Positions 1 through 64,000 of a DNA stretch of 64,000 nt are shown piece after piece. The number at the start of each line of letters is the position of its first letter. The stretch's first letter is position 1. The position numbers and the translations under genes were made by a program. The stretch lies in the NCBI GenBank assembly GCA_015956445.1, contig WIUZ02000010.1:62001-126000 (forward strand), in the 5' to 3' direction. The DNA is from Thelephora terrestris (lineage: Eukaryota > Basidiomycota > Agaricomycetes > Thelephorales > Thelephoraceae). The notes under the pieces were generated by a model that was not told the DNA's origin, did no database searches, and worked only from the letters and a program-made list of their open reading frames with translations.

Positions 1-2995
1 GCAGAGTGGTAAAGATGGGTTGCTGAGGCATCAATGACCTCAAAGAAGTTGGTCACAAATTGGAAGTAGTCCCTTGCAGTGAGAAGGAGTTGATGATCCT
101 TAGCCACCTGATTCAGGGCACATAAGTATTGTAAACGACATCAAGTCGAATAAAACAAACCTCTTGTAGCCAAAGAATCAACCTCTCCAGTGCAATAACA
201 GCATCATTTACACTCCCACCAACACTCAGCACTTCTAACCAACCCAAGAACCTCTCTTGGAGAAAGTTTCGCAAAGGAGGAACTATTGCCGCAAAGTCTT
301 CCTTCACCTCAGTGAGGTGGTAGTGCCAGGATCTACAAGCATAATACAGTGCATTTCCAACAACATCATCAATTCTTCCCTTCAGATTCCCAACCTCTGA
401 GTTTAACGCATAGTCAGGGAGGGATAGGAGATTCTGCCTCAACCTGCTATTCATTAATCTGAGGCAGTTTGTAGCAAGTTTGAGGTGACCAGTTCTGGGA
501 GGGATGTGGAACCTGTTGTCTGAACAGCGGAGTGGATCGGTGATGAAGTCTGGAAATGATTTATGAAACGGAAGTACTGGAAAGTCAGGATCCTCAGATA
601 GCTTGAGGAGGGACTGGACCAGTTGAAGCAGGTTCATGACTTGCCGCTGCCCCAAATTGACCAGGGTGGCAATTGCGGAAGGTGGGAGGGGGTTTACTGC
701 CAGAACAACAGCACCAATAACCAGGCGCACTTTCTCATCATCACCGGCGGTTGTTCTACGGAAGGCGGTTTTGAAACTTGAAAGGTAGAGGGAATCGAGG
801 GTTGCACCGAGGCGTAATTGTGCCTGTCCTTCGTGGGTCGTGCTCCCAGGGGCCCTAATGATGACGTCGAGCTGTTCGCTGGCCAGTGCAAATGAATGGT
901 CAAGAAACTTGAGAGTTGCTGCAGCATAGACAAACAGACCCCCTGCCCTCTCACACAAGAGGTCAAGGTATCCATCCGTCGGCCAACCATCCTGATCTAT
1001 GCTCTGTCTCTTTGCGATTTTGTGTAATCCCTGTTCCAAGAACAATCGGATATCCGCGTTTACCACAGAAGGGTCCACTTCGTGAAGCACAAAGACATCG
1101 GTCAATGGCCTGAGGAGTCCGAGACGGAAACCGGATTTGATGCGAGGTTCCGGTCGGCCAGTGATGAGGAACTTGATAGTTGGGATCCCTTCCACCAATC
1201 GACCCATAACGGAAAGGATGGCGGACTGCGGCTCTTCATCCGCGCACTCATCTAACGCGTCGATGATGATGACCGTTGAGACATTGAGCGTGCTGAGAGG
1301 TCTGACGATTAACGACTCCATCTGGTTGCAGAGCGACTCGTGTACAATGCTCGGTTTTGAACGAATGAGAGCAACAAGAATCGATCGGAATTCCGGGTGT
1401 GAATGAGCGAGTTGGATGGCGAGGGTGGGGAAGATATAGCGAAGGTCGCGGCGGTCTTCAAAATCTCGTGAACAGAAGAACGACGCCCCCAATCTCCCAT
1501 CAGCGAAGAGGCGTTCGGCGATGGTCTGGGCGATCGTGGATTTGCCGGTTCCTGCGAGTCCGTTTAACCAGTAGACGGGGGACAAGCTGTAGTCCTTGGA
1601 CCACGACTCTATCTCGTCCAGGACGGCTTCCCGGGTTCCTTTGAGACAGCCCCGGCGATCGCCATGTAGAAACTCCGCCGCTTGAGCCTGACGACAGTTA
1701 TTCAGCACCAACGAATCGGCTGTCGAGTCATAAGCCTCCGCTACCCAGAAATAAAAATATATCTGACCTGCTTCCTATAGAGGCTAATCAGCATCTAATG
1801 GTTTCTCGAGACATGGTACCTGAGACTCACAATCAACGTGCAGTTTTGGTTGTAAATTGCCTTCTGCTGCGAGAACTGTGTGTGATGTGAGAAGACCACT
1901 CGGTGTACGTTTCAAGTCATAAGTGCTAACATGGTAATCGAGGATGATATCCCTGAGGTCCTCGGCAAGATCGGATACGGCAGTCATGTTTATTCCCTCG
2001 TCCGCGCCCTCATCCGCTTGTTTAGAGAGGAGGTCCAGCTGATCCTTTATCCCCTCTAGAGACCTGGAGGAGGTTCAACGGAGGCGGATTAATAGCCAAC
2101 GCACGGGACGTACTCGTATAGATTTTTCTGTCGCCTGAGTTCATCGGCATTCCTCGAGGTCTTCCCCTTATTTCCGAAACGATCCAACCGCGCGCGAACA
2201 AACGCCATCTTTTTCTCGACGGGTGATTCCTGTGAAAGTGTCAATGGTAGCCTCCGATAGCTCGCATGCTCTCTTACCCGATTCAGTTTCAAAACTGCGT
2301 CAAAGCGTGACTGGAACCACCCGGCCACTGGCTTAGTCTCGATACTGAAGAGTAAAAGGTAAAAACTCACGGTCAATTGGGTGAGTTGGTTGTATATTGA
2401 CAGTCCCTGTGACACCTGTTTTTGTGTGTGAGTAATTTGTGACACTGACGGGGTCTGATACTGACCTGGTAGACGAGTATTGCCTGCCTAAGTTTCTCTA
2501 GGAGTTTCGTGACTTCTCCCGAATCTCGTGTCTTATCGAGGACTCGAGCGAGCTTGCCCTTGTCCAACAGGGCCTGCGATTTTTTTCCGATGTCCTCCAA
2601 ATCCCTGTCACGAAGGATTAGTTTCGTGCGGAGGAAGATAAAGACACGATGCGAACCGTGTTAGCTGCGATCGCCTCTCCACCTCATCGGGATCTTCGCT
2701 GAGGTTCGCCTTCACCAAGGTCGCCTCCAGCTTTTCCACCCAAGGGGCTAGATCACTAAGCTTCTCTTTCACATCGTTGTATTCCTGATCAGTGTTCGTT
2801 AGCGGAATCGTAGGTCATTTTTAATCAACGGACCTCGTAGTGCTTGATCAGCGCACTGATGCCTCCCAAACACGATTTGAGCGGTGGAAATGCATCGGAA
2901 GACTCCTTCGTAATATCCAATAACGTTTTGACGGCGTCGATAAACCGTTGCTTCTTGGCTGTGGGTCGTCAGCGGGATGGAAAAGATCGCATCAG
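1..2995 (-). CDS. NACHT-domain NLR (STAND) protein, 3' end beyond window
   Basis: Multi-exon gene read from about 2995 down past position 1. The main exon (161-1740) holds a NACHT NTPase: P-loop GLAGTGKST, Walker B IIIDALDECAD and a sensor-like FLITGRPEP. Upstream exons give a helical N-terminal region of the basidiomycete NLR type: pieces reading SSDAFPPLKSCLGG and LIKHYE (about 2845-2990), APWVEKLEATLVKANL (about 2690-2800), LLEKLRQAILVYQ (about 2472-2600) and a 1780-2070 exon. A 53-nt intron (108-160) links the main exon to a helical stretch that is still open at base 1, so the C-terminal repeats (often WD40 in this family) lie outside. The start codon was not fixed. The family acts as intracellular NTP-driven sensors, often linked to non-self recognition or cell death; that role is inferred here. 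It is not a member of the NB-ARC/TPR array further right. Confidence 0.88.
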
Positions 2996-3703
2996 CAGGG
3001 TGGTGGGTATCTCACAAGAACTTGGCGCAGTTTCTGTCCTTCCGCCCGACGGGGGTCGTTTACGAAGGATTCCAGACATAGCAAGGGCTTCGTTTGAGTT
3101 ATGTAGCAGTGAGGGAGGAGATAGATATGTTTCAGGGCGACGATACGTGAGATTGTTCTGTGCAAGCGCCTACTGTGTGTTAGCTTTGTTTTGACTGGGG
3201 GACCCACAACCGGATTTCCCTCACAAACCCTTTCTTTGACCATGCTCAGGAGAGAAGTAATGGCTAAGGCAAAGTAAGGAGAGTGTAGCCAGGAAGCCAT
3301 GAAGTTGGCTTCCCTAGGCTTGAACTTCTAGGGAAGATTCCACCACTCGCACGCATCGCCCACGCTTTCATAACGGTGGGTGAAGTCGAGCAAGATGAGC
3401 GAGAGCAGACCACAGGAAGGGTTGGAAAATCACCCCGACTTGGGGTGACTGGCTCATGGCTCGCACCCATCCCATCGGCGTCTTCCGAAAGTAATCACCA
3501 AGACCCCTCTCGTACGCTTTGGCCGGTGCTACACCGGGGTTTCATGTTCCTCGGCGCCCGCTACGCTACCCGTTGGCGCTACACCTCCACAACATCCCTA
3601 CCCGTCAGTGGATCTCGACTGAAATTACAAGCTTAGTCGGTGCGGGTCACCGAACATGGGTGCCTGTTTGGAAAGCCACGAAAATTAACTGAACCCCAGT
3701 CGA
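2996..3703. other. Gene-poor stretch
   Basis: Only short unsupported reading frames are visible. It probably contains the 5' end and promoter of the NACHT gene on the minus strand. I see no recognisable domain, RNA gene or repeat. Confidence 0.4.
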
Positions 3704-4350
3704 TTGGGTGACTGGATTTTGGCCGTTATATTTTTTCCAGTGACAGCTTGTCACAACTGTGCGGAATACGCGTCCCGGTTGTCATTCCCTCTGGTTGAAC
3801 CTGGAGCCTATTGTGTCCAAGGATTATTGCGCACCCTAAGCGGTTATTCTCCTCCAACCCCGGGGATTCTGGTGCGCCTCATATTCTGGGATCGTATCGG
3901 ACGTCTCTGCATTCTCGATCGTTGTGTTCACAGCAAGGAGGCCAAGGATGAGGCTCCCGAAATTACTGAGCCTGTGGGATGCAATCGTACGGGATGCGAC
4001 GCTTTACTTCATGCTCACATTCTCCGCTCATAAAATGTCTCTGTTGTTTTTGTACATTGCTCTGGTGGGTAATACATATTGTGTTCAGGGCCACCAGCGG
4101 ACTTGTGCTTATCGCGTGCGTACTTTCAGGAAAATATCAAGCCCTTGCCCCCGTTGTTGGTATCCCCCAACACCATGGCGACCGATACTGGCACCGACTC
4201 GCGTTCTGTAGAGCAAACCAGACATTTACTCCTTTGATGGCTTCGCGCCTCATGCTCTCTTTGAGGAAAACTGCCGTCGAACCGGATCTGGCGCGGTCCC
4301 TCGAAATTGTGACTAACGCAAGAAGCTCTGTGGAGAATGAAATCCTTTGC
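3704..4350 (+). pseudogene. Possible decayed multi-pass membrane protein (DUF6533-like)
   Basis: Reading the plus strand in shifting frames gives pieces that resemble the C-terminal half of the large fungal DUF6533-type membrane family: PTPGILVRLIFWD, AIVRDATLYFMLTFSAH and MASRLMLSLRK, in the expected order. The frame changes between pieces, and no start or upstream helices were found. It is therefore either a relic or a gene with several introns that I could not resolve. The assignment rests on motif resemblance only. No function is claimed. Confidence 0.33.
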
Positions 4351-5013
4351 TTCGCATAAAGGGTGCCTGGCGGGTTGCACGAAATTTGGTCAACCTCCAA
4401 TGCGCCAGGTGGGGAGGATGTAGAACTTGGTGCCATGCTCTGATCGCCCCGAAACCCGGTCCACTTCTGCGAGGGCGTTCGGCCTCATGGTGTGTCGCTT
4501 CTCCCAGAGTCGCTGTCGGTCCTTCGTTAGTTCGTCCATCAGGATCTGGCCTAGCTGTCAGCACTCCCGCCCACACGTCGGCTCGCATTGCGATCTGACG
4601 CGCGCAGCTGGCTTACCTATTTATTTGATACATACTTAGCCTGGAATTAAGTGTCATACGTTTACCGCAGCGGTGATAGAGACAAGCCTCTTATTTTCCA
4701 TTTCACGATCTCGCTTCTGCAATTGAGCATGCGTCCGAAGACAACCGGTCTGCATGGGAAGACAAACGCTTTACCTGCTGAGCCAACCTCCACCTCAGCA
4801 CGTCGCCAGTCCCGTACTGAGAACAAGTGTCGAGTCCAAAGTTTACATCGACCGCTGCAATGGACAGACTCCGCGAAACCCGCAACCCGTCCAATACATC
4901 CGTGATGTTCCAAAAAAAGCACTTTGAAATACGTACAAATGCTTCATGCGCCTGTGATGTCCCACACGCTCTCGCCGAGACTGATTCCGCAACAGTACAG
5001 CCGACTGCCGCAT
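4351..5013. other. Intergenic stretch downstream of the dynactin gene
   Basis: Several 80-100 aa frames overlap on both strands, but none shows a domain, a splice pattern or compositional support. It probably contains the 3' UTR of the minus-strand dynactin gene. Confidence 0.4.
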
Positions 5014-6992
5014 TCAACGCCTTTCGTCGATAGAGCCCTCCACATTCCTCTGCGCGATCCTCCCCAGATCGACAACGACGTAGTAGGAGAACGTCCGGAT
5101 CTCCGGTTGCTTGTTAGCGCCCCCAAGGACGGAACTCGAAGGGTTCGTGGTCCGAACCGGAGACCCATCACCATCTTCATCCCCGAGATCCACTTCGTCC
5201 ACGGTATCGTTGCGATACGTGAACGTCACCATCGTAAGGAACTGGAGCACACCGGTCGTGAGAAGCTGAGATGCCAACACGCGTTAACCTTCGTACCTTC
5301 ACATCCCCTTGAGCCTCCTTGCCGATAACAACTTCACCGCCAATGAACGTTGTGTTCGCCTTCTTCTCCAAAACACCAACAGTCTTCGCCTTCCCACCTC
5401 GAGCGGGACCGCTATTGGTTGAGGCGGATGCATGCCTTCGATCATCGACCAGGTCCGCGTGCTCATCCTCAATCATATCATCGTCCTCGTCATATTCCCA
5501 AGCCTCAGCAAACGCAGCAACGCTGAAGGCATACGTTGGCAGGGTAATAGCGAATGGTGGACGTCGTTTTTCAGGTTGAGCTGGACCAGTCTCATCCGTT
5601 TGTACGGTCGTAGTGGAGACTGGGGATCGCAAGGCATTGATCCGAATCTGAATAGGGTCGTACATCGGGTTTGTAAATGACAAGACGAACGGGTAGGTTC
5701 GTCCTCCAAACATGACTGGGTTAATCGAGGGGGAATTCCTGTCTTCTTCCCACGTTGCCCCTGGTCTGGTGGAACGTTTTGCCGTGGTCGCAAGGTTGTT
5801 GTTGAGGAAGGGAAGAGAGATAGCCATGAGAGGTAGGTAACCAGTAGCGGCGATCTTAATTTTGAACCGCACGGATTGAGGCTTCTGCTCGGGCTTGATA
5901 AGGATGTGGCGACACGTTGGGCATCGTTTCGATTTCTTTGAATGAAGGGGTATCCGCAAGGGTTTCAAGTCACTACGGAATGAGGATCAGCAGCCGCGTG
6001 GGCAGAGGGCATCAACAGGCTGACTTGACGAGCACCGAAGACGTCCAGCTATTAATCCACCTCTGTTCCAACGTAGCGATTTCGTCTGGGCTCTCGATCA
6101 TCAAGAGATGTTGAACATTCGCGGTGTCGCTTCCCGTTAGGGAAACATCCATTCTGCTCCGATATTCTGGCATTTCGTCGCGGTTCGATTTGTCACGCCC
6201 AACCCGACTACGAGAAAGCGGGTTATATTTACTCACTCCGGGAACATCCCGAGAGAGAGCATCTGAAGCGGCGGCGGTTATCGGATTAGAGTGAACATGT
6301 TGAGCGGTGCGTAAGTGGTGTGATGCGGAGGACGAAGCGGAAGAGGCACGGATGAAGGGTTCAAAGTGTTCTTTGAGACGTTCGAATTCCAGGCTGTCAG
6401 GAGCAGAATCTTCGTGTTTCTGGAGCTGATCTAGAGCGAGTTTTGAGTTTTGTTAGGTATGTACGACCGCACATTGTCATGGGTGAAGGAGCACGCACTT
6501 GCGAGGCTTGTGGGTTTTTCGAAGGTGATTCCCACTTCCGCAGAGTCCCAGCGACAGTGACTGCAATACAGAAAGAACGGAGGATCTCCGAGCGTATTTA
6601 TGGTCATTATCCGGCCATCAGCAGATTCCGGAGGGTCGGACGGTACCACGATCAAGGTGTTCTTGCAAGACGGGCAGAGGAAACAGTTCCGGGCACATCT
6701 GTGCGGTGACGAATCAGGAGGTTGTACGACGCGTGCCGCAAACCGAGAACACTCACCTGTTTTTCTCTCCCCTAACGCTTGCGCTCGGAACCTCGAACAG
6801 ACAATTCGGACAATAATATCCGCTGACTTCGACAGAGACGCATCTGTTGCACCTTATCAAGTCGCATTCCTCGCAGAAGTAAAGGTCGTGAATCTCGTGA
6901 TACGAGTGCGAGGACGATGGAAGGTTCGGTGGTGGTGGGAGCGAATTTGGGTCCAGACATGGGCAATAGATCTTGAGCGAAGGAGCGGACAT
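5014..6992 (-). CDS. DCTN4: Dynactin subunit 4 (p62)
   Basis: Five exons: 6757-6992, 6499-6698, 6025-6430, 5297-5972 and 5014-5241. The total is 1746 nt (581 aa) and phases agree at every junction. The product is a pointed-end subunit of dynactin, the cofactor that links cytoplasmic dynein to cargo and nuclei. The N-terminal cysteine cluster is clear: YFCEECDLIRCNRC, then YYCPNC, CPSC and YCSHC, expected to bind zinc. A central stretch carries SKYNPLSRSRVGRDKSN and LEQRWINSW. It is followed by LKPLRIPLHSKKSKRCPTC and a beta-rich C-terminal half with an acidic insert, ending near FSYYVVVDLGR. Length and motif order match fungal p62. It is divergently transcribed from the SNF5 gene across 134 bp. 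The start at 6992 is chosen because the conserved N-terminus begins there. Nothing looks broken. Confidence 0.93.
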
Positions 6993-7126
6993 CTGTAGTT
7001 CTGTTGATGATGGATCGACGGACGCGTCGCGTCTTTTTACCTCGATCAACTTCCAAAATGTCCCAGTCCCCAGCCCCCATCCATCCAAGTGCTTTCCGCA
7101 AAATTTCTGCTGGGATATCGAGCTAA
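6993..7126. promoter_or_regulatory. Bidirectional promoter between DCTN4 and SNF5
   Basis: Only 134 bp separate the two divergent start codons (6992 minus, 7127 plus), so this stretch plus the 5' UTRs must drive both housekeeping genes. No TATA box stands out. The strands read open in places, so an upstream start for either gene cannot be excluded. Confidence 0.6.
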
Positions 7127-8840
7127 ATGGTTGATTGGACAGATTACCACTCGAATATCCAAGCATGGTCAAGTGCGGCTACACCACCTCCAAAGGCTTC
7201 GTCATCGCGAACAACTCGAAGAACGACAAGGTCGAGCAATCTAGCAAACCAACCCGCTCAACCACCGGCAATCCAACCCGCACAAGCTCAATCCTACAAC
7301 GTCTCTTACTACCAGCCTCCCCCGGCCCAGCCACAATACTTCCCTCCCCAAAAACCACGCACCAACCCACCGAGACCGGTCCTACCCACAACACCCCAGG
7401 CTCTTCATTCTACCTATGCTTCCCGCTTACGCACTGGATCCACCCTGCTTATGCAACCGACCCTTAGCTCGACCTCGACCGCGCTGGGAGCTGGAGATGG
7501 TGGAACGAGGGGCGGGGGAGGCGCCGCCGGACGTTCTAGACGATCTCTGGCCATAAACTACGCCGAACCTCCTTCTGGAGACGAAGGATTGGATGCTGGC
7601 GCGATAGATTCTGAAGATTCTGATTTCATCGCCAGCGGGGGAGTAAGGACATCGATCCGGAAAGCTGGGAGACCCCCCGGTGGCACCCCGTACGGTCGAG
7701 GCACGCCTCAACCTGGTGCAAGCGGTGAATTGGACCAGAGTTATCTCGGGATGATCCCCCCATCAAGATTCATCACCGCCAAACCTGTACTTCCTACCGC
7801 ACATGAGTATTTGTACGTCCCAACCCTCTCCCCAAACCCCGCGCTTCCCACTTATAAAATCGCGTTTTGGTACGATAACCCAGCTCGGACGATAAACTCG
7901 AAGCTCAAGCTTCCAAACCCGCAGGCCTAATCCCAATTCGCGTCGAATTCGAAACCGAAACGCACCGGATACGAGATTGCTTCGTCTGGAACACGAACGA
8001 ACTTCTTATCACACCTGAGAAATTTGCCTCCGTCTTCTGTGCGGACTTGGAACTTCCTCAGAGACCTTGGGTCGAGACGGTCGCGAATCAGATACGAGCT
8101 CAGATAGAGGAACACGAAGCTGTGGGCACTATGGACTTATCCCCCATCGTGGATTACTCGATGGCGCCTGCGTTGAGCGCTCCCAACGCGGACATGGGTG
8201 GGGTGATTATCCCAGATTGTCGCGTTATCTTAAGCGTAAGCGTTCACTCCACCGTCCTCCCCACACTGGCCCTTATCTTCCTCACCCTCGTAGATCGATG
8301 TACAGATTGCCACTCACCACCTTATCGACCACATAGAGTGGGATCTTCACTCCCACTTAACTCCCGAAGAATTCGCCATCAAACTTTGCGCAGACCTTGG
8401 TCTCTCAGGGGAAGCACCTCCTCTCGTCGCTCACGCGGTTCACGAAGAAATTATCAAACACAAACGCGACGCCATCGAGTGGGGCGTCTTGGGTGGCGAC
8501 TACGAGATGTTGAACAGTGTAGATGGAGGCAGCAACCTGAGTCTACTCAAGGACAAAACCGGTTTGGGTCTCGGGTGGGGCAGAACTCCAAGGGACGGAA
8601 GGGGTCCCAAGACATTAAGAAGCGCGTGGAGAGATTGGGCTGAGACTGAAGAATTTAGGACCAAGTTCGAGGTTCTCACTGCAGACGAGGTGGAACGAAG
8701 GGATATGGAGAGGGATCGTGCAACGAGGTAAATGGTTTCTACATATGCCACCGTGTTTTCAGCTGATATTTGGGTCCAGACGGTTACGGAGAGAGACATC
8801 AAAGTTCCAGACCCAAGCTGGACGTCGGAGGTTCCGGTAA
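7127..8840 (+). CDS. SNF5: SNF5/SFH1-type chromatin-remodelling subunit
   Basis: Four exons: 7127-7812, 7884-8235, 8294-8727 and 8780-8840. The total is 1533 nt (510 aa) with consistent phases and introns of 71, 58 and 52 nt. This is the core subunit of SWI/SNF or RSC complexes, which move nucleosomes in the nucleus. Residues 1-230 are low-complexity (Pro/Gln/Ser) with a Gly-rich patch. The two imperfect repeats that define SNF5 follow: LIPIRVEFETETHRIRDCF from about residue 243, and IDVQIATHHLIDHIEWDL from residue 347 after the second intron. The C-terminal tail is basic (RRLRRETSKF). The size fits either SNF5 or SFH1, so the paralogue is not decided. The first intron was placed where a strong GTACGT donor restores the frame leading into the first repeat. 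Confidence 0.93.
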
Positions 8841-9144
8841 TGCGATCAGCTACATACATACATCCCTGGTGCTTGGCTGTAATACAAACGATGCGAGAAC
8901 TCGTGTCTCAAGGAATTACATAGGACCGGTAAACGATTCTAGGATCTGCCCTTACCATACAACATGATCATACCAGAACAGCTGCAACCTCTGTCCACCC
9001 GTCCATATTAGTGGTCTATCTTGTATCGAGCGTACCTGTGCCTCGGTTATTGGCTCTTGCACAGTCTGCATCGCCACGAGCAGGATGAAGGTCTGTGACC
9101 CGTCAGTTCAAGGCGGGATAGGTAAACAACCCCCAGACTCACCG
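8841..9144. other. Tail-to-tail intergenic region
   Basis: This lies between the 3' ends of the SNF5 gene (+) and the F-box gene (-). It should hold both 3' UTRs. No coding signal or repeat is seen. Confidence 0.5.
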
Positions 9145-10393
9145 TTACACCTGCGACACCGCGACAGCGCCCTTCTTCCTAAGCCCGCTGAACATCTTGC
9201 TCCCACTAACAGCTCTCACGACCTCCTTCGGCCCCTTCACCTTGACCGCCACCTCGAACTCCTCTCCTCCACTGAAACTCCCACCTCCAAACTTCTCCGC
9301 CAGCGCACAAAGCGCCTGATCAACAGGTTGCCACGACGCAAAATCCACCTCTGCATCGAACTTCCTCTGGCAAACCACCTCCCCGCACGTAACGTCGAGC
9401 ACAACCCTTTTGAGGTGGGAGGAATCGACGGTTGATAACGTGAGAGGGATAAAGTCGCAAGCGCGTCTTATCGCCACGGTCGAGAAGTGAATCTGTTCGA
9501 GGTTCGTGCATCCTGTGAGAGTGTATGTCTCTGGTTGAGATTCTATAGTTGGTGTAGGGAAGGAACGGATGAGAGGAAGAAGGGAGGGTTAGAGATGGGA
9601 TGGCTGACAGAGTCTAAACACGATGCAACGCACGAGGTTTGGTCAGTTCGATCCGTAACCGTTGCAGATTATGCGCCGGAGATGCAAAAAGGGTATCCAC
9701 AGCAAAAGACCTTCCCGACTTCGTCGTCACAATCACATCCGCTTCCTGAATCCTCCAACAAACCTTCGACAGCCACAAAGGCATAGCCGCTGTATCGAGG
9801 TCCACCGTAACCCGACACGAGCCCCCGTTCACTCCGGACATCCCCTTCAACTCCACCACGAGCCCGGGATCCTTCGCAGAAGAAGTGTCCGAGGACACAA
9901 ACAGATCCTCGAGCCTCGTGAAATGCTTCAACAACTCGAGGTACGTATCCGTCGAAGACCTGCAGCTCTCAAGCCGCAACGACTGGACCGACGTTCCCAA
10001 CTGCCCAAAATACCTCGGAAACGTGATCTCGTTGAACTGCTTGAAGTCCACGTCGTGTACGTCCAGCATCCGCACGTTCCGAAGGGAAGTGAAATGGATG
10101 AAGTGTTGTTCGAGGATTTGAGGCCTGATCCACCTGCCACCGAGTTCGAGCGTTCTAACGAAAGAGGAGATTCCGGTGGGCGAGGGCGGGATGGTGGCGC
10201 ACCAGCTTTGAAGGCGGGATTCGTTCCATAGGGAAACGTGTTTGAAGAGGATCAGCTGACTTCGAAATCTCCAAGACCTGCATATCAACGAACAGCGACG
10301 TAGAACGACGAGGTCGAGGTCGGGAAAGTAGGAAAGGACTTCGTCGATGAGTTCTGCTGGGAGACTGTCGAGACTCTTCCTCGGGCGCTGCAT
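9145..10393 (-). CDS. F-box protein
   Basis: The N-terminus carries an F-box of the basidiomycete type: SLDSLPAELIDEVLSYFPD, then LRRCSLICRSWRFRSQ and LFKHVSLW. F-box proteins recruit substrates to SCF ubiquitin ligases through Skp1; the target is unknown. A leucine-rich, beta/alpha-like C-terminal half follows (LRNVRMLDVHDVDF, LQSLRLESC-like pieces), typical of fungal F-box proteins with degenerate LRRs. The 5' exon runs from about 9614 to 10393. A second exon (9145 to about 9510) continues the protein after an intron whose borders I could not fix exactly. An in-frame ATG 90 nt upstream (10483) is possible, but the F-box starts just after 10393. The gene appears intact. Confidence 0.82.
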
Positions 10394-11049
10394 GGATGAC
10401 GACGACGGTGAGCGTTGACAGCGGGTGGTGGATCGTCGGTGGTTTTCGGTAAGTAAAAAAGGCCCACCCGGCGCGACCGTCACAGACTCATGAACGCCGG
10501 GCGCTTACTCTCGGATAATCCCGTGGAACAGCTTTGGGTTTGCAGACCTCGAATCTCTTTCTAGCTTATTGCGGCAGGCTATCGGTGTGTACAGGCGGAA
10601 GGAACATCGATATCTAGTGGGAGATGGTGTGGTGGCAAGACTGGAAAAAGCAATAGGACGACTCGAAGGAGGGGGTGGGGGTGAGGAAACTGGTACAATA
10701 CAAAGCTCTACAGATCAACAAACATCGGGCGGCAGGATGAGACGGACGCAGGTAAGTAAAAATATACACAAAAAGATTCAAGCACGCCAGGTACAATCAG
10801 TAGGGGGGGCTGTGGGGACTGGACTGGCACGGCAGCCCGAATGGATGGTCGCTTATCTCGAACACATGGAATGAGTCAGATGTCCAACCTTTGGGCTGTC
10901 AGGGCAGAGAACCAATAGTTGACCGAGACTCGAAGTCAGATGACCGATAAATGGGAGTGACAAGAGCACCGTATGATATCACCAGGACTGAACCGAGCAG
11001 ACAGGCTCTCCGAGGCACCGCCTTTCCCCACTGGCCTCGAGGAGGTGGA
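10394..11049. other. Intergenic region
   Basis: It should contain the promoter of the F-box gene (minus strand) and the 3' UTR of the AMPK beta gene. Only short overlapping frames and a GA-rich patch near 10660-10690 are visible. Confidence 0.45.
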
Positions 11050-12668
11050 TCATGACGTCGGTTTGTAATAAATCGTGGTAATAAACTGCGGATCACAATC
11101 GAAAGACATGAGCCCATGCAGTGATGGAAAAACATGAAACTGGATGCGATATATGCACACATACCTTTTTCTTATATCGTACCGTGTCCGCAACGGCTAA
11201 GACGCCATTCTTAATCGCGCTGGTGCTCAGGTGATGGAGGACGACGTGGTTGGGGACGGGTAGAACACTCGAGTCATCCGTCAACCTCGCAGCATCGAGT
11301 TTATTCGAGGAGCCTGCGGAGCTAGAAAACTTCAACGTCGTCGGGCGCATTGCGTGAGGGTGCGTCTGTTTGACTGTCGCGCTGACATCCGTCCCCGAAG
11401 CAGTAGTGACGGGTATGATAGCCTCCTGTGATGAATTCGTTGGACTGTGGGTGCCAGAGTCCGAGCCAGATTGCGAAACCGATGGTCGGGATTTGGTAGG
11501 TTTTCGTCGCCTTTCTCTATGCGAGTCTCTATCGGTGGCGACCCGGGTGTTCAAAATGAGTTTGTCAAGGTGTCTAGGCAAAACAGGAGCAGGGGGGATG
11601 TGAGGCGCTGGCTGGGTGTGCAAAGAGTTGGACAAGGAAGCAAGATAAACTTCCTCTTCCCTCGCAGCAGCGAGGAGTTCGGGAGGAAGCCTGTTTGTCC
11701 ACTTCTCAGGGAAGGCAGCCGATGAGGATGCCTCTGACCAGAACGAATTGTGCCTTTGAGCCGGGGGCACATTCGGGGTGTTGTGAGAATTGGGGGAGGC
11801 GTGCGGTGAGTATGGAATCGCGACGTAATTGGCGAGACTGCCTTGGTCATCGACAGCGGTTGGAAGATCATCGGAGATGCGAACCTGGTCGTCTACGATG
11901 TACCGGATGTGATGGGTTCCAGGCGGGAGGTTTACCCACACAAACCAGACGTTATCGGACCTGGGGTTGGGTGGCATTACACGTAATATGAGTAAAGAGG
12001 CGTGATAACCGCAGAGAGGTGGCTTACTCTTTTTCCATGGGCTGTCTCCCCTTCCAATTGTCGTCGCCAGCGCGAATGAGGATCACATTCTTCCCTGCTC
12101 CGCGCCAATAGATTTTCATGGAGACCTCTTCCTTCTTCTGACGACGTTTGCCTTCATCCTCTATCGACTGATCGAGCGGTTTCTGAAGTGCGATTGGGAT
12201 TGTGCTGTGAACGACCTCTTGCTGGAATGGGGACTCCTTTTCCTCTGGCAGCTGAGAGGGTGGTACAGAGTCCTTTGAAGATTCAGAGTGATTGGAGTCA
12301 TACTTGGGATAAGATGGCTGTCTGTTGTTGGCCTGAGGGTAGAGGGGGATGTGAGTAGATGGTTGCACGACCATATCTGAAACAGTAAATCGCGAGTCGT
12401 CGTGGACATTTCGGTGTCTGTGTCTGTGAGCATCTGGATTCGGGTTGGGGGATATGGGGATTGGGATGGGAGCGGAGGGAGGGGGTGGCTGGGGGGGTCG
12501 TGGTGGAGAGAGACCTAGCATCGCGAGGTCAGGCAGCTCAAGTGACTTCTTCTTCGTGCGCATCGACTTGTGAGTGTTGTGGTTTGCGCCATTGGAGGGA
12601 GTAGTTGGAACGGATCTCGGAACTTTGCCACCATTTGCGGGATGCGCGTTGGAGGACGTGTTGCCCAT
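11050..12668 (-). CDS. GAL83: SNF1/AMPK beta subunit
   Basis: Three exons: 12028-12668, 11165-11960 and 11050-11085. The total is 1473 nt (490 aa) and phases fit. The protein is the scaffold of the SNF1/AMP-activated kinase, binding alpha and gamma subunits and glycogen in nutrient signalling. It begins MGNTSSN, a good N-myristoylation signal, followed by a long Pro-rich disordered region. A CBM48-type domain follows: IYWRGAGKNVIL, DDNWKGR, then WFVWVNLPPGTHHIRYIVD across the first intron. After another linker comes the C-terminal ASC domain: LPRHLDKLILN, SVLPVPNHVVLHHLSTS, IKNGVLAV and the last-exon FITTIYYKP. The tiny 36-nt terminal exon was placed by its match to the conserved ASC end. The start at 12668 is chosen because of the Gly2 motif. 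Confidence 0.93.
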
Positions 12669-13014
12669 CGTTGTCGACAACAATGCCAAGGGCTTTCGGT
12701 AATCGCCGCTTGCTCCTCGTACTCGGCAAGCCCCGATTGCCTCCGGATTCCCGTCTGGGCCACGGTCCACTGCCCGGCCGGGCGGGTCGCGGGCAGATAG
12801 CCAACGGGGAGTGAGAGTAAACTAGTGCCGGGGAGAATCACTGAGGGCTCCATTATCGGTGGCTTGTGGGCGGCCTATGTTTGGATAATGCGGTCGCGAG
12901 TGATGGGCGAAAACGACAGGTGATCCATCCTCGTAATCATTGATTTCTTTTTATTATACCCTTTGGGCGGCCTTTTAAGACCTCCAAAACTCCCCACACT
13001 TGCGCCCTTGCACG
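12669..13014. promoter_or_regulatory. Divergent promoter, AMPK beta / DUF2235 gene
   Basis: 346 bp lie between the divergent starts at 12668 (-) and 13015 (+). A T-rich stretch with a TATA-like TTTTATTATACC lies at about 12949-12960, some 55 bp before the plus-strand ATG. No other element is recognised. Confidence 0.5.
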
Positions 13015-15110
13015 ATGTCGACCCACCCGACGCCCCACCCCAGGGTCATCGTTCTCTGTTTCGACGGTACCTCCAACCAATTCTCCGCCCAGGTAAATCA
13101 CCGCGCTCGTCTCGTCTTGTCCCATAACAACCGCGCTTACGTATAAGAAATCGCCAGAACACAAACGTCGTCAAGTTCTACGGTTTGCTCGATAAGTGTT
13201 GCCCCCTCCAACAGATCGTTTATTATCAGGTTCGTCACTTCCGGAATCAATTGAGCATGATTTGCTTCCGCCGGCGTCGATCACGGCTAACTCAGTACCC
13301 TGCAGCCTGGTATTGGAACTTATATCAATCCGGGAGTTGTCAGTCCAGCCTTGGGATGGATCGCAAAGATTGCAGACCAAGCCTTCGCATGGTTTGTCGT
13401 CCCCTCCCGTTGTTTGTCCGGATCTCAATCGAAGTTCGGTCATTTTCAGGTACCTTAACCAACACGTCATGGGAGGATACCAGTTTCTCATGGACAACTA
13501 TCGGTCTGGAGACAAAATCTGTATATTCGGTGCGTAGATCCTATGATTCTCCCGTAGAACCGTCCCAGAGAAAGCTTAACAACCTGATTGCCGCCTTGCC
13601 CCACTTGCGAAACAGGTTTCTCTCGCGGCGCCTACACCGCGCGCGCTCTCGCGGGGTTTCTTTTCAAGGTGAGCTCTTCTTTCGAGGGTAAAACCCAGAG
13701 GCGCAACTCAAAACTCGAGCCCATAACTCTCCTTATTATCTCCGGCGGACTAGATCGGGTTATTGCCACGAGACAACATTGAGCAAGTTCCATTTGCCTA
13801 TAGCCTTTACACGCGCACGGACAAAGCTGGGAAAGCTCTCGCTATCGAGTACAAGCAGACCTTCTGTACGGCCGTCACCATCGATTTCTTGGGGGTGTGG
13901 TCAGTGACCCGGTGTATAATCTTCGCTGCGATCGGGCGTTGATAACCCCTCTTTAGGGACACTGTCGCGAGCGTCGGATTAATTTTTGGCCGCAGCCTCC
14001 CATTCACTTCCGCCAACTCGGCTGTCAGGGTCTTTAGGCATGCTCTATCTTTGGACGAGGTATTTGATTATGTGAACACAGCGCCCGGCGCCTCGCTAAT
14101 CTATCGTTCTCAAGCACCGAGCGCGGTTCCAGCCCAATGCATTCCACCGTGAATCGCCGAAAGATGCCGCCAGGCGCAGGGAGGATCCTTCCCTTCCCGT
14201 AGAATCAGAGACGTTGGACCCGGAGGTTGTCGAGAGACCCCATCCGCATCCCAAGCATGGGCACAGAAGATGGGGTGTCACCATACACAGGCATGCTGCT
14301 AAGCACGAGCACCCTGGTGCTAATCACCGAGCTCCCGGCAGCCACAGGGCCCGGGGCCTGGGGAGTTCTCCCCCCGGACCTTCGTCGACGGTCCTTTTGT
14401 CATTAGACCCCGTTCCGCCCGTCCTAGAGGTCTGGTTCGCTGGGTGCCATTCCGACGTTGGCGGTAGTGCCATCAAAGATACAGTCCGATACTCACTTGC
14501 CGCCATCACCCTCCGATGGATGGTCAAACAAGTAATTCTCGCCCAGTGCGGAATTAGGTTCGACGAAGCAGCCTTGAGGAGGGCTGATATCGACATCTCG
14601 AATCTCGTTTCCCTCTCTCCCACCCAGTTGACCATGGACGACATACTGGATGCCGATGCTGGAACCACCGTGACCACCTCGCTGCCCTCACCGAGCTTAT
14701 CCGGAGAATATGACATCGAGTGTTATATGGTCCGGAGTAGAAATGACGGCGAGGTTGTGGAACAGGATTGGCCGAGGAAACAGGACGTCGTTGCTGATAT
14801 CCACGACGAACTCAGGATTAGCCCAATTTGGTGGCTACTGGAGTTTTTGCCAATAAAGTACGAGTGGCAGGACCCCAAAGGGGCGTGGAAATACAAGTGG
14901 GGGTACGTACTCGAGAGATTTCGTCTTCCGATCCGGGCGCTGACTTGTGCTGTCACCCTCTTTTTTAGAATCAACTTGGGTCGTGGCCGGAAGATCAGGG
15001 ACCCGCGTCCAATTTTTCACGACTCCGTGCGCGAGAGGATGGCTACCGTAGGCCTCAACTATAAGCCCAGAGCCAGGTGGCCGCCAGGAACGGAACGATA
15101 CGTTGATTGA
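13015..15110 (+). CDS. DUF2235 alpha/beta-hydrolase-like protein
   Basis: At least eight exons, the first four or five with consistent phases: 13015-13092, 13158-13229, 13306-13391, 13450 to about 13529, then exons near 13616, 13757, 13956 and 14110-15110. Motifs of the DUF2235 (Tle1-like phospholipase) fold appear in order: VLCFDGTSNQF, NVVKFYGLL, YYQPGIGTYINPG, IFGFSRGAYTARALAGFLF with the nucleophile elbow GFSRG, and EVWFAGCHSDVGG carrying the Asp/His region. The C-terminal part (from about 14800) is WY-rich and may contain membrane-proximal helices. The domain is related to bacterial type VI lipase effectors, but such proteins are common in Agaricomycetes with unknown substrate. A further intron near 14905-14965 is likely because the coding texture breaks there. 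The gene appears intact. Confidence 0.85.
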
Positions 15111-15256
15111 GTCTCGGATGATTTTTGGTGGCGGTAATGATGACAACACCTATGGATGAATTGTGTGTACAAGTATCAAATGTATGACAGACAAATTGCG
15201 AGCCTAGGACTTTGACCGTCGACTAAAAGTTGGCCCGTACTGAACGGGTTCGGAAC

Positions 15257-15959
15257 TCAAACTTCCGTTTTCGTACGAGCGAGGCCCACGCTAGTCTCGC
15301 TCGTCCTGGGCGTGGTCAATTTGATTCGCCTTGCGCTAGCAAATCGTGGGAGGATCGTATGGTCGTAGTTTCCATCGTGGTGGCCGTGTATCTCCAGTTC
15401 TTGTAGCGATGAATGCTTGAGTCTTGCGAGAAGTGTGCTTGAGCTTAATGAACCATCGCGAGTCCAGGTACAGGATCGCAGATTCACAGAGTTTTCAAGG
15501 CCTCGCAGGCAGGAACCACGAGATCGTCTAGGCAAATGCCGGCTGAAGCGCTAACCCCTTGGGAAAATACCGGATTTCTGATTGTCAGTGGATTAGCCTG
15601 GCAAGCTAGGTCAATATTACAGTCCGTCGAAGAGATTCAATCACCTGATTTCCGAACGTGCTTAGCTAGTCCTGAGGAAGACGACAGCGTACGGAAATTT
15701 TTGACGATCTCCGGGAAACAAGCTGAGGTCCGAAAATCCCCAACAGGGGCTTAAGATTGAGTTGCGATACCTTCTCCTTGTGGTGCCTGGGGGAAACGGT
15801 CATGGTGTGGTAAAGAACCGGTTGCGTGAACTTGCAGAATATCTTGTTAGCGAGGCAGAACAAAGATAGGGCCTCGGGCTGAGCGACATTCTGAATGATG
15901 CCTGGGAGTAGCTCGAGCGGCGGAAGGTCGTTGAACGTGGTCACGGATTGTGGGAACAA
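15257..15959 (-). pseudogene. F-box protein remnant
   Basis: A minus-strand piece at 15666-15959 starts FNDLPPLELLPGIIQNVAQ and continues LSLFCLANKIFCKFTQPVLYH, a degenerate F-box. A second piece at 15257-15520 reads NSVNLRSCTWTRDGSL and LQELEIHGHHDGNYDH, typical of the LRR-like part of basidiomycete F-box proteins. Between them frames are interrupted, and the C-terminal repeats expected beyond 15257 are missing. It looks truncated, although unresolved introns could explain part of this. It marks the left border of the repeat-rich region. Confidence 0.5.
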
Positions 15960-16149
15960 ATTCAGCCAGGCTTTACAAGCAATCAGCGCCCTGCTGCAAA
16001 TACCAGCCGATAGGCACGCTCACAGCAGTTTTCATTGGGACGTGTAAGTTGGCAGCTCCTGCCAGTTAATCATCGTTGTACATATGGGGGTCATCACGTT
16101 GCAACAGTCCAGGTGCCGATCAAAAATCTCCCTGACATCTCGACTGGAA

Positions 16150-16275
16150 AATTGTACGGCGTCCTGGATAGTGCGCGCAGCAAACCCTCATCAGACCAAC
16201 CCCCGACTTCGCAGTCGGTTTATAACTTGGTCACGGGGGCCGGGTGTTCAACTTGAACATTTCAGGCCTTGAAAT
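16150..16275. repeat. Dispersed repeat R1, copy 1
   Basis: A stretch starting near CCTGGATAGTG and containing AACCCTCATCAGA and GGGGGCCGGGTGTTCAA. It recurs at about 34395-34515 and 54020-54135 with minor changes and small indels. The other two copies lie inside the 2-kb duplicated segment; here it stands alone. No coding sense found. Confidence 0.7.
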
Positions 16276-16319
16276 CTTGAGACCTTGGGTTATCCGTGTG
16301 GTACCTTGATTAGTGCCTC

Positions 16320-17255
16320 AAGAGGTTCGTGCTGTGTGGTGTACCGAGTCTTAAGCTCCTCAGGTCCAGAATTTGCTCTCGGGAGACGACTACAGGAGCC
16401 CAGTAACTCCTGGGAGGTTTTCTCTCATCCATGACGAGCTCGTCGTGTGGGCCGATCGAGAACTTTCCCCAACCTACTCTTCAATGACCAATTCGTACCG
16501 CTCCGCTCATCAAGGACTCATCTCCAAACACGTCAGGCGTCCCTAATAGCGAGCTGTGGCAACAATGTTCAGGTGCAAGTCCTGGCAAGGCAAGTTTCGA
16601 CCATAAATCACACTCGAAGCGCGAAAAGGAGTGCCTCGAAAGGTTCCGAACCGGCCGAGAAGTATCCGGTCACACTGGTCATTCGCCTCCTACAGCTACT
16701 CAAGTTGCCTGAGGACCCTGCGCGCGCTTTGGTTGCGGAGACCTTCCGCGAGACGAAGTGGTGTGTATGTGCAGCAACCCGAAATTCAGGGGGCAGGTCG
16801 GGTTCTTTGAGTTGGTACGTCTTGTCTCCACCTCAACGCGGTTCTTCGGTGTTGCTAACCGTTCATTCTGTATAAGCTCCAACACCTGGTTTCTGAGAAC
16901 GAAGCCTACGAAGAGCTCGATAGCAAGGCCCAGCGAGGACTTAAGGGTCCCGACCAGGAATCACTTGCGAAGTTCCTTTGATCAACGACCACGGCCCATC
17001 TCTCCTCCCGTCTCGACACGGCCCGAGCAAGCCCCGCCAGGCGTATTGCGGACTTTGTTTCCAAGTGACTGGGGTCATGAAATTCTTGGGTAACGATAAG
17101 AAATTTATGGCGTATCATATAGAGGCAAAGTGAGTTCGGGCACCCGCCCCCGTTGACTGTTTCGCGGGCGATCAGATCTGAGGGTTACGATAGACGCTGA
17201 CGTATACTGCAGTACCTCGTTTAGGCACGGGCGTTCCATAATGTGATCATAACCC
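16320..17255 (+). pseudogene. Zinc-finger family relic I (3' part)
   Basis: Homologous to the 3' half of the gene at 38308-40423. It reads LIHDELVVWADRELSPTYSS, then SKHVRR followed by two stop codons near 16543-16549. It continues out of frame through a Cys pair and the segment ending in the C2H2-like finger. The end FLGNDKKFMAYHIEAK, a donor at about 17130 and the last-exon homologue HGRSIM are preserved. All 5' exons are missing, so it is a 5'-truncated pseudogene. It converges on NLR copy A. Confidence 0.75.
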
Positions 17256-18230
17256 AAATCTTGGGACGACGATGCTGCGAAACGATAATATATTGGTATT
17301 TATTCGTGCTCTACAGCACAAGCTATCGCGAGGTTATCGCGATTCGGACTCTCAGTACTTAGCTTAGCAGCGGGCTCTCGAAATGCAAATGTATTTTTGA
17401 TCTGCAGACTCCGTGGTACACTCGCAGAGTGGTGCCTGGAAAAGAACGGCATCAAAGCCTGCGGCATCGTACGCGTGCCATCGTTGGTCAACCCTTGCGA
17501 GCAGGTTCACTCTCTGACTCGGGGACCAAGCGGTAGCACATCGATATCTTTCATTCCCGCTCGGTGCGGGTCTACCCCACGAGACACATTCACGATGATT
17601 CGGTCATAAACACACAACTAAGGCCTCACAGCCTGGCTGTTTGGAAAGGATTCCGTGGTTGGTCGAGCCGTTTGCATAATACATATCGTGCGTCCTCTGT
17701 GGAACGTCTACTTTGCCCGACCGAGAGTATTTAATATTCTATAGTCCCGTTCAATCGTTCGCCTTGTCAAGTGAGTCGTTTTTGCACCGATGTGTACCGC
17801 CGCATCCCGCACGCGTGACACCAGTGCGTCGACTCTGTCCGTCGAATGCCGGGACGCGTGGACATCAACCAACAGCCAGATGACACGATGCAGCTAAGAA
17901 TATGCATTGTGCTTGTAGTCCGACCAAAGTGATAGAATACTCTGTCTCGTGTGCTACTAATTATCGTAGATCGGATTGTTTACGGGTGCGGCTGGGATTG
18001 GTGGCCCCGGAATGGAAGGTAGGAGGAAGCAGACCGGTAGGAGAATTAAGTCTACTAGAAGGTGATACATGCTAGCGATGAACACGGTAAAATGGCAACG
18101 CACACATAGAACAATGTGCGGGTATGATGGATGGGGTACTGTGAGAACGAGAGTGACGGAGATTGCGCTTAGGAACGAAGGGCCTGTCCGGATCCATGTT
18201 TAGCGCCTTGAAAGGGTTGGCCAGACGTTG
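17256..18230. repeat. Spacer repeat S between convergent genes, copy 1
   Basis: About 0.95 kb found at each ZnF/NLR junction: 17.26-18.2 k, 25.13-26.1 k, 31.18-31.5 k (partial), 40.43-41.4 k, 48.35-49.33 k and a short remnant at 56.46-56.6 k. Shared landmarks include TCATTCTCTGA/TCACTCTCTGA, GCATCCCGCACGCG and GAATGCCGGGACGCGTGGAC. It should contain the 3' UTRs of both families. A minus-strand peptide (VRDAAVHIGAK, IERDYRIL) recurs in several copies but has no known relative. Confidence 0.7.
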
Positions 18231-18270
18231 CACCAGGCGCTACGAGTTAAGCTTGGAGATGGCACATAAG

Positions 18271-21215
18271 TTAGCAAGGATGGGAGGCAGCATCACGTCC
18301 GGAAAACTCACCACTGGAATCTGATTTGCCTGAGATAGACAGGCTTTCGATCGCTTGTTCAATTTCTTGGAGGATTTCTTGGCAGTCCCCTGCATCCTTC
18401 GCCGCCCCGAGCCTCTCATAGATCTCCAGTGCGGCCAAACCCTCGAATCTTGCATCTTCCAGCCTACGTTGCCGGAACCAAAGCTGAGCCTGTAATTGCA
18501 TCGCGCGACCCAGGTTGTATGCGTCGTCAACCGCGTGGGATTTGGCTTGTTGAATGTGGATGTTTGCGTTGCCAGACTCGCCTTCGGACGAGAATAGCTG
18601 TGCCATAGCGTAATGAATAAAAAATAGTGAAGGTTGCCAATTGAAGCGGGATGCGATTTGGAGGGCTGTCTCGAAATGGTCCAAGGCCTTCTCTTTCTCT
18701 CCCTTGCGATGGTATATCCCACCAAGAATGTGATGAGATTGGCAGAGCAGAAATTCTTGGCCTTTCCCCAGGACTAGATCGATCGCGCGTGATGCCGCGT
18801 TTTCTGCACCGTCGAGTTGTTCGTCCGCAAGCAACAACCGAGCGAGCTCATTCAAACAACCCGCTTGATTGGTCGTGTTCCTGCGCCGTTTGTAGATTTC
18901 CAATGCTTCCTCCGCTTGTTGGATTCCTTCCTTGTAAAGTCCAAGCCTCCGATTTACATCGCATAGGAACTTCAATGTTTGAGCAACCCGATCATCATCC
19001 CCGTTCTCCTTCTCGAGCGTCAAAGTATGGATAAGCAGTCGCTTTTTTTCTGTGTGATTTCCGACCACTCCAAACAAGGCAGAAAGCTCAAACAAGCATT
19101 TAGCCTTGGAGCGATGACCATCAGGGAGGTCTTCGATCTTCGACCCTAGCAAAGTGTTCCGTGGCTTGTGCCAATAGAGGTGGTCCATAAAGTGACAACA
19201 AGCTTTCCAGACATCATGTGTGTTTGGGTCGATTGAAGTAAAGACATTGAGCAAATGCTCAACATTTACATCCTCGGACTTTATCCACTCCGCTTCTTGG
19301 AATCCAGGTTCATCAGGATCAACATGAACCGACAACCGGGTGAAGTAACGATCCTTGGTTGCACAGAGGAGGGAGGAAGATTCTGGATTGAGGGGGCAGA
19401 GGTAGTCTCTGATTGGAGCCAACATCGTGATGAACCCGTTGTTTCGGTGCGTCAAAGAGAGAATGCAGAATTTGTCAAAGATTTCCTTTCTGTTGGTGGT
19501 CGTGGGAAACAACCAGTCGAGGTGTTTCTCGTCGATCCCTTGTGGAAAGAATGCGACAACTTCGAGGAGCTCACGGGCACTGGGGGGGATTTTGCGAAGG
19601 ATGGGGGAAGGGATTAGTTTCCTGAATGTTGGGGAGGCGGCGACTCTGTGGGATTTTGACGAAGGGAGGAGTTGGCGGAATGTCGGGGAATCGAGTGAGA
19701 GTTCGATCGTTGCAGCCAGGCTCTCGTTGTGGTGTGTCCGAAGTACTTGCACTCGGCGTGCGTCCCACTCCTTGGCCAATCGATTGTGGTCCCACCCATT
19801 GTGAGCGGCTGTGGTAGCAAGCAGTGTGATTGAGAGCGCATGGAAATCAAGTTGTCTGACGAGCTCGCCAATGACGTCTGATTGTCCGCTGTTGGTGTAG
19901 ATGGCATAAAAGATCTCGCATGCTGAATCTGCTGATAGCGTAGGGAGGACTGGACGCTTGCAGTGTGGGGGGACAGTGGTGATGCGCGAGGTTATACCAA
20001 GGCAGATGTTCTTGAAGTGGCTCAATTCCTCCACCACGGCGTATATTTTCCGGGAATCCGCTCCCTGTGGGTCGAGAATGGATTCAGCATTGTCGAGAAA
20101 CAGGATCATCTCCCTCGAGGACAGAGATGGTCGCAAAGGAGTCAAATCCTCAGGGTTCTCGACGCCTGCACCAATAACTTGGGAGATCCGGGCGAGAAAA
20201 TGGAGGTACGAAGCTGGGAACTGATCACAGCGGATGAATCGTCGGTTGTCGCCAAACCGGTCCTTGACGCGATCGTGGTGGAGGACAGCCAGCGCGATGG
20301 AGGTTTTCCCGATGCCCCCTGCACCGATGAGAGCGACGGGTTCGAGGTTTTCGGCGAGACCGATGATCTCCTCGATCAGTTTTTCACGTCCGAAACACGC
20401 CCTGGGAGGCGGGGGAGGAGACTCTCCCAGAGGAACACTAAGCAAGGGTAAGCAATGGGCCTTCGAGTTTCACAAACACCGACCTAGCTTGAGACTCCAA
20501 GACCATCAGCGTCTCGTTGATGACGGACAAAAGCCGGACTTACTGTTCGATGCTGGTCAATAGCACCTCCTTGACCTGTCGACGTGTTTTGATGGCCATC
20601 TGCGACCAGCATGATCGCCAGTTCGGTCTGAGAGAGGTTGTTATAAAATGCCAAGCGGGACTGACTGAACGTACGTTGAAGATGTGGAGGATCCTATTGA
20701 GGTCCCGGCTCCAAGCGGAGATGTTGTCTTTGTCCTTTTTAGCGTGAAGAACCTGAGAGGCCGCATTTCGTTTGCCCAGCTTGACAATCTCCCTCTGGAT
20801 TCTGGCCAAAGTTCTGCATTTGGTTAGCGAAACACGCGACGGCCACATCACCGGTTCAACCCACGTGGTCAACTCTCCAATTGCCTCGAGCGCCGACGGA
20901 GTGACTTCGTCCAACCGTCTGCCTTTCGACCCACGGTCGAGAGCTTTGCATACGCCGGCGCACAATCGCCCAAGATCAATGTATTTCTGCTTGTTGAACA
21001 TCGGGTCCTGGGTGAACGTGAGCCTGGAGCTCACGACTGCGGAGTGGGAGGGAACGTACTCTGATCGTAGTCAGGAGGGCACCGGCGGAGTCGAACGCAT
21101 CTTGAGCTGGTGGGATATCACTGGTGTCTCTGGCACGGTTGATAACTTGGATGTCGCTGTCTAAAGTTGAGGAAAGCCCATCGCGCCCATCATGACCCTT
21201 AGACGTTGAAGCCAT
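18271..21215 (-). CDS. NLR copy A: helical domain, NB-ARC-like ATPase, TPRs
   Basis: Six exons: 21060-21215, 20865-21007, 20675-20813, 20544-20627, a 29-nt micro-exon 20484-20512, and 18271-20437. Phases agree and give about 905 aa. The first 170 residues are helical (IPPAQDAFDSAGALLTTI, LCAGVCKALDRG, ARIQREIVKLGKRNAA), resembling the four-helix N-termini of fungal NLRs. That similarity to HeLo/MLKL-type cell-death domains is inference. The STAND ATPase follows: P-loop GAGGIGKTS near residue 222, Walker B ILFLDNAES near 295, sensor LGITSR near 331. Residues about 560-880 form TPR-like helix pairs (LGLYKEGIQQAEEALEI, KGEKEKALDHFETAL). A GTGAGT donor at 18311 may splice to a short last exon near 18250-18000, so the exact C-terminus is uncertain. 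All exons are open, so A looks functional. Confidence 0.88.
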
Positions 21216-21359
21216 CGTAGACACTTGTGGTGGTCACGGCGAAGGGCGTAGCACGTTATCCACGCCGCGGGGAAAAGTCCGAACCCTAATAGAGATGAGC
21301 GCCTCGTGTAAGCATAGCCTTGATGAGGAGAAACACCAATAACTTGCCATAACGTTCAT

Positions 21360-22500
21360 CGCATCGGCGCTCTGTTCAGAAACCCCCATCTATAACGGTA
21401 ACGGAGGGTTACTGGCCAAATTACTCACTCTGGAACAACTTGTGGGACCTGCACACTTTGGTTTGCTTCCCGCCATCACCAAGCACGCCTCCAACCAGGT
21501 TCAACTCCACTACGAAGAATGGACAGGGCGATCGGATCGATATCTTCGTCGTCGCGATCACCTGCTGCACGACTGGATTTCCTCCGCTTCGGTCAGTATA
21601 GGAACTTGGAGTAGGAGCGCGTTCGCTCGATCGAGGGGATTTACCGGCAATGGCGAACCCCAACATCCGGTCGTGGCTTATGAACACCCACCACTCGCAA
21701 ATATCTCAAGAAGAACGAGAACTTGGACGTCAGGCAATCTTGGAATGGTCCAGCCCCGGTGTCGGTGCGATACACCAAAAAGCGAGAGGAATTAGGGATA
21801 CGACAGGGAGTGGAGGTGAGAGGACGGGAAATCGAGCAAGTTCAGCCCCTGGTGAGTTCCTCTCCTATGTCCGAGCCCCCTGCGACCCACGGGCTTCCCA
21901 GTCATACAGCTCAACAACCTGGCCGGCTCAATTCTCAAAGGGAACACCGAGTTTTCCGAACTCGGTTGCCGAATCTTACGGACAAGACCTGAATCCTCAA
22001 CGGCCAAGTCGCAGCTGGGCACCCCAATCGACTCCCCGGGAGGGTCCGTTCCGCTGATGTGGCTACTCGGGACGTCCACGTTTACGGATCCGTGCCCTCC
22101 TTACAGAAGCGAGGGCGACTGCTTCCTATCCTCCGCAGCTGCCGAGCCCCGCGACGTTCATGTCATGCTGCTCGCGATTCGTAACGGCCAGTCGCACAGC
22201 GCAACAGCCTCGCCGTCTCAATTCTCAAAGAAACACCAAGTTTTCCGAGCTCGGTTGCCGAATCTTATGGAGAAGACTCAAATCTTTGATGGCCAAGTCG
22301 CAGCTGGGCACCCAATCAACTCCGGGCCCTCAAGTCGCACGTTCAAGAGGATCCGCTTTACCGATGTGGTTACTCGGGACGTTCACGTTTACAGATTCAT
22401 GCCCTCCTCCCAGGAGCGAGGGCGACGGCTTCGTATATCCTCAACAGCTGCCGAGCCCCGCGACGTTCCAGTCATGTTGCTAGTGATTATTAACGGCCCT
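21360..22500 (+). pseudogene. Unidentified array gene relic, copy 1
   Basis: A plus-strand, low-coding-potential segment upstream of NLR A, repeated at 44.58-45.7 k and in part at 29.74-30.53 k, 33.47-33.72 k and 52.44-53.23 k. Coding texture appears in several frames, such as LHYEEWTGRSDRYLRRRDHLL near 21530 and a charged, coiled-coil-like KKREELGIRQGVEVRGREIEQ near 21780. No frame stays open. It is probably the 5' part of one or two dead copies of an array gene, perhaps the zinc-finger family. I do not recognise a domain. Confidence 0.5.
21905..22475. repeat. Internal tandem duplication, about 300 bp unit
   Basis: 21905-22165 and 22205-22475 are two diverged copies in tandem. Both run from a CTCAATTCTCAAAG block through a GAGCCCCGCGACGTTC block, with the same order of landmarks between (GGTTGCCGAATCTTA, GCAGCTGGGCACCC, GGGACGTTCACGTTTAC or variants). 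The same pair is present at 45128-45700. Confidence 0.75.
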
Positions 22501-22509
22501 CTTACCTCT

Positions 22510-23065
22510 CGTTCCGCTATCGAAGATGCTAAGGAGAGTGTCGCAGAGGAACGTACTTCCCAGTATATTCCCCAGCGCTCCCTCATACGAAGTTCGGTCA
22601 CATTGGCTATCCGCCTCCTCCGGTTGCTTGAGTTGCCTGAGGACTCTGCACGCTCTTGTTGAGGAGACCCTCCGCGAAATGATGTTCGTTTGTTTGTGCG
22701 GCAGCCCGAAGTTCAGGAAACAAGTTGGGTTCCTCGAGTTGGTGCGTCCCGTCTCCACGTCAATGCGGTTCTTCGGTTTGGCTGATCGTTCGTTCCGTTT
22801 CTGGGGTCCAAGCTTCAACACTTTACTTCTGAGAACGAAGCCTACGAGAAACTCTATAACAAGGCCCAGCTAGGACCCAAGGGCCCAGACGAGGAATCAC
22901 TTTGCTGCGAAGTTCCTTTTCCAACGACCACGACCCATCCCTCCTCCCTTCCCTCATCTGACGCGTGGACCCTGGACAGCCTCGACTGAAGCTCGAGACA
23001 GGATCCGTCAATGGACACGGCCCGGGAAAACCCCGCAAGGCGTAGTGACATGTGAGTGATGTCAT
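22510..23065 (+). pseudogene. Zinc-finger family relic II
   Basis: Homologous to the middle and 3' part of the 38.3-40.4 k gene: pieces reading TLAIRLLRLLELPED, FVCLCGSPKFRKQVGF and then SENEAYEKLY. Frames shift repeatedly, the central Cys-rich segment is missing, and the sequence stops before the terminal finger. Nearly identical to 45734-46289. Confidence 0.72.
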
Positions 23066-23849
23066 CGACAATGCCGGAACGCAATTGACCCCACCATCTC
23101 TGGCGTTTCGACTGCAGGTCCCATCACATTACTATGATCTACCAAACTGCGATCATCCCCCCTCGAGAAACCCCCTACTCACCGAAGGGTTTTGCTAAGC
23201 CATTTTCACCGGCACGCCATGTGCATTCATCCTTGGTCCTTGGCAAAGGCCTGGGCCCAGGGGAAGGTATTTCCAGTTTCATTCGGCTGTCGCGCAGGAG
23301 ATGAACAGGAGACCGAGGCGTAATCTGCTGGTGACGCATTCCTTTCCTTCGTTTTCGATATCCAGCCTGACAGGGTTAAGCTCAGGGCAAACCCGATTCA
23401 CTGTTGATGGAGCAACCGGCTTGAAGACATGGAGAGCGAGCCTAGACGTCCACGACCACTTGCTCGTCGACGTGCTGTGACCTGCAGAATCCTGACGGAC
23501 GTGGGAACGTGCTTCAACGCTGTGGGTTGACAGGATGCCCATAACAATAAAGCCCATTGGAACGGCAGTTTGAATCGGTGTTGATGCCTGGATTAAGATC
23601 CCCTTGGGAAACTATCACGAGATGAAGGCCCCCAACGTCCCAGAGCTCAATTCGAATGTGTTTCCAGTCAACTCACCTGGGGACGACCCGTCGATCGCGG
23701 TGAATCAGCTCATCAGAGCCGCCGTAGGTGTACAATTGGTACGCAAAATCAATTCAATGCAGAAACCTCGTTGACACGAGCCTTCCCACGTCAGTTTTCT
23801 CAGTCTCTGTGGGTATGGTGTCTGGAACGGCAGCGGGCGAGGTGAAGGC
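23066..23849. other. Unexplained spacer inside duplicated block
   Basis: About 780 bp with no family match. A minus-strand frame of 92 codons (23279-23557) is open here and in the copy at 46503-46781, but shows no domain or signal peptide. Since the two copies are recent duplicates, shared openness is weak evidence for a gene. Confidence 0.4.
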
Positions 23850-25125
23850 CAATTGCCAATCGAGGCGTTCGGTGGAAACAGACCGACTCGCAGAGCGTTC
23901 CGCCAGCTTTCCTCTCTGGGTTTCTCTCAAGAAATCATTTCCGCAGAGTGGCCGAATTCGGAACGGTAGCATTTCGACCAAGCCATCCTCATGGGAGTTC
24001 GTGACTGGAGCAACCAATGTCAATTCTTCCCTCTAAGCTGTCTCATTCTTCAACTGATCCTCTCATCAGACTGGAACGAGAAAGTTTTCCCCAGACTTTT
24101 GCCATTCTCCGGTCAGTTGAACAGGAGATCGAAAAGCAGAAGCACATGAAAAACATTGAGGCGCGGCAAAAGGAGTTTGCGACATGTTCCGCCCAGTTGA
24201 TCGAACGATACAAGCCCTTTCTCGAAAGCACCGCCTTAAGACGTGCACCTAGCATTCAGAAGTTGCTCCCTGAGGATGACTAAAAGACCCCGATAACTCC
24301 TGAGAGGTTTTCTTCTATCTACGACGAGCTCGTCTTATGGGCCTATCGAGAGCTTGCCCCGACCTACTCTGCAATGGCCGATTCGTTCCGTTCCACGCAT
24401 CGCGGCCTCCTATCTCCAAACCCGTCGGGCGTTCCTGATCGCGAGCTGCTGGAAAAGGTGGTAAGGACGTTCGGGTGCAAGTCCTGCGAGGCCGTTTTCG
24501 ACTATAAATCACACCCGAAGCACGGAAAGGAGTGCCTCAAGGCCGTCCGGGCTCGAGCTGTTGGTTCAACAGGTTCTGAACCGGCCGAAAAGCATGCGAT
24601 CATACTGGCCGTTCGTTTACTCCAGTTTTTGGAACTGCCTGAGGACTCCATGCGCGCTTTGGTTGAGGGGACCTTTCGCGAGACGAAGTTCGTTTGTCTG
24701 TGCGGCAACCCGAAGTTCAGGAAACAGGTCGTGTTTTTCGAGTTCGTACGTCTTATCTCCACGTCAGAATCGTTCCTCGGTTTTGCTAACCGTTCATTCC
24801 GTTCAAGCTTCAAGATCTGATTTCTGAGAACGAAGCCTACGAGGAGCTCGATAGCAAGACCCAGCTAGGACTCAAGGTTCCGGGTGAGGAATCACTTTGC
24901 TGCGAAGTTCCTTTAATCGACCACGACCCATCCCTCATCCGACGCGTGGGCCCTGGACACCCTCGGTGGAAATTAGAAACCAGATCAGCCAACGGAAAAA
25001 GCCCAAGCAAGCCCCGCCAGGCATATTGCAATCTTTGTTTCCAAGTGACTGGGGTCAGGAAGTTCTTGGGTAACGATAAGGGCGTTGCGATGGATGCTGA
25101 CGTAGGCTTCATTTAGGCACGGGCG
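23850..25125 (+). pseudogene. Zinc-finger family relic III
   Basis: It aligns with exons 3-5 of the gene at 38308. The piece corresponding to LPIEAFGGNRPTRRAF starts at 23851. Disabling changes are TAG in place of a Gln codon (SER-stop-HFDQ, about 23967) and TAA in place of Tyr (about 24282, PEDD-stop). In the last segment the bases encoding the finger's two histidines and the last intron are deleted (the text jumps from LGNDK to GVAMDADVG near 25080). The central CKSCEAVFDYKSH motif is kept. The same lesions occur at 47074-48349. Confidence 0.85.
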
Positions 25126-26100
25126 TCCCATAGTGTGATCAAAATCCAAATCGTGGGACGACGATGCTGCGAAACGGTAATATAATGGTATTTGTTCGTG
25201 CTCCAAAGCACAAGCCATCGCGGGGTTATCGCAATTCGGACTCTCTCAGTACTTAGAGACCCGGGCTCTCAAAATGCAATTGTATTTTTGATCTGCAGAC
25301 TCCGTGGGGCATTCGCAGATGGCCCTGAGAAACGAACGGCTTCAAACCCTGCGGCATCATGCACATGCCAGGGTCGTTCAACCCTTTTGAGCAGAGTCAT
25401 TCTCTGATGGGACCAAAAGGCAGCACACGAGTCGGTATCTTCCATGCTCGCTCGGTGCGGGTTTACCCCACGAGACACATTCGCGAGATACATTCGCGGT
25501 GATTCGGTTATAAACGCGCGACCGTGGGCGCACAGCCTGGCTTTTTGGAAAGGATTCCGTGTCTGGTCAAGCTCTATGCATAATAGATATCGTGCGTCCT
25601 CTGTGGAACATCTAATTTTCCCGACCGAGAGTATTTAATATTCTGTAGTCCCGTTCAATCATTCGCGTTGTCAAGTGAATCTTTTTTGCACCGATATGTA
25701 CCGCCGCATCCCGCACGCGTGACACCAGTGCGTGGAATCTGTCCGTCGAATGCCGGGACGCGTGGACATCAACCAACAGCCTGATGACATGATGCAGCTG
25801 AGAATATGCCTCGGGCTTGCAGTTCGACCAAAGTGACAGAATATTCTGTCTCGTGTGCTACTCAGTATCCTAAATCGTATTGCTTACAGGTGCGGCTGGA
25901 TTTGGTGGCCCTGGGATGGAAGGTAGGAGGAAGAAGACCGGTAGGAGAAATAAGTCTACTAGAAGGTAGTACATGCTGGCGATGAACACGGTAAAATGGC
26001 AACGCATACATAGAATGATGTGCGAAATTCCGTTCAGGAACAAGGGGCCTGTCCGGATTCAAGTTTAGCGCCTCGAGAGGCCGGGCCAGACGGAGCACCA
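25126..26100. repeat. Spacer repeat S, copy 2
   Basis: Counterpart of 17256-18230. It has the same landmarks in the same order between relic III and the 3' end of NLR B. It also contains a minus-strand stretch (25862-26100) reading ALNLNPDRPLVPERN, a candidate terminal exon for NLR B. Confidence 0.65.
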
Positions 26101-26138
26101 GGCGCGACGCGTTAAGCTTGGAGATGGGATATTCGGAG

Positions 26139-29111
26139 TTAGCAAGGATCGGGGGCAGCATTGTGTCTGGAAAACTCACCACTGAAATCTGATTTCTCTG
26201 GGATAGACTGGCGTTCGATCGCTTGTTCAATTTCTTGGAGGAGTTCTCGGCAGCGACCTGCATCCTTCGCCGCCCCAACCCTCTCAAAGATCTCCGGTGC
26301 GGCCAAACCCTCGGATCTTGCGTCTTCCAGCCTACGTTGCTGAAACCAAAGCCGAGCCTGTAATTCCATCGCGCGACCCTGGAGGTATGTATTGTCAACC
26401 GCGTGCGATTTGGCTTGTTGAATGTGGGTGTTTGCATTGCCAAACTCGCCTTCGGACGAGAATAGCTCTGCCATACTGTAATGAATCCAAAATAGTAAAT
26501 TTTGCCAATTGAAGCGGGATGCGATTCGGAGGGATGTCTCGTATTGGTCCAACGCCTTCTCTTTCTCTCCCTTGTCAAGATATATCCTGCCAAGAATGTG
26601 ATGAGATTGGCAGAGCAGAAATTCTTGGCCTTTCTCCGGTATTAGATCGACCGCGCGTGATGCCGCGTTTTCTGCATCGTCGAGTTGATCGTTGTCAAGC
26701 AACAACCAAGCGAGGTCTTTCAAACATCGCGCTTGATTGATCGTGTCCCTTCGCCGTTTGCGGATTTCCAATGCTTCCTCCGCTTGTTGGATTCCTTCCT
26801 TGTAAAGTCCAAGCCTCCTATTGACATCGCATAGGAACTTCAATATTAGAGCGACCCGATCATCATCCCCGTTCTCCTTCTCGAGCGTCAAAGTATGAAT
26901 GAGCAGTCGCTTTTTTTCTGTGTCATTTCCGACCTCTCCAAACAAGGCAGAAAGGTCAAACAAGCATTTAGCCTTGGAGCGATGACCATCAGGGAGGTCT
27001 TCGATCTTCGACCCTAGCAAAGTGTTCCGTGGCTTGTGCCAATAGAGGTGGTCCATAAAGTGACAACAAGCTTTCCAGACATCATGTGTGTTTGGCTCGA
27101 TTGAAGTAAAGACATTGAGCAAATGCTCAACATTTACATCCTCGGACTTTATCCACTCCGCTTCTTGGAATCCGGGTTCATCAGGATCAAGGTGAACCGA
27201 CAACCGGGTGAAGTAACGATCCTTGGTTGCACAGAGGAGGGAGGAAGATTCTGGATTGAGGGGGCAGAGGTAGTCTCTGATTGGAGCCAACATCGTGATG
27301 AACCCGTTGTTTCGGTGCGTCAAAGAGAGGATGCAGAATTTGTCAAAGATGTCCTCTCTGTTGGTGGTCGTGGGAAACAACCAGTCGAGGTGTTTCTCGT
27401 CGATCCCTTGTGGAAAGAATGCGACAACTTCGAGGAGCTCACGGGCACTGGGGGGGATTTTGCGGAGGATCGGGGAAGGGATAAGTTTCCTGAATGTTGG
27501 TAAGGCAGCGACTCTGTGGGATTTCGACGAAGGGATGAGTTGGCGGAATGTCGGGGAATCGAGTGAGAGTTCGATCGTTGCAGCCAGGCTCTCGTTGTGA
27601 TGTGTCCGAAGTACTTGCACTCGGCGTGCGTCCCACTCCTTGGCCAATCGATTGTGGTCCCACCCATTGTGAGCGGCTGTGGTAGCAAGCAGTGTGATTG
27701 AGAGCGCATGGAAATCAAGTTGTCGGACGAGCTCGCCAATGACGTCTGATTGTCCGCCGTTGGTGTTGATGGCATAGAAGATCTCGCATGCTGAATCCGC
27801 TGATAGCGTAGGGAGGACTGGACGCTTGCAGTGTGGGGGGACAGTGGCGATGCGCGAGGTTATACCAAGGCAGATGTTCTTGAAGCAGCTCAATTCCTCC
27901 ACCACGGCGTATATCTCTCGGGAGTCCTTCCCCTGCGGGTCGAGAATGGATTCAGCATTGTCGAAGAACAGGATCATCTCCCTCGAGGACAGAGATGGTC
28001 GCAAAGGAGTCAAATCCTCAGGGTTCTCGACGCCTGCACCAATAACTTGGGAGATCCGGGCGAGAAAATGGAGGTACGAAGCTGGGAACCGATCGCAGCG
28101 AATGAATCGTCGGTTGTCGCCAAACCGGTCCTTGACGCGATCGTGGTGGAGGACGGCCAGCGCGATGGACGTTTTCCCGATGCCCCCTGCACCGATGAGA
28201 GCGACGGGTTCGAGATTTTCGGCGAGACCGATGATCTCCTCAATCAGTTTGTCACGTCCGAAACAGGCCCTTGGAGGCGGGGGAAGAACCTCTCCCACAG
28301 GAACACTATGGAAAGGTAAGCGATGCGCCTCCGATTCTCGTAAACACCAACCTGGCTTGCGTCTTGGAGGCCATCAGCATCTCGTCGACGACAGATAGAA
28401 AGCCGTACTTACTGATTGACCTTGTCCGATGGCATCCTCCGGACCTGCCCTTAGGTGGCGGTGCACATCCGTGAGTAGGATGGTATTATTGATTTGCAGT
28501 TCGAGCTGAGGGGGGGCTCTCATCGAACGCCAAACAGGGAGCAGAATTGACTGAACGCACGTCGAAGATTTGGCAGATCCTGTCGAGATCCCCATTCCAC
28601 CTGGCAATCTTATCTTTGTCGCTGTTTGCGTGGAAGGTTTTAGAGGCCGCGTTTCGATTATCCAGCTTGACAATCTCGCTCTTTATCCCGGCCAGGGTTC
28701 TGGATTGAGGGCTTAATGAGCGAACCGTTCAGCGTTCAGGATGCTGACTCAACACACGTGGTCAACTCTCCGATAGCCTCCAGCACTGACGGGCTGAGAT
28801 CGCCCAATCGCCTTCCCTTCAGCCCCCCGTCGAGAATCTTGCAAACCTTGGTGCATGCTTGCACAAGATCGGCGAAATCCTGTTGGTTGGTTATTGAGTC
28901 CTAGACAAGTGTCGATCAGAAGCTAAGCGTCGCAGAGGAAGGGGGAAAATACCCTAATCATGGTCAAGAGGTCGCCGGCAATCCCAAAAGCGGCCTGAGC
29001 TGGCGGAATGCCGTGGCAGGCGAGTTTTGCAACACTTGTAACCTTGATTGCTACACTCAGCATCGAGCGAACGCCATCGCGCCCTTTCTGTGTTTGGGAA
29101 GTTGAAGCCAT
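26139..29111 (-). CDS. NLR copy B: helical domain, NB-ARC-like ATPase, TPRs
   Basis: Six exons: 28953-29111, 28758-28900, 28561-28699, 28413-28505, micro-exon 28352-28380, and 26139-28305. The frame is consistent and gives about 909 aa. The ATPase is almost the same as in A (GAGGIGKTS; Walker B reads ILFFDNAES). TPRs follow with copy-specific residues, such as GRIYLDKG and FNWQNLLFWIHYSMAELF. The first four exons differ from A, C and D and resemble E instead: GIPPAQAAFGIAGDLLTMI, and a 93-nt fourth exon rather than 84 nt. B therefore looks recombinant. All exons are open and it appears functional. The true C-terminus beyond the GTGAGT donor near 26180 is unresolved. Neighbours are zinc-finger relics in convergent orientation and an AKR relic upstream. 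Confidence 0.88.
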
Positions 29112-29345
29112 CGTCGATGTTCGTGGTAGGTGTGAGGAGAGGGTGTGTGGCGGACGTACTGCGGGGGAAGGCCTGAACCCGATGGGACAACTCGTGGCGC
29201 CCCGCGCTCATGCAAGCACAGCCATTCGAAGAAGAATACATCAGTCACTCACGATTAAACCATGATTCGTGGTGGAAGCATTTTATCGATCCCCGGCGTT
29301 CTTCGTTTTGTCCCCAACCCCTCCTGTCCTCCAACCCTTCCTCCA

Positions 29346-29690
29346 TCAATGACACTCACACGAGCTACCTGACCTATTGACAGCCATTCGCAACAAGAAA
29401 TAAAAGAGCGGACCACGAAGCATACTCTCGAAGTTTTCCCGGATCCTACCCTCGTGCACGCTCTTTGGCAAGACGACGACTCCGCGTTGAACGTGCCATG
29501 AAATTATGACCTGAGCGGGTGTAATCCCAAGCCCTTTCGCAATTTTCTTGATCAGATAAAAGATATTGTGGGCCGCAAGTCCCAGGCGCAAACTTTGGCA
29601 CGTACGATCGGCAGTTGAAGAGTCTCCTTGACTTGTCTGCTGCTTCCGAGTGGGGAATAAGCCTCGACAAGCGCGTCGTGAAACTTAGCC
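29346..29690 (-). pseudogene. Aldo/keto reductase C-terminal fragment
   Basis: Two exons are visible on the minus strand. The first reads EAYSPLGSSRQVKETLQL; a GTACGT donor (about 29607) and an intron follow. The second reads IAKGLGITPAQVIISWHVQ and RGVVVLPKSVHEGRI. These are the conserved C-terminal NADP(H)-binding segments of aldo/keto reductases. The N-terminal two-thirds, including the catalytic Tyr/Lys region, is absent upstream, where array sequence begins. It is a truncated gene caught at a duplication border, just upstream of NLR B. Confidence 0.78.
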
Positions 29691-29739
29691 CACTATAGAA
29701 CGCAGTGTCTTTTTATGCATCGGGAAGGTAGTCGAATAC

Positions 29740-30530
29740 GGGTACGTACGGCGAGCAATTCCGGTTGTGGATTTCCGAAGCTGTGTTCAACCTGGTTTAC
29801 AACTGGACGATACTTGAGGGTGTTGGAAGTCAGGTTCTCAGAGGACGATCGGATCCATATCTTCGTCGCCGCGATCCTTGCTCCAAGTCTGGGGGATTTC
29901 CTCTGGTTTGACGTAGGAAGTAGGAGCGCAGTCGCTTAGTCGTGGGGATTTACCGGCAATGGCGAACGGCTAGGTCAAACTCGGTCGTGACTTATGAAGG
30001 CCCTCCACTCTTGAATATCTTCAGAAGAGCGAGAACTTTGATGTCAGGCAATCTTAGAATGGCTCAGTCCCGGAGTCGGACACTTCAAAAAGCGAAAGGA
30101 TATAGGGAGATGACAGGCAGTGAGGGTGAGAGGACAGGAATTCGAGCAAGTTTCAGCCCCTGGTGAGTTCCTTTTCTGTGTACGAACCCGCTGCGACCCA
30201 CAGGCTTCACAGTCGTACGGCGCAACAGCCTTGCCGTCTCAACTCTCAAAGAAACACCAAGTTTTCCGAGCTCGGTTGCCGAAACTTATGGAGAAGACTC
30301 AAATCCTCGATGGCCAAGTTGCAGCTGGGCACCCAATTCAACTCCAGGCCCTCAAGCTTCCAGTCGCACGTACAAGGGGATCCGCTTTACCGATGTGGTT
30401 ACTCGGGACGTTCACGTTTACAAATGCATGCCCTCCTCCCAGGAGCGAGGGCGACTGCTTCGTATATCCTCAACAGCTGCCGAGCCCCGCGACATTCCAG
30501 TCATGTTGCTAGTGATTTTTAACGGCCTTC
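29740..30530 (+). pseudogene. Unidentified array gene relic, copy 2
   Basis: Diverged partial copy of 21360-22500, with only one copy of the 300-bp unit (30210-30500). Many stops in all frames. Confidence 0.6.
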
Positions 30531-31180
30531 TTACCTTCCCCTCCGCTATCGAAGATGCTAAGGAGAGTGTCGCAGAGGAACGTACTTCCCAGGATATTCC
30601 CTAGCGCTCCCTCATACGAAGTTCGGTCACATTGGCTATTCGCCTCTTCCAGTTGCTCGAGTTGCCTGAGGACTCTGTGCGCTTTGGTTGAGGAGACCTT
30701 CCGCGAAACGACGTTTGTTTGTGCGGCAACCCGAAGTCCAGGAAACAAGTCGGTTTTTTGAGTTGGTGCGTCCCGTCTCCACGTCATTGAACGCGGTTCT
30801 TCGGTTTGGCTGACCGTTCATTCCGTTCAAGCTCCAGCGAGGGATCACCCTGCTGCGAAATCTCTTTAGTCAATGACTACGATCCATCCCTCCTCCCTTC
30901 CCTCATCTGACGCGTGGACCCTGGGCAGCCTCGACGAAAGTTCGAGACCGGAAGTTCGAGACAGGATCCGTCAATGGACACGGCCCGAGCAAACCCCGCA
31001 AGGCGTACTGCGATCTGTTTCCAGTTGACTGGTGTCAGGAAGCTTCTTCGGTAACGACAAGGAACTCATGGCGTATCAAATGGAGATAGAGTGAGTTTGA
31101 GCAATCGCATCGCCAACTGTTTCGCAGGCGATGTGACGATGGATGCCGACGTACGCTTCGTTTAGGCATGTGCGTCCTAT
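30531..31180 (+). pseudogene. Zinc-finger family relic IV
   Basis: It corresponds to relic II plus the 3' end. It has ELPED-like and CAATRSPG pieces out of frame, a deletion joining the mid segment to the KISLVNDYDPSL-like segment near 30840, and a duplicated GTTCGAGAC motif near 30940-30965. The finger end is partly kept (a TGVRK-like piece and MAYQMEIE near 31070). Confidence 0.7.
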
Positions 31181-31501
31181 CATGTACTTAATCGTGGGAC
31201 GACCGAAACGGTAATACATTCCTATTTGTTCGTGCCGTACTCCGCAAAATATTGCGGGGCTACGAGTGGTTATCGAGATTCGGGCTCTCAGTACTTAGCT
31301 TGACACCCGGGCTCTCGAAATGCAAATGTTACAATCTGCAGACTCCGCGGGACACTCGCAGAGAAGATGCCCGGAAAAAGAACGGCTTCAAAGCCTGCGC
31401 CATCGCATGCGTGCCAGCGTTGGTCTACCACGATGAGCCAGGTCACTCTAACGGGGACCAAACGGCAGCGTACATTCTACGACCAAGACATGAAGGGATT
31501 T
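31181..31501. repeat. Spacer repeat S, partial copy 3
   Basis: The first third of the S spacer (AACGGCTTCAAAGCCTGCG and nearby landmarks). It ends where the minus-strand pseudogene begins; no NLR follows here. Confidence 0.6.
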
Positions 31502-32775
31502 CTATGCAACAAAGAGGGCTAACGCATCATCAGGCAAACAATTCTCACCCTGCGGTATCCGATACACACTCAGTATCCTACCCTCACAAACCAAGCTGAT
31601 TCTCGCCGCCCCGTGTTTGAGCACGAGCGATTTGATATAACCCAGCAACTTCCTCAACTTTTTGAACCCCTCCTGCGCGTCCTTTTCAACTTCCGTGAGC
31701 TCGTTTTGGCCGAGCGTGAACTTTCTGACATGGGTGAACGTGCCTTGGTCATGAGAAGCGTGGTAGACGTATGGAGTCTGGGATAGGTACGGTTGAGGGT
31801 ACATTTTCGACCATTTCATAGACGTGTTGTGGGCTTTGATCTCGAGAAGGTGCGTTTGAGGTACCTCAGACGACCCTGCTCTGATGATTCTCACGTCCAA
31901 GGGATCCGAGGTTCTCCTCTTCTCGACGCCCTTACTACTTGTAGGGAGGTAGGAGGAGTGACTTGGAGGGGTAGTGTCGTATGGAAGGGATGCATCGACT
32001 TCGAAGCGCACGACCATTCTGAGCCCATCGAAATTCTGATTGTGTGGGTGAGGATTGGTTACGCCAAAGACCTGAACGGGAAGTACACACATAGGCGATA
32101 ATTCGGTGGTGGCTATATTCATTCTCCAACCCTGGAACAGGGTACGTAGATGCTTCTCTGTAATTGAATGCGTAAGAACGGCTCCGGCCGCTGGTTTCTT
32201 TGGTGACTGGCGCCCGGCCGCTCAGAAGGACGGTGTTTGCTCCCGCCAGCTGGGTATCGATCCTCCACTGGTCAGATAAGCCAACCGACCATGCGAGCAG
32301 TTTTCGTAGGCGGCCGCGGTCCGCTACAAAGTCTGCAGATGGCCAATCGAATTTTTCGGTGACGCCCTGGCCTGTCAGGTCCTGTACGGCCCTGATAAGC
32401 GGAAGTAGCGTGAGGTTGTTCATACGATGCCCGTTTTGGTCGATAAAATTGGTCCCGCTATCAAGGGGGACAGTCATAGGCATCTCCATATCTCTCCATA
32501 TCCGTGGGCTCCCTATGTTACAACGCCGATCAACCAAAGTCATGGCAGAGTTGGGCAACATTCCACTCACCAGGGACGATAATCGTAGGGTTCGGAGAGT
32601 CAACCCAGTTGTAAGATCATATATACATCAGGTCCCGGGGTACTATGTCCTTCTCAGACCCATCTAAAGTTTGTGGGGGGACGGTTTCTACCACGCCGTC
32701 TAGAAGACCAGTGGTAGGGTCATGCTTGCGGTTATTTCGCGCGCTAGAACGCTTGGGGAGGGGTTGCGTCGACAT
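31502..32775 (-). pseudogene. Conserved basidiomycete protein with an in-frame stop
   Basis: Three exons: 32571-32775, about 32145-32512, and 31502-32035. The product belongs to a large basidiomycete family, sometimes labelled geranylgeranyl pyrophosphate synthetase without good reason; its function is unknown to me. Recognisable blocks are SYNWVDSPNPTIIVPG, GTNFIDQNGHRM, FDWPSADFVADRGRLRKLLA, DQWRIDTQLAG, VVRFEVDA and a C-terminal LVCEGRILSVYR. At 32617-32619 a TGA sits where relatives should have Gly (the text reads MYI-stop-SYNW), a single-base change from GGA. The rest is open and spliceable, so the inactivation seems recent, unless the base is an assembly error. The start MSTQPLPKR is at 32775. 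Confidence 0.78.
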
Positions 32776-33464
32776 GGTGGAGGGTAGTAGATCGATAGCC
32801 ACTGTCAGGGACTTTGAAAGACCTTACAACTCATTTTCGCTGGGGTTTGAATGGGAAGTGTGGCCGGTCACGAGTCGTTGTGCAAAAAGGGCCAAGCGGA
32901 ATCATGATGGGTGGGGTGGGGCGATGCAATGTGTGGTAGTTCTGAGAATGCCACTGAAAGTAGGCTGATGTAAAATAATCGGATTGTTGTGCAACGTGGA
33001 CGAGCTGCATTTAAAATGGAACGCGGAGCTTTGGATGCAGCGTGGGTGGCGCTTCTCGAAATCTTCCGGGAGTCTCCGAGTCTTTGTCACACGCCGCGAG
33101 CCTCGAGTTTGAGTCTTTGTCAGATTTGAGTGCGATCCTTTCTGCGGGTGGGAAATTCGAGATGACAAACGTTGGCCTGGGAGCGGGTGCAACTTGCGCC
33201 TCTTTTGCGTTTCAATAGCCCGAGTTCCGGCAATCGCTCGGCAGCATCTCCGCAGCGAGAGGAAAGTTCCAACACGAATCGCATGATCAAAGTACTGACG
33301 CCCCTAGCTAGAGGTTTCATGGTTTGTAATTTGGAGGGTATAAGTAGAATCGTGGTTCCCCCTTTCAATCACCAGGATCTCAGCCTACCCCTCGCGTTAT
33401 GTCCAACCAAATTATCTTCTACAACGTGTTCATCCAGAGTTCTGTTCGTGCAAACAAGGGTTGT
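32776..33464. other. Gene-free stretch
   Basis: Promoter side of the pseudogene above. Short unsupported frames only. A stretch at 33050-33130 has tandem-like GAGTCTTTGTCA repeats (two copies about 40 bp apart). Confidence 0.4.
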
Positions 33465-35537
33465 GCACCACTGCGCGACCCACGGGCTTCCCAGTCATAC
33501 AGTTCAACAGCCTCGCCGGTTCAATTTTCAAATGGAACACCAAGCCTTCCGAACTCAGTCGCCGAATCTCACGGACAAGACGTAAGGCCTAAATCTTCGA
33601 CGGCCAAGTTGCAACTGGGCACCCCAATCGACTCCGGGAGGGTCCGTTTCGCTGATGTGGTTACTCGGGCCGTCACGTTCACGGATCCGTGCCTTGGACT
33701 ACACGCAGAAGCAGAACACGCGGGATATCCTTGACAGTGTACTGGTGCTATACAATGTCCACCGTTTCCTCACAACGAGAGGGTGGTAGACTGTGAGGTT
33801 CCCTCCCGGAGGCGGTTTCTCGCTGGCGTCTCGTGCAGTAGGATCGTGACACAAAGCCTCTTTATTCGGTAGACTTGAAGCTCCCTTCAGAACCTGACTT
33901 CGCCATCGATTTAACGTGGCAGAGCCCAGGAATTGGATCGTTCCAGTGATTTGATCACTTCCCGCCCCTTTCAAAACCTACTCCCTCCCTCAGCAATCGA
34001 ATGCTATCACCGACTCCATCATCACCACACCGAACACCTAATCGACTAATCGGCAATCGACTCCGCACCTTCGTCTTGGCACCCATCCCACCCATCGATT
34101 CCCCCCTTCGCCCTTCCTCTTGTTGCGGCCCCTCGAACGTACCTGCGTTGACACGACGGCGGATTAGCTCATGCGATGCAGCACAACGTCGCCACTGCCC
34201 TATCCGTATCCCCTAGCACTCCAAGATCCGTCATCAGCTGACACCCACGACCTCCACACGGGCCTTGTGTTATACGGGATGTATTTGCACATCGCCACCA
34301 CCGCATCAATCCAATTTGCCGAACCTGGCGAATACATCCTCTCTCCACCTCGTGCTTTAGTGTCCCTGCATTTCTCTTGGCTCGCGCGCCTTGTAGCCTG
34401 GATAGTGTGCGCAGCAAACCCTCATCAGATAAACCCCCGACCTCGAAATCTTTACAGTCGGTTTGTAACTTGATCACGGGGGCCGGGTGTTCAACAATTC
34501 AGGCGCTAGCTAAATTACATGCGACGATCTCCGGTTATGGGCCGCTCGCTGGAGCCGTTTGAGCGCGTGTCTGTAGGGTTCTGAAGACGGGGTTTCTGAC
34601 GGAGCGGTCTTTGGTCAACGTATTCCCACGACGAGAGATATGGTGGGCCAGAAGGCGTTTTACCCTTCATGAATAGGCCCTTGCGACACGTTGGAGATTC
34701 CCAATCGAGTCGGGCACGAGAGAACCGTAGAAATGCTGAAGGCCCTGGCGAACAACGTGGATGACTTGGCAGCCGCATTCCGGTCGTGTGTCCCATGGAC
34801 TCACCCTTCGTCCTAGCTCGCCAACCATCTAAATCCCTATCGCTCTTCCTCCCTTCCTCCTAACTCGAGGAACTGACTGGGTGGCCCGAAAATAGCTATT
34901 GTACGTGCTACGCTCCTCCTTGCTAATGTTGCGCGAAGGGCCCTAGTACAGAGTGGATCACGCACGCGGACGACGTGATTCTCGGAGACGGTCTTCGTGC
35001 GACTGAAGCTTTGCATGCTCGAGTGCGAGTGACAGAGTAAACCCTTTGCCAGGGAGGCGCTTTCAGATGCAGTCGTTGGCCTGTCATTTGACGGCTTTTA
35101 CTCACTGCACTCCGCTAATGGTCTGGACTCGTTTCCACCTTTTCTCTTGCTCGAAAGGGCAGGGAGGAGGGTCTCAATCTGTTCCTACTAAACCCTTGGG
35201 ACCTGGGACGCCGTTCTATCAGTGCCATACCAACGTTATCCACCGCCAATGCCATCTTATTGGAAACCTCATTAGATAGGCTTCTGCTGGTCCGACTTCG
35301 ATGGGGTACCCGATAGACAACCCTAAATTCTTTTGGGTAGACTATCGCCATCCACACTCGACGCATCCCCATTTCAGCTCTCGCGTTATCTCTGGTCGAT
35401 GGAGAGAGAGCCGTAGGTCGTCGGGCAACGCAGTACTTGTGGGTATAGGTCACGAGTGGAACCCTCGTTTCTGACGGATTCCTTGGGTCTATCAGTGTGC
35501 ACCGTGTCGCGAGCGGTGTTTGGGAAGGCCTCACCGG
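33465..35537. repeat. 2-kb duplicated segment, left copy (matches 53.03-55.16 k)
   Basis: The order of landmarks is the same as at 53030-55160: array relic piece, GGGATATCCTTG, a CAGTAGGAT-GTGACAC block, the CACCCATCCCACCCATCGATT block, repeat R1, GCCCTAGTACA, and GGGAAGGCCTCACCGG at the right end. After that the two copies diverge abruptly: here GST sequence follows. Divergence is clearly higher than in the 23-kb duplication. No intact gene is recognised inside, although frames of up to 213 codons occur. Confidence 0.78.
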
Positions 35538-35915
35538 CTCGCGTTCAACAAAGAGTTGAGAGAGGCAGACCTCGGAGACACTTTGGTTAACATTGCAAAG
35601 GACCCTCAGTCGCATTGGGACGCGTACAAGGACGCGTTCAGTAGCGTTGCGCTGCCGGTCTACGGGAAGGCGGAGGGAATCTTCCTCAGAGGGAACGAGC
35701 CAGGCTGGGCGGATTTCATGACTGCATCCGCGTTGTTGTCTATCAAACTGTCATACGGAGTGGATTCGAAGGATCGGAAGTCCATCGAGACGTGGGATAA
35801 CGGCAGGTGGATCAAGCTGATCAAAGACCTGGAGCCGTATGCGCACATTGATGGGCGAGATGGCCGAAACGCAGGTGCCAGCTCCAGAATAGAACTGCTT
35901 TGGTTGAGACTGTAG
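35530..35915 (+). pseudogene. Glutathione transferase-like C-terminal fragment
   Basis: An open stretch with a GST C-terminal-domain signature: KELREADLGDTLVNIA, KAEGIFLRGNEPGWADFMTA and the ETWDNGRWIKLIKDLEPY end typical of fungal GSTs. The thioredoxin-fold N-terminal domain and its glutathione-binding residues are missing. The fragment begins exactly at the right border of the 2-kb duplicated segment, so the 5' part was probably lost by rearrangement. The last 20 residues may be read-through into an intron. No active enzyme is expected. Confidence 0.65.
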
Positions 35916-36545
35916 TGGCTTGGCTCAAACTTACGTTTGAACATAGCTCCTCGGGCGCTCTGTTCGTCATTATGTTCTGGAATGGATGGACGACTTTGGT
36001 TGTTGAAACGGCGGTACCGAAGAACGCGAGGACCGGGAGGAGCGCATTTTAATGGGGAGAGAATTCATGCTTAGACACCTGTGTTTCTTCACAATCCCAA
36101 TGCCCGAGGCATCTAGTGCAGAACGATGGATCACAATCCATTCCGCTCTTCCATATCCAGATAAACCGGAAGTCAAAAATGAAGTGGAATTCCATTCTCC
36201 ACCGCAGAAACTGGGGGGGGGAAATGCGGGAGCCTGGAACTCAGTTCAACCTGTTGTCGTCCATCGCACCTCATAGGGGTTCCGCTGCCAGTTGAACCCT
36301 GGCACGACGGTGATGATTAATTACAAACCAGAAACAATTTGGGAAGCACCACAGGTACGCGGCCAGGCAGAGGGGAACGCTCTCCGTTTCGGGGGGAATC
36401 CGTTGATTTCCATGGCTCGAAGGCCAAGTATTTCTACGAGTCAAAGTATGTGTGCACAAACAAAAAACCGTGAAGTGCGATCTGAGGATGACGAAACGAC
36501 ATCTAAAGGTAGATAGACGAAGAAAGCGAATACCGTTGTACAGTG
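35916..36545. other. Gene-free stretch
   Basis: It lies between the GST fragment and the stop of the cyclin gene. Overlapping short frames; no domain seen. Confidence 0.4.
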
Positions 36546-37458
36546 TTAGCGGCGCCTGGGGTAGGGGTTGTGGGGAGGGTGAACTACAGTGGTGGTGTAA
36601 ATGGGCTGCGTTGAGTGCTGGGGAGCTAGTAAATTGCGGCGGGTCATCGACCCCCGTATCGGGGCTCCAGGATGCCTTGGCGGAACGTAGCACACGGGAG
36701 GCACTGCCACGGTCCTTTGAGGAGGAAGAGGTGGGGAAGGCCATTGAGGGGGCGGGGGAACATCTGGGAGCGGTGGTGGAGGTCTCTTGGGGGGTCGTTT
36801 CGGGAGGTTGTAAAGTCTGGCAATGTCATTGAAGTGTGAGAGGATGTCTTCTTCGGTGAAGCCGAGTTCCCAGTCATGGAGTTTTAGAAACTCTAGCTCC
36901 ATTACGTTCATGTCCCGCCCGCGAAAGATCGCAGGCTTGCCAGGTAGAACTGCAGCGCGAGCCCAAATAATAGGTCGTATATGATGATCGATGATATACT
37001 ACCACGAAAACGCCGTCAGAATATCGGCAATTCCTCAGAATAGCTGAGGGAACAGACCTTTGAAGCGACTATAATAGCGCCAAGGAACAAGTCATGTCTT
37101 CCCCAATCCTGCCTTGTGCTTGTGGTAAGGAGACGTGACTTTGCCCGCTCAACATATACGAACGCAACGAGGATGGCCCGCATCCCTCCTGGAGCATTTT
37201 TAACGAAGTTCTGGGCAAAGTGCTTAAACTCGGACACCAGTTTTCCCTCCTGATGAGGTTGGGGTCTATTTCGAGCCGTTGGGATGGCACAGACGACCGT
37301 CTCCGCGAGGTAGTCTACAATGAAGCAGGTGAACAAGGTGTTCATTTGTGGATGTCGAGAACGCCCTCACCTACCAAAGCTTCCGTAACTTCTAAGTCAA
37401 GGAGCTGTAAGAGATATTTGGAGTGGAAGCGACGATCTGGATGCATGGGCAGGTGCAT
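36546..37458 (-). CDS. Cyclin-domain protein (PCL/Pho80-like)
   Basis: The first exon ends TEALV. A GTGAGG donor joins it to DYLAETVVCAIP at about 37345. The cyclin box continues with FKHFAQNFVKNAPGGMRAIL, VAFVYVERAKSRL and FLGAIIVASKV. A middle exon near 36910-37000 leads to MELEFLKLHDWELGFTEED, the typical helix-5 region of PCL-type cyclins. The tail is Pro-rich (PPKRPPPPLPD). Such cyclins activate Pho85-like kinases. The segment between the conserved K of ASKV and the LHDWEL block is shorter than usual and poorly matched, so the gene may be partly degraded. Starts at 37458 or 37542 are both possible. Confidence 0.7.
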
Positions 37459-38307
37459 GCTTTGTTGGGAGGTGGCGAGGTGGGAGGATCTGGAGGCATA
37501 CCTAACGAGTATATATAGTTTAGTTAAAGTGTGAGGCTGCAAAGGTTGTGGCGGGGAAAGGTGAAGTACGAACTTTGGGATAGGGTAGCAACAACCAACA
37601 GCTGCTACTGGTGGAGTGACCGCACTGCTGAGCGTAGACTATGCGCATGGCAATGGCGCGGTGAGATCGGGTACGAGCTTAAAGCCATCCGAATTCGTTG
37701 ACCCTCTCAAGACGTGCCCGCAAAGGACGAAATTTATCGCACGACCTTTGCCGTGGTAGCGCGTTCTCTCCCCGGTCATGGATTTCCTGTTCAGGTTGAA
37801 ATTTACATCTTTACAACGCGCGCACTGTGACGGGTAGGGTTTTGAGGGTATCAGTGGATCCGTTGGGTGCTTGAGAGGACTGAATGTCCAGAATTACGGC
37901 GGACGAGAACGTTCCCGCTGACCTCGCCGGGAATTTTGGAAGAAAAGACAGTTTTGCGCATTGCAGCAAAGTCTGTGGCTGAGAAGAGGACGGGGTTAAG
38001 ACCCGAAGCGATCAGGCGCCGATCGGGGCTCGGGGCACGGAAAAGGACGTCCAACGGTCCATGTGATGTGATCAATATCGTCCGTTGTGGCTCGTCGTGG
38101 GGGACGTCCAACGATTTGGCCTATGGAGCTCACCCATGCATTCTTGTGAGTGTCGGCTGCGTGAGCTGCACAGACAGTCATCCTTTGCCATGACCTCCGC
38201 CCTACTCATCTCTGCACATGTCAACACGGCGGCCAAAGGCACGTTCTCCACACAGCTGTGAATTTCTACTATGTGTTGCCTTATACTAGCACCTGTTCAC
38301 CGCCACC
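37459..38307. other. Gene-free stretch upstream of the zinc-finger gene
   Basis: No supported coding region. The 3' end should contain the promoter of the gene starting at 38308, whose ATG sits in a strong Kozak context (CGCCACCATGG). Confidence 0.45.
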
Positions 38308-40423
38308 ATGGACCACTGGGAGTATGCTTCAATTCCGGCAGGATGTGATCCTTGGAAGAGAGAAAAGGACACCGCGCCGATAACTATCCCTCCCCCTCAG
38401 ACACCATCGAACGTGCTACAACATGGACGGCCTAACTTCGTGGCAGTCCACCCCTTTCATTTTCGAACCCAACTCGCTATATCTCTCATTCATCATGCAA
38501 GGGGGACGGCCCCATTCTGGAGTGTTCCACCACCGCGCGCGGCGATAACATGGGAAGACTGGCTTATACCGACGCGGATCTACCAGGGCCACAAAGACCA
38601 CGACATCACCCCGTCGTCTCACTCGGACTTGACTTGCATCAAAGTGAGATTCTCCTTCTCCGAACTCTGATCACCCGTGACTAAATCCCGCCACTATCAG
38701 GAATCGAAACAATGTTCAATATCATCACCGCGCACTAGGTGGCGAGTCTCGGTTACCACGAATGGCTACCGAATTCACATTTTGTCTCCTCAAAGGTTTT
38801 TCTTGAGGAAGAAGACAAGCGGATGGCGGATGCGTTGTGTGATCTCGACAGGGAGTGGAAGCGAAAGAGGTCGATTTGGACGCAACGCCCGGACACGGAA
38901 CCACCAGAGTTCAGGAGACTAGCAGGGCAGTATACTCCCACCCTGATACTCATCATGCGAGCCTATTATCTACGACAGGCGTTGTACGGCGCTCCCAAGC
39001 CCCACAAAAGGGACCACGAGCTTGAATTATATGTGCGCGACACCTGCCAGATTGCCAATCGAGGCGTTCGGTGGAAACCGACCGACTCGCAGAGCCTTCC
39101 GCCAGCTGTCCGCTCTAGGCTTCTCTCAAGAAATCGTTTCCGCAGAGTGGCCGAATTCGGAACGGCAGCAGTTCGACCAAGCCATCCTCATGGGAGTTCG
39201 TGACTGGAGCGACCAATGTCAATCCTTCTCTCTACCCTTTCTCGTTCTTCACCTGATCCTCTCACCAGACTGGAACGAGTACGTTGTCCCTAGACTTTTG
39301 CCAATCTTCCGGTTACCTTAACAGAAGATCAAAAAGCAGAAGCACACGAAAGACATTGAGGCGTGCAACAGGAGTTTGCGACATGTTCCGCCCAGTTGAT
39401 CGAACGGTACAAGCCCTTTCTCGACAGCGCCGTCTTGAGACGTGCACCTCACGTCCAGAAGTTGCTCTCTGAGGACGACTACAAGACCCCAGTGACTCCT
39501 GAGAGGGTTTCTTCTATCCACGACGAGCTCGTCTTATGGGCCGATCGAGGTCTTGCCCCGACCTACTTTACCATGGCCGATTCGTTCCGTTCCACGCATC
39601 GCGGCCCCCTATCTCCGAACAAGTCAGGCCTTCCTGATCGCGAGCTGCTGGAAAAGGTGGTAGCGATGTTCGTGTGCAAGTCCTGCAAGGCCATTTTCGA
39701 CTACAAGTCACACGCGAAGCACGGAAAGGAGTGCTTCAAGGCCATCCGGGCTCGAGCTGTCGGCTCGAAAGGTTCCGAACCGGCTGAGAAGTACGCGGTC
39801 ACACTTGCCGTTCGCCTCCTCCGGTTGCTCGAATTGCCCGAGGACTCCACGCGCACTTTGGTTGAGGAAACCTTCCGGGAAACGAAGTTCGTTTGTCTGT
39901 GCGGCAACCCGAAGCTCAAGAAACAGGTCGGGTTCTTTGAGTTGGTACGTCTTGTCTACACGTCAACGCCGTTCTTCGGTTTGGCTAACCGTTCATTCCG
40001 TTCAAGCTTCAACATCTGGTTTCTGAGAACGAAGCCTACGAAGAGCTCGACAGCAAGGCCCAGCTAGGACCCAAGGGTCCAGGCGATGAATCACTTCGCT
40101 GCAAAGTTCCTTTGATCAACGACCACGACCCATCCGTCCTCCCTTCTCTCATCCGACGCGTGGACCCTGGACAGCCGCGATGGAAATTGGAGACGAGATT
40201 CGCCAACGGACACGGCCCGAGCAAGCCCCGCCAGGCGTATTGCGATCTTTGTTTCCGGTTGACTGGGGTCAGGAAGTTCTTGGGCAACGATAAGGAATCC
40301 ATGTCGTATCATATGGAGGCAAAGTAAGTTCATGCACTCGCCCCCCCGTCGACTTTTTCACGGACAATGTGACGACGGATGCTGACGTACGCTTTGGTTA
40401 GGCACGGGCGTCCCATAATGTGA
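38308..40423 (+). CDS. Putative C2H2-type zinc-finger protein, best-preserved family member
   Basis: Exons: 38308-38643, 38739-38983, 39051-39282, 39325-39944, 40007-40323 and a 22-nt last exon 40402-40423. It starts in a perfect Kozak context. Exon 3 gives LPIEAFGGNRPTRRAF; exon 4 gives SIHDELVLWADRGLAPTY, the Cys/His cluster CKSCKAIFDYKSHAKH and FVCLCGNPKLKKQVGFF. Exon 5 ends with AYCDLCFRLTGVRKFLGN and MSYHMEAK, and the last exon adds HGRPIM-stop, completing a CX2C-X17-HX4H finger across the final intron. I do not recognise the family; a nucleic-acid or protein-binding role is only implied by the finger. One base appears to be missing near 39366 compared with the relics at 24.1 k and 47.4 k, so exon 4 changes frame. 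It may be a young pseudogene. It converges on NLR copy C. Confidence 0.72.
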
Positions 40424-41430
40424 TCATGATCCAAATCATCTGGGGACGTCGATGCTGCGAAACGGATATATATTGGTATTTATTCATGCTATACAGCACA
40501 AGCTATCGCGGGGTTATCGCGATTCGGACTTAGATACCCGGCTCTCGAAATGCAAATGTATTTTTCATCTGCGGACTCCGTGGTATACTCGCACAGAGGA
40601 TGCCTGAAAAAGAACGGCATCAAAGCCTGCGGCGTCGTACGCGTGCCAGCGTTGGTCAACCCTTGCGAGCAGGTTCACTCTCTGATGGGACCGAACGGCA
40701 GCCACATCGGCACGTTCCATTCCCGCTCGGTGCGGGTCTACCCCACAACACACATTCGCGATGATTCGGTTATGAACGCGCGACTGTGGGTGCACAGCCT
40801 GGCTTTTTGGAATGGATTTTGTGTCTGGTCAAGCCGTATGCATAATACATTTAGTGCGTCCTCTGTGGAACATTTCCAAGAGTATCATGTAGTCCCGTTC
40901 GGTCATTCGCGTTGTCACGTGAATCGTTTTTGCATCGACATGAACCGCCGAACGCCGGACATACTTGAACTGCAAATCGGCAATAGTACTGAGGCCCGCA
41001 TTTTCTTTTCTGAAGACTGGTCGGCAGCATCCCGCGTGCGTGACACCGGTGCGTCGACTCTGACTGTCAAATGCCGGGACGCGCGAAGATCGACCTGATG
41101 CATGGTGACCCAAGTTCACACGATGCATCTAAGAATATGTCTCGCGCTTGTAGTTCGACCAAAGTGATAGAAAGTTCTGTTCCATGTGCTGCTCAATATC
41201 ATAGATCAGATTATTTACGGCTGCGGCTGGGATTGATAGGCCCGGGAGGAGGTAGGAGGAAGAAGACGGGTAGAGGAAATAAGTCTACTGAAAGATAAGA
41301 CATGCCTGCGATGGACGCGGTAAAACGATAACGCATAGAACGATGCGCGAGTGTGATGGATGGGGTGCAGGGAGAACGACTGTGACAGAATTTCTATTCA
41401 AGGACGAGGGGCCTGTCTGAGTCCATGTTT
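40424..41430. repeat. Spacer repeat S, copy 4 (long form)
   Basis: Counterpart of 17256-18230, with about 80 extra bases around 40945-41027 that the other copies lack. A 182-codon plus-strand frame (40550-41098) is open only here; it is interrupted in every other copy, so I do not call it a gene. Confidence 0.65.
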
Positions 41431-41459
41431 AGCGCCTCGAGAGGGTAGGCCAGATGGTG

Positions 41460-44442
41460 CTACACATTAAGCTTGTAGATGGGGTCAGCAAGGATGGGAG
41501 GCAGCATCACGTCCGGAAAACTCACCACTGGAATCTGATTTGCCCGAGATAGACGGGCTTTCGATCGCTTGTTCAATTGTTCAATTGCTTGGAGGATTTC
41601 TCGGCAGTCCCCTGCATCCTTCGCCGCTCCGAGCCTCTCATAGATCTCCAGTGCGGCCAAACCCTCGGATCTTGCATCTTCCAGCCTACATTGCTCAAGC
41701 CAAATCCAAGCCTGCAATTCCATCGCGTGACCCAGCTTGTATGCGTCGTCAACCGCGTGGGATTTGGCTTGTTGAATGTGGGTGTTTGCAGTGCCAGGCT
41801 CGCCTTCGGACGAGAATAGTGCTGCCATATGGTAATGAATCCAAAATAGTGAATCTTGCCAATTGAAGCGGGATGCGATTCGGAGGGCTGTCTCGAAATG
41901 GTCCAACGCCTTCTCCTTCTTTCCCTTGCAACGATATATCTTGCCAAGAACACGATGAGATTGGCAGAGCAGAAATGCTTGGCCTTTCTCCGGGATTAGA
42001 TCAATCGCGCATGATGCCGCGTTTTCTGCACCGTCGAGTTGATCGTCGTCAAGCAACAACCAAGCGAGCTCTTTCAGACAATGTGCTTGATTGATCGTGT
42101 TCCCGCGCCGTTTGTGGATTTCCAACGCTTCCTCTGCTTGTCGTATTCCTTCCGTGTAAAGTCCAAGCATCCGATTGACATCGCATAGGAACTTCAACGT
42201 TTGAGCAACCCGAGCATCATCCCCCTTCTCCCTCTCAAGCGTTAAAGTACGAATGAGTAGTCGCTTTCTTTCTGTGTGATTTCCGACCTCTCCAAACAAG
42301 GCAGAAAGGTCAAACAAGCATTCGGCCTTAGATTGATGACCCTCAGGGAGGTCTTCGATCTTCGACCCTAGCAAAGTGTTCCGTGGCTTGTGCCAATAGA
42401 GGTGCTTCATAAAGTGACAACAAGCTTTCCAGACATCACGTGTGTTCGGGTTGATTGAAGTAAAGACATCGAGCAAATGCTCGACATTTACATCTTCGGA
42501 CTTTATCCACTCCGCTTCTTGGAATCCGGGTTCATCAGGATCAAGGTGAACCGACAACCGGGTGAAGTAACGATCCTTGGTTGCACAGAGGAGGGAGGAA
42601 GATTCTGGATTGAGGGGGCAGAGGTAGTCTCTGATTGGAGCCAACATCGTGATGAACCCGTTGTTTCGGTGCGTCAAAGAGAGGATGCAGAATTTGTCAA
42701 AGATGTCCTCTCTGTTGGAGGTCGTGGGAAACAACCAGTCGAGGTTTTTCTCGTCGATCCCTTGTGGAAAGAATGCGACAACTTCGAGGAGCTCACGGGC
42801 ACTGGGGGGGATTTTGCGAAGGATGGGGGAAGGGATTAGTTTCCTGAATGTTGGGGAGGCGGCGACTCTGTGGGATTTTGACGAAGGGATGAGTTGGCGG
42901 AATGTCGGGGAATCGAGTGAGAGTTCGATCGTTGCAGCCAGGCTCTCGTTGTGATGTGTCCGAAGTACTTGCACTCGGCGTGCGTCCCACTCCTTGGCCA
43001 ATCGATTGTGGTCCCACCCATTGTGAGCGGCTGTGGTAGCAAGCAGTGTGATTGAGAGCGCATGGAAATCAAGTTGTCTGACAAGCTCGCCAATGACGTC
43101 TGATTGTCCGCTGTTGGTGTAGATGGCATAAAAGATCTCGCATGCCGAATCCGCTGATAGCGTAGGGAGGACTGGACGCTTGCAGTGTGGGGGGACAGTG
43201 GTGATGCGCGAGGTTATACCAAGGCAGATGTTCTCGAAGCGGCTCAATTCCTCCACCACGGCGTATATCTTCCGGGAATCCGCTCCCTGTGGGTCGAGAA
43301 TGGATTCAGCATTGTCGAGAAACAGGATCATCTCCCTCGAGGACAGAGATGGTCGCAAAGGAGTCAAATCCTCAGGGTTCTCGACGCCTGCACCAATAAC
43401 TTGGGAGATCCGGGCGAGAAAATGGAGGTACGAAGCTGGGAACCGATCGCAGCGAATGAATCGTCGGTTGTCGCCAAACCGGTCCTTGACGCGATCGTGG
43501 TGGAGGACGGCCAGCGCGATGGAGGTTTTCCCGATGCCCCCTGCACCGATGAGAGCGACGGGTTCGAGGTTTTCGGCGAGACCGATGATCTCCTCGATCA
43601 GTTTGTCACGTCCGAAACAGGCCCTGGGAGGTGGGGGAGGAGACTCTCCCAGAGAGACACTACGCAATGGTCAGCAATGGGCCTTCGAATTTCACAAACA
43701 CCGACCTGGCTTGAGTCTCAGAGACCATCAGCGTCTCGTTGATGACGAATACAAAGCCGTACTTACCGTTCGATGCTGGTCAGTAGCATCTCCTTGACCT
43801 GTCGACGTGTTTTGATGGCCATCTGCGACCAGCGTCATCGCCAGTTCGGTCTGAGAGCGGTTGTTATCAAATGCCAAGCGGGGCTGACTGAACGTACGTT
43901 GAAGATGTGGAGGATCCTATTGAGGTTCCGACTCCAAGCGGCGATGTTGTCTTTGTCCTTTTTTGCGTGAAGAACCTGAGAGGCTGCATTTCGTTTGCCC
44001 AGCTTGACAATCTCCCTCTGGATTCTGGCCACAGTCCTGCATTGAGAAGTCGGTTAGCGATGCACGCGACCACATCACCGGTTCAACCCACGTAGTCAAC
44101 TCTCCAATTGCTTCTAGCGCCGAGGGACTGACTTCGTCCAACCGTCTGCCTTTCGACCCCCGGTCAAGAGCTTTGCATACGCCGGCGCACAATCGCCCAA
44201 GATCGATGTATTCCTGTTTGTTGAACATCGGGTCCTGAGTGAACGTGAGCCTGGAGCTCACAACTGCGGAGTGGGAGGGAACGTACTCTGATCGTAGTCA
44301 GGAGGGCACCGGCGGAGTCGAACGCATCTTGAGCTGGTGGGATACCACTGGTGTCTCTGGCGCGGTTGATAACTTGGATGTCGCTGTCTAAAGTTGAGGA
44401 AAGGCCATCGCGCCCGTCATGTCCCTGGGACGTTGAAGCCAT
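41460..44442 (-). CDS. NLR copy C: ATPase intact, C-terminus altered by 8-bp duplication
   Basis: Six exons: 44287-44442, 44092-44234, 43898-44036, 43767-43850, micro-exon 43706-43734, and 41460-43659. Phases fit and give about 916 aa. N-terminal helices, P-loop GAGGIGKTS, ILFLDNAES and the TPRs are intact; copy-specific TPR residues include GKIYRCKG and FNWQDSLFWIHYHMAALF. Near 41573-41590 an 8-bp direct duplication (GTTCAATT twice) shifts the frame in the last helix. The normal AIERQSIP-like end is replaced by KRSKARLSRANQIPVVSF and translation runs through the former splice donor to a stop at 41460. Otherwise it is nearly identical to A and, in its 5' half, to D. It could still be functional, since only the last 40 residues change. 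Confidence 0.85.
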
Positions 44443-44570
44443 CGTAGACACTTGTCGTAGTTGCGACGAAGGGCGCACGTTATCCACGCCGCGGGGAAAA
44501 GTCCGAACCCTGATAGAGATGAGCGCCTCGTGTAAGCATAGGCTTGATGAGGAGAAACACCAATAACTTG
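42650..44570. repeat. Recent NLR 5'-half duplication (matches 50.52-52.44 k)
   Basis: From about 42650 to 44570 this sequence is the same as 50517-52437 at an offset of 7,867 bp. I noticed almost no differences over 1.9 kb, including introns. Homology continues at lower identity on both sides. Confidence 0.85.
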
Positions 44571-44579
44571 CCACAACGT

Positions 44580-45733
44580 TCATCGCATCGGTGCTCTGTT
44601 CAGAAACCCCCATCTTTAACGGTAACGGAGGGTTACTGGCCGAATTACTCACTCTGGAACAACTTGTGGGACCTGCACACTTTGGTTTGCTTCCCGCCAT
44701 CACCAAGCACGCCTCCAACCAGGTTCAACTCCACTACGAAGAATGGACAGGGCGATCGGATCCATATCTTCGTCGTCGCGATCACCTGCTGCACGACTGG
44801 ATTTCCTCCGCTTCGGTCAGTATAGGAACTTGGAGTAGGAGCGCGTTCGCTCGATCGAGGGGATTTACCGGCAATGGCGAACCCCAACCTCCGGTCGTGG
44901 CTTATGAACACCCACCACTCGCAAATATCTCAAGAAGAACGAGAACTTGGACGTCAGGCAATCTTGGAATGGTCCAGCCCCGGTGTCGGTGCGATACACC
45001 AAAAAGCGAGAGGAATTAGGGATATGACAGGGAGTGGAGGTGAGAGGACGGGAAATCGAGCAAGTTCAGCCCCTGGTGAGTTCCTCTCCTATGTCCGAGC
45101 CCCCTGCGACCCACGGGCTTCCCAGTCATACAGCTCAACAACCTGGCCGGCTCAATTCTCAAAGGGAACACCGAGTTTTCCGACCTCGGTTGCCGAATCT
45201 TACGGACAAGACCTGAATCCTTAACGGCCAAGTCGCAGCTGGGCACCCCAATAGACTCCCCGGGAGGGTCCGTTCCGCTGATGTGGCTACTCGGGACGTC
45301 CACGTTTACGGATCCGTGCCCTCCTTACAGAAGCGAGGGCGACTGCTTCCTATCCTCCGCAGCTGCCGAGCCCCGCGACGTTCATGTCATGCTGCTCGCG
45401 ATTCGTAACGGCCAGTCGCACAGCGCAACAGCCTCGCCGTCTCAATTCTCAAAGAAACACCAAGTTTTCCGAGCTCGGTTGCCGAATCTTATGGAGAAGA
45501 CTCAAATCTTTGATGGCCAAGTCGCAGCTGGGCACCCAATCAACTCCGGGCCCTCAAGTCGCACGTTCAAGAGGATCCGCTTTACCGATGTGGTTACTCG
45601 GGACGTTCACGTTTACAGATTCATGCCCTCCTCCCAGGAGCGAGGGCGACGGCTTCGTATATCCTCAACAGCTGCCGAGCCCCGCGACGTTCCAGTCATG
45701 TTGCTAGTGATTATTAACGGCCCTCTTACCTCT
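44580..45733 (+). pseudogene. Unidentified array gene relic, copy 3
   Basis: Near-identical partner of 21360-22500, including the internal 300-bp tandem duplication. Confidence 0.55.
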
Positions 45734-46289
45734 CGTTCCGCTATCGAAGATGCTAAGGAGAGTGTCGCAGAGGAACGTACTTCCCAGTATATTCCCCAGC
45801 GCTCCCTCATACGAAGTTCGGTCACATTGGCTATCCGCCTCCTCCGGTTGCTTGAGTTGCCTGAGGACTCTGCACGCTCTTGTTGAGGAGACCCTCCGCG
45901 AAATGATGTTCGTTTGTTTGTGCGGCAGCTCGAAGTTCAGGAAACAAGTTGGGTTCCTCGAGTTGGTGCGTCCCGTCTCCACGTCAATGCGGTTCTTCGG
46001 TTTGGCTGATCGTTCGTTCTGTTTCTGGGGTCCAAGCTTCAACACTTTACTTCTGAGAACGAAGCCTACGAGAAACTCTATAACAAGGCCCAGCTAGGAC
46101 TCAAGGGCCCAGACGAGGAATCACTTTGCTGCGAAGTTCCTTTTCCAACGACCACGACCCATCCCTCCTCCCTTCCCTCATCTGACGCGTGGACCCTGGA
46201 CAGCCTCGACTGAAGCTCGAGACAGGATCCGTCAATGGACACGGCCCGGGAAAACCCCGCAAGGTGTAGTGACATGTGAGTGATGTCAT
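45734..46289 (+). pseudogene. Zinc-finger family relic V
   Basis: Near-identical partner of relic II (22510-23065), with the same frame breaks. Confidence 0.72.
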
Positions 46290-47073
46290 CGACAATGCCG
46301 GAACGCAATTGACCCCACCATCTCTGGCGTTTCGACTGCAGGTTCCATCACATTACTATGATCTACCAAACTGCGATCATCCCCCCTCGAGAAACCCCCT
46401 ACTCACCGAAGGGTTTTGCTAAGCCATTTTCACCGGCACGCCATGTGCATTCATCCTTGGTCCTTGGCAAAGGCCTGGGCCCAGGGGAAGGTATTTCCAG
46501 TTTCATTCGGCTGTCGCGCAGGAGATGAACAGGAGACCGAGGCGTAATCTGCTGGTGACGCATTCCTTTCCTTCGTTTTCGATATCCGGCCTGACAGGGT
46601 TAAGCACAGGGCAAACCCGATTCACTGTTGATGGAGCAACCGGCTTGAAGACATGGAGAGCGAGCCTAGACGTCCACGACCACTTGCTCGTCGACGTGCT
46701 GTGACCTGCAGAATCCTGACGGACGTGGGAACGTGCTTCAACGCTGTGGGTTGACAGGATGCCCATAACAATAAAGCCCATTGGAACGGCAGTTTGAATC
46801 GGTGTTGATGCCTGGATTAAGATCCCCTTGGGAAACTATCACGAGATGAAGCCCCCCCACGTCCCAGAGCTCAATTCGAATGCGTTTCCAGTCAACTCAT
46901 TTGGGGACGACCCGTCGATCGCGGTGAATCAGCTCATCAGAGCCGCCGTAGGTGTACAATTGGTACGCAAAATCAATTCAATGCAGAAACCTCGTTGACA
47001 CGAGCCTTCCCACGTCAGTTTTCTCAGTCTCTGTGGGTATGGTGTCTGGAACGGCAGCGGGCGAGGTGAAGGC
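46290..47073. other. Unexplained spacer, second copy
   Basis: Partner of 23066-23849. No gene supported. Confidence 0.4.
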
Positions 47074-48349
47074 CAATTGCCAATCGAGGCGTTCGGTGGA
47101 AACAGACCGACTCGCAGAGCGTTCCGCCAGCTTTCCTCTCTGGGTTTCTCTCAAGAAATAATTTCCGCAGAGTGGCCGAATTCGGAGCGGTAGCATTTCG
47201 ACCAAGCCATCCTCATGGGAGTTCGTGACTGGAGCAACCAATGTCAATTCTTCCCTCTAAGCCGTCTCATTCTTCAACTGATCCTCTCATCAGACTGGAA
47301 CGAGAACGTTTTCCCCAGACTTTTGCCATTCTCCGGTCAGATGAACAGGAGATCGAAAAGCAGAAGCACATGAAAAACATTGAGGCGCGGCAAAAGGAGT
47401 TTGCGACATGTTCCGCCCAGTTGATCGAACGATACAAGCCCTTTCTCGAAAGCACCGCCTTAAGACGTGCACCTAGCATTCAGAAGTTGCTCCCTGAGGA
47501 CGACTAAAAGACCCCGATAACTCCTGAGAGGTTTTCTTCTATCTACGACGAGCTCGTCTTATGGGCCTATCGAGAGCTTGCCCCGACCTACTCTGCAATG
47601 GCCGATTTGTTCCGTTCCACGCATCGCGGCCTCCTATCTCCAAACCCGTCGGGCGTTCCTGATCGCGAGCTGCTGGAAAAGGTGGTAAGGACGTTCGGGT
47701 GCAAGTCCTGCGAGGCCGTTTTCGACTATAAATCACACTCGAAGCACGGAAAGGAGTGCCTCAAGGCCATCCGGGCTCGAGCTGTTGGTTCAACAGGTTC
47801 CGAACCGGCCGAAAAGCATGCGATCATACTGGCCGTTCGTCTACTCCAGTTTTTGGAACTGCCTGAGGACTCCACGCGCGCTTTGGTTGAGGGGACCTTT
47901 CGCGAGACGAAGTTCGTTTGTCTGTGCGGCAACCCGAAGTTCAGGAAACAGGTCGTGTTTTTCGAGTTCGTACGTCTTATCTCCACGTCAGAATCGTTCT
48001 TCGGTTTTGCTAACCGTTCATTCCGTTCAAGCTTCAAGATCTGATTTCTGAGAACGAAGCCTACGAGGAGCTCGATAGCAAGACCCAGCTAGGACTCAAG
48101 GTTCCGGGTGAGGAATCACTTTGCTGCGAAGTTCCTTTAATCGACCACGGCCCATCCCTCATCCGACGCGTGGGCCCTGGACACCCTCGGTGGAAATTAG
48201 AAACCAGATCAGCCAACGGAAAAAGCCCAAGCAAGCCCCGCCAGGCATATTGCAATCTTTGTTTCCAAGTGACTGGGATCAGGAAGTTCTTGGGTAACGA
48301 TAAGGGCGTTGCGATGGATGCTGACGTAGGCTTCATTTAGGCACGGGCG
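47074..48349 (+). pseudogene. Zinc-finger family relic VI
   Basis: Partner of relic III. It has the same TAG (about 47191) and TAA (about 47506) stops and the same deletion of the finger histidines near 48304. A few private substitutions are present, such as GAC for GAT just before the TAA. Confidence 0.85.
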
Positions 48350-49330
48350 TCCCATAGTGTGATCATAATCCAAATCGTGGGACGACGATGCTGCGAAACG
48401 GTAATATAATGGTATTTGTTCGTGCTCCAAAGCACAAGCCATCGCGGGGTTATCGCAATTCGGACTCTCTCAGTACTTAGAGACCCGGGCTCTCGGAATG
48501 CAATTGTATTTTTGATCTGCAGACTCCGTGGGGCATTCGCAGATGCCTGAGAAACGAACGGCTTCAAACCCTGCGGCATCATGCACATGCCAGGGTCGTT
48601 CAACCCTTTTGAGCAGAGTCATTCTCTGATGGGACCAAAGGCAGCACACGAGTCGGTATCTTCCATGCTCGCTCGGTGCGGGTTTACCCCATGAGACACA
48701 TTCGCGAGATACATTCGCAGTGATTCGGTTATAAACGCGCGACCGTGGGCGCACAGCCTGGCTTTTTGGAAAGGATTCCGTGTCTGGTCAAGCTCTATGC
48801 ATAATAGATATCGTGCGTCCTCTGTGGAACATCTAATTTTCCCGACCGAGAGTATTTAATATTCTGTAGTCCCGTTCAATCATTCGCGTTGTCAAGTGAA
48901 TCTTTTTTGCACCGATATGTACCGCCGCATCCCGCACGTGTGACACCAGTGCGTGGAATCTGTCCGTCGAATGCCGGGACACGTGGACATCAACCAACAG
49001 CCTGATGACATGATGCAGCTGAGAATATGCCTCGGGCTTGCAGTTCGACCAAATTGACAAAATATTCTGTCTCGTGTGCTACTCAGTATCCTAAATCGTA
49101 TTGTTTACAGGTGCGGCTGGATTTGGTGGCCCTGGGATGGAAGGTAGGAGGAAGAAGACCGGTAGGAGAAATAAGTCTACTAGAAGGTAGTACATGCTGG
49201 CGATGAACACGGTAAAATGGCAACGCATACATAGAATGATGTGCGAAATTCCGTTCAGGAACAAGGGGCCTGTCCAGATTCAAGTTTAGCGCCTCAAGAG
49301 GCCAGGCCAGACGGAGCACCAGGCGCGATG
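48350..49330. repeat. Spacer repeat S, copy 5
   Basis: Near-identical partner of 25126-26100, between relic VI and NLR D. Confidence 0.65.
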
Positions 49331-49359
49331 CGTTAAGCTTGGAGATGAGATATTCGGAG

Positions 49360-52309
49360 TTAGCAAGGATCGGGGGCAGCATTGTGTCTGGAAAACTCAC
49401 CACTGAAATCTGATTTCTCCGGGATAGACTGGCGTTCGATCGCTTGTTCAATTTCTTGGAGGAGTTCTCGGCAGCGACCTGCATTCTTCGCCGCCCCGAG
49501 CCTCTCATAGATCTCCAGTGCGGCCAAAACCTCGGATCTCGCCTCTTTCTGCCTACGTTGCTGAAACCAAAGCCGAGCCTGTAATTCCATCGCGCAACCC
49601 TAGAGGTATGTATTGTCAACCGCGTGCGATTTGGCTTGTTGAACGTGGGTGTTTGCATTGCCAAACTCGCCTTCGGACGAGAATAGTGCTGCCATGGCGT
49701 GATGAATCCAAAATAGTAAATTTTGCCAATTGAAGCGGGATGCGATTCGGAGGGCTGTCTCGAAATGGTCCAACGCCTTCTCTTTCTCTCCCTTGCATTG
49801 ATATATGTTGCCAAGGACACGATGAAATTCGCAGAGCAGATATCCTTGGCCTTTCTCCGGGATTAAATCGATGCCGCGTGATGCCGCGTTTTCTGCACCG
49901 TCGAGTTGATCGTCCGCAAGCAACAACCGAGCGAGGTCATTCAAACAACTTGCTTGATTGATCGTGTTCCTGCGCCGTTCGAGGATTTCCGATGCCTCCA
50001 CCGCTTGTCGGATTCCTTCCGTGTAAAGTCCAAGCATCCGATTGACTTCACATAGGAACCTTAATGTTACAGCAACCTGAGCATCATCCCCCTTCTCCCT
50101 CTGGAGTGTTAAAGTGTGGATAAGCAGTCGCTTTTCTTCTGTGTGATTTCCGACCACTCCAAACAAGCCAGAAAGGTCAAACAAGCATTTAGCCTTGGAG
50201 CGATGACCATCAGGGAGGTCTTCGATCTTCGACCCTAGCAAAGTGTTCCGTGGCTTGTGCCAATAGAGGTGGTCCATAAAGTGACGACAAGCTTTCCAGA
50301 CATCATGTGTGCTCGGGTTGATTGAAGTAAAGACATCGAGCAAATGCTCAACATTTACATCTTCGGACTTTATCCACTCCGCTTCTTGGAATCCGGGTCT
50401 GTCAGGATGAAGGTCGACTGACAACCGGGTGAAGTAACGATCCTTGGTTGCACAGAGGAGGGAGGAAGATTTCGGATCAAGGGGGCAGAGGTAGTCTCTG
50501 ATTGGAGCCAACATCGTGATGAACCCGTTGTGTCGGTGCGTCAAAGAGAGGATGCAGAATTTGTCAAAGATGTCCTCTCTGTTGGTGGTCGTGGGAAACA
50601 ACCAGTCGAGGTTTTTCTCGTCGATCCCTTGTGGAAAGAATGCGACAACTTCGAGGAGCTCACGGGCACTGGGGGGGATTTTGCGAAGGATGGGGGAAGG
50701 GATTAGTTTCCTGAATGTTGGGGAGGCGGCGACTCTGTGGGATTTTGACGAAGGGATGAGTTGGCGGAATGTCGGGGAATCGAGTGAGAGTTCGATCGTT
50801 GCAGCCAGGCTCTCGTTGTGATGTGTCCGAAGTACTTGCACTCGGCGTGCGTCCCACTCCTTGGCCAATCGATTGTGGTCCCACCCATTGTGAGCGGCTG
50901 TGGTAGCAAGCAGTGTGATTGAGAGCGCATGGAAATCAAGTTGTCTGACAAGCTCGCCAATGACGTCTGATTGTCCGCTGTTGGTGTAGATGGCATAAAA
51001 GATCTCGCATGCCGAATCCGCTGATAGCGTAGGGAGGACTGGACGCTTGCAGTGTGGGGGGACAGTGGTGATGCGCGAGGTTATACCAAGGCAGATGTTC
51101 TCGAAGCGGCTCAATTCCTCCACCACGGCGTATATCTTCCGGGAATCCGCTCCCTGTGGGTCGAGAATGGATTCAGCATTGTCGAGAAACAGGATCATCT
51201 CCCTCGAGGACAGAGATGGTCGCAAAGGAGTCAAATCCTCAGGGTTCTCGACGCCTGCACCAATAACTTGGGAGATCCGGGCGAGAAAATGGAGGTACGA
51301 AGCTGGGAACCGATCGCAGCGAATGAATCGTCGGTTGTCGCCAAACCGGTCCTTGACGCGATCGTGGTGGAGGACGGCCAGCGCGATGGAGGTTTTCCCG
51401 ATGCCCCCTGCACCGATGAGAGCGACGGGTTCGAGGTTTTCGGCGAGACCGATGATCTCCTCGATCAGTTTGTCACGTCCGAAACAGGCCCTGGGAGGTG
51501 GGGGAGGAGACTCTCCCAGAGAGACACTACGCAATGGTCAGCAATGGGCCTTCGAATTTCACAAACACCGACCTGGCTTGAGTCTCAGAGACCATCAGCG
51601 TCTCGTTGATGACGAATACAAAGCCGTACTTACCGTTCGATGCTGGTCAGTAGCATCTCCTTGACCTGTCGACGTGTTTTGATGGCCATCTGCGACCAGC
51701 GTCATCGCCAGTTCGGTCTGAGAGCGGTTGTTATCAAATGCCAAGCGGGGCTGACTGAACGTACGTTGAAGATGTGGAGGATCCTATTGAGGTTCCGACT
51801 CCAAGCGGCGATGTTGTCTTTGTCCTTTTTTGCGTGAAGAACCTGAGAGGCTGCATTTCGTTTGCCCAGCTTGACAATCTCCCTCTGGATTCTGGCCACA
51901 GTCCTGCATTGAGAAGTCGGTTAGCGATGCACGCGACCACATCACCGGTTCAACCCACGTAGTCAACTCTCCAATTGCTTCTAGCGCCGAGGGACTGACT
52001 TCGTCCAACCGTCTGCCTTTCGACCCCCGGTCAAGAGCTTTGCATACGCCGGCGCACAATCGCCCAAGATCGATGTATTCCTGTTTGTTGAACATCGGGT
52101 CCTGAGTGAACGTGAGCCTGGAGCTCACAACTGCGGAGTGGGAGGGAACGTACTCTGATCGTAGTCAGGAGGGCACCGGCGGAGTCGAACGCATCTTGAG
52201 CTGGTGGGATACCACTGGTGTCTCTGGCGCGGTTGATAACTTGGATGTCGCTGTCTAAAGTTGAGGAAAGGCCATCGCGCCCGTCATGTCCCTGGGACGT
52301 TGAAGCCAT
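49360..52309 (-). pseudogene. NLR copy D: truncated by a nonsense codon
   Basis: Exons: 52154-52309, 51959-52101, 51765-51903, 51634-51717, micro-exon 51573-51601, and a main exon from 51526 that meets TAG at 49600-49602. B has a Gln codon at this site (NTYLQGRAMELQ), so one C-to-T change cuts the last TPRs and leaves about 825 aa. Downstream sequence (49360-49590) still reads ELQARLWFQQRRQKEARSEV and the normal end. The 5' half equals copy C, while the 3' half follows B, so D is a recombinant. TPR residues differ again (GNIYQCKG, FNWQNLLFWIHHAMAALF). The shortened protein keeps the N-terminal domain and ATPase and might still be made. Confidence 0.85.
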
Positions 52310-52439
52310 CGTAGACACTTGTCGTAGTTGCGACGAAGGGCGCACGTTATCCACGCCGCGGGGAAAAGTCCGAACCCTGATAGAGATGAGCGCCTCGTGT
52401 AAGCATAGCCTTGATGAGGAGAAACCCCAATAACTTGCC

Positions 52440-53235
52440 ACGTGAACGTTCATCGCAAAATTCTGAGCAGTCGGAATTCGTTGGAGTCGGTGGCCGTGCT
52501 CTGTTCAGAAACCCCCATTTTAACGGTAATGGAGGGCTACTGGCAGAATGACTCACTCTGGGACGACTTGTGGGACACGCGCACTTTCGTTTGCTTCCCA
52601 CCATCACCAAGCACGCCTACAACCAGGTTCAACTCCACTACGAAGAATGATGAACTCGTCGGATCAGTTCCCTACCCCAGGGCGATCGGATCCATATATA
52701 ATCTTCGTCGTCGCGATCACCTGCTGCAAGACTGGTTTTCCTCCGGTTCGCATCGGAAGTAGCAGCGCGTTCGCCCGATCGAGGGGATTTACCGGCAATG
52801 GCGAACGCCAACCTCCGGTCGTGACTGCTGAACACCCACCACTCTTAAGTATCTCAACAAGAACGAGGACTTGGACGTCAGGCAATCTTGGAAGGTCCAC
52901 TTCCTGTCTCGGTGCGATACTCCCAAAAGCGAAACGAAATAGGGAGATGACAGGGAGTGGAGGTGAAAGGACGGGAAATGGAGCAAGTTTCAGCCCCTGG
53001 TAAGCTCCAATTCTATGTCCGAGCCCCCTGTGACCCACGGGCTTTGCAGTAGTACGGTTCAACAGCCTGGCCGGCGAAATTTTCGAATGGAACACCAAGT
53101 TTTCCGACCTCGGTTGCCGAATCTTACGAACAAGATTCAAAGCCTCGACGGCCAGGTCGCAGCTGGGCACCCCAGTCGACTCCAGGCCCTCGAATCGCAC
53201 AGACAAGAGGGTCCGCTTCGCTGATGTGACTGCTC
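52440..53235 (+). pseudogene. Unidentified array gene relic, copy 4
   Basis: Diverged copy of 21360-22080 with many stops and small insertions (extra bases near 52450-52495 and 52650-52680). It overlaps the start of the 2-kb duplicated segment. Confidence 0.55.
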
Positions 53236-55160
53236 GGGCCGTTCACGTTCACGGATCCGTGCCTTATACTACATGCAGAAGGAGAGCCCGCGGGATATCC
53301 TTGGCGGCATACTGTCGCTATCTAGGTCCACTGTTTCTTCCTAACGAGAGGCCAATTGACTGAGAGTTTTACCTTGGAGACGGTTTCTTGCTACCGGGGT
53401 AGCGAAAACGGCGGAGCGTTGGGGTAGTCGCAATTGACCTCCTCCGGGAGTGTCTCGTGCAGTAGGATTGTGACACGAAGCCCCTTTGTTCGGTAGAGTT
53501 GAAGCTTCCTTTAGTGCCCGATTATGCCATCGATCTAACGTGACAGAGCCCAGGAATTGCATCGTTCCAGTGACTTGATCGCTTCTCGCCCCTTTCAAAA
53601 CCTACTCACTCGCTCAGCAATCGAATGCTATCACAAACCCCATCATCACTACACCGACCCCAAAGGCCTAATCGACTAATCGGCAATCGACTCCGCACCT
53701 TCGTCTTGGCACCCATCCCACCCATCGATTCCCCCCTTCGCCTTCTTCTTGTTGCGGCCCTTCGAACGCACCTGCATTGACACAACGGCGGATTCGCTCA
53801 TGCGATCCAGCACACCGTCGCAAACGCCCATCCGTATCCCCTAGCACTTCGAGATCTATCATTAGCTAGCACCCTCGACCTCCACGCGGGCCTTGTGTAA
53901 CATGGGATGTATTTGCACATCGCCACCACCGCATCAATCCAATCTGCCGAAGCTGGCGAATCCATCCTCTCTCCATCTCGCGCTCAAGCGTCCCTGCATC
54001 ATTCTTGGCTCGCGCGCCTCGAAGCCTGGATAGTGTGTACAGCAAGCCCTCATCAGACAAACCCCGGCCTCAAAATCTTTGCAGTCGGGTTATAACTTGG
54101 TCATGGGGGCGGATGTTCTGTATTTCAGGGGCTAACTAAATGCACACGACGATCACCGGTTAAACCGGTTATGGGCCGCTTGCTGGAGTGGTTTGAGCAC
54201 TTGGATGTAGGGTGCTGTAGACGGGGTTTCTGGCGGAGCGGTCTTTGGTCATTGAAGTCATACGACGAGAGTTTGATGGTGGGCCGGAAGGTGTTTGGCC
54301 TTTGTGGATAGGCCCTTGCGACACGTCCTTGGAGATCTCCGAGGCGGGCACGAGAGGACTGTCGAAACGGTCAATTGGATGACTTGGCAGCCGCATCCCG
54401 GTTTTGGGTCCCATGTACTCACCCTTCGTCCTAGCCTGCCAACCATCTAAATCCCTGTTGCTCTTCCTCCCTTGTTCCTAACCTGAGGGATTGACTGGGT
54501 GGCCCGAAAGTAGCTATTGTACGTGCTACGCTCCTCCTCGCTAATGTTGCGCAAAGGGCCCTAGTACACAGTGGATCATGCACGCGGACGACGTGATTCT
54601 CGGAGACGGTCTTCGTGCGACTGAAAATTTGGATGCCCGAGTGTGAGCGACAGAGCGAACCCTTCACCAGGGAGGTTCTTTCAGATGCGGCTGTTGGCCT
54701 GTCATTTGACGGCTTTTCCTCACTGTCCTCCTCTAATGGTCTGGACTCGTTTCCACCTATTCTCTTGCTCGAAAGGGCAGGGACGAGGGTCTTGAATCTG
54801 TTGCTGCTCAATCCTTGGGACCTGGGACGCCGTTCTATCAGTACCATACCGACGTTGTCCACCTCCGATGCCATCTCATTGGAAATCTCGTTCAATAGGC
54901 TTCTGCTGGTCCGACTTCGATGGGGTACCCGGTGGACAACCGTAAATTCTTTTGGGTATACTACCGTCATCCACACTCGACGCATCACCATTTCAGCTCT
55001 CGCGTTATCTCTGGTCGATCGATCGAGAGCCGTAGGTCGTCGGGCAACGCAGCACACGTGGGTATCGGTCACGAGTGGAGCCCCTCGTTTCTGGCGGATT
55101 CCTAGGGTCTATCGGTGCGCACCGTTTCGCGAGCGGTGCTTGGGAAGGCCTCACCGGTGA
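53030..55160. repeat. 2-kb duplicated segment, right copy (matches 33.47-35.54 k)
   Basis: Partner of 33465-35537. The collinearity ends at GGGAAGGCCTCACCGG (about 55143-55158). Here no GST sequence follows. Confidence 0.78.
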
Positions 55161-55495
55161 TTCCGGCACGGCTCCTTCCTGAAGGAGTGTAGTGGCGTGA
55201 GGCAAAGGTCACTGAGTTGTTCTGGGCGGTGGGAGGTCACCGGTCGCCGGTCAACACGAGAGAGGTTGTAACGCATAGACGGGACTTTGGGGGAACGAGC
55301 GTCCAAACGAGACAAATCAACAGCAAACGCGGTGGATTGAAAATACCCAGGACAATATTCCATGAATGCAAGAGATCGGCGGAGGTACCGGTGTGCCCGG
55401 GAAAAAGATCTTGAGAGGGGGGAAGCGATAAGTATTGCGGGTGGGAATATCCGTGTGGTACCTTGATTAGCGCCTTAGGACTCGAGGTTCGTGCT
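55161..55495. other. Gene-free stretch
   Basis: Unique sequence between the 2-kb duplication and relic VII. Nothing recognised. Confidence 0.4.
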
Positions 55496-56450
55496 GTGTA
55501 GTGTACCGGGTTTCAAGCTCCTCAGGTTCAAAAATTGCTCTCGGGAGACAACTACCACACCACTGTAACTCCCGAGACGCTCTCTTTCATCCACGACGAG
55601 CTCGTCGTGTGGGCCGATCGAGAACTTTCCCGAACCTACTCTTCGATGGCCAATTCCCTTCCGCTCCGCTCGTCAAGGACTGATATCTCCAAACACGTCA
55701 GGCGTTCTCAATCGCGAGCTGCAGTACCGATGTTCGGGTGCAAGTCCTGCAAGACCATTCTCGACCGTAAATCACACTCGAAGCACGAAAAGGAGTACCT
55801 CGAAAGGTTCCGAACCGGCCGAGCAGTATCCGTTCACACCGGTCATTCGCCTCCTACCATTGCTCGAGTTGCCTGAGGACTCTGCACGTGCTTTGGTTGA
55901 GTAGACCTTCTGGGAAGCGAAGTTCGTGTGTCTGTGCGGCAACCCGAAGTTCAGGAAATGAGTCGGGTTCTTTGAGTTGGTGCGTCTTGTTTCCACCTCA
56001 ACGCCGTTCTTCATTTTGGCTAACGGTTCGTTCTGTTGAAGCTTCAACGTATACGAAGCGTAAAAAGAGCTCGATACCAAGGTTCGGCTAGGAGTCGAGG
56101 GTTCGGACGTGGGTCCACTCTGCTGCGAAGTCTCCTTCATCAACGACCACGACCCATGTTTCGTCCCATCCCTCATCCGATGTGTGGACCCTGGACAGCC
56201 TCGGTGGAAATTTGAGACGAGATCCGCTGGCAGGCACGGCCGGAGCAAGCCCCGCCAGGCGTGCTGAAATCTGTGTTTCCAATTGACTGGGGTCAGGAAA
56301 TTCTTGGGTAACGATAAGGAGTTCATGGCGCATCATGTGGAGGCAAAGTGAGTCCGCGCACCCGCACCTCCAACTTTTTCGCGGGCGATGTGACGATGTA
56401 TGCTGACGTACGCTTCGTTCAGGCATGTGCAACACATCGTGTATTTAATC
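55496..56450 (+). pseudogene. Zinc-finger family relic VII
   Basis: It aligns with the same segment as relic I: LSFIHDELVVWADRELSRTY, then a frame change into SKHVRRSQSRAAV and the Cys-rich piece FGCKSCKTILDRKSH. TAG occurs near 55902 and TGA near 55961. The end NLCF-like, then FLGNDKEFMAHHVEAK, the last intron and the final exon homologue are recognisable. The 5' exons are lacking. Confidence 0.75.
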
Positions 56451-56760
56451 GTAATCCAAATTGTGGGACGACCGAAACGGTAATATATTGGAGTGTTCTT
56501 CACGTCTACTGGAAGGTGGTACATGCTGGCAATGAACGCGGTAAAATGGCAACGCATACATAAAAGGTTGTGCGGGTATGATGTACGGGGTGCTGTGAGA
56601 ATAAGAGTGACGGAAATTCCGCTCAGGAACAAGGGGCCTATCCGGATCCATGTTTAGCGCCTCGAGACGGTAGGCCAGATGGTGCACCAGGCGCTACGCG
56701 TCAAGCTTGGAGATGGCACATGAGTTATCAAGGATGGGAGGCAGGATCGTGTGTGGAAAA

Positions 56761-59697
56761 CTAACCACTGGAATCTGATTTGTCTGGGATAGCCTGTCTT
56801 TCGATCGCTTGTTCAATTTCTTGGAGGAGTTCTCTGCAGTCCCCTGCATCCTTCGCCGCCCCGAGCCTCTCAGAGATCTCTAGTGCGGCCATAGCCCCGG
56901 ATCTCGCCTCTTGCAGCCTACGTTGCTCAAGCCAAAGCCGAGCCTGTAATTCCACCGCGAGACCCAGGTTGTATGCGCCGTCAACCGTGTGGGATTTGGC
57001 TTGTTGAATGTGGGTGTTTGCATTGCCAGACTCGCCTTCGGATCGGAATAGCACTGCCATAGCGTAATGAATCCAAAACAGTGGATCTTGCCAATTGAAG
57101 CGGGATGCAATTCGTAGGGCTGTCTCGAAATGGTCTATGGCTTTTTCTTTCTCTCCCTTGTTACGGTATATCTTGCCAAGGACTTGATGAGATTCGCAAA
57201 GCAAGAATTCTTGGCCTTTCTCCGGGATTAGATCGATCGCGCGTGATGCCGCGTTTTCTGCACCGTCGAGTTGTTTGTCCTCAAGCAAAAACGAAGCGAG
57301 GACGTTCAAACAATGCACTTGGTTGATTGTGTTCCTGCGCCGTTTGTGAATCTCTATTGCTTCCTCCGCTTGTTGTATTCCTTCCGTGTAAAGTCCAAGC
57401 GTCCGATTAGCATTGCATAAAGACAGTAATGTTTCAGCAACCTGGTTTTCATCCCCCTTCTCCTTCTCGAGCGTCAAGGTGTGAAGAAGCAGTCGCTTTT
57501 TTTCTACGTGATTTCCGACCACTCCAAACAAGGCCGAAAGCTCAAGCAAGCATTTAGCCTTAGATCGATGACCATCAGGAAGGTCTTCAATCTTCGACCC
57601 TAGCGAAGTGTGCCGTGGCTTGTGCCAATAGAGGTGGTCCATGAAGTGACAACAAGCTTTCCATACATCACGAGTGTTCGGGTCGATTAAAATGAAGACA
57701 TTGAGCAAATGCTCAACGTTTACATCCTCAGACTTGATCCACTCCGCTTCTCGGAATCCGGGTCCATCAGGATCAAGGGAAACTGACAACCGGGTGAAGT
57801 AATGATCCTTGGTTGCACAAAGGAGGGGGGAAGACTCTGGATTGAGGGGGCACAGGTAGTCTCTGATTGGAGCCAACATCGTGATGAGCCCGTTGTTTCG
57901 GTGCGTCAAAGAGAGGATGCAGAATTTGTCAAAGATGTCCTCTCTGTTTGTGGTCGTGGGAAACAACCAGTCGAGGTTTTTCTCGTCGATCCCTTGTGGA
58001 AAGAATGCGACAACTTCGAGGAGCTCACGGGCACTGGGGGGGATTTTGCGGAGGATTGGGGAAGGGATAATTTTCCTTAATGTCGGGAAGGCGGCGACTC
58101 TGTGGAATTTTGACGAAGGGACGAGTTGGCAGAATATCGGGGAACCGAGTGAGAGTTCTATCGTTGCGGCCAGGCTCTTGTCATGAGGTGTTTGAAGTAC
58201 CTGCACTCGACGTGCGTCCCACTCCTTGGTCAATTGATTGTAATCCCACTCGTTCTGAGAGGCCGTGGTGGCAAGCAGTGTGATTGAGAGCGCGTGGAAA
58301 TCTAGTTGCCTCACAAGGTCGCCGATAAGGTTTGATTGTTCACTGTTGGTGTAGATGGCATAAAAGATGTTGCATGCCGATTCCGCCGACAATGTGGGGA
58401 CGACTGGACGCTCGCAGTGTGGGGGGACAGTGGTGATGCGCGAGGTAATCCCAAGGCAGATGTTCTCGAAGCGGCTCAGTTCCTCCACCACGGCGTATAT
58501 CTCTCGGGAGTCCTTCCCTTGCGGGTCGAGAATAGTCTCGGCATTGTCGAGGAACAGGATCATCTCCCTTGAGGACAGGATTGGTCGCAAAGGTGTCAAA
58601 TCCTCAGGGTTTTCGACGCCTGCACCAATGACTTGAGAAATTCGGGCGAGAAAATGGAGGTACGAAGCTGGGAACCGATCGCAGCGGATGAATCGTCGGT
58701 TGTCGCCAAACCGGTCCTTGACGCGATCGTGGTGGAGGACAGCCAGCGCGAGGGATGTTTTACCAATGCCCCCTGCACCGATGAGAGCGACGGGTTTGAG
58801 GCTTTTGGCCAGACCGACAATCTCCTCGATCAGTTTTTCACGTCCGATACAAACCCTGGGAGGCGGGGGAGGAGATTCTCCCAGAGGAACACTACGCAAA
58901 GGTAAGTGATGCGCCTCCGATCTTCACAAATACTGACCTGGCATGAATCTCGGGGACCATCAGCGTCTCGCCGATGACGGATAGAAGGCTGTACTTACTG
59001 GTTGACGTTGTCCGATTCCATCCTCCGCACCTGCCATTATCTTGCAAAGGGTGTCCGTGACTCCGATATTGGTGTTAATCTCCAGTTCGATCTAAGGGGG
59101 GCTCTGATCGAGTGCCAGACAGGGAGCAGAACTGACATAACGCACGCTGAAGAGTTGTCGGATCTTATCGAGTTCCCGATTCCACCTGGCAATCTTATCT
59201 TTGTCGCTATTCGCATGGAGGGCTTGAAAGGCCGCGTTTCGTTTACCCAGCTTGACAATCTCGCTCTGTATCCCGGCCAGTGTTCTGAATCGAGGGCTCA
59301 GTGAGCGAACCATTCGGCGTTCACGATGTTGGCTCGACCCACTTAGCCAACTCCTCAATCGCCTTCAGCACTGACGGGCTGAGATTGCCCGATTGCCTTC
59401 CCTTCAGCCCCCGGTCAAGAGCTTTGCACACACGGGCGCATGCTAGCCCGAGATCGACGAAATCCTGTTGGTTGGCCAGTGAGTCCTAGACGAGTGTGGG
59501 TCAGAAACTAAGCATCGCAGAGGAAGGGGGAAACATACCCTGATCATGGTCAGGAGGGCGCCGGCAATCCCAAAAGCGACTTGAGCTGGCGGAATACCGT
59601 GGCAGGCATCCTTCGCAGCGCTTATGACTTTGATGATTGCATTCAACGTCGAGCGAACGTCATTGTTCCCTTTCTGTCCCTGGGAAGTTGAGGCCAT
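56761..59697 (-). CDS. NLR copy E: helical domain, NB-ARC-like ATPase, TPRs
   Basis: Six exons: 59539-59697, 59343-59485, 59146-59284, 58999-59091, micro-exon 58938-58966, and 56761-58891. The frame is consistent and gives about 897 aa. It is the most diverged member: the linker reads RVCIGREKLIEEIVGLAKSL, the Walker B side reads ILFLDNAETILD, and the TPRs have GKIYRNKG and FNWQDPLFWIHYAMAVLF. N-terminal exons match B (GIPPAQVAFGIAGALLTMI). All exons are open, so it looks functional. The final donor region differs from the other copies (ACCACTGG without a clear GTGAGT; the copy reads to a stop at 56761). A minus-strand stretch at 56445-56687 (ALNMDPDRPLVPERN) may be a terminal exon. It is the right-most member of the array. 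Confidence 0.88.
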
Positions 59698-60075
59698 TGT
59701 CGATTTTCGTGGTAGGCTGTGGTAGGTCTGAGGAGAGGGTGTGTGGTGGAAGTACTGCGGGGGAACGCCTGAACCTGATGGGAGGTGCCAAGGAAGTGCC
59801 GCGGCGTTCCCCGTGTCAGCATATAGCCTTTCAATAAGGAGAAATTCCAGTAACTTGCCACATTTCAGCGTTCATCGTCAAGTCCGGAGCGATCTGAATT
59901 AGTTGGAGTCGGTACCTACTCATTTCGAAAACCGCCATCTTTAGTTGTAATGCGGGGCTACTGGCCGAATGAATCACTGTGAGATGACCAACAGAGCAAG
60001 CGACACAACGAGCTGTGCATGTGAGATCCCGCGCACTTTCGTTTGCTTCCTGCCATCACCAGGCGCATCAGCAAA
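59698..60075. repeat. Right flank of the array
   Basis: 5' flank of NLR E. From about 59865 it is recognisably similar to 52440-52620 (GTTCATCG, TTGGAGTCGGT, GGGCTACTGGC, CGCGCACTTTCGTTTGCTT). The similarity stops at about 60070, immediately before the hexamer cluster. Confidence 0.65.
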
Positions 60076-60087
60076 ACGATCGAGTCG

Positions 60088-60231
60088 CTGTGGGGCGCTG
60101 TGGCGTCTGTGGTGTTCGATCGCCACAGACATACCCCCCTGGTCCACAGCTCGACCACAGTCACCACAGGAGCTCAGCTAACACTGGTTTTTCTAGCTCA
60201 CTGTGGTCCTGTGACCCCTTGGCATCTGTGG
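60088..60231. repeat. Cluster of CTGTGG/CCACAG hexamers
   Basis: Nine copies in 144 bp: CTGTGG at 60088, 60098, 60107, 60201 and 60226; CCACAG at 60123, 60144, 60155 and 60164. The arrangement is three forward, four inverted, two forward. CACTGTGG begins at 60199. Such clustered short motifs are typical of subterminal repeats of CACTA-like transposons, and a Plavaka-type transposase gene begins 3.3 kb to the right. The link is inference. Confidence 0.6.
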
Positions 60232-60475
60232 TTCTGTACTCTATAATATGTTTTCCTTGGTTCGTTTGGTACTGCTGGCTTCAAAACCGGGTCATGCGCA
60301 CAGATGAATTTTAGAAAACATTATCTGTATTCAGAGGGCTAAGTAGTGTATTGTAATGAGTGTCGTATGAAGCATCAGTGTGATTAGGGTGAACAGAAGG
60401 CGTAGTATTAAAATGCAAGGTGGGAAAAGGGGAAAATAGTGTTGAATGTTTTCTTGTGTTTTGTTGGACGCCGTC

Positions 60476-62728
60476 CTCATTCGTCCCCAGTGGCTTCATC
60501 ATACTGCTCCTGCAAGAACGAACTAATGGGTGTCAATAAACAACGAGTACCACAGCGGGTACAAAGAGTAAATACCTCTCCTCTGCCCAGGTTCTGAATT
60601 GGTCAGCGACCTGCTCGGCCTCGAGGTCTTCACTGCTGAGGTGAGCCGTGATGTGTGCAAAGATACCGTTGTAGGTCCCTAAGTATTTCTCCGCTTCAAA
60701 TGGTTTTTGCACGAGGTGACCAGATCGCCACTCTTCGAGGGCATTATAATACTGTGAATCGGTTCAAAAGGGGTAATACCATTGAGTCAAGCGGGTGACC
60801 ACTCACTGCTGTCGATGCGAACGCGACCATGACAACCGTAACCGTCGACATCCACTCGTTGTCTCCGTTGACCTGGAGCTCCAACGACCTCTGCCACTTC
60901 TCCTCTTCATAGAAGCTCTGACAGAGCTTTTTGAGAATGGGGTTCGCAAGGGGGTCTCCCTGTGAAACCGTCAGATCATGGCATGTCGGTAGATAAAGGT
61001 TGAAATATTCACGGCAGCGGTGGGAGGGTTGTTCAAGAACACGAGGTCAGTTAAACGTCTCGCGACCAAAGTTCGAACGTGATTGGAATCATATAAAGGT
61101 TGCACATTGGCGGGCTGTCTTGCTAATCTTGCAGCGATGGTGCGAATTTCAGACGTGGTTTTATCCCAGGGAGGTCCTTCGTTGTTCTCGGGCGGGAAGA
61201 GTTCGGGGTCAGACTTAACGAGGATCTTGGCAAGTTTTTTGAGTTCACCCCGGCATGTCGCAATCTCATTCAACAACTGTGAGAAAGGGGGTGCGAGATG
61301 TGAGGTCACTTGACACTTTGATAAGTAAAGTAACAGTAACTTACAATGGACATCATTGAATCAGACCAGGTGAACCCTATTGTCATGCGTACGTGAGCCT
61401 GGTGTCCTCAACGCGAGGTCGTTTCTCCATTTGGAGGGGAGACTTACCGGGCTCAAGGGTGAGTCCGTCTCGGCATTCTGTTGTGACTGCTTCGTGGAAG
61501 CACTCGTTAACAGTAATGCGGGCTTGTCCAGGAGCGGGGAAGGGGTCCTTGAGTAAGATAGAAGAACGGACGATATCTTTTGCACTGTTCAAAACTTGAC
61601 GCCACCCATCGGGGTAAGCCTTGATGCCCTTCGAAGGTTTTCCTTGAGGTTGCGAGACAGAAGAGGACTGAGGCGGACGTGCTGGGATGTACGGTCCACC
61701 GGTTTGAGCAAGATACGCCAGGAGCATGTTGATTGGGGGTCCAGGGAACTGAAAATTCGAGTTAGCAGTGCCCAGGTAACCTGCACCATGCACGAACCGT
61801 GAGGTTTTGGGTCTGAGCAGGCATTGGTATGGTGTGGTTGCTTGTTGGTGCAGTAACCTCGGCCTCGGCTTCGGAACCGCTGCTTCCCTCATCGCTTTCA
61901 ACATCCTGGATACCAGTGGTATCGTCTACACGAACCGATGAGGTATCTAGATGTTGGATGTGTTAGACCGGGTCCATGGTGGGAAGCAGTTGGTACTGAC
62001 CTGGGCTCGGAGTAGTTAACTTGGTGAGACGGGCTTTGCGGCGTGATTTCGACAATTGCGATACAGATTGCACAGGGATCGGGGGAGTAGGGGTCGCGAT
62101 CTGTAGATATTTCGTTAGCACATTGGAAAAGGATTGAAAGTCACTAAGTGAGGACATGCCGGGTTTGGGAGTTGCTCGGTGCAAGCAGGAGGATCAGGTG
62201 TGGGCGTAGCATGGGACGACCCCTTCGGAGATGGCACAAACGGAGCTTGTTTCTTTGTTTGTCGACCACCCTGCGTTGCAGCACCATTAGCGTTGTCTGG
62301 GACCTCAGGAGGGGGGCAAAACTTACTTTTGGGGTGGGCTTAGGACGTTTTGCCTGCTTCGTCCCAGCGCTCTGACCAGCCTCTGGTGTCAGTTCTAATT
62401 GAGCCTCAGCATCAGAATCAAGGGCCTTGCGTTTAGACGCAGAGGCTGTGATCTCCTTCGAGACCTTCTGCTTGTTCGCCAAGGCGCCTCCTGTTCCACG
62501 GCCAGCACGATCAAAGACGCGTGGCTGGGTAGACGGAGGAGGGTGACTCGGTGAGAGAGGCGTAGGAGATGCAGCTGATGGCGATGGCGATGGAGACTGG
62601 GTTGTAGGAAAAGGAGGGAAAGTGCCGTTCTGAAAGGCGCCGTTCTGTAACATCACAGTGAGGAACTCCATGAAACCCTCGGGGGGAGTGGGATGGGATG
62701 GGTGACCAGCGACGTTCTGGGGAGCCAT
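60476..62728 (-). CDS. DUF6532-type basidiomycete protein
   Basis: Several exons on the minus strand. Exon 1 (62328-62728) starts MAPQNVAGHPSHP and encodes a Pro/Ser-rich disordered region with AGRGTGGALANKQKVSKEI. Further disordered exons lie at about 62160-62320, 61990-62110 and 61800-61960. The structured part reads IKAYPDGWRQVLNSAKDIV, ITVNECFHEAVTTECRDG (about 61440-61630), RGELKKLAKILVKSD (about 61220), then GDPLANPILKKLCQSFYE and STAYYNALEEWRSGHL (about 60670-60960). This order matches the DUF6532 domain, common in Agaricomycetes and of unknown function. Introns are short with GT-AG borders. The last exon is uncertain: a stop near 60476 or, in another phase, 60311. Position between the hexamer cluster and a transposase gene makes it a candidate transposon cargo gene. 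Confidence 0.75.
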
Positions 62729-62910
62729 ACAATCGAGAACAGGGGTGGGGAACCTGGGTTTGAAACGACAAACAAGATGAACTTTATACAAATCCATAGG
62801 GACATGAGGTAGGCACGTTTCATCGATCTATGTAAATAATATCTCATGCCGCTTCGGCTGGCCCATCTGATACACCTCATAAGAATGGCTGTAGAAACGT
62901 GCAAGGAAAA

Positions 62911-63361
62911 CTACTTGCCTGGGATGGCTGCTGCGCTGGCGTCGGACACCGTGTCGGGATCGGTGACTGTGACTGGGTTGGGACAGGAAGAAGGAAGATG
63001 GATGGGGATTCCATGGGTGCGCATCCGAGACCGGATCTGGCCAATGCAGGAATCTGCTAGTGCAAGAAGACGGGTCGAGTTCTCAACCTTCTCTGTGTAC
63101 AGTACTACAGCCAATACAGCCTCAGAAAGTTTTTGATTTGCCTCTGTGGACTCTGCGGCTAACTGTTCGCGCAGTAGCCTTGCATCAGCGAGAAGTTGGT
63201 TGGCGGTTGTGGTGTGCTCGGTTGTGCCAGCAGATGAGATTGCCGTTTGCGACTACCCCTTTCTGTCAAAAAAGGAATGCTGCTGCAAGTCACATACGTA
63301 CTGGAATTTGTGTTTCGAGCTGGTGCAGCTGTTCGATGAGGCGAGACAAGAGAGGCGGCAT
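62911..63361 (-). CDS. Small coiled-coil protein
   Basis: Two exons, 63302-63361 and 62911-63252, in phase, giving 133 aa. The start MPPLLSRLIEQLHQLE and the second-exon stretch ANQLLADARLLREQLAAEST form heptad-like helices, followed by LALADSCIGQIRSRM and a Pro/Thr-rich tail. No domain is recognised. A GC donor close to the end (CAGGCAAGT near 62920) leaves open whether the protein continues. It lies divergent to the transposase gene, 192 bp away. Confidence 0.55.
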
Positions 63362-63553
63362 GGAAGGGTGAGGAAGGATTTTGGTCTGGACTGAGTCCAC
63401 GCGTTGACTCCGATCGACGACGATTGCCACGTCGATTGGTGGTACCAACCGTTGAACGTATTTCTCCTCGCCCGCACCTCAAATTCCAACACTCGGCACC
63501 CTGTCGTTAATCCGCCCCCTGCTCAACCCCGTTTCCAGGACATCGGTCGTTCC
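63362..63553. promoter_or_regulatory. Divergent promoter region, coiled-coil gene / transposase
   Basis: 192 bp between divergent starts. No distinct TATA box or repeat was recognised. Confidence 0.4.
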
Positions 63554-64000
63554 ATGTCTCCCTCGCTCAACAGCAGATGTCCTTCTTGCCAAAAGAGGTT
63601 CTCCAATGACTCTCTTGTTCTCCGACACATGAACAATCCGTTAACGTCGTGTGCAAACTGGTTTGACTTCCTCGAATCGGCCTCCTCAGGGCAATCCCAC
63701 CCCCCTCCCGCCAGACCTACCTCCTGTAATCGCGAAATGAACGATATTGAATCTACTGACAACAACAAGACCACCGATAATCTCCACACACCAACCACAC
63801 CACGTTATCAAGAGATCCATCCCAACACACCTTTTGTTTTTGGGTCTGGCCCTGGTTTCATGGACGTATTCAACTCTGATCGTCACGCAGAAGAGCGTAC
63901 GAAAAACTTGTATTATCCATTCTCCTCTAAAGAGGAGTGGAGCCTTTCCTCGTGGTTGCTATGTTCTGGGCTCTCGATGAGGGCCATAGATGATTTTTTA
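63554..64000 (+). CDS. Plavaka-type transposase, N-terminal part (runs off window)
   Basis: One open frame of 149 codons from ATG 63554 to the last base, with no stop. It starts MSPSLNSRCPSCQKRF and carries a CX2C-X12-H-X7-C zinc-finger-like cluster (through RHMNNPLTSCANWF), usual at the N-terminus of these transposases. After a disordered linker it reads FVFGSGPGFMDVFNSD, NLYYPFSSKEEWSLSSW and LLCSGLSMRAIDDFL, the conserved block that precedes the catalytic domain in the basidiomycete Plavaka family (CACTA/CMC-like DDE transposons). The catalytic residues lie beyond the window, so activity cannot be judged. Confidence 0.82.
   Translation, partial: MSPSLNSRCPSCQKRFSNDSLVLRHMNNPLTSCANWFDFLESASSGQSHPPPARPTSCNREMNDIESTDNNKTTDNLHTPTTPRYQEIHPNTPFVFGSGPGFMDVFNSDRHAEERTKNLYYPFSSKEEWSLSSWLLCSGLSMRAIDDFL

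Follow-up and report, generated by a model that had tools for sequence, protein, structure and literature searches.

The window analysed here, a stretch of 64,000 nucleotides of Thelephora terrestris DNA (C2:62001-126000), raises the question of what a row of closely similar NLR genes does, and whether the zinc-finger gene that accompanies every copy takes part in it. A first-pass annotation had described five minus-strand NB-ARC/TPR genes, each with a plus-strand zinc-finger copy on its 3' side and a common spacer, as a tandem NLR cluster of the immune or allorecognition type. This layout was recovered in full, with five NLRs in tandem units of ~7.9 kb and a zinc-finger copy 3' of all five, and the interpretation of the cluster is supported by the present analysis. 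Self-comparison of the window gives a spacing of ~7.87-8.05 kb for most units and of 7.37 kb for the last NLR pair, and segments 17799-28412 and 41024-51633 are 95% identical. A sixth copy lies beyond the window at C2:133387, and the array of six close paralogues spans about 56 kb. Among the 267 NLR candidates of the genome, 61 were scored; 17 of these form the subclade of the window genes and 44 are others. The shared spacer, on the 5' side of the subclade NLRs, is represented by positions 21880-22520, which have nucleotide matches at 18 places, 17 on C2 and one on C5.

All five NLR genes are read from the minus strand. NLR1 (start 21215, large-exon stop 18271) and NLR3 (44442 and 41460) join a type I, MLKL-like N-terminus to a STAND NTPase and TPR repeats, and NLR4 (52309 and 49600) is also of type I. 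In NLR2 (29111 and 26139) and NLR5 (59697 and 56761), the NTPase and the repeats follow an MLKL-like N-terminus of type II. The large exon is open for 709-747 codons in 16 of the 17 subclade NLRs; in NLR4, a TAG at codon 641 closes it ~80 codons before the stop of NLR1 and NLR2. The N-terminal exons are open with GT-AG borders in all 17 genes, in hand-made models whose frame across the joint of exon 4 and the large exon is provisional for both types. A block of 1,822 bp, spanning the N-terminal exons and a portion of the NTPase, is identical between 42720-44541 (NLR3) and 50587-52408 (NLR4), pointing to a recent conversion or duplication tract. The window also holds an ORF in 33828-35537, with a copy at 53452-55157, that occurs only on C2 (seven matches) and has no Pfam match.

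The TPR part of the NLRs is clearly recognized by Pfam, with TPR_12 above its cut-off in all five (E 7.5e-9 to 3.6e-14). For the NTPase, nSTAND1 (E 1.1e-5 to 4.4e-5), NB-ARC (E 0.007-0.009) and AAA_16 all match under the Pfam curated cut-offs; the genome has 16 NB-ARC places, 15 of them above cut-off, and none of those 15 falls within the window. The Walker A motif is GAGGIGKT in 16 of the 17 subclade genes and GAGGIGQT in L040. At the N-terminus, MLKL_N (PF22215) is found in NLR5 (E 9.8e-7, 28.8 bits against a cut-off of 27), and 9 of the 11 N-termini scanned, from the 17 subclade members, match this family at E ≤ 0.1. NLR3, whose type I N-terminus was scanned with exon 4 left out, matches weakly and under the cut-off (E 0.038). 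When the N-terminal profile was compared with PDB sequences, all five matches at E ≤ 1 were to MLKL, at E values (0.21-0.24) that alone are not significant. In a predicted model, the TPR part (about 470-700) has a pLDDT of 79-96 per ten-residue block, and the NTPase part is of low confidence (mean pLDDT 62.2; 331 of 736 residues below 50). Foldseek matched the model to TPR proteins and, as the sixth hit, to a STAND-TPR protein, 6mfv. The window NLRs have the domains of a BaMLKL-STAND-TPR receptor, namely an MLKL/HeLo-like N-terminus, a STAND P-loop NTPase and a repeat sensor. Because these are combined, receptor and executioner are placed in one protein, which on activation would probably kill the cell.

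The repeats of the subclade paralogues vary in a site-dependent pattern. The NTPase part has a pooled dN/dS of 0.24. In the TPR part, the value is 1.32 at positions 2, 5, 9, 12, 13, 33 and 34 and 0.40 at the remaining sites; the former has an interval that extends under 1 (0.94-2.13 in 200 site bootstraps) and comes from paralogue pairs that are not independent. Entropy at the same positions is 1.30 bits, compared with 0.41 elsewhere (35 versus 135 sites, Mann-Whitney p 1.7e-9), and when the position set was shifted, none of the 33 alternatives equalled the observed contrast. We infer that these positions form the ligand-facing concave face of the repeats and that they act as a diversifying sensor.

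The N-termini of the subclade fall into two types, with 9 and 8 of the 17 members. Type changes once on the tree of the N-terminus (support 100/100), against four times on that of the NTPase and seven times on that of the TPR part, and the conflict with the N-terminal types gives AU p values of 0.00085 for the NTPase tree and 1.8e-6 for the TPR tree. It is this dimorphism, a single split in its own tree that is scattered over the NTPase and TPR trees, that appears to be new here. The pattern indicates ongoing recombination that combines the two executioner types anew with diversifying sensors. A variant compatible with this explanation is that the two types are old paralogous lineages around which the NTPase-TPR parts were homogenized, the N-termini themselves not being swapped. 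It predicts the same tree conflict and differs from swapping only in which part moved. The NTPase tree speaks for it, since NLR1-4 and L032, five genes of the first array, group together (100/100) regardless of N-type. On the other side, the identical tract of NLR3 and NLR4 spans the N-terminus as well as part of the NTPase, so exchange tracts are not one-sided. We regard this variant as quite plausible, if somewhat short of an even chance. More tentatively, and with the balance of our judgment against it, the subclade may be a recombining two-cassette death-receptor system, in which two lasting MLKL-like types are gene-converted onto a common NTPase and a diversifying sensor and the pairing of killer and ligand is strain-specific. 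If this is true, the two N-terminal types could need different partners or target different membranes.

The zinc-finger copies have fared differently from the NLRs. All five are relics on the plus strand: 16355-17130, 3' of NLR1, has five frameshifting gaps in exon A; 24014-25080, 3' of NLR2, has a frameshift and a TAA, with a piece of the middle exon at 23592-23879; 39241-40324, 3' of NLR3, has two frameshifts and one TAA; 47254-48304, 3' of NLR4, has the lesions of the 24-kb copy and a middle-exon piece at 46816-47103; and 55517-56348, 3' of NLR5, has three frameshifting gaps and four stops. Frameshifts thus occur in 5/5 copies and stops in 4/5. A second, partial piece, absent from the first-pass annotation, is present on the plus strand 5' of three of the five NLRs (22595-23044 at NLR1, 30617-31085 at NLR2 and 45819-46268 at NLR3).

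That annotation had not recognized the zinc-finger family, and an unknown family is ruled out by the copy on C5. This copy looks intact and contains an F-box (PF12937, E 1.2e-8, 35 bits against a cut-off of 24.3, with two exons joined by hand), followed by features assigned by eye: cysteine pairs, a long middle part and a C-terminal C-x2-C...H-x4-H. It has the F-box of a putative SCF substrate receptor, and the window zinc finger is the C-terminal part of such an F-box protein. F-box proteins with a C-terminal zinc finger are a large family in Agaricomycetes, which the gene presumably resembles beyond the Pfam F-box. The F-box exons are absent from all five window copies: a blastn search with L010 gave no window match to anything before its base 875, tblastn with the 64 residues of F-box exon 2 gave none at E 0.01, and none of the six genome matches of this exon falls in the window. 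The exon 1 piece, of 19 residues, is too short for its search to be informative. Pfam scans of the isolated zinc-finger pieces gave nothing above cut-off.

With exact exon borders, the branch dN/dS is 0.20 for the C5 copy, 0.44 for the 24-kb copy and 0.73 for the 39-kb copy. Fisher tests on the branch counts distinguish C5 from both window copies (p 0.0098) and from the 39-kb copy (p 0.005); the comparison with the 24-kb copy is not significant (p 0.074). The C5 lineage therefore appears constrained and the two window copies relaxed. In 27 pairwise comparisons, made with an exon A that extended into the intron by four codons and an exon B that started two codons too soon, dN/dS between the relics and C5 ranges over 0.09-0.50. 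These values indicate that the relics were functional for part of their past.

The zinc-finger gene had been proposed as a partner, guardee or regulator of the NLR, and its linkage to the subclade in this genome is strong. When 20 matches were merged to 16 places, 15 lay ≤4.5 kb from a subclade NLR. A piece is found within 5 kb of 10 of the 17 subclade NLRs (nine if the 238-kb piece is assigned to a single neighbour) versus 0 of the 44 other scored NLRs. The first-pass annotation had named homologues scattered without NLR neighbours as its counter-case; just one homologue, a distant one at C2:365 kb, is unlinked. Segmental duplication predicts this same pattern, in that linkage is confined to one NLR subclade and includes the surrounding non-coding DNA. 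Seven of the 17 subclade NLRs have no zinc-finger piece, and the shared spacer adjoins even these. A general linkage of F-box genes and NLRs was not seen: none of 150 scored F-box places (of 441 candidates) lies ≤10 kb from the 61 scored NLRs (of 267 candidates), a count in which split F-boxes are under-represented because the intron-split C5 F-box was picked up by no query other than its own. With every window copy truncated and broken, a partner role in the window is not supported, and it is this decay that argues against such a role. The F-box/zinc-finger piece is best read as a passenger of segmental duplication.

It is improbable, in our judgment, that an ancestral functional pair underlies the linkage, with an F-box protein in an SCF ubiquitin ligase that set the NLR level or was itself guarded and was then lost copy by copy in the window clade. 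The intact-looking C5 gene is convergent with a subclade NLR whose frame is open, its own lineage is constrained, and the proximity to ten subclade NLRs would fit such a pair. Against it, the five window copies are dead, the piece is missing from seven subclade and all 44 other scored NLRs, the 150 scored F-box places show no linkage even allowing for the under-count, and C5 is the single locus with an intact linkage. Titles and abstract openings among the papers listed gave no description of an F-box/NLR gene pair in fungi; PMC5041008, as far as its available portion goes, deals with animals. Still less probable is a short, F-box-free protein, made from a surviving frame such as the 39.4-kb copy, that regulates the NLRs. 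This copy has 235 codons open, with exons A and B free of stops over most of their length, and pairwise dN/dS against C5 is below 1; however, its branch dN/dS (0.73) exceeds that of the other copy measured on that node, its upstream part carries two frameshifts and a stop, and the same exon is frameshifted in the other four copies. That the repeats are a mobile element with the zinc-finger protein as its product, an alternative raised in the first-pass annotation, is hardly credible: copies do occur on two contigs, but the places are limited to C2 and one C5 locus, Pfam finds no transposase or reverse-transcriptase domain in 30 window ORFs and nine zinc-finger pieces, and self-comparison of the window (length floor 80 bp) finds no inverted repeats ≥80 bp.

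We therefore consider it likely that this locus comprises single-protein death-receptor NLRs in tandem array, with F-box copies as decaying passengers and N-types re-paired by recombination. This reading draws on the domain content, the tandem units, the F-box decay, the TPR site pattern and the tree conflict, all taken from sequence. The TPR superhelix would sense a ligand through its concave face, after which the STAND NTPase would oligomerize and the N-terminal MLKL/HeLo-like four-helix bundle would attack a membrane; the resulting death of the hyphal compartment would serve nonself recognition or defence. Segmental duplication of a ~8-kb unit, including the convergent F-box/zinc-finger gene, would have enlarged the array; the NLR copies would keep their reading frames, the F-box copies would degenerate as passengers, and two alternative N-terminal types would be re-paired with the NTPase-TPR part. 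Such a locus offers a natural experiment within one genome: 17 close paralogues that share a common NTPase, come with either of two executioner types and have sensor sites distinct by rate. It also cautions that a gene found next to an immune receptor in each of its copies can be a mere passenger of the duplicated segment.

Among known systems, the F-box proteins of Agaricomycetes with a C-terminal zinc finger resemble the C5 copy, whereas in the window copies the F-box is missing and the remainder is disrupted. The Podospora TPR/ANK NLRs, according to the available portion of PMC4986451, likewise have variable, selected sites on the TPR concave face and reshuffled domain combinations. In Podospora, strains differ in repeat number, and the repeats examined are near-identical internally; in the window NLRs, by contrast, the repeats are unlike one another and the variation lies among paralogues. 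Sordariales NLR clusters, as the portion of PMC12258605 at hand describes them, have two to five NLRs each, and only 16 of 272 are of paralogues, compared with six close paralogues here. The kind of NLR is itself already known: in the accessible part of PMC9815663, basidiomycete NLRs are described as numerous and not sufficiently described, TPR C-termini are reported among fungal NLRs, and MLKL-like N-termini (BaMLKL), with the MLKL_NTD-like four-helix form seen on the window NLRs, are in print. The part that deserves attention is the N-terminal dimorphism, since, unlike the BaMLKL account in that portion of the paper, this genome has 17 close paralogues with two N-terminal types that are apparently exchanged by recombination.

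Self-alignment of the window reveals a repeated unit of ~7.9 kb and a higher-order duplication of 17.8–28.4 kb onto 41.0–51.6 kb. The tandem NLR cluster proposed in the first-pass annotation is borne out by this alignment, with five minus-strand NLR genes (NLR1–NLR5) in repeated units, and within the window each has a plus-strand zinc-finger copy at its 3' side, as had been described (the 16-, 24-, 39-, 47- and 55-kb copies, respectively). Three of the five also carry a second, partial zinc-finger piece at the 5' side. A different NLR lies outside the array on the minus strand (116–1774; NPHP3_N, E 6.2e-29; NACHT, E 8.5e-9), and directly left of the array there is a plus-strand match to a Tle1-like catalytic domain (14100–15107; PF09994, E 2e-11).

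All comparisons were made within this one genome (40.6 Mb in 60 contigs). Using the NLR3 large exon, which encodes the NTPase and TPR regions, as the query, 61 genes were scored of 267 first-look candidates, giving 103 matches. Seventeen of these genes, including the five in the window, form a subclade at 81–100% identity, and the remaining 44 are 54–77% identical over the matched stretches. Contig C2, which contains the window (C2:62001–126000), holds 16 subclade members: six at 80–136 kb, eight at 235–314 kb, a single gene at 403 kb and another at 1,440 kb. The 17th is on contig C5. In the member at C2:255823 (L040), the Walker A motif reads GAGGIGQT, with the lysine replaced by glutamine in an otherwise open NLR; from its sequence this is possibly an NTPase-dead member.

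The spacer that the first-pass annotation described as shared is real. Spacer DNA from the 5' side of NLR1 is matched 18 times in the genome, with a single match on C5 and the other 17 on C2; one of these, at C2:340 kb, is away from any scored subclade NLR. Another duplicated stretch (33828–35537 and 53452–55157, 86% alike) contains an ORF with seven matches in the genome, all on C2, for which a Pfam scan gave no match; it would be a second kind of passenger.

When the 39.4-kb zinc-finger copy was used as a genome query, 20 matches were obtained, which merged to 16 places. For 15 of these, the distance to the coordinate listed for a subclade NLR is 1.1–4.4 kb; the 16th, at C2:365 kb, is 28–35% identical, and its nearest scored subclade NLR is 38 kb away. 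Both zinc-finger exons of this distant relative (L018, C2:363590–366976) are open, and no F-box was seen when the DNA of that locus was inspected by eye. A piece occurs within 5 kb of 10 of the 17 subclade NLRs (nine if the 238-kb piece is assigned to one neighbour only) and is absent from the other seven, all of which have the spacer at their 5' side, and from all 44 other scored NLRs (Fisher p 2e-7, shared descent ignored). The C2:1440-kb NLR (L036, C2:1438564–1443696) has, on its 3' side and convergent with it, a fragment of the F-box gene's middle exon (4442–4711 of L036, 77% in protein) that lacks exons A and B.

The zinc-finger protein had been considered a member of no recognised family. 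This is refuted by the C5 copy (L010), whose upstream exons read as an F-box (PF12937, E 1.2e-8), so that the family can be assigned as F-box. The C5 copy also has further cysteine pairs and two zinc-finger exons in open frame, and the protein presumably resembles a large Agaricomycete F-box/zinc-finger family. The window also contains a minus-strand F-box ORF at 9617–10504 (PF00646, E 9.7e-5, above the cut-off).

The F-box exons were searched for in the window copies and not found. Read against the C5 frame, frameshifting gaps number five in the 16-kb copy and three in the 55-kb copy, which also has four stops. The 24- and 47-kb copies each carry a single frameshift and a TAA, and in the 39-kb copy two frameshifts accompany a TAA. 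With the majority of the C5, 24-kb and 39-kb copies taken as the common node, the C5 branch has 16 nonsynonymous and 24 synonymous changes (ratio 0.20), the 24-kb branch 42 and 29 (0.44) and the 39-kb branch 36 and 15 (0.73). The comparison with C5 gives p 0.0098 for both copies, 0.074 for the 24-kb copy alone and 0.005 for the 39-kb copy alone. On the 24-kb branch, 14 of the 72 changes are CpG transitions; the corresponding counts are 5 of 53 for the 39-kb branch and 5 of 42 for C5. Pairwise dN/dS of the copies against C5 is 0.09–0.50 (27 comparisons), and the copies were therefore constrained for part of their time. The suggestion that the zinc-finger protein is a partner of the NLR is not supported in the window, where the copies are dead; a weak form of it survives at the single C5 locus. 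The linkage pattern instead reflects segmental duplication, after which the F-box gene decayed and the NLR survived, and the F-box copies in the array are dead passengers.

The N-terminal exons of the NLRs were assembled manually at conserved GT-AG borders, with a provisional joint between exon 4 and the large exon, and are open in all 17 subclade genes. Pfam MLKL_N matches NLR5 above the cut-off and NLR3 below it, and 9 of the 11 N-termini scanned match at E <= 0.1. Against PDB sequences, the N-terminal profile finds five at E <= 1, all of them MLKL (E 0.21–0.24).

The N-terminal region, the putative executioner part, divides the 17 genes 9:8 with a support of 100/100. Type I comprises NLR1, NLR3, NLR4, L037, L038, L039, L040, L042 and L045, and type II comprises NLR2, NLR5, L032, L034, L036, L041, L043 and L044; the types were defined from the N-terminal alignment and identity tables, ahead of the trees. 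DNA identity between types in this region is 64–71% in the comparisons made. Type changes number four on the NTPase tree and seven on the TPR tree, with at least three forced by well-supported branches on each, and trees constrained to keep type I together are rejected (AU p 0.00085 and 1.8e-6, respectively). In 200-column steps, NLR2 and NLR3 are 82–99% identical in the large exon and 63–70% in the N-terminal region; NLR3 and NLR4 have 1,822 identical bases in common. This pattern is the outcome of recombination among paralogues, in which either side may have moved. It is the shuffling of the two N-terminal types that merits further attention.

Across the 17 genes, mean dN/mean dS per block rises from 0.16–0.32 (large-exon codons 1–350) to 0.49–0.79 (codons 501–700). 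TPR positions 2, 5, 9, 12, 13, 33 and 34 are what we take to be the ligand-facing hypervariable set. Mean entropy in the five TPR repeats is 1.30 bits at these positions (35 sites) versus 0.41 elsewhere (135 sites), with repeat offsets that were set by motif consensus residues after the entropy list was known, in a register that was not blind. When the set is shifted circularly, none of the 33 shifts reaches the same entropy contrast. Pooled dN/dS is 1.32 at the seven positions (site bootstrap 0.94–2.13), compared with 0.40 for the remaining TPR sites and 0.24 for residues 1–300. Some variable TPR sites (large-exon 407, 414 and 483, for example) switch among R, W, Q, C and H, the alternation that CpG transitions would give, so that diversity of the putative TPR sensor may be fed by CpG decay. 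For the NTPase-TPR exon, the predicted model has good confidence chiefly over its TPR portion; its structure matches are TPR proteins, the sixth being the STAND-TPR protein 6mfv.

According to PMC9815663, the commonest superfamily among basidiomycete NLRs is that of MLKL-like N-termini and the related HeLo and Goodbye N-termini. The locus is a tandem array of probable fungal death receptors, each a single protein and of a known kind, and it is live in the sense of open reading frames and constraint.
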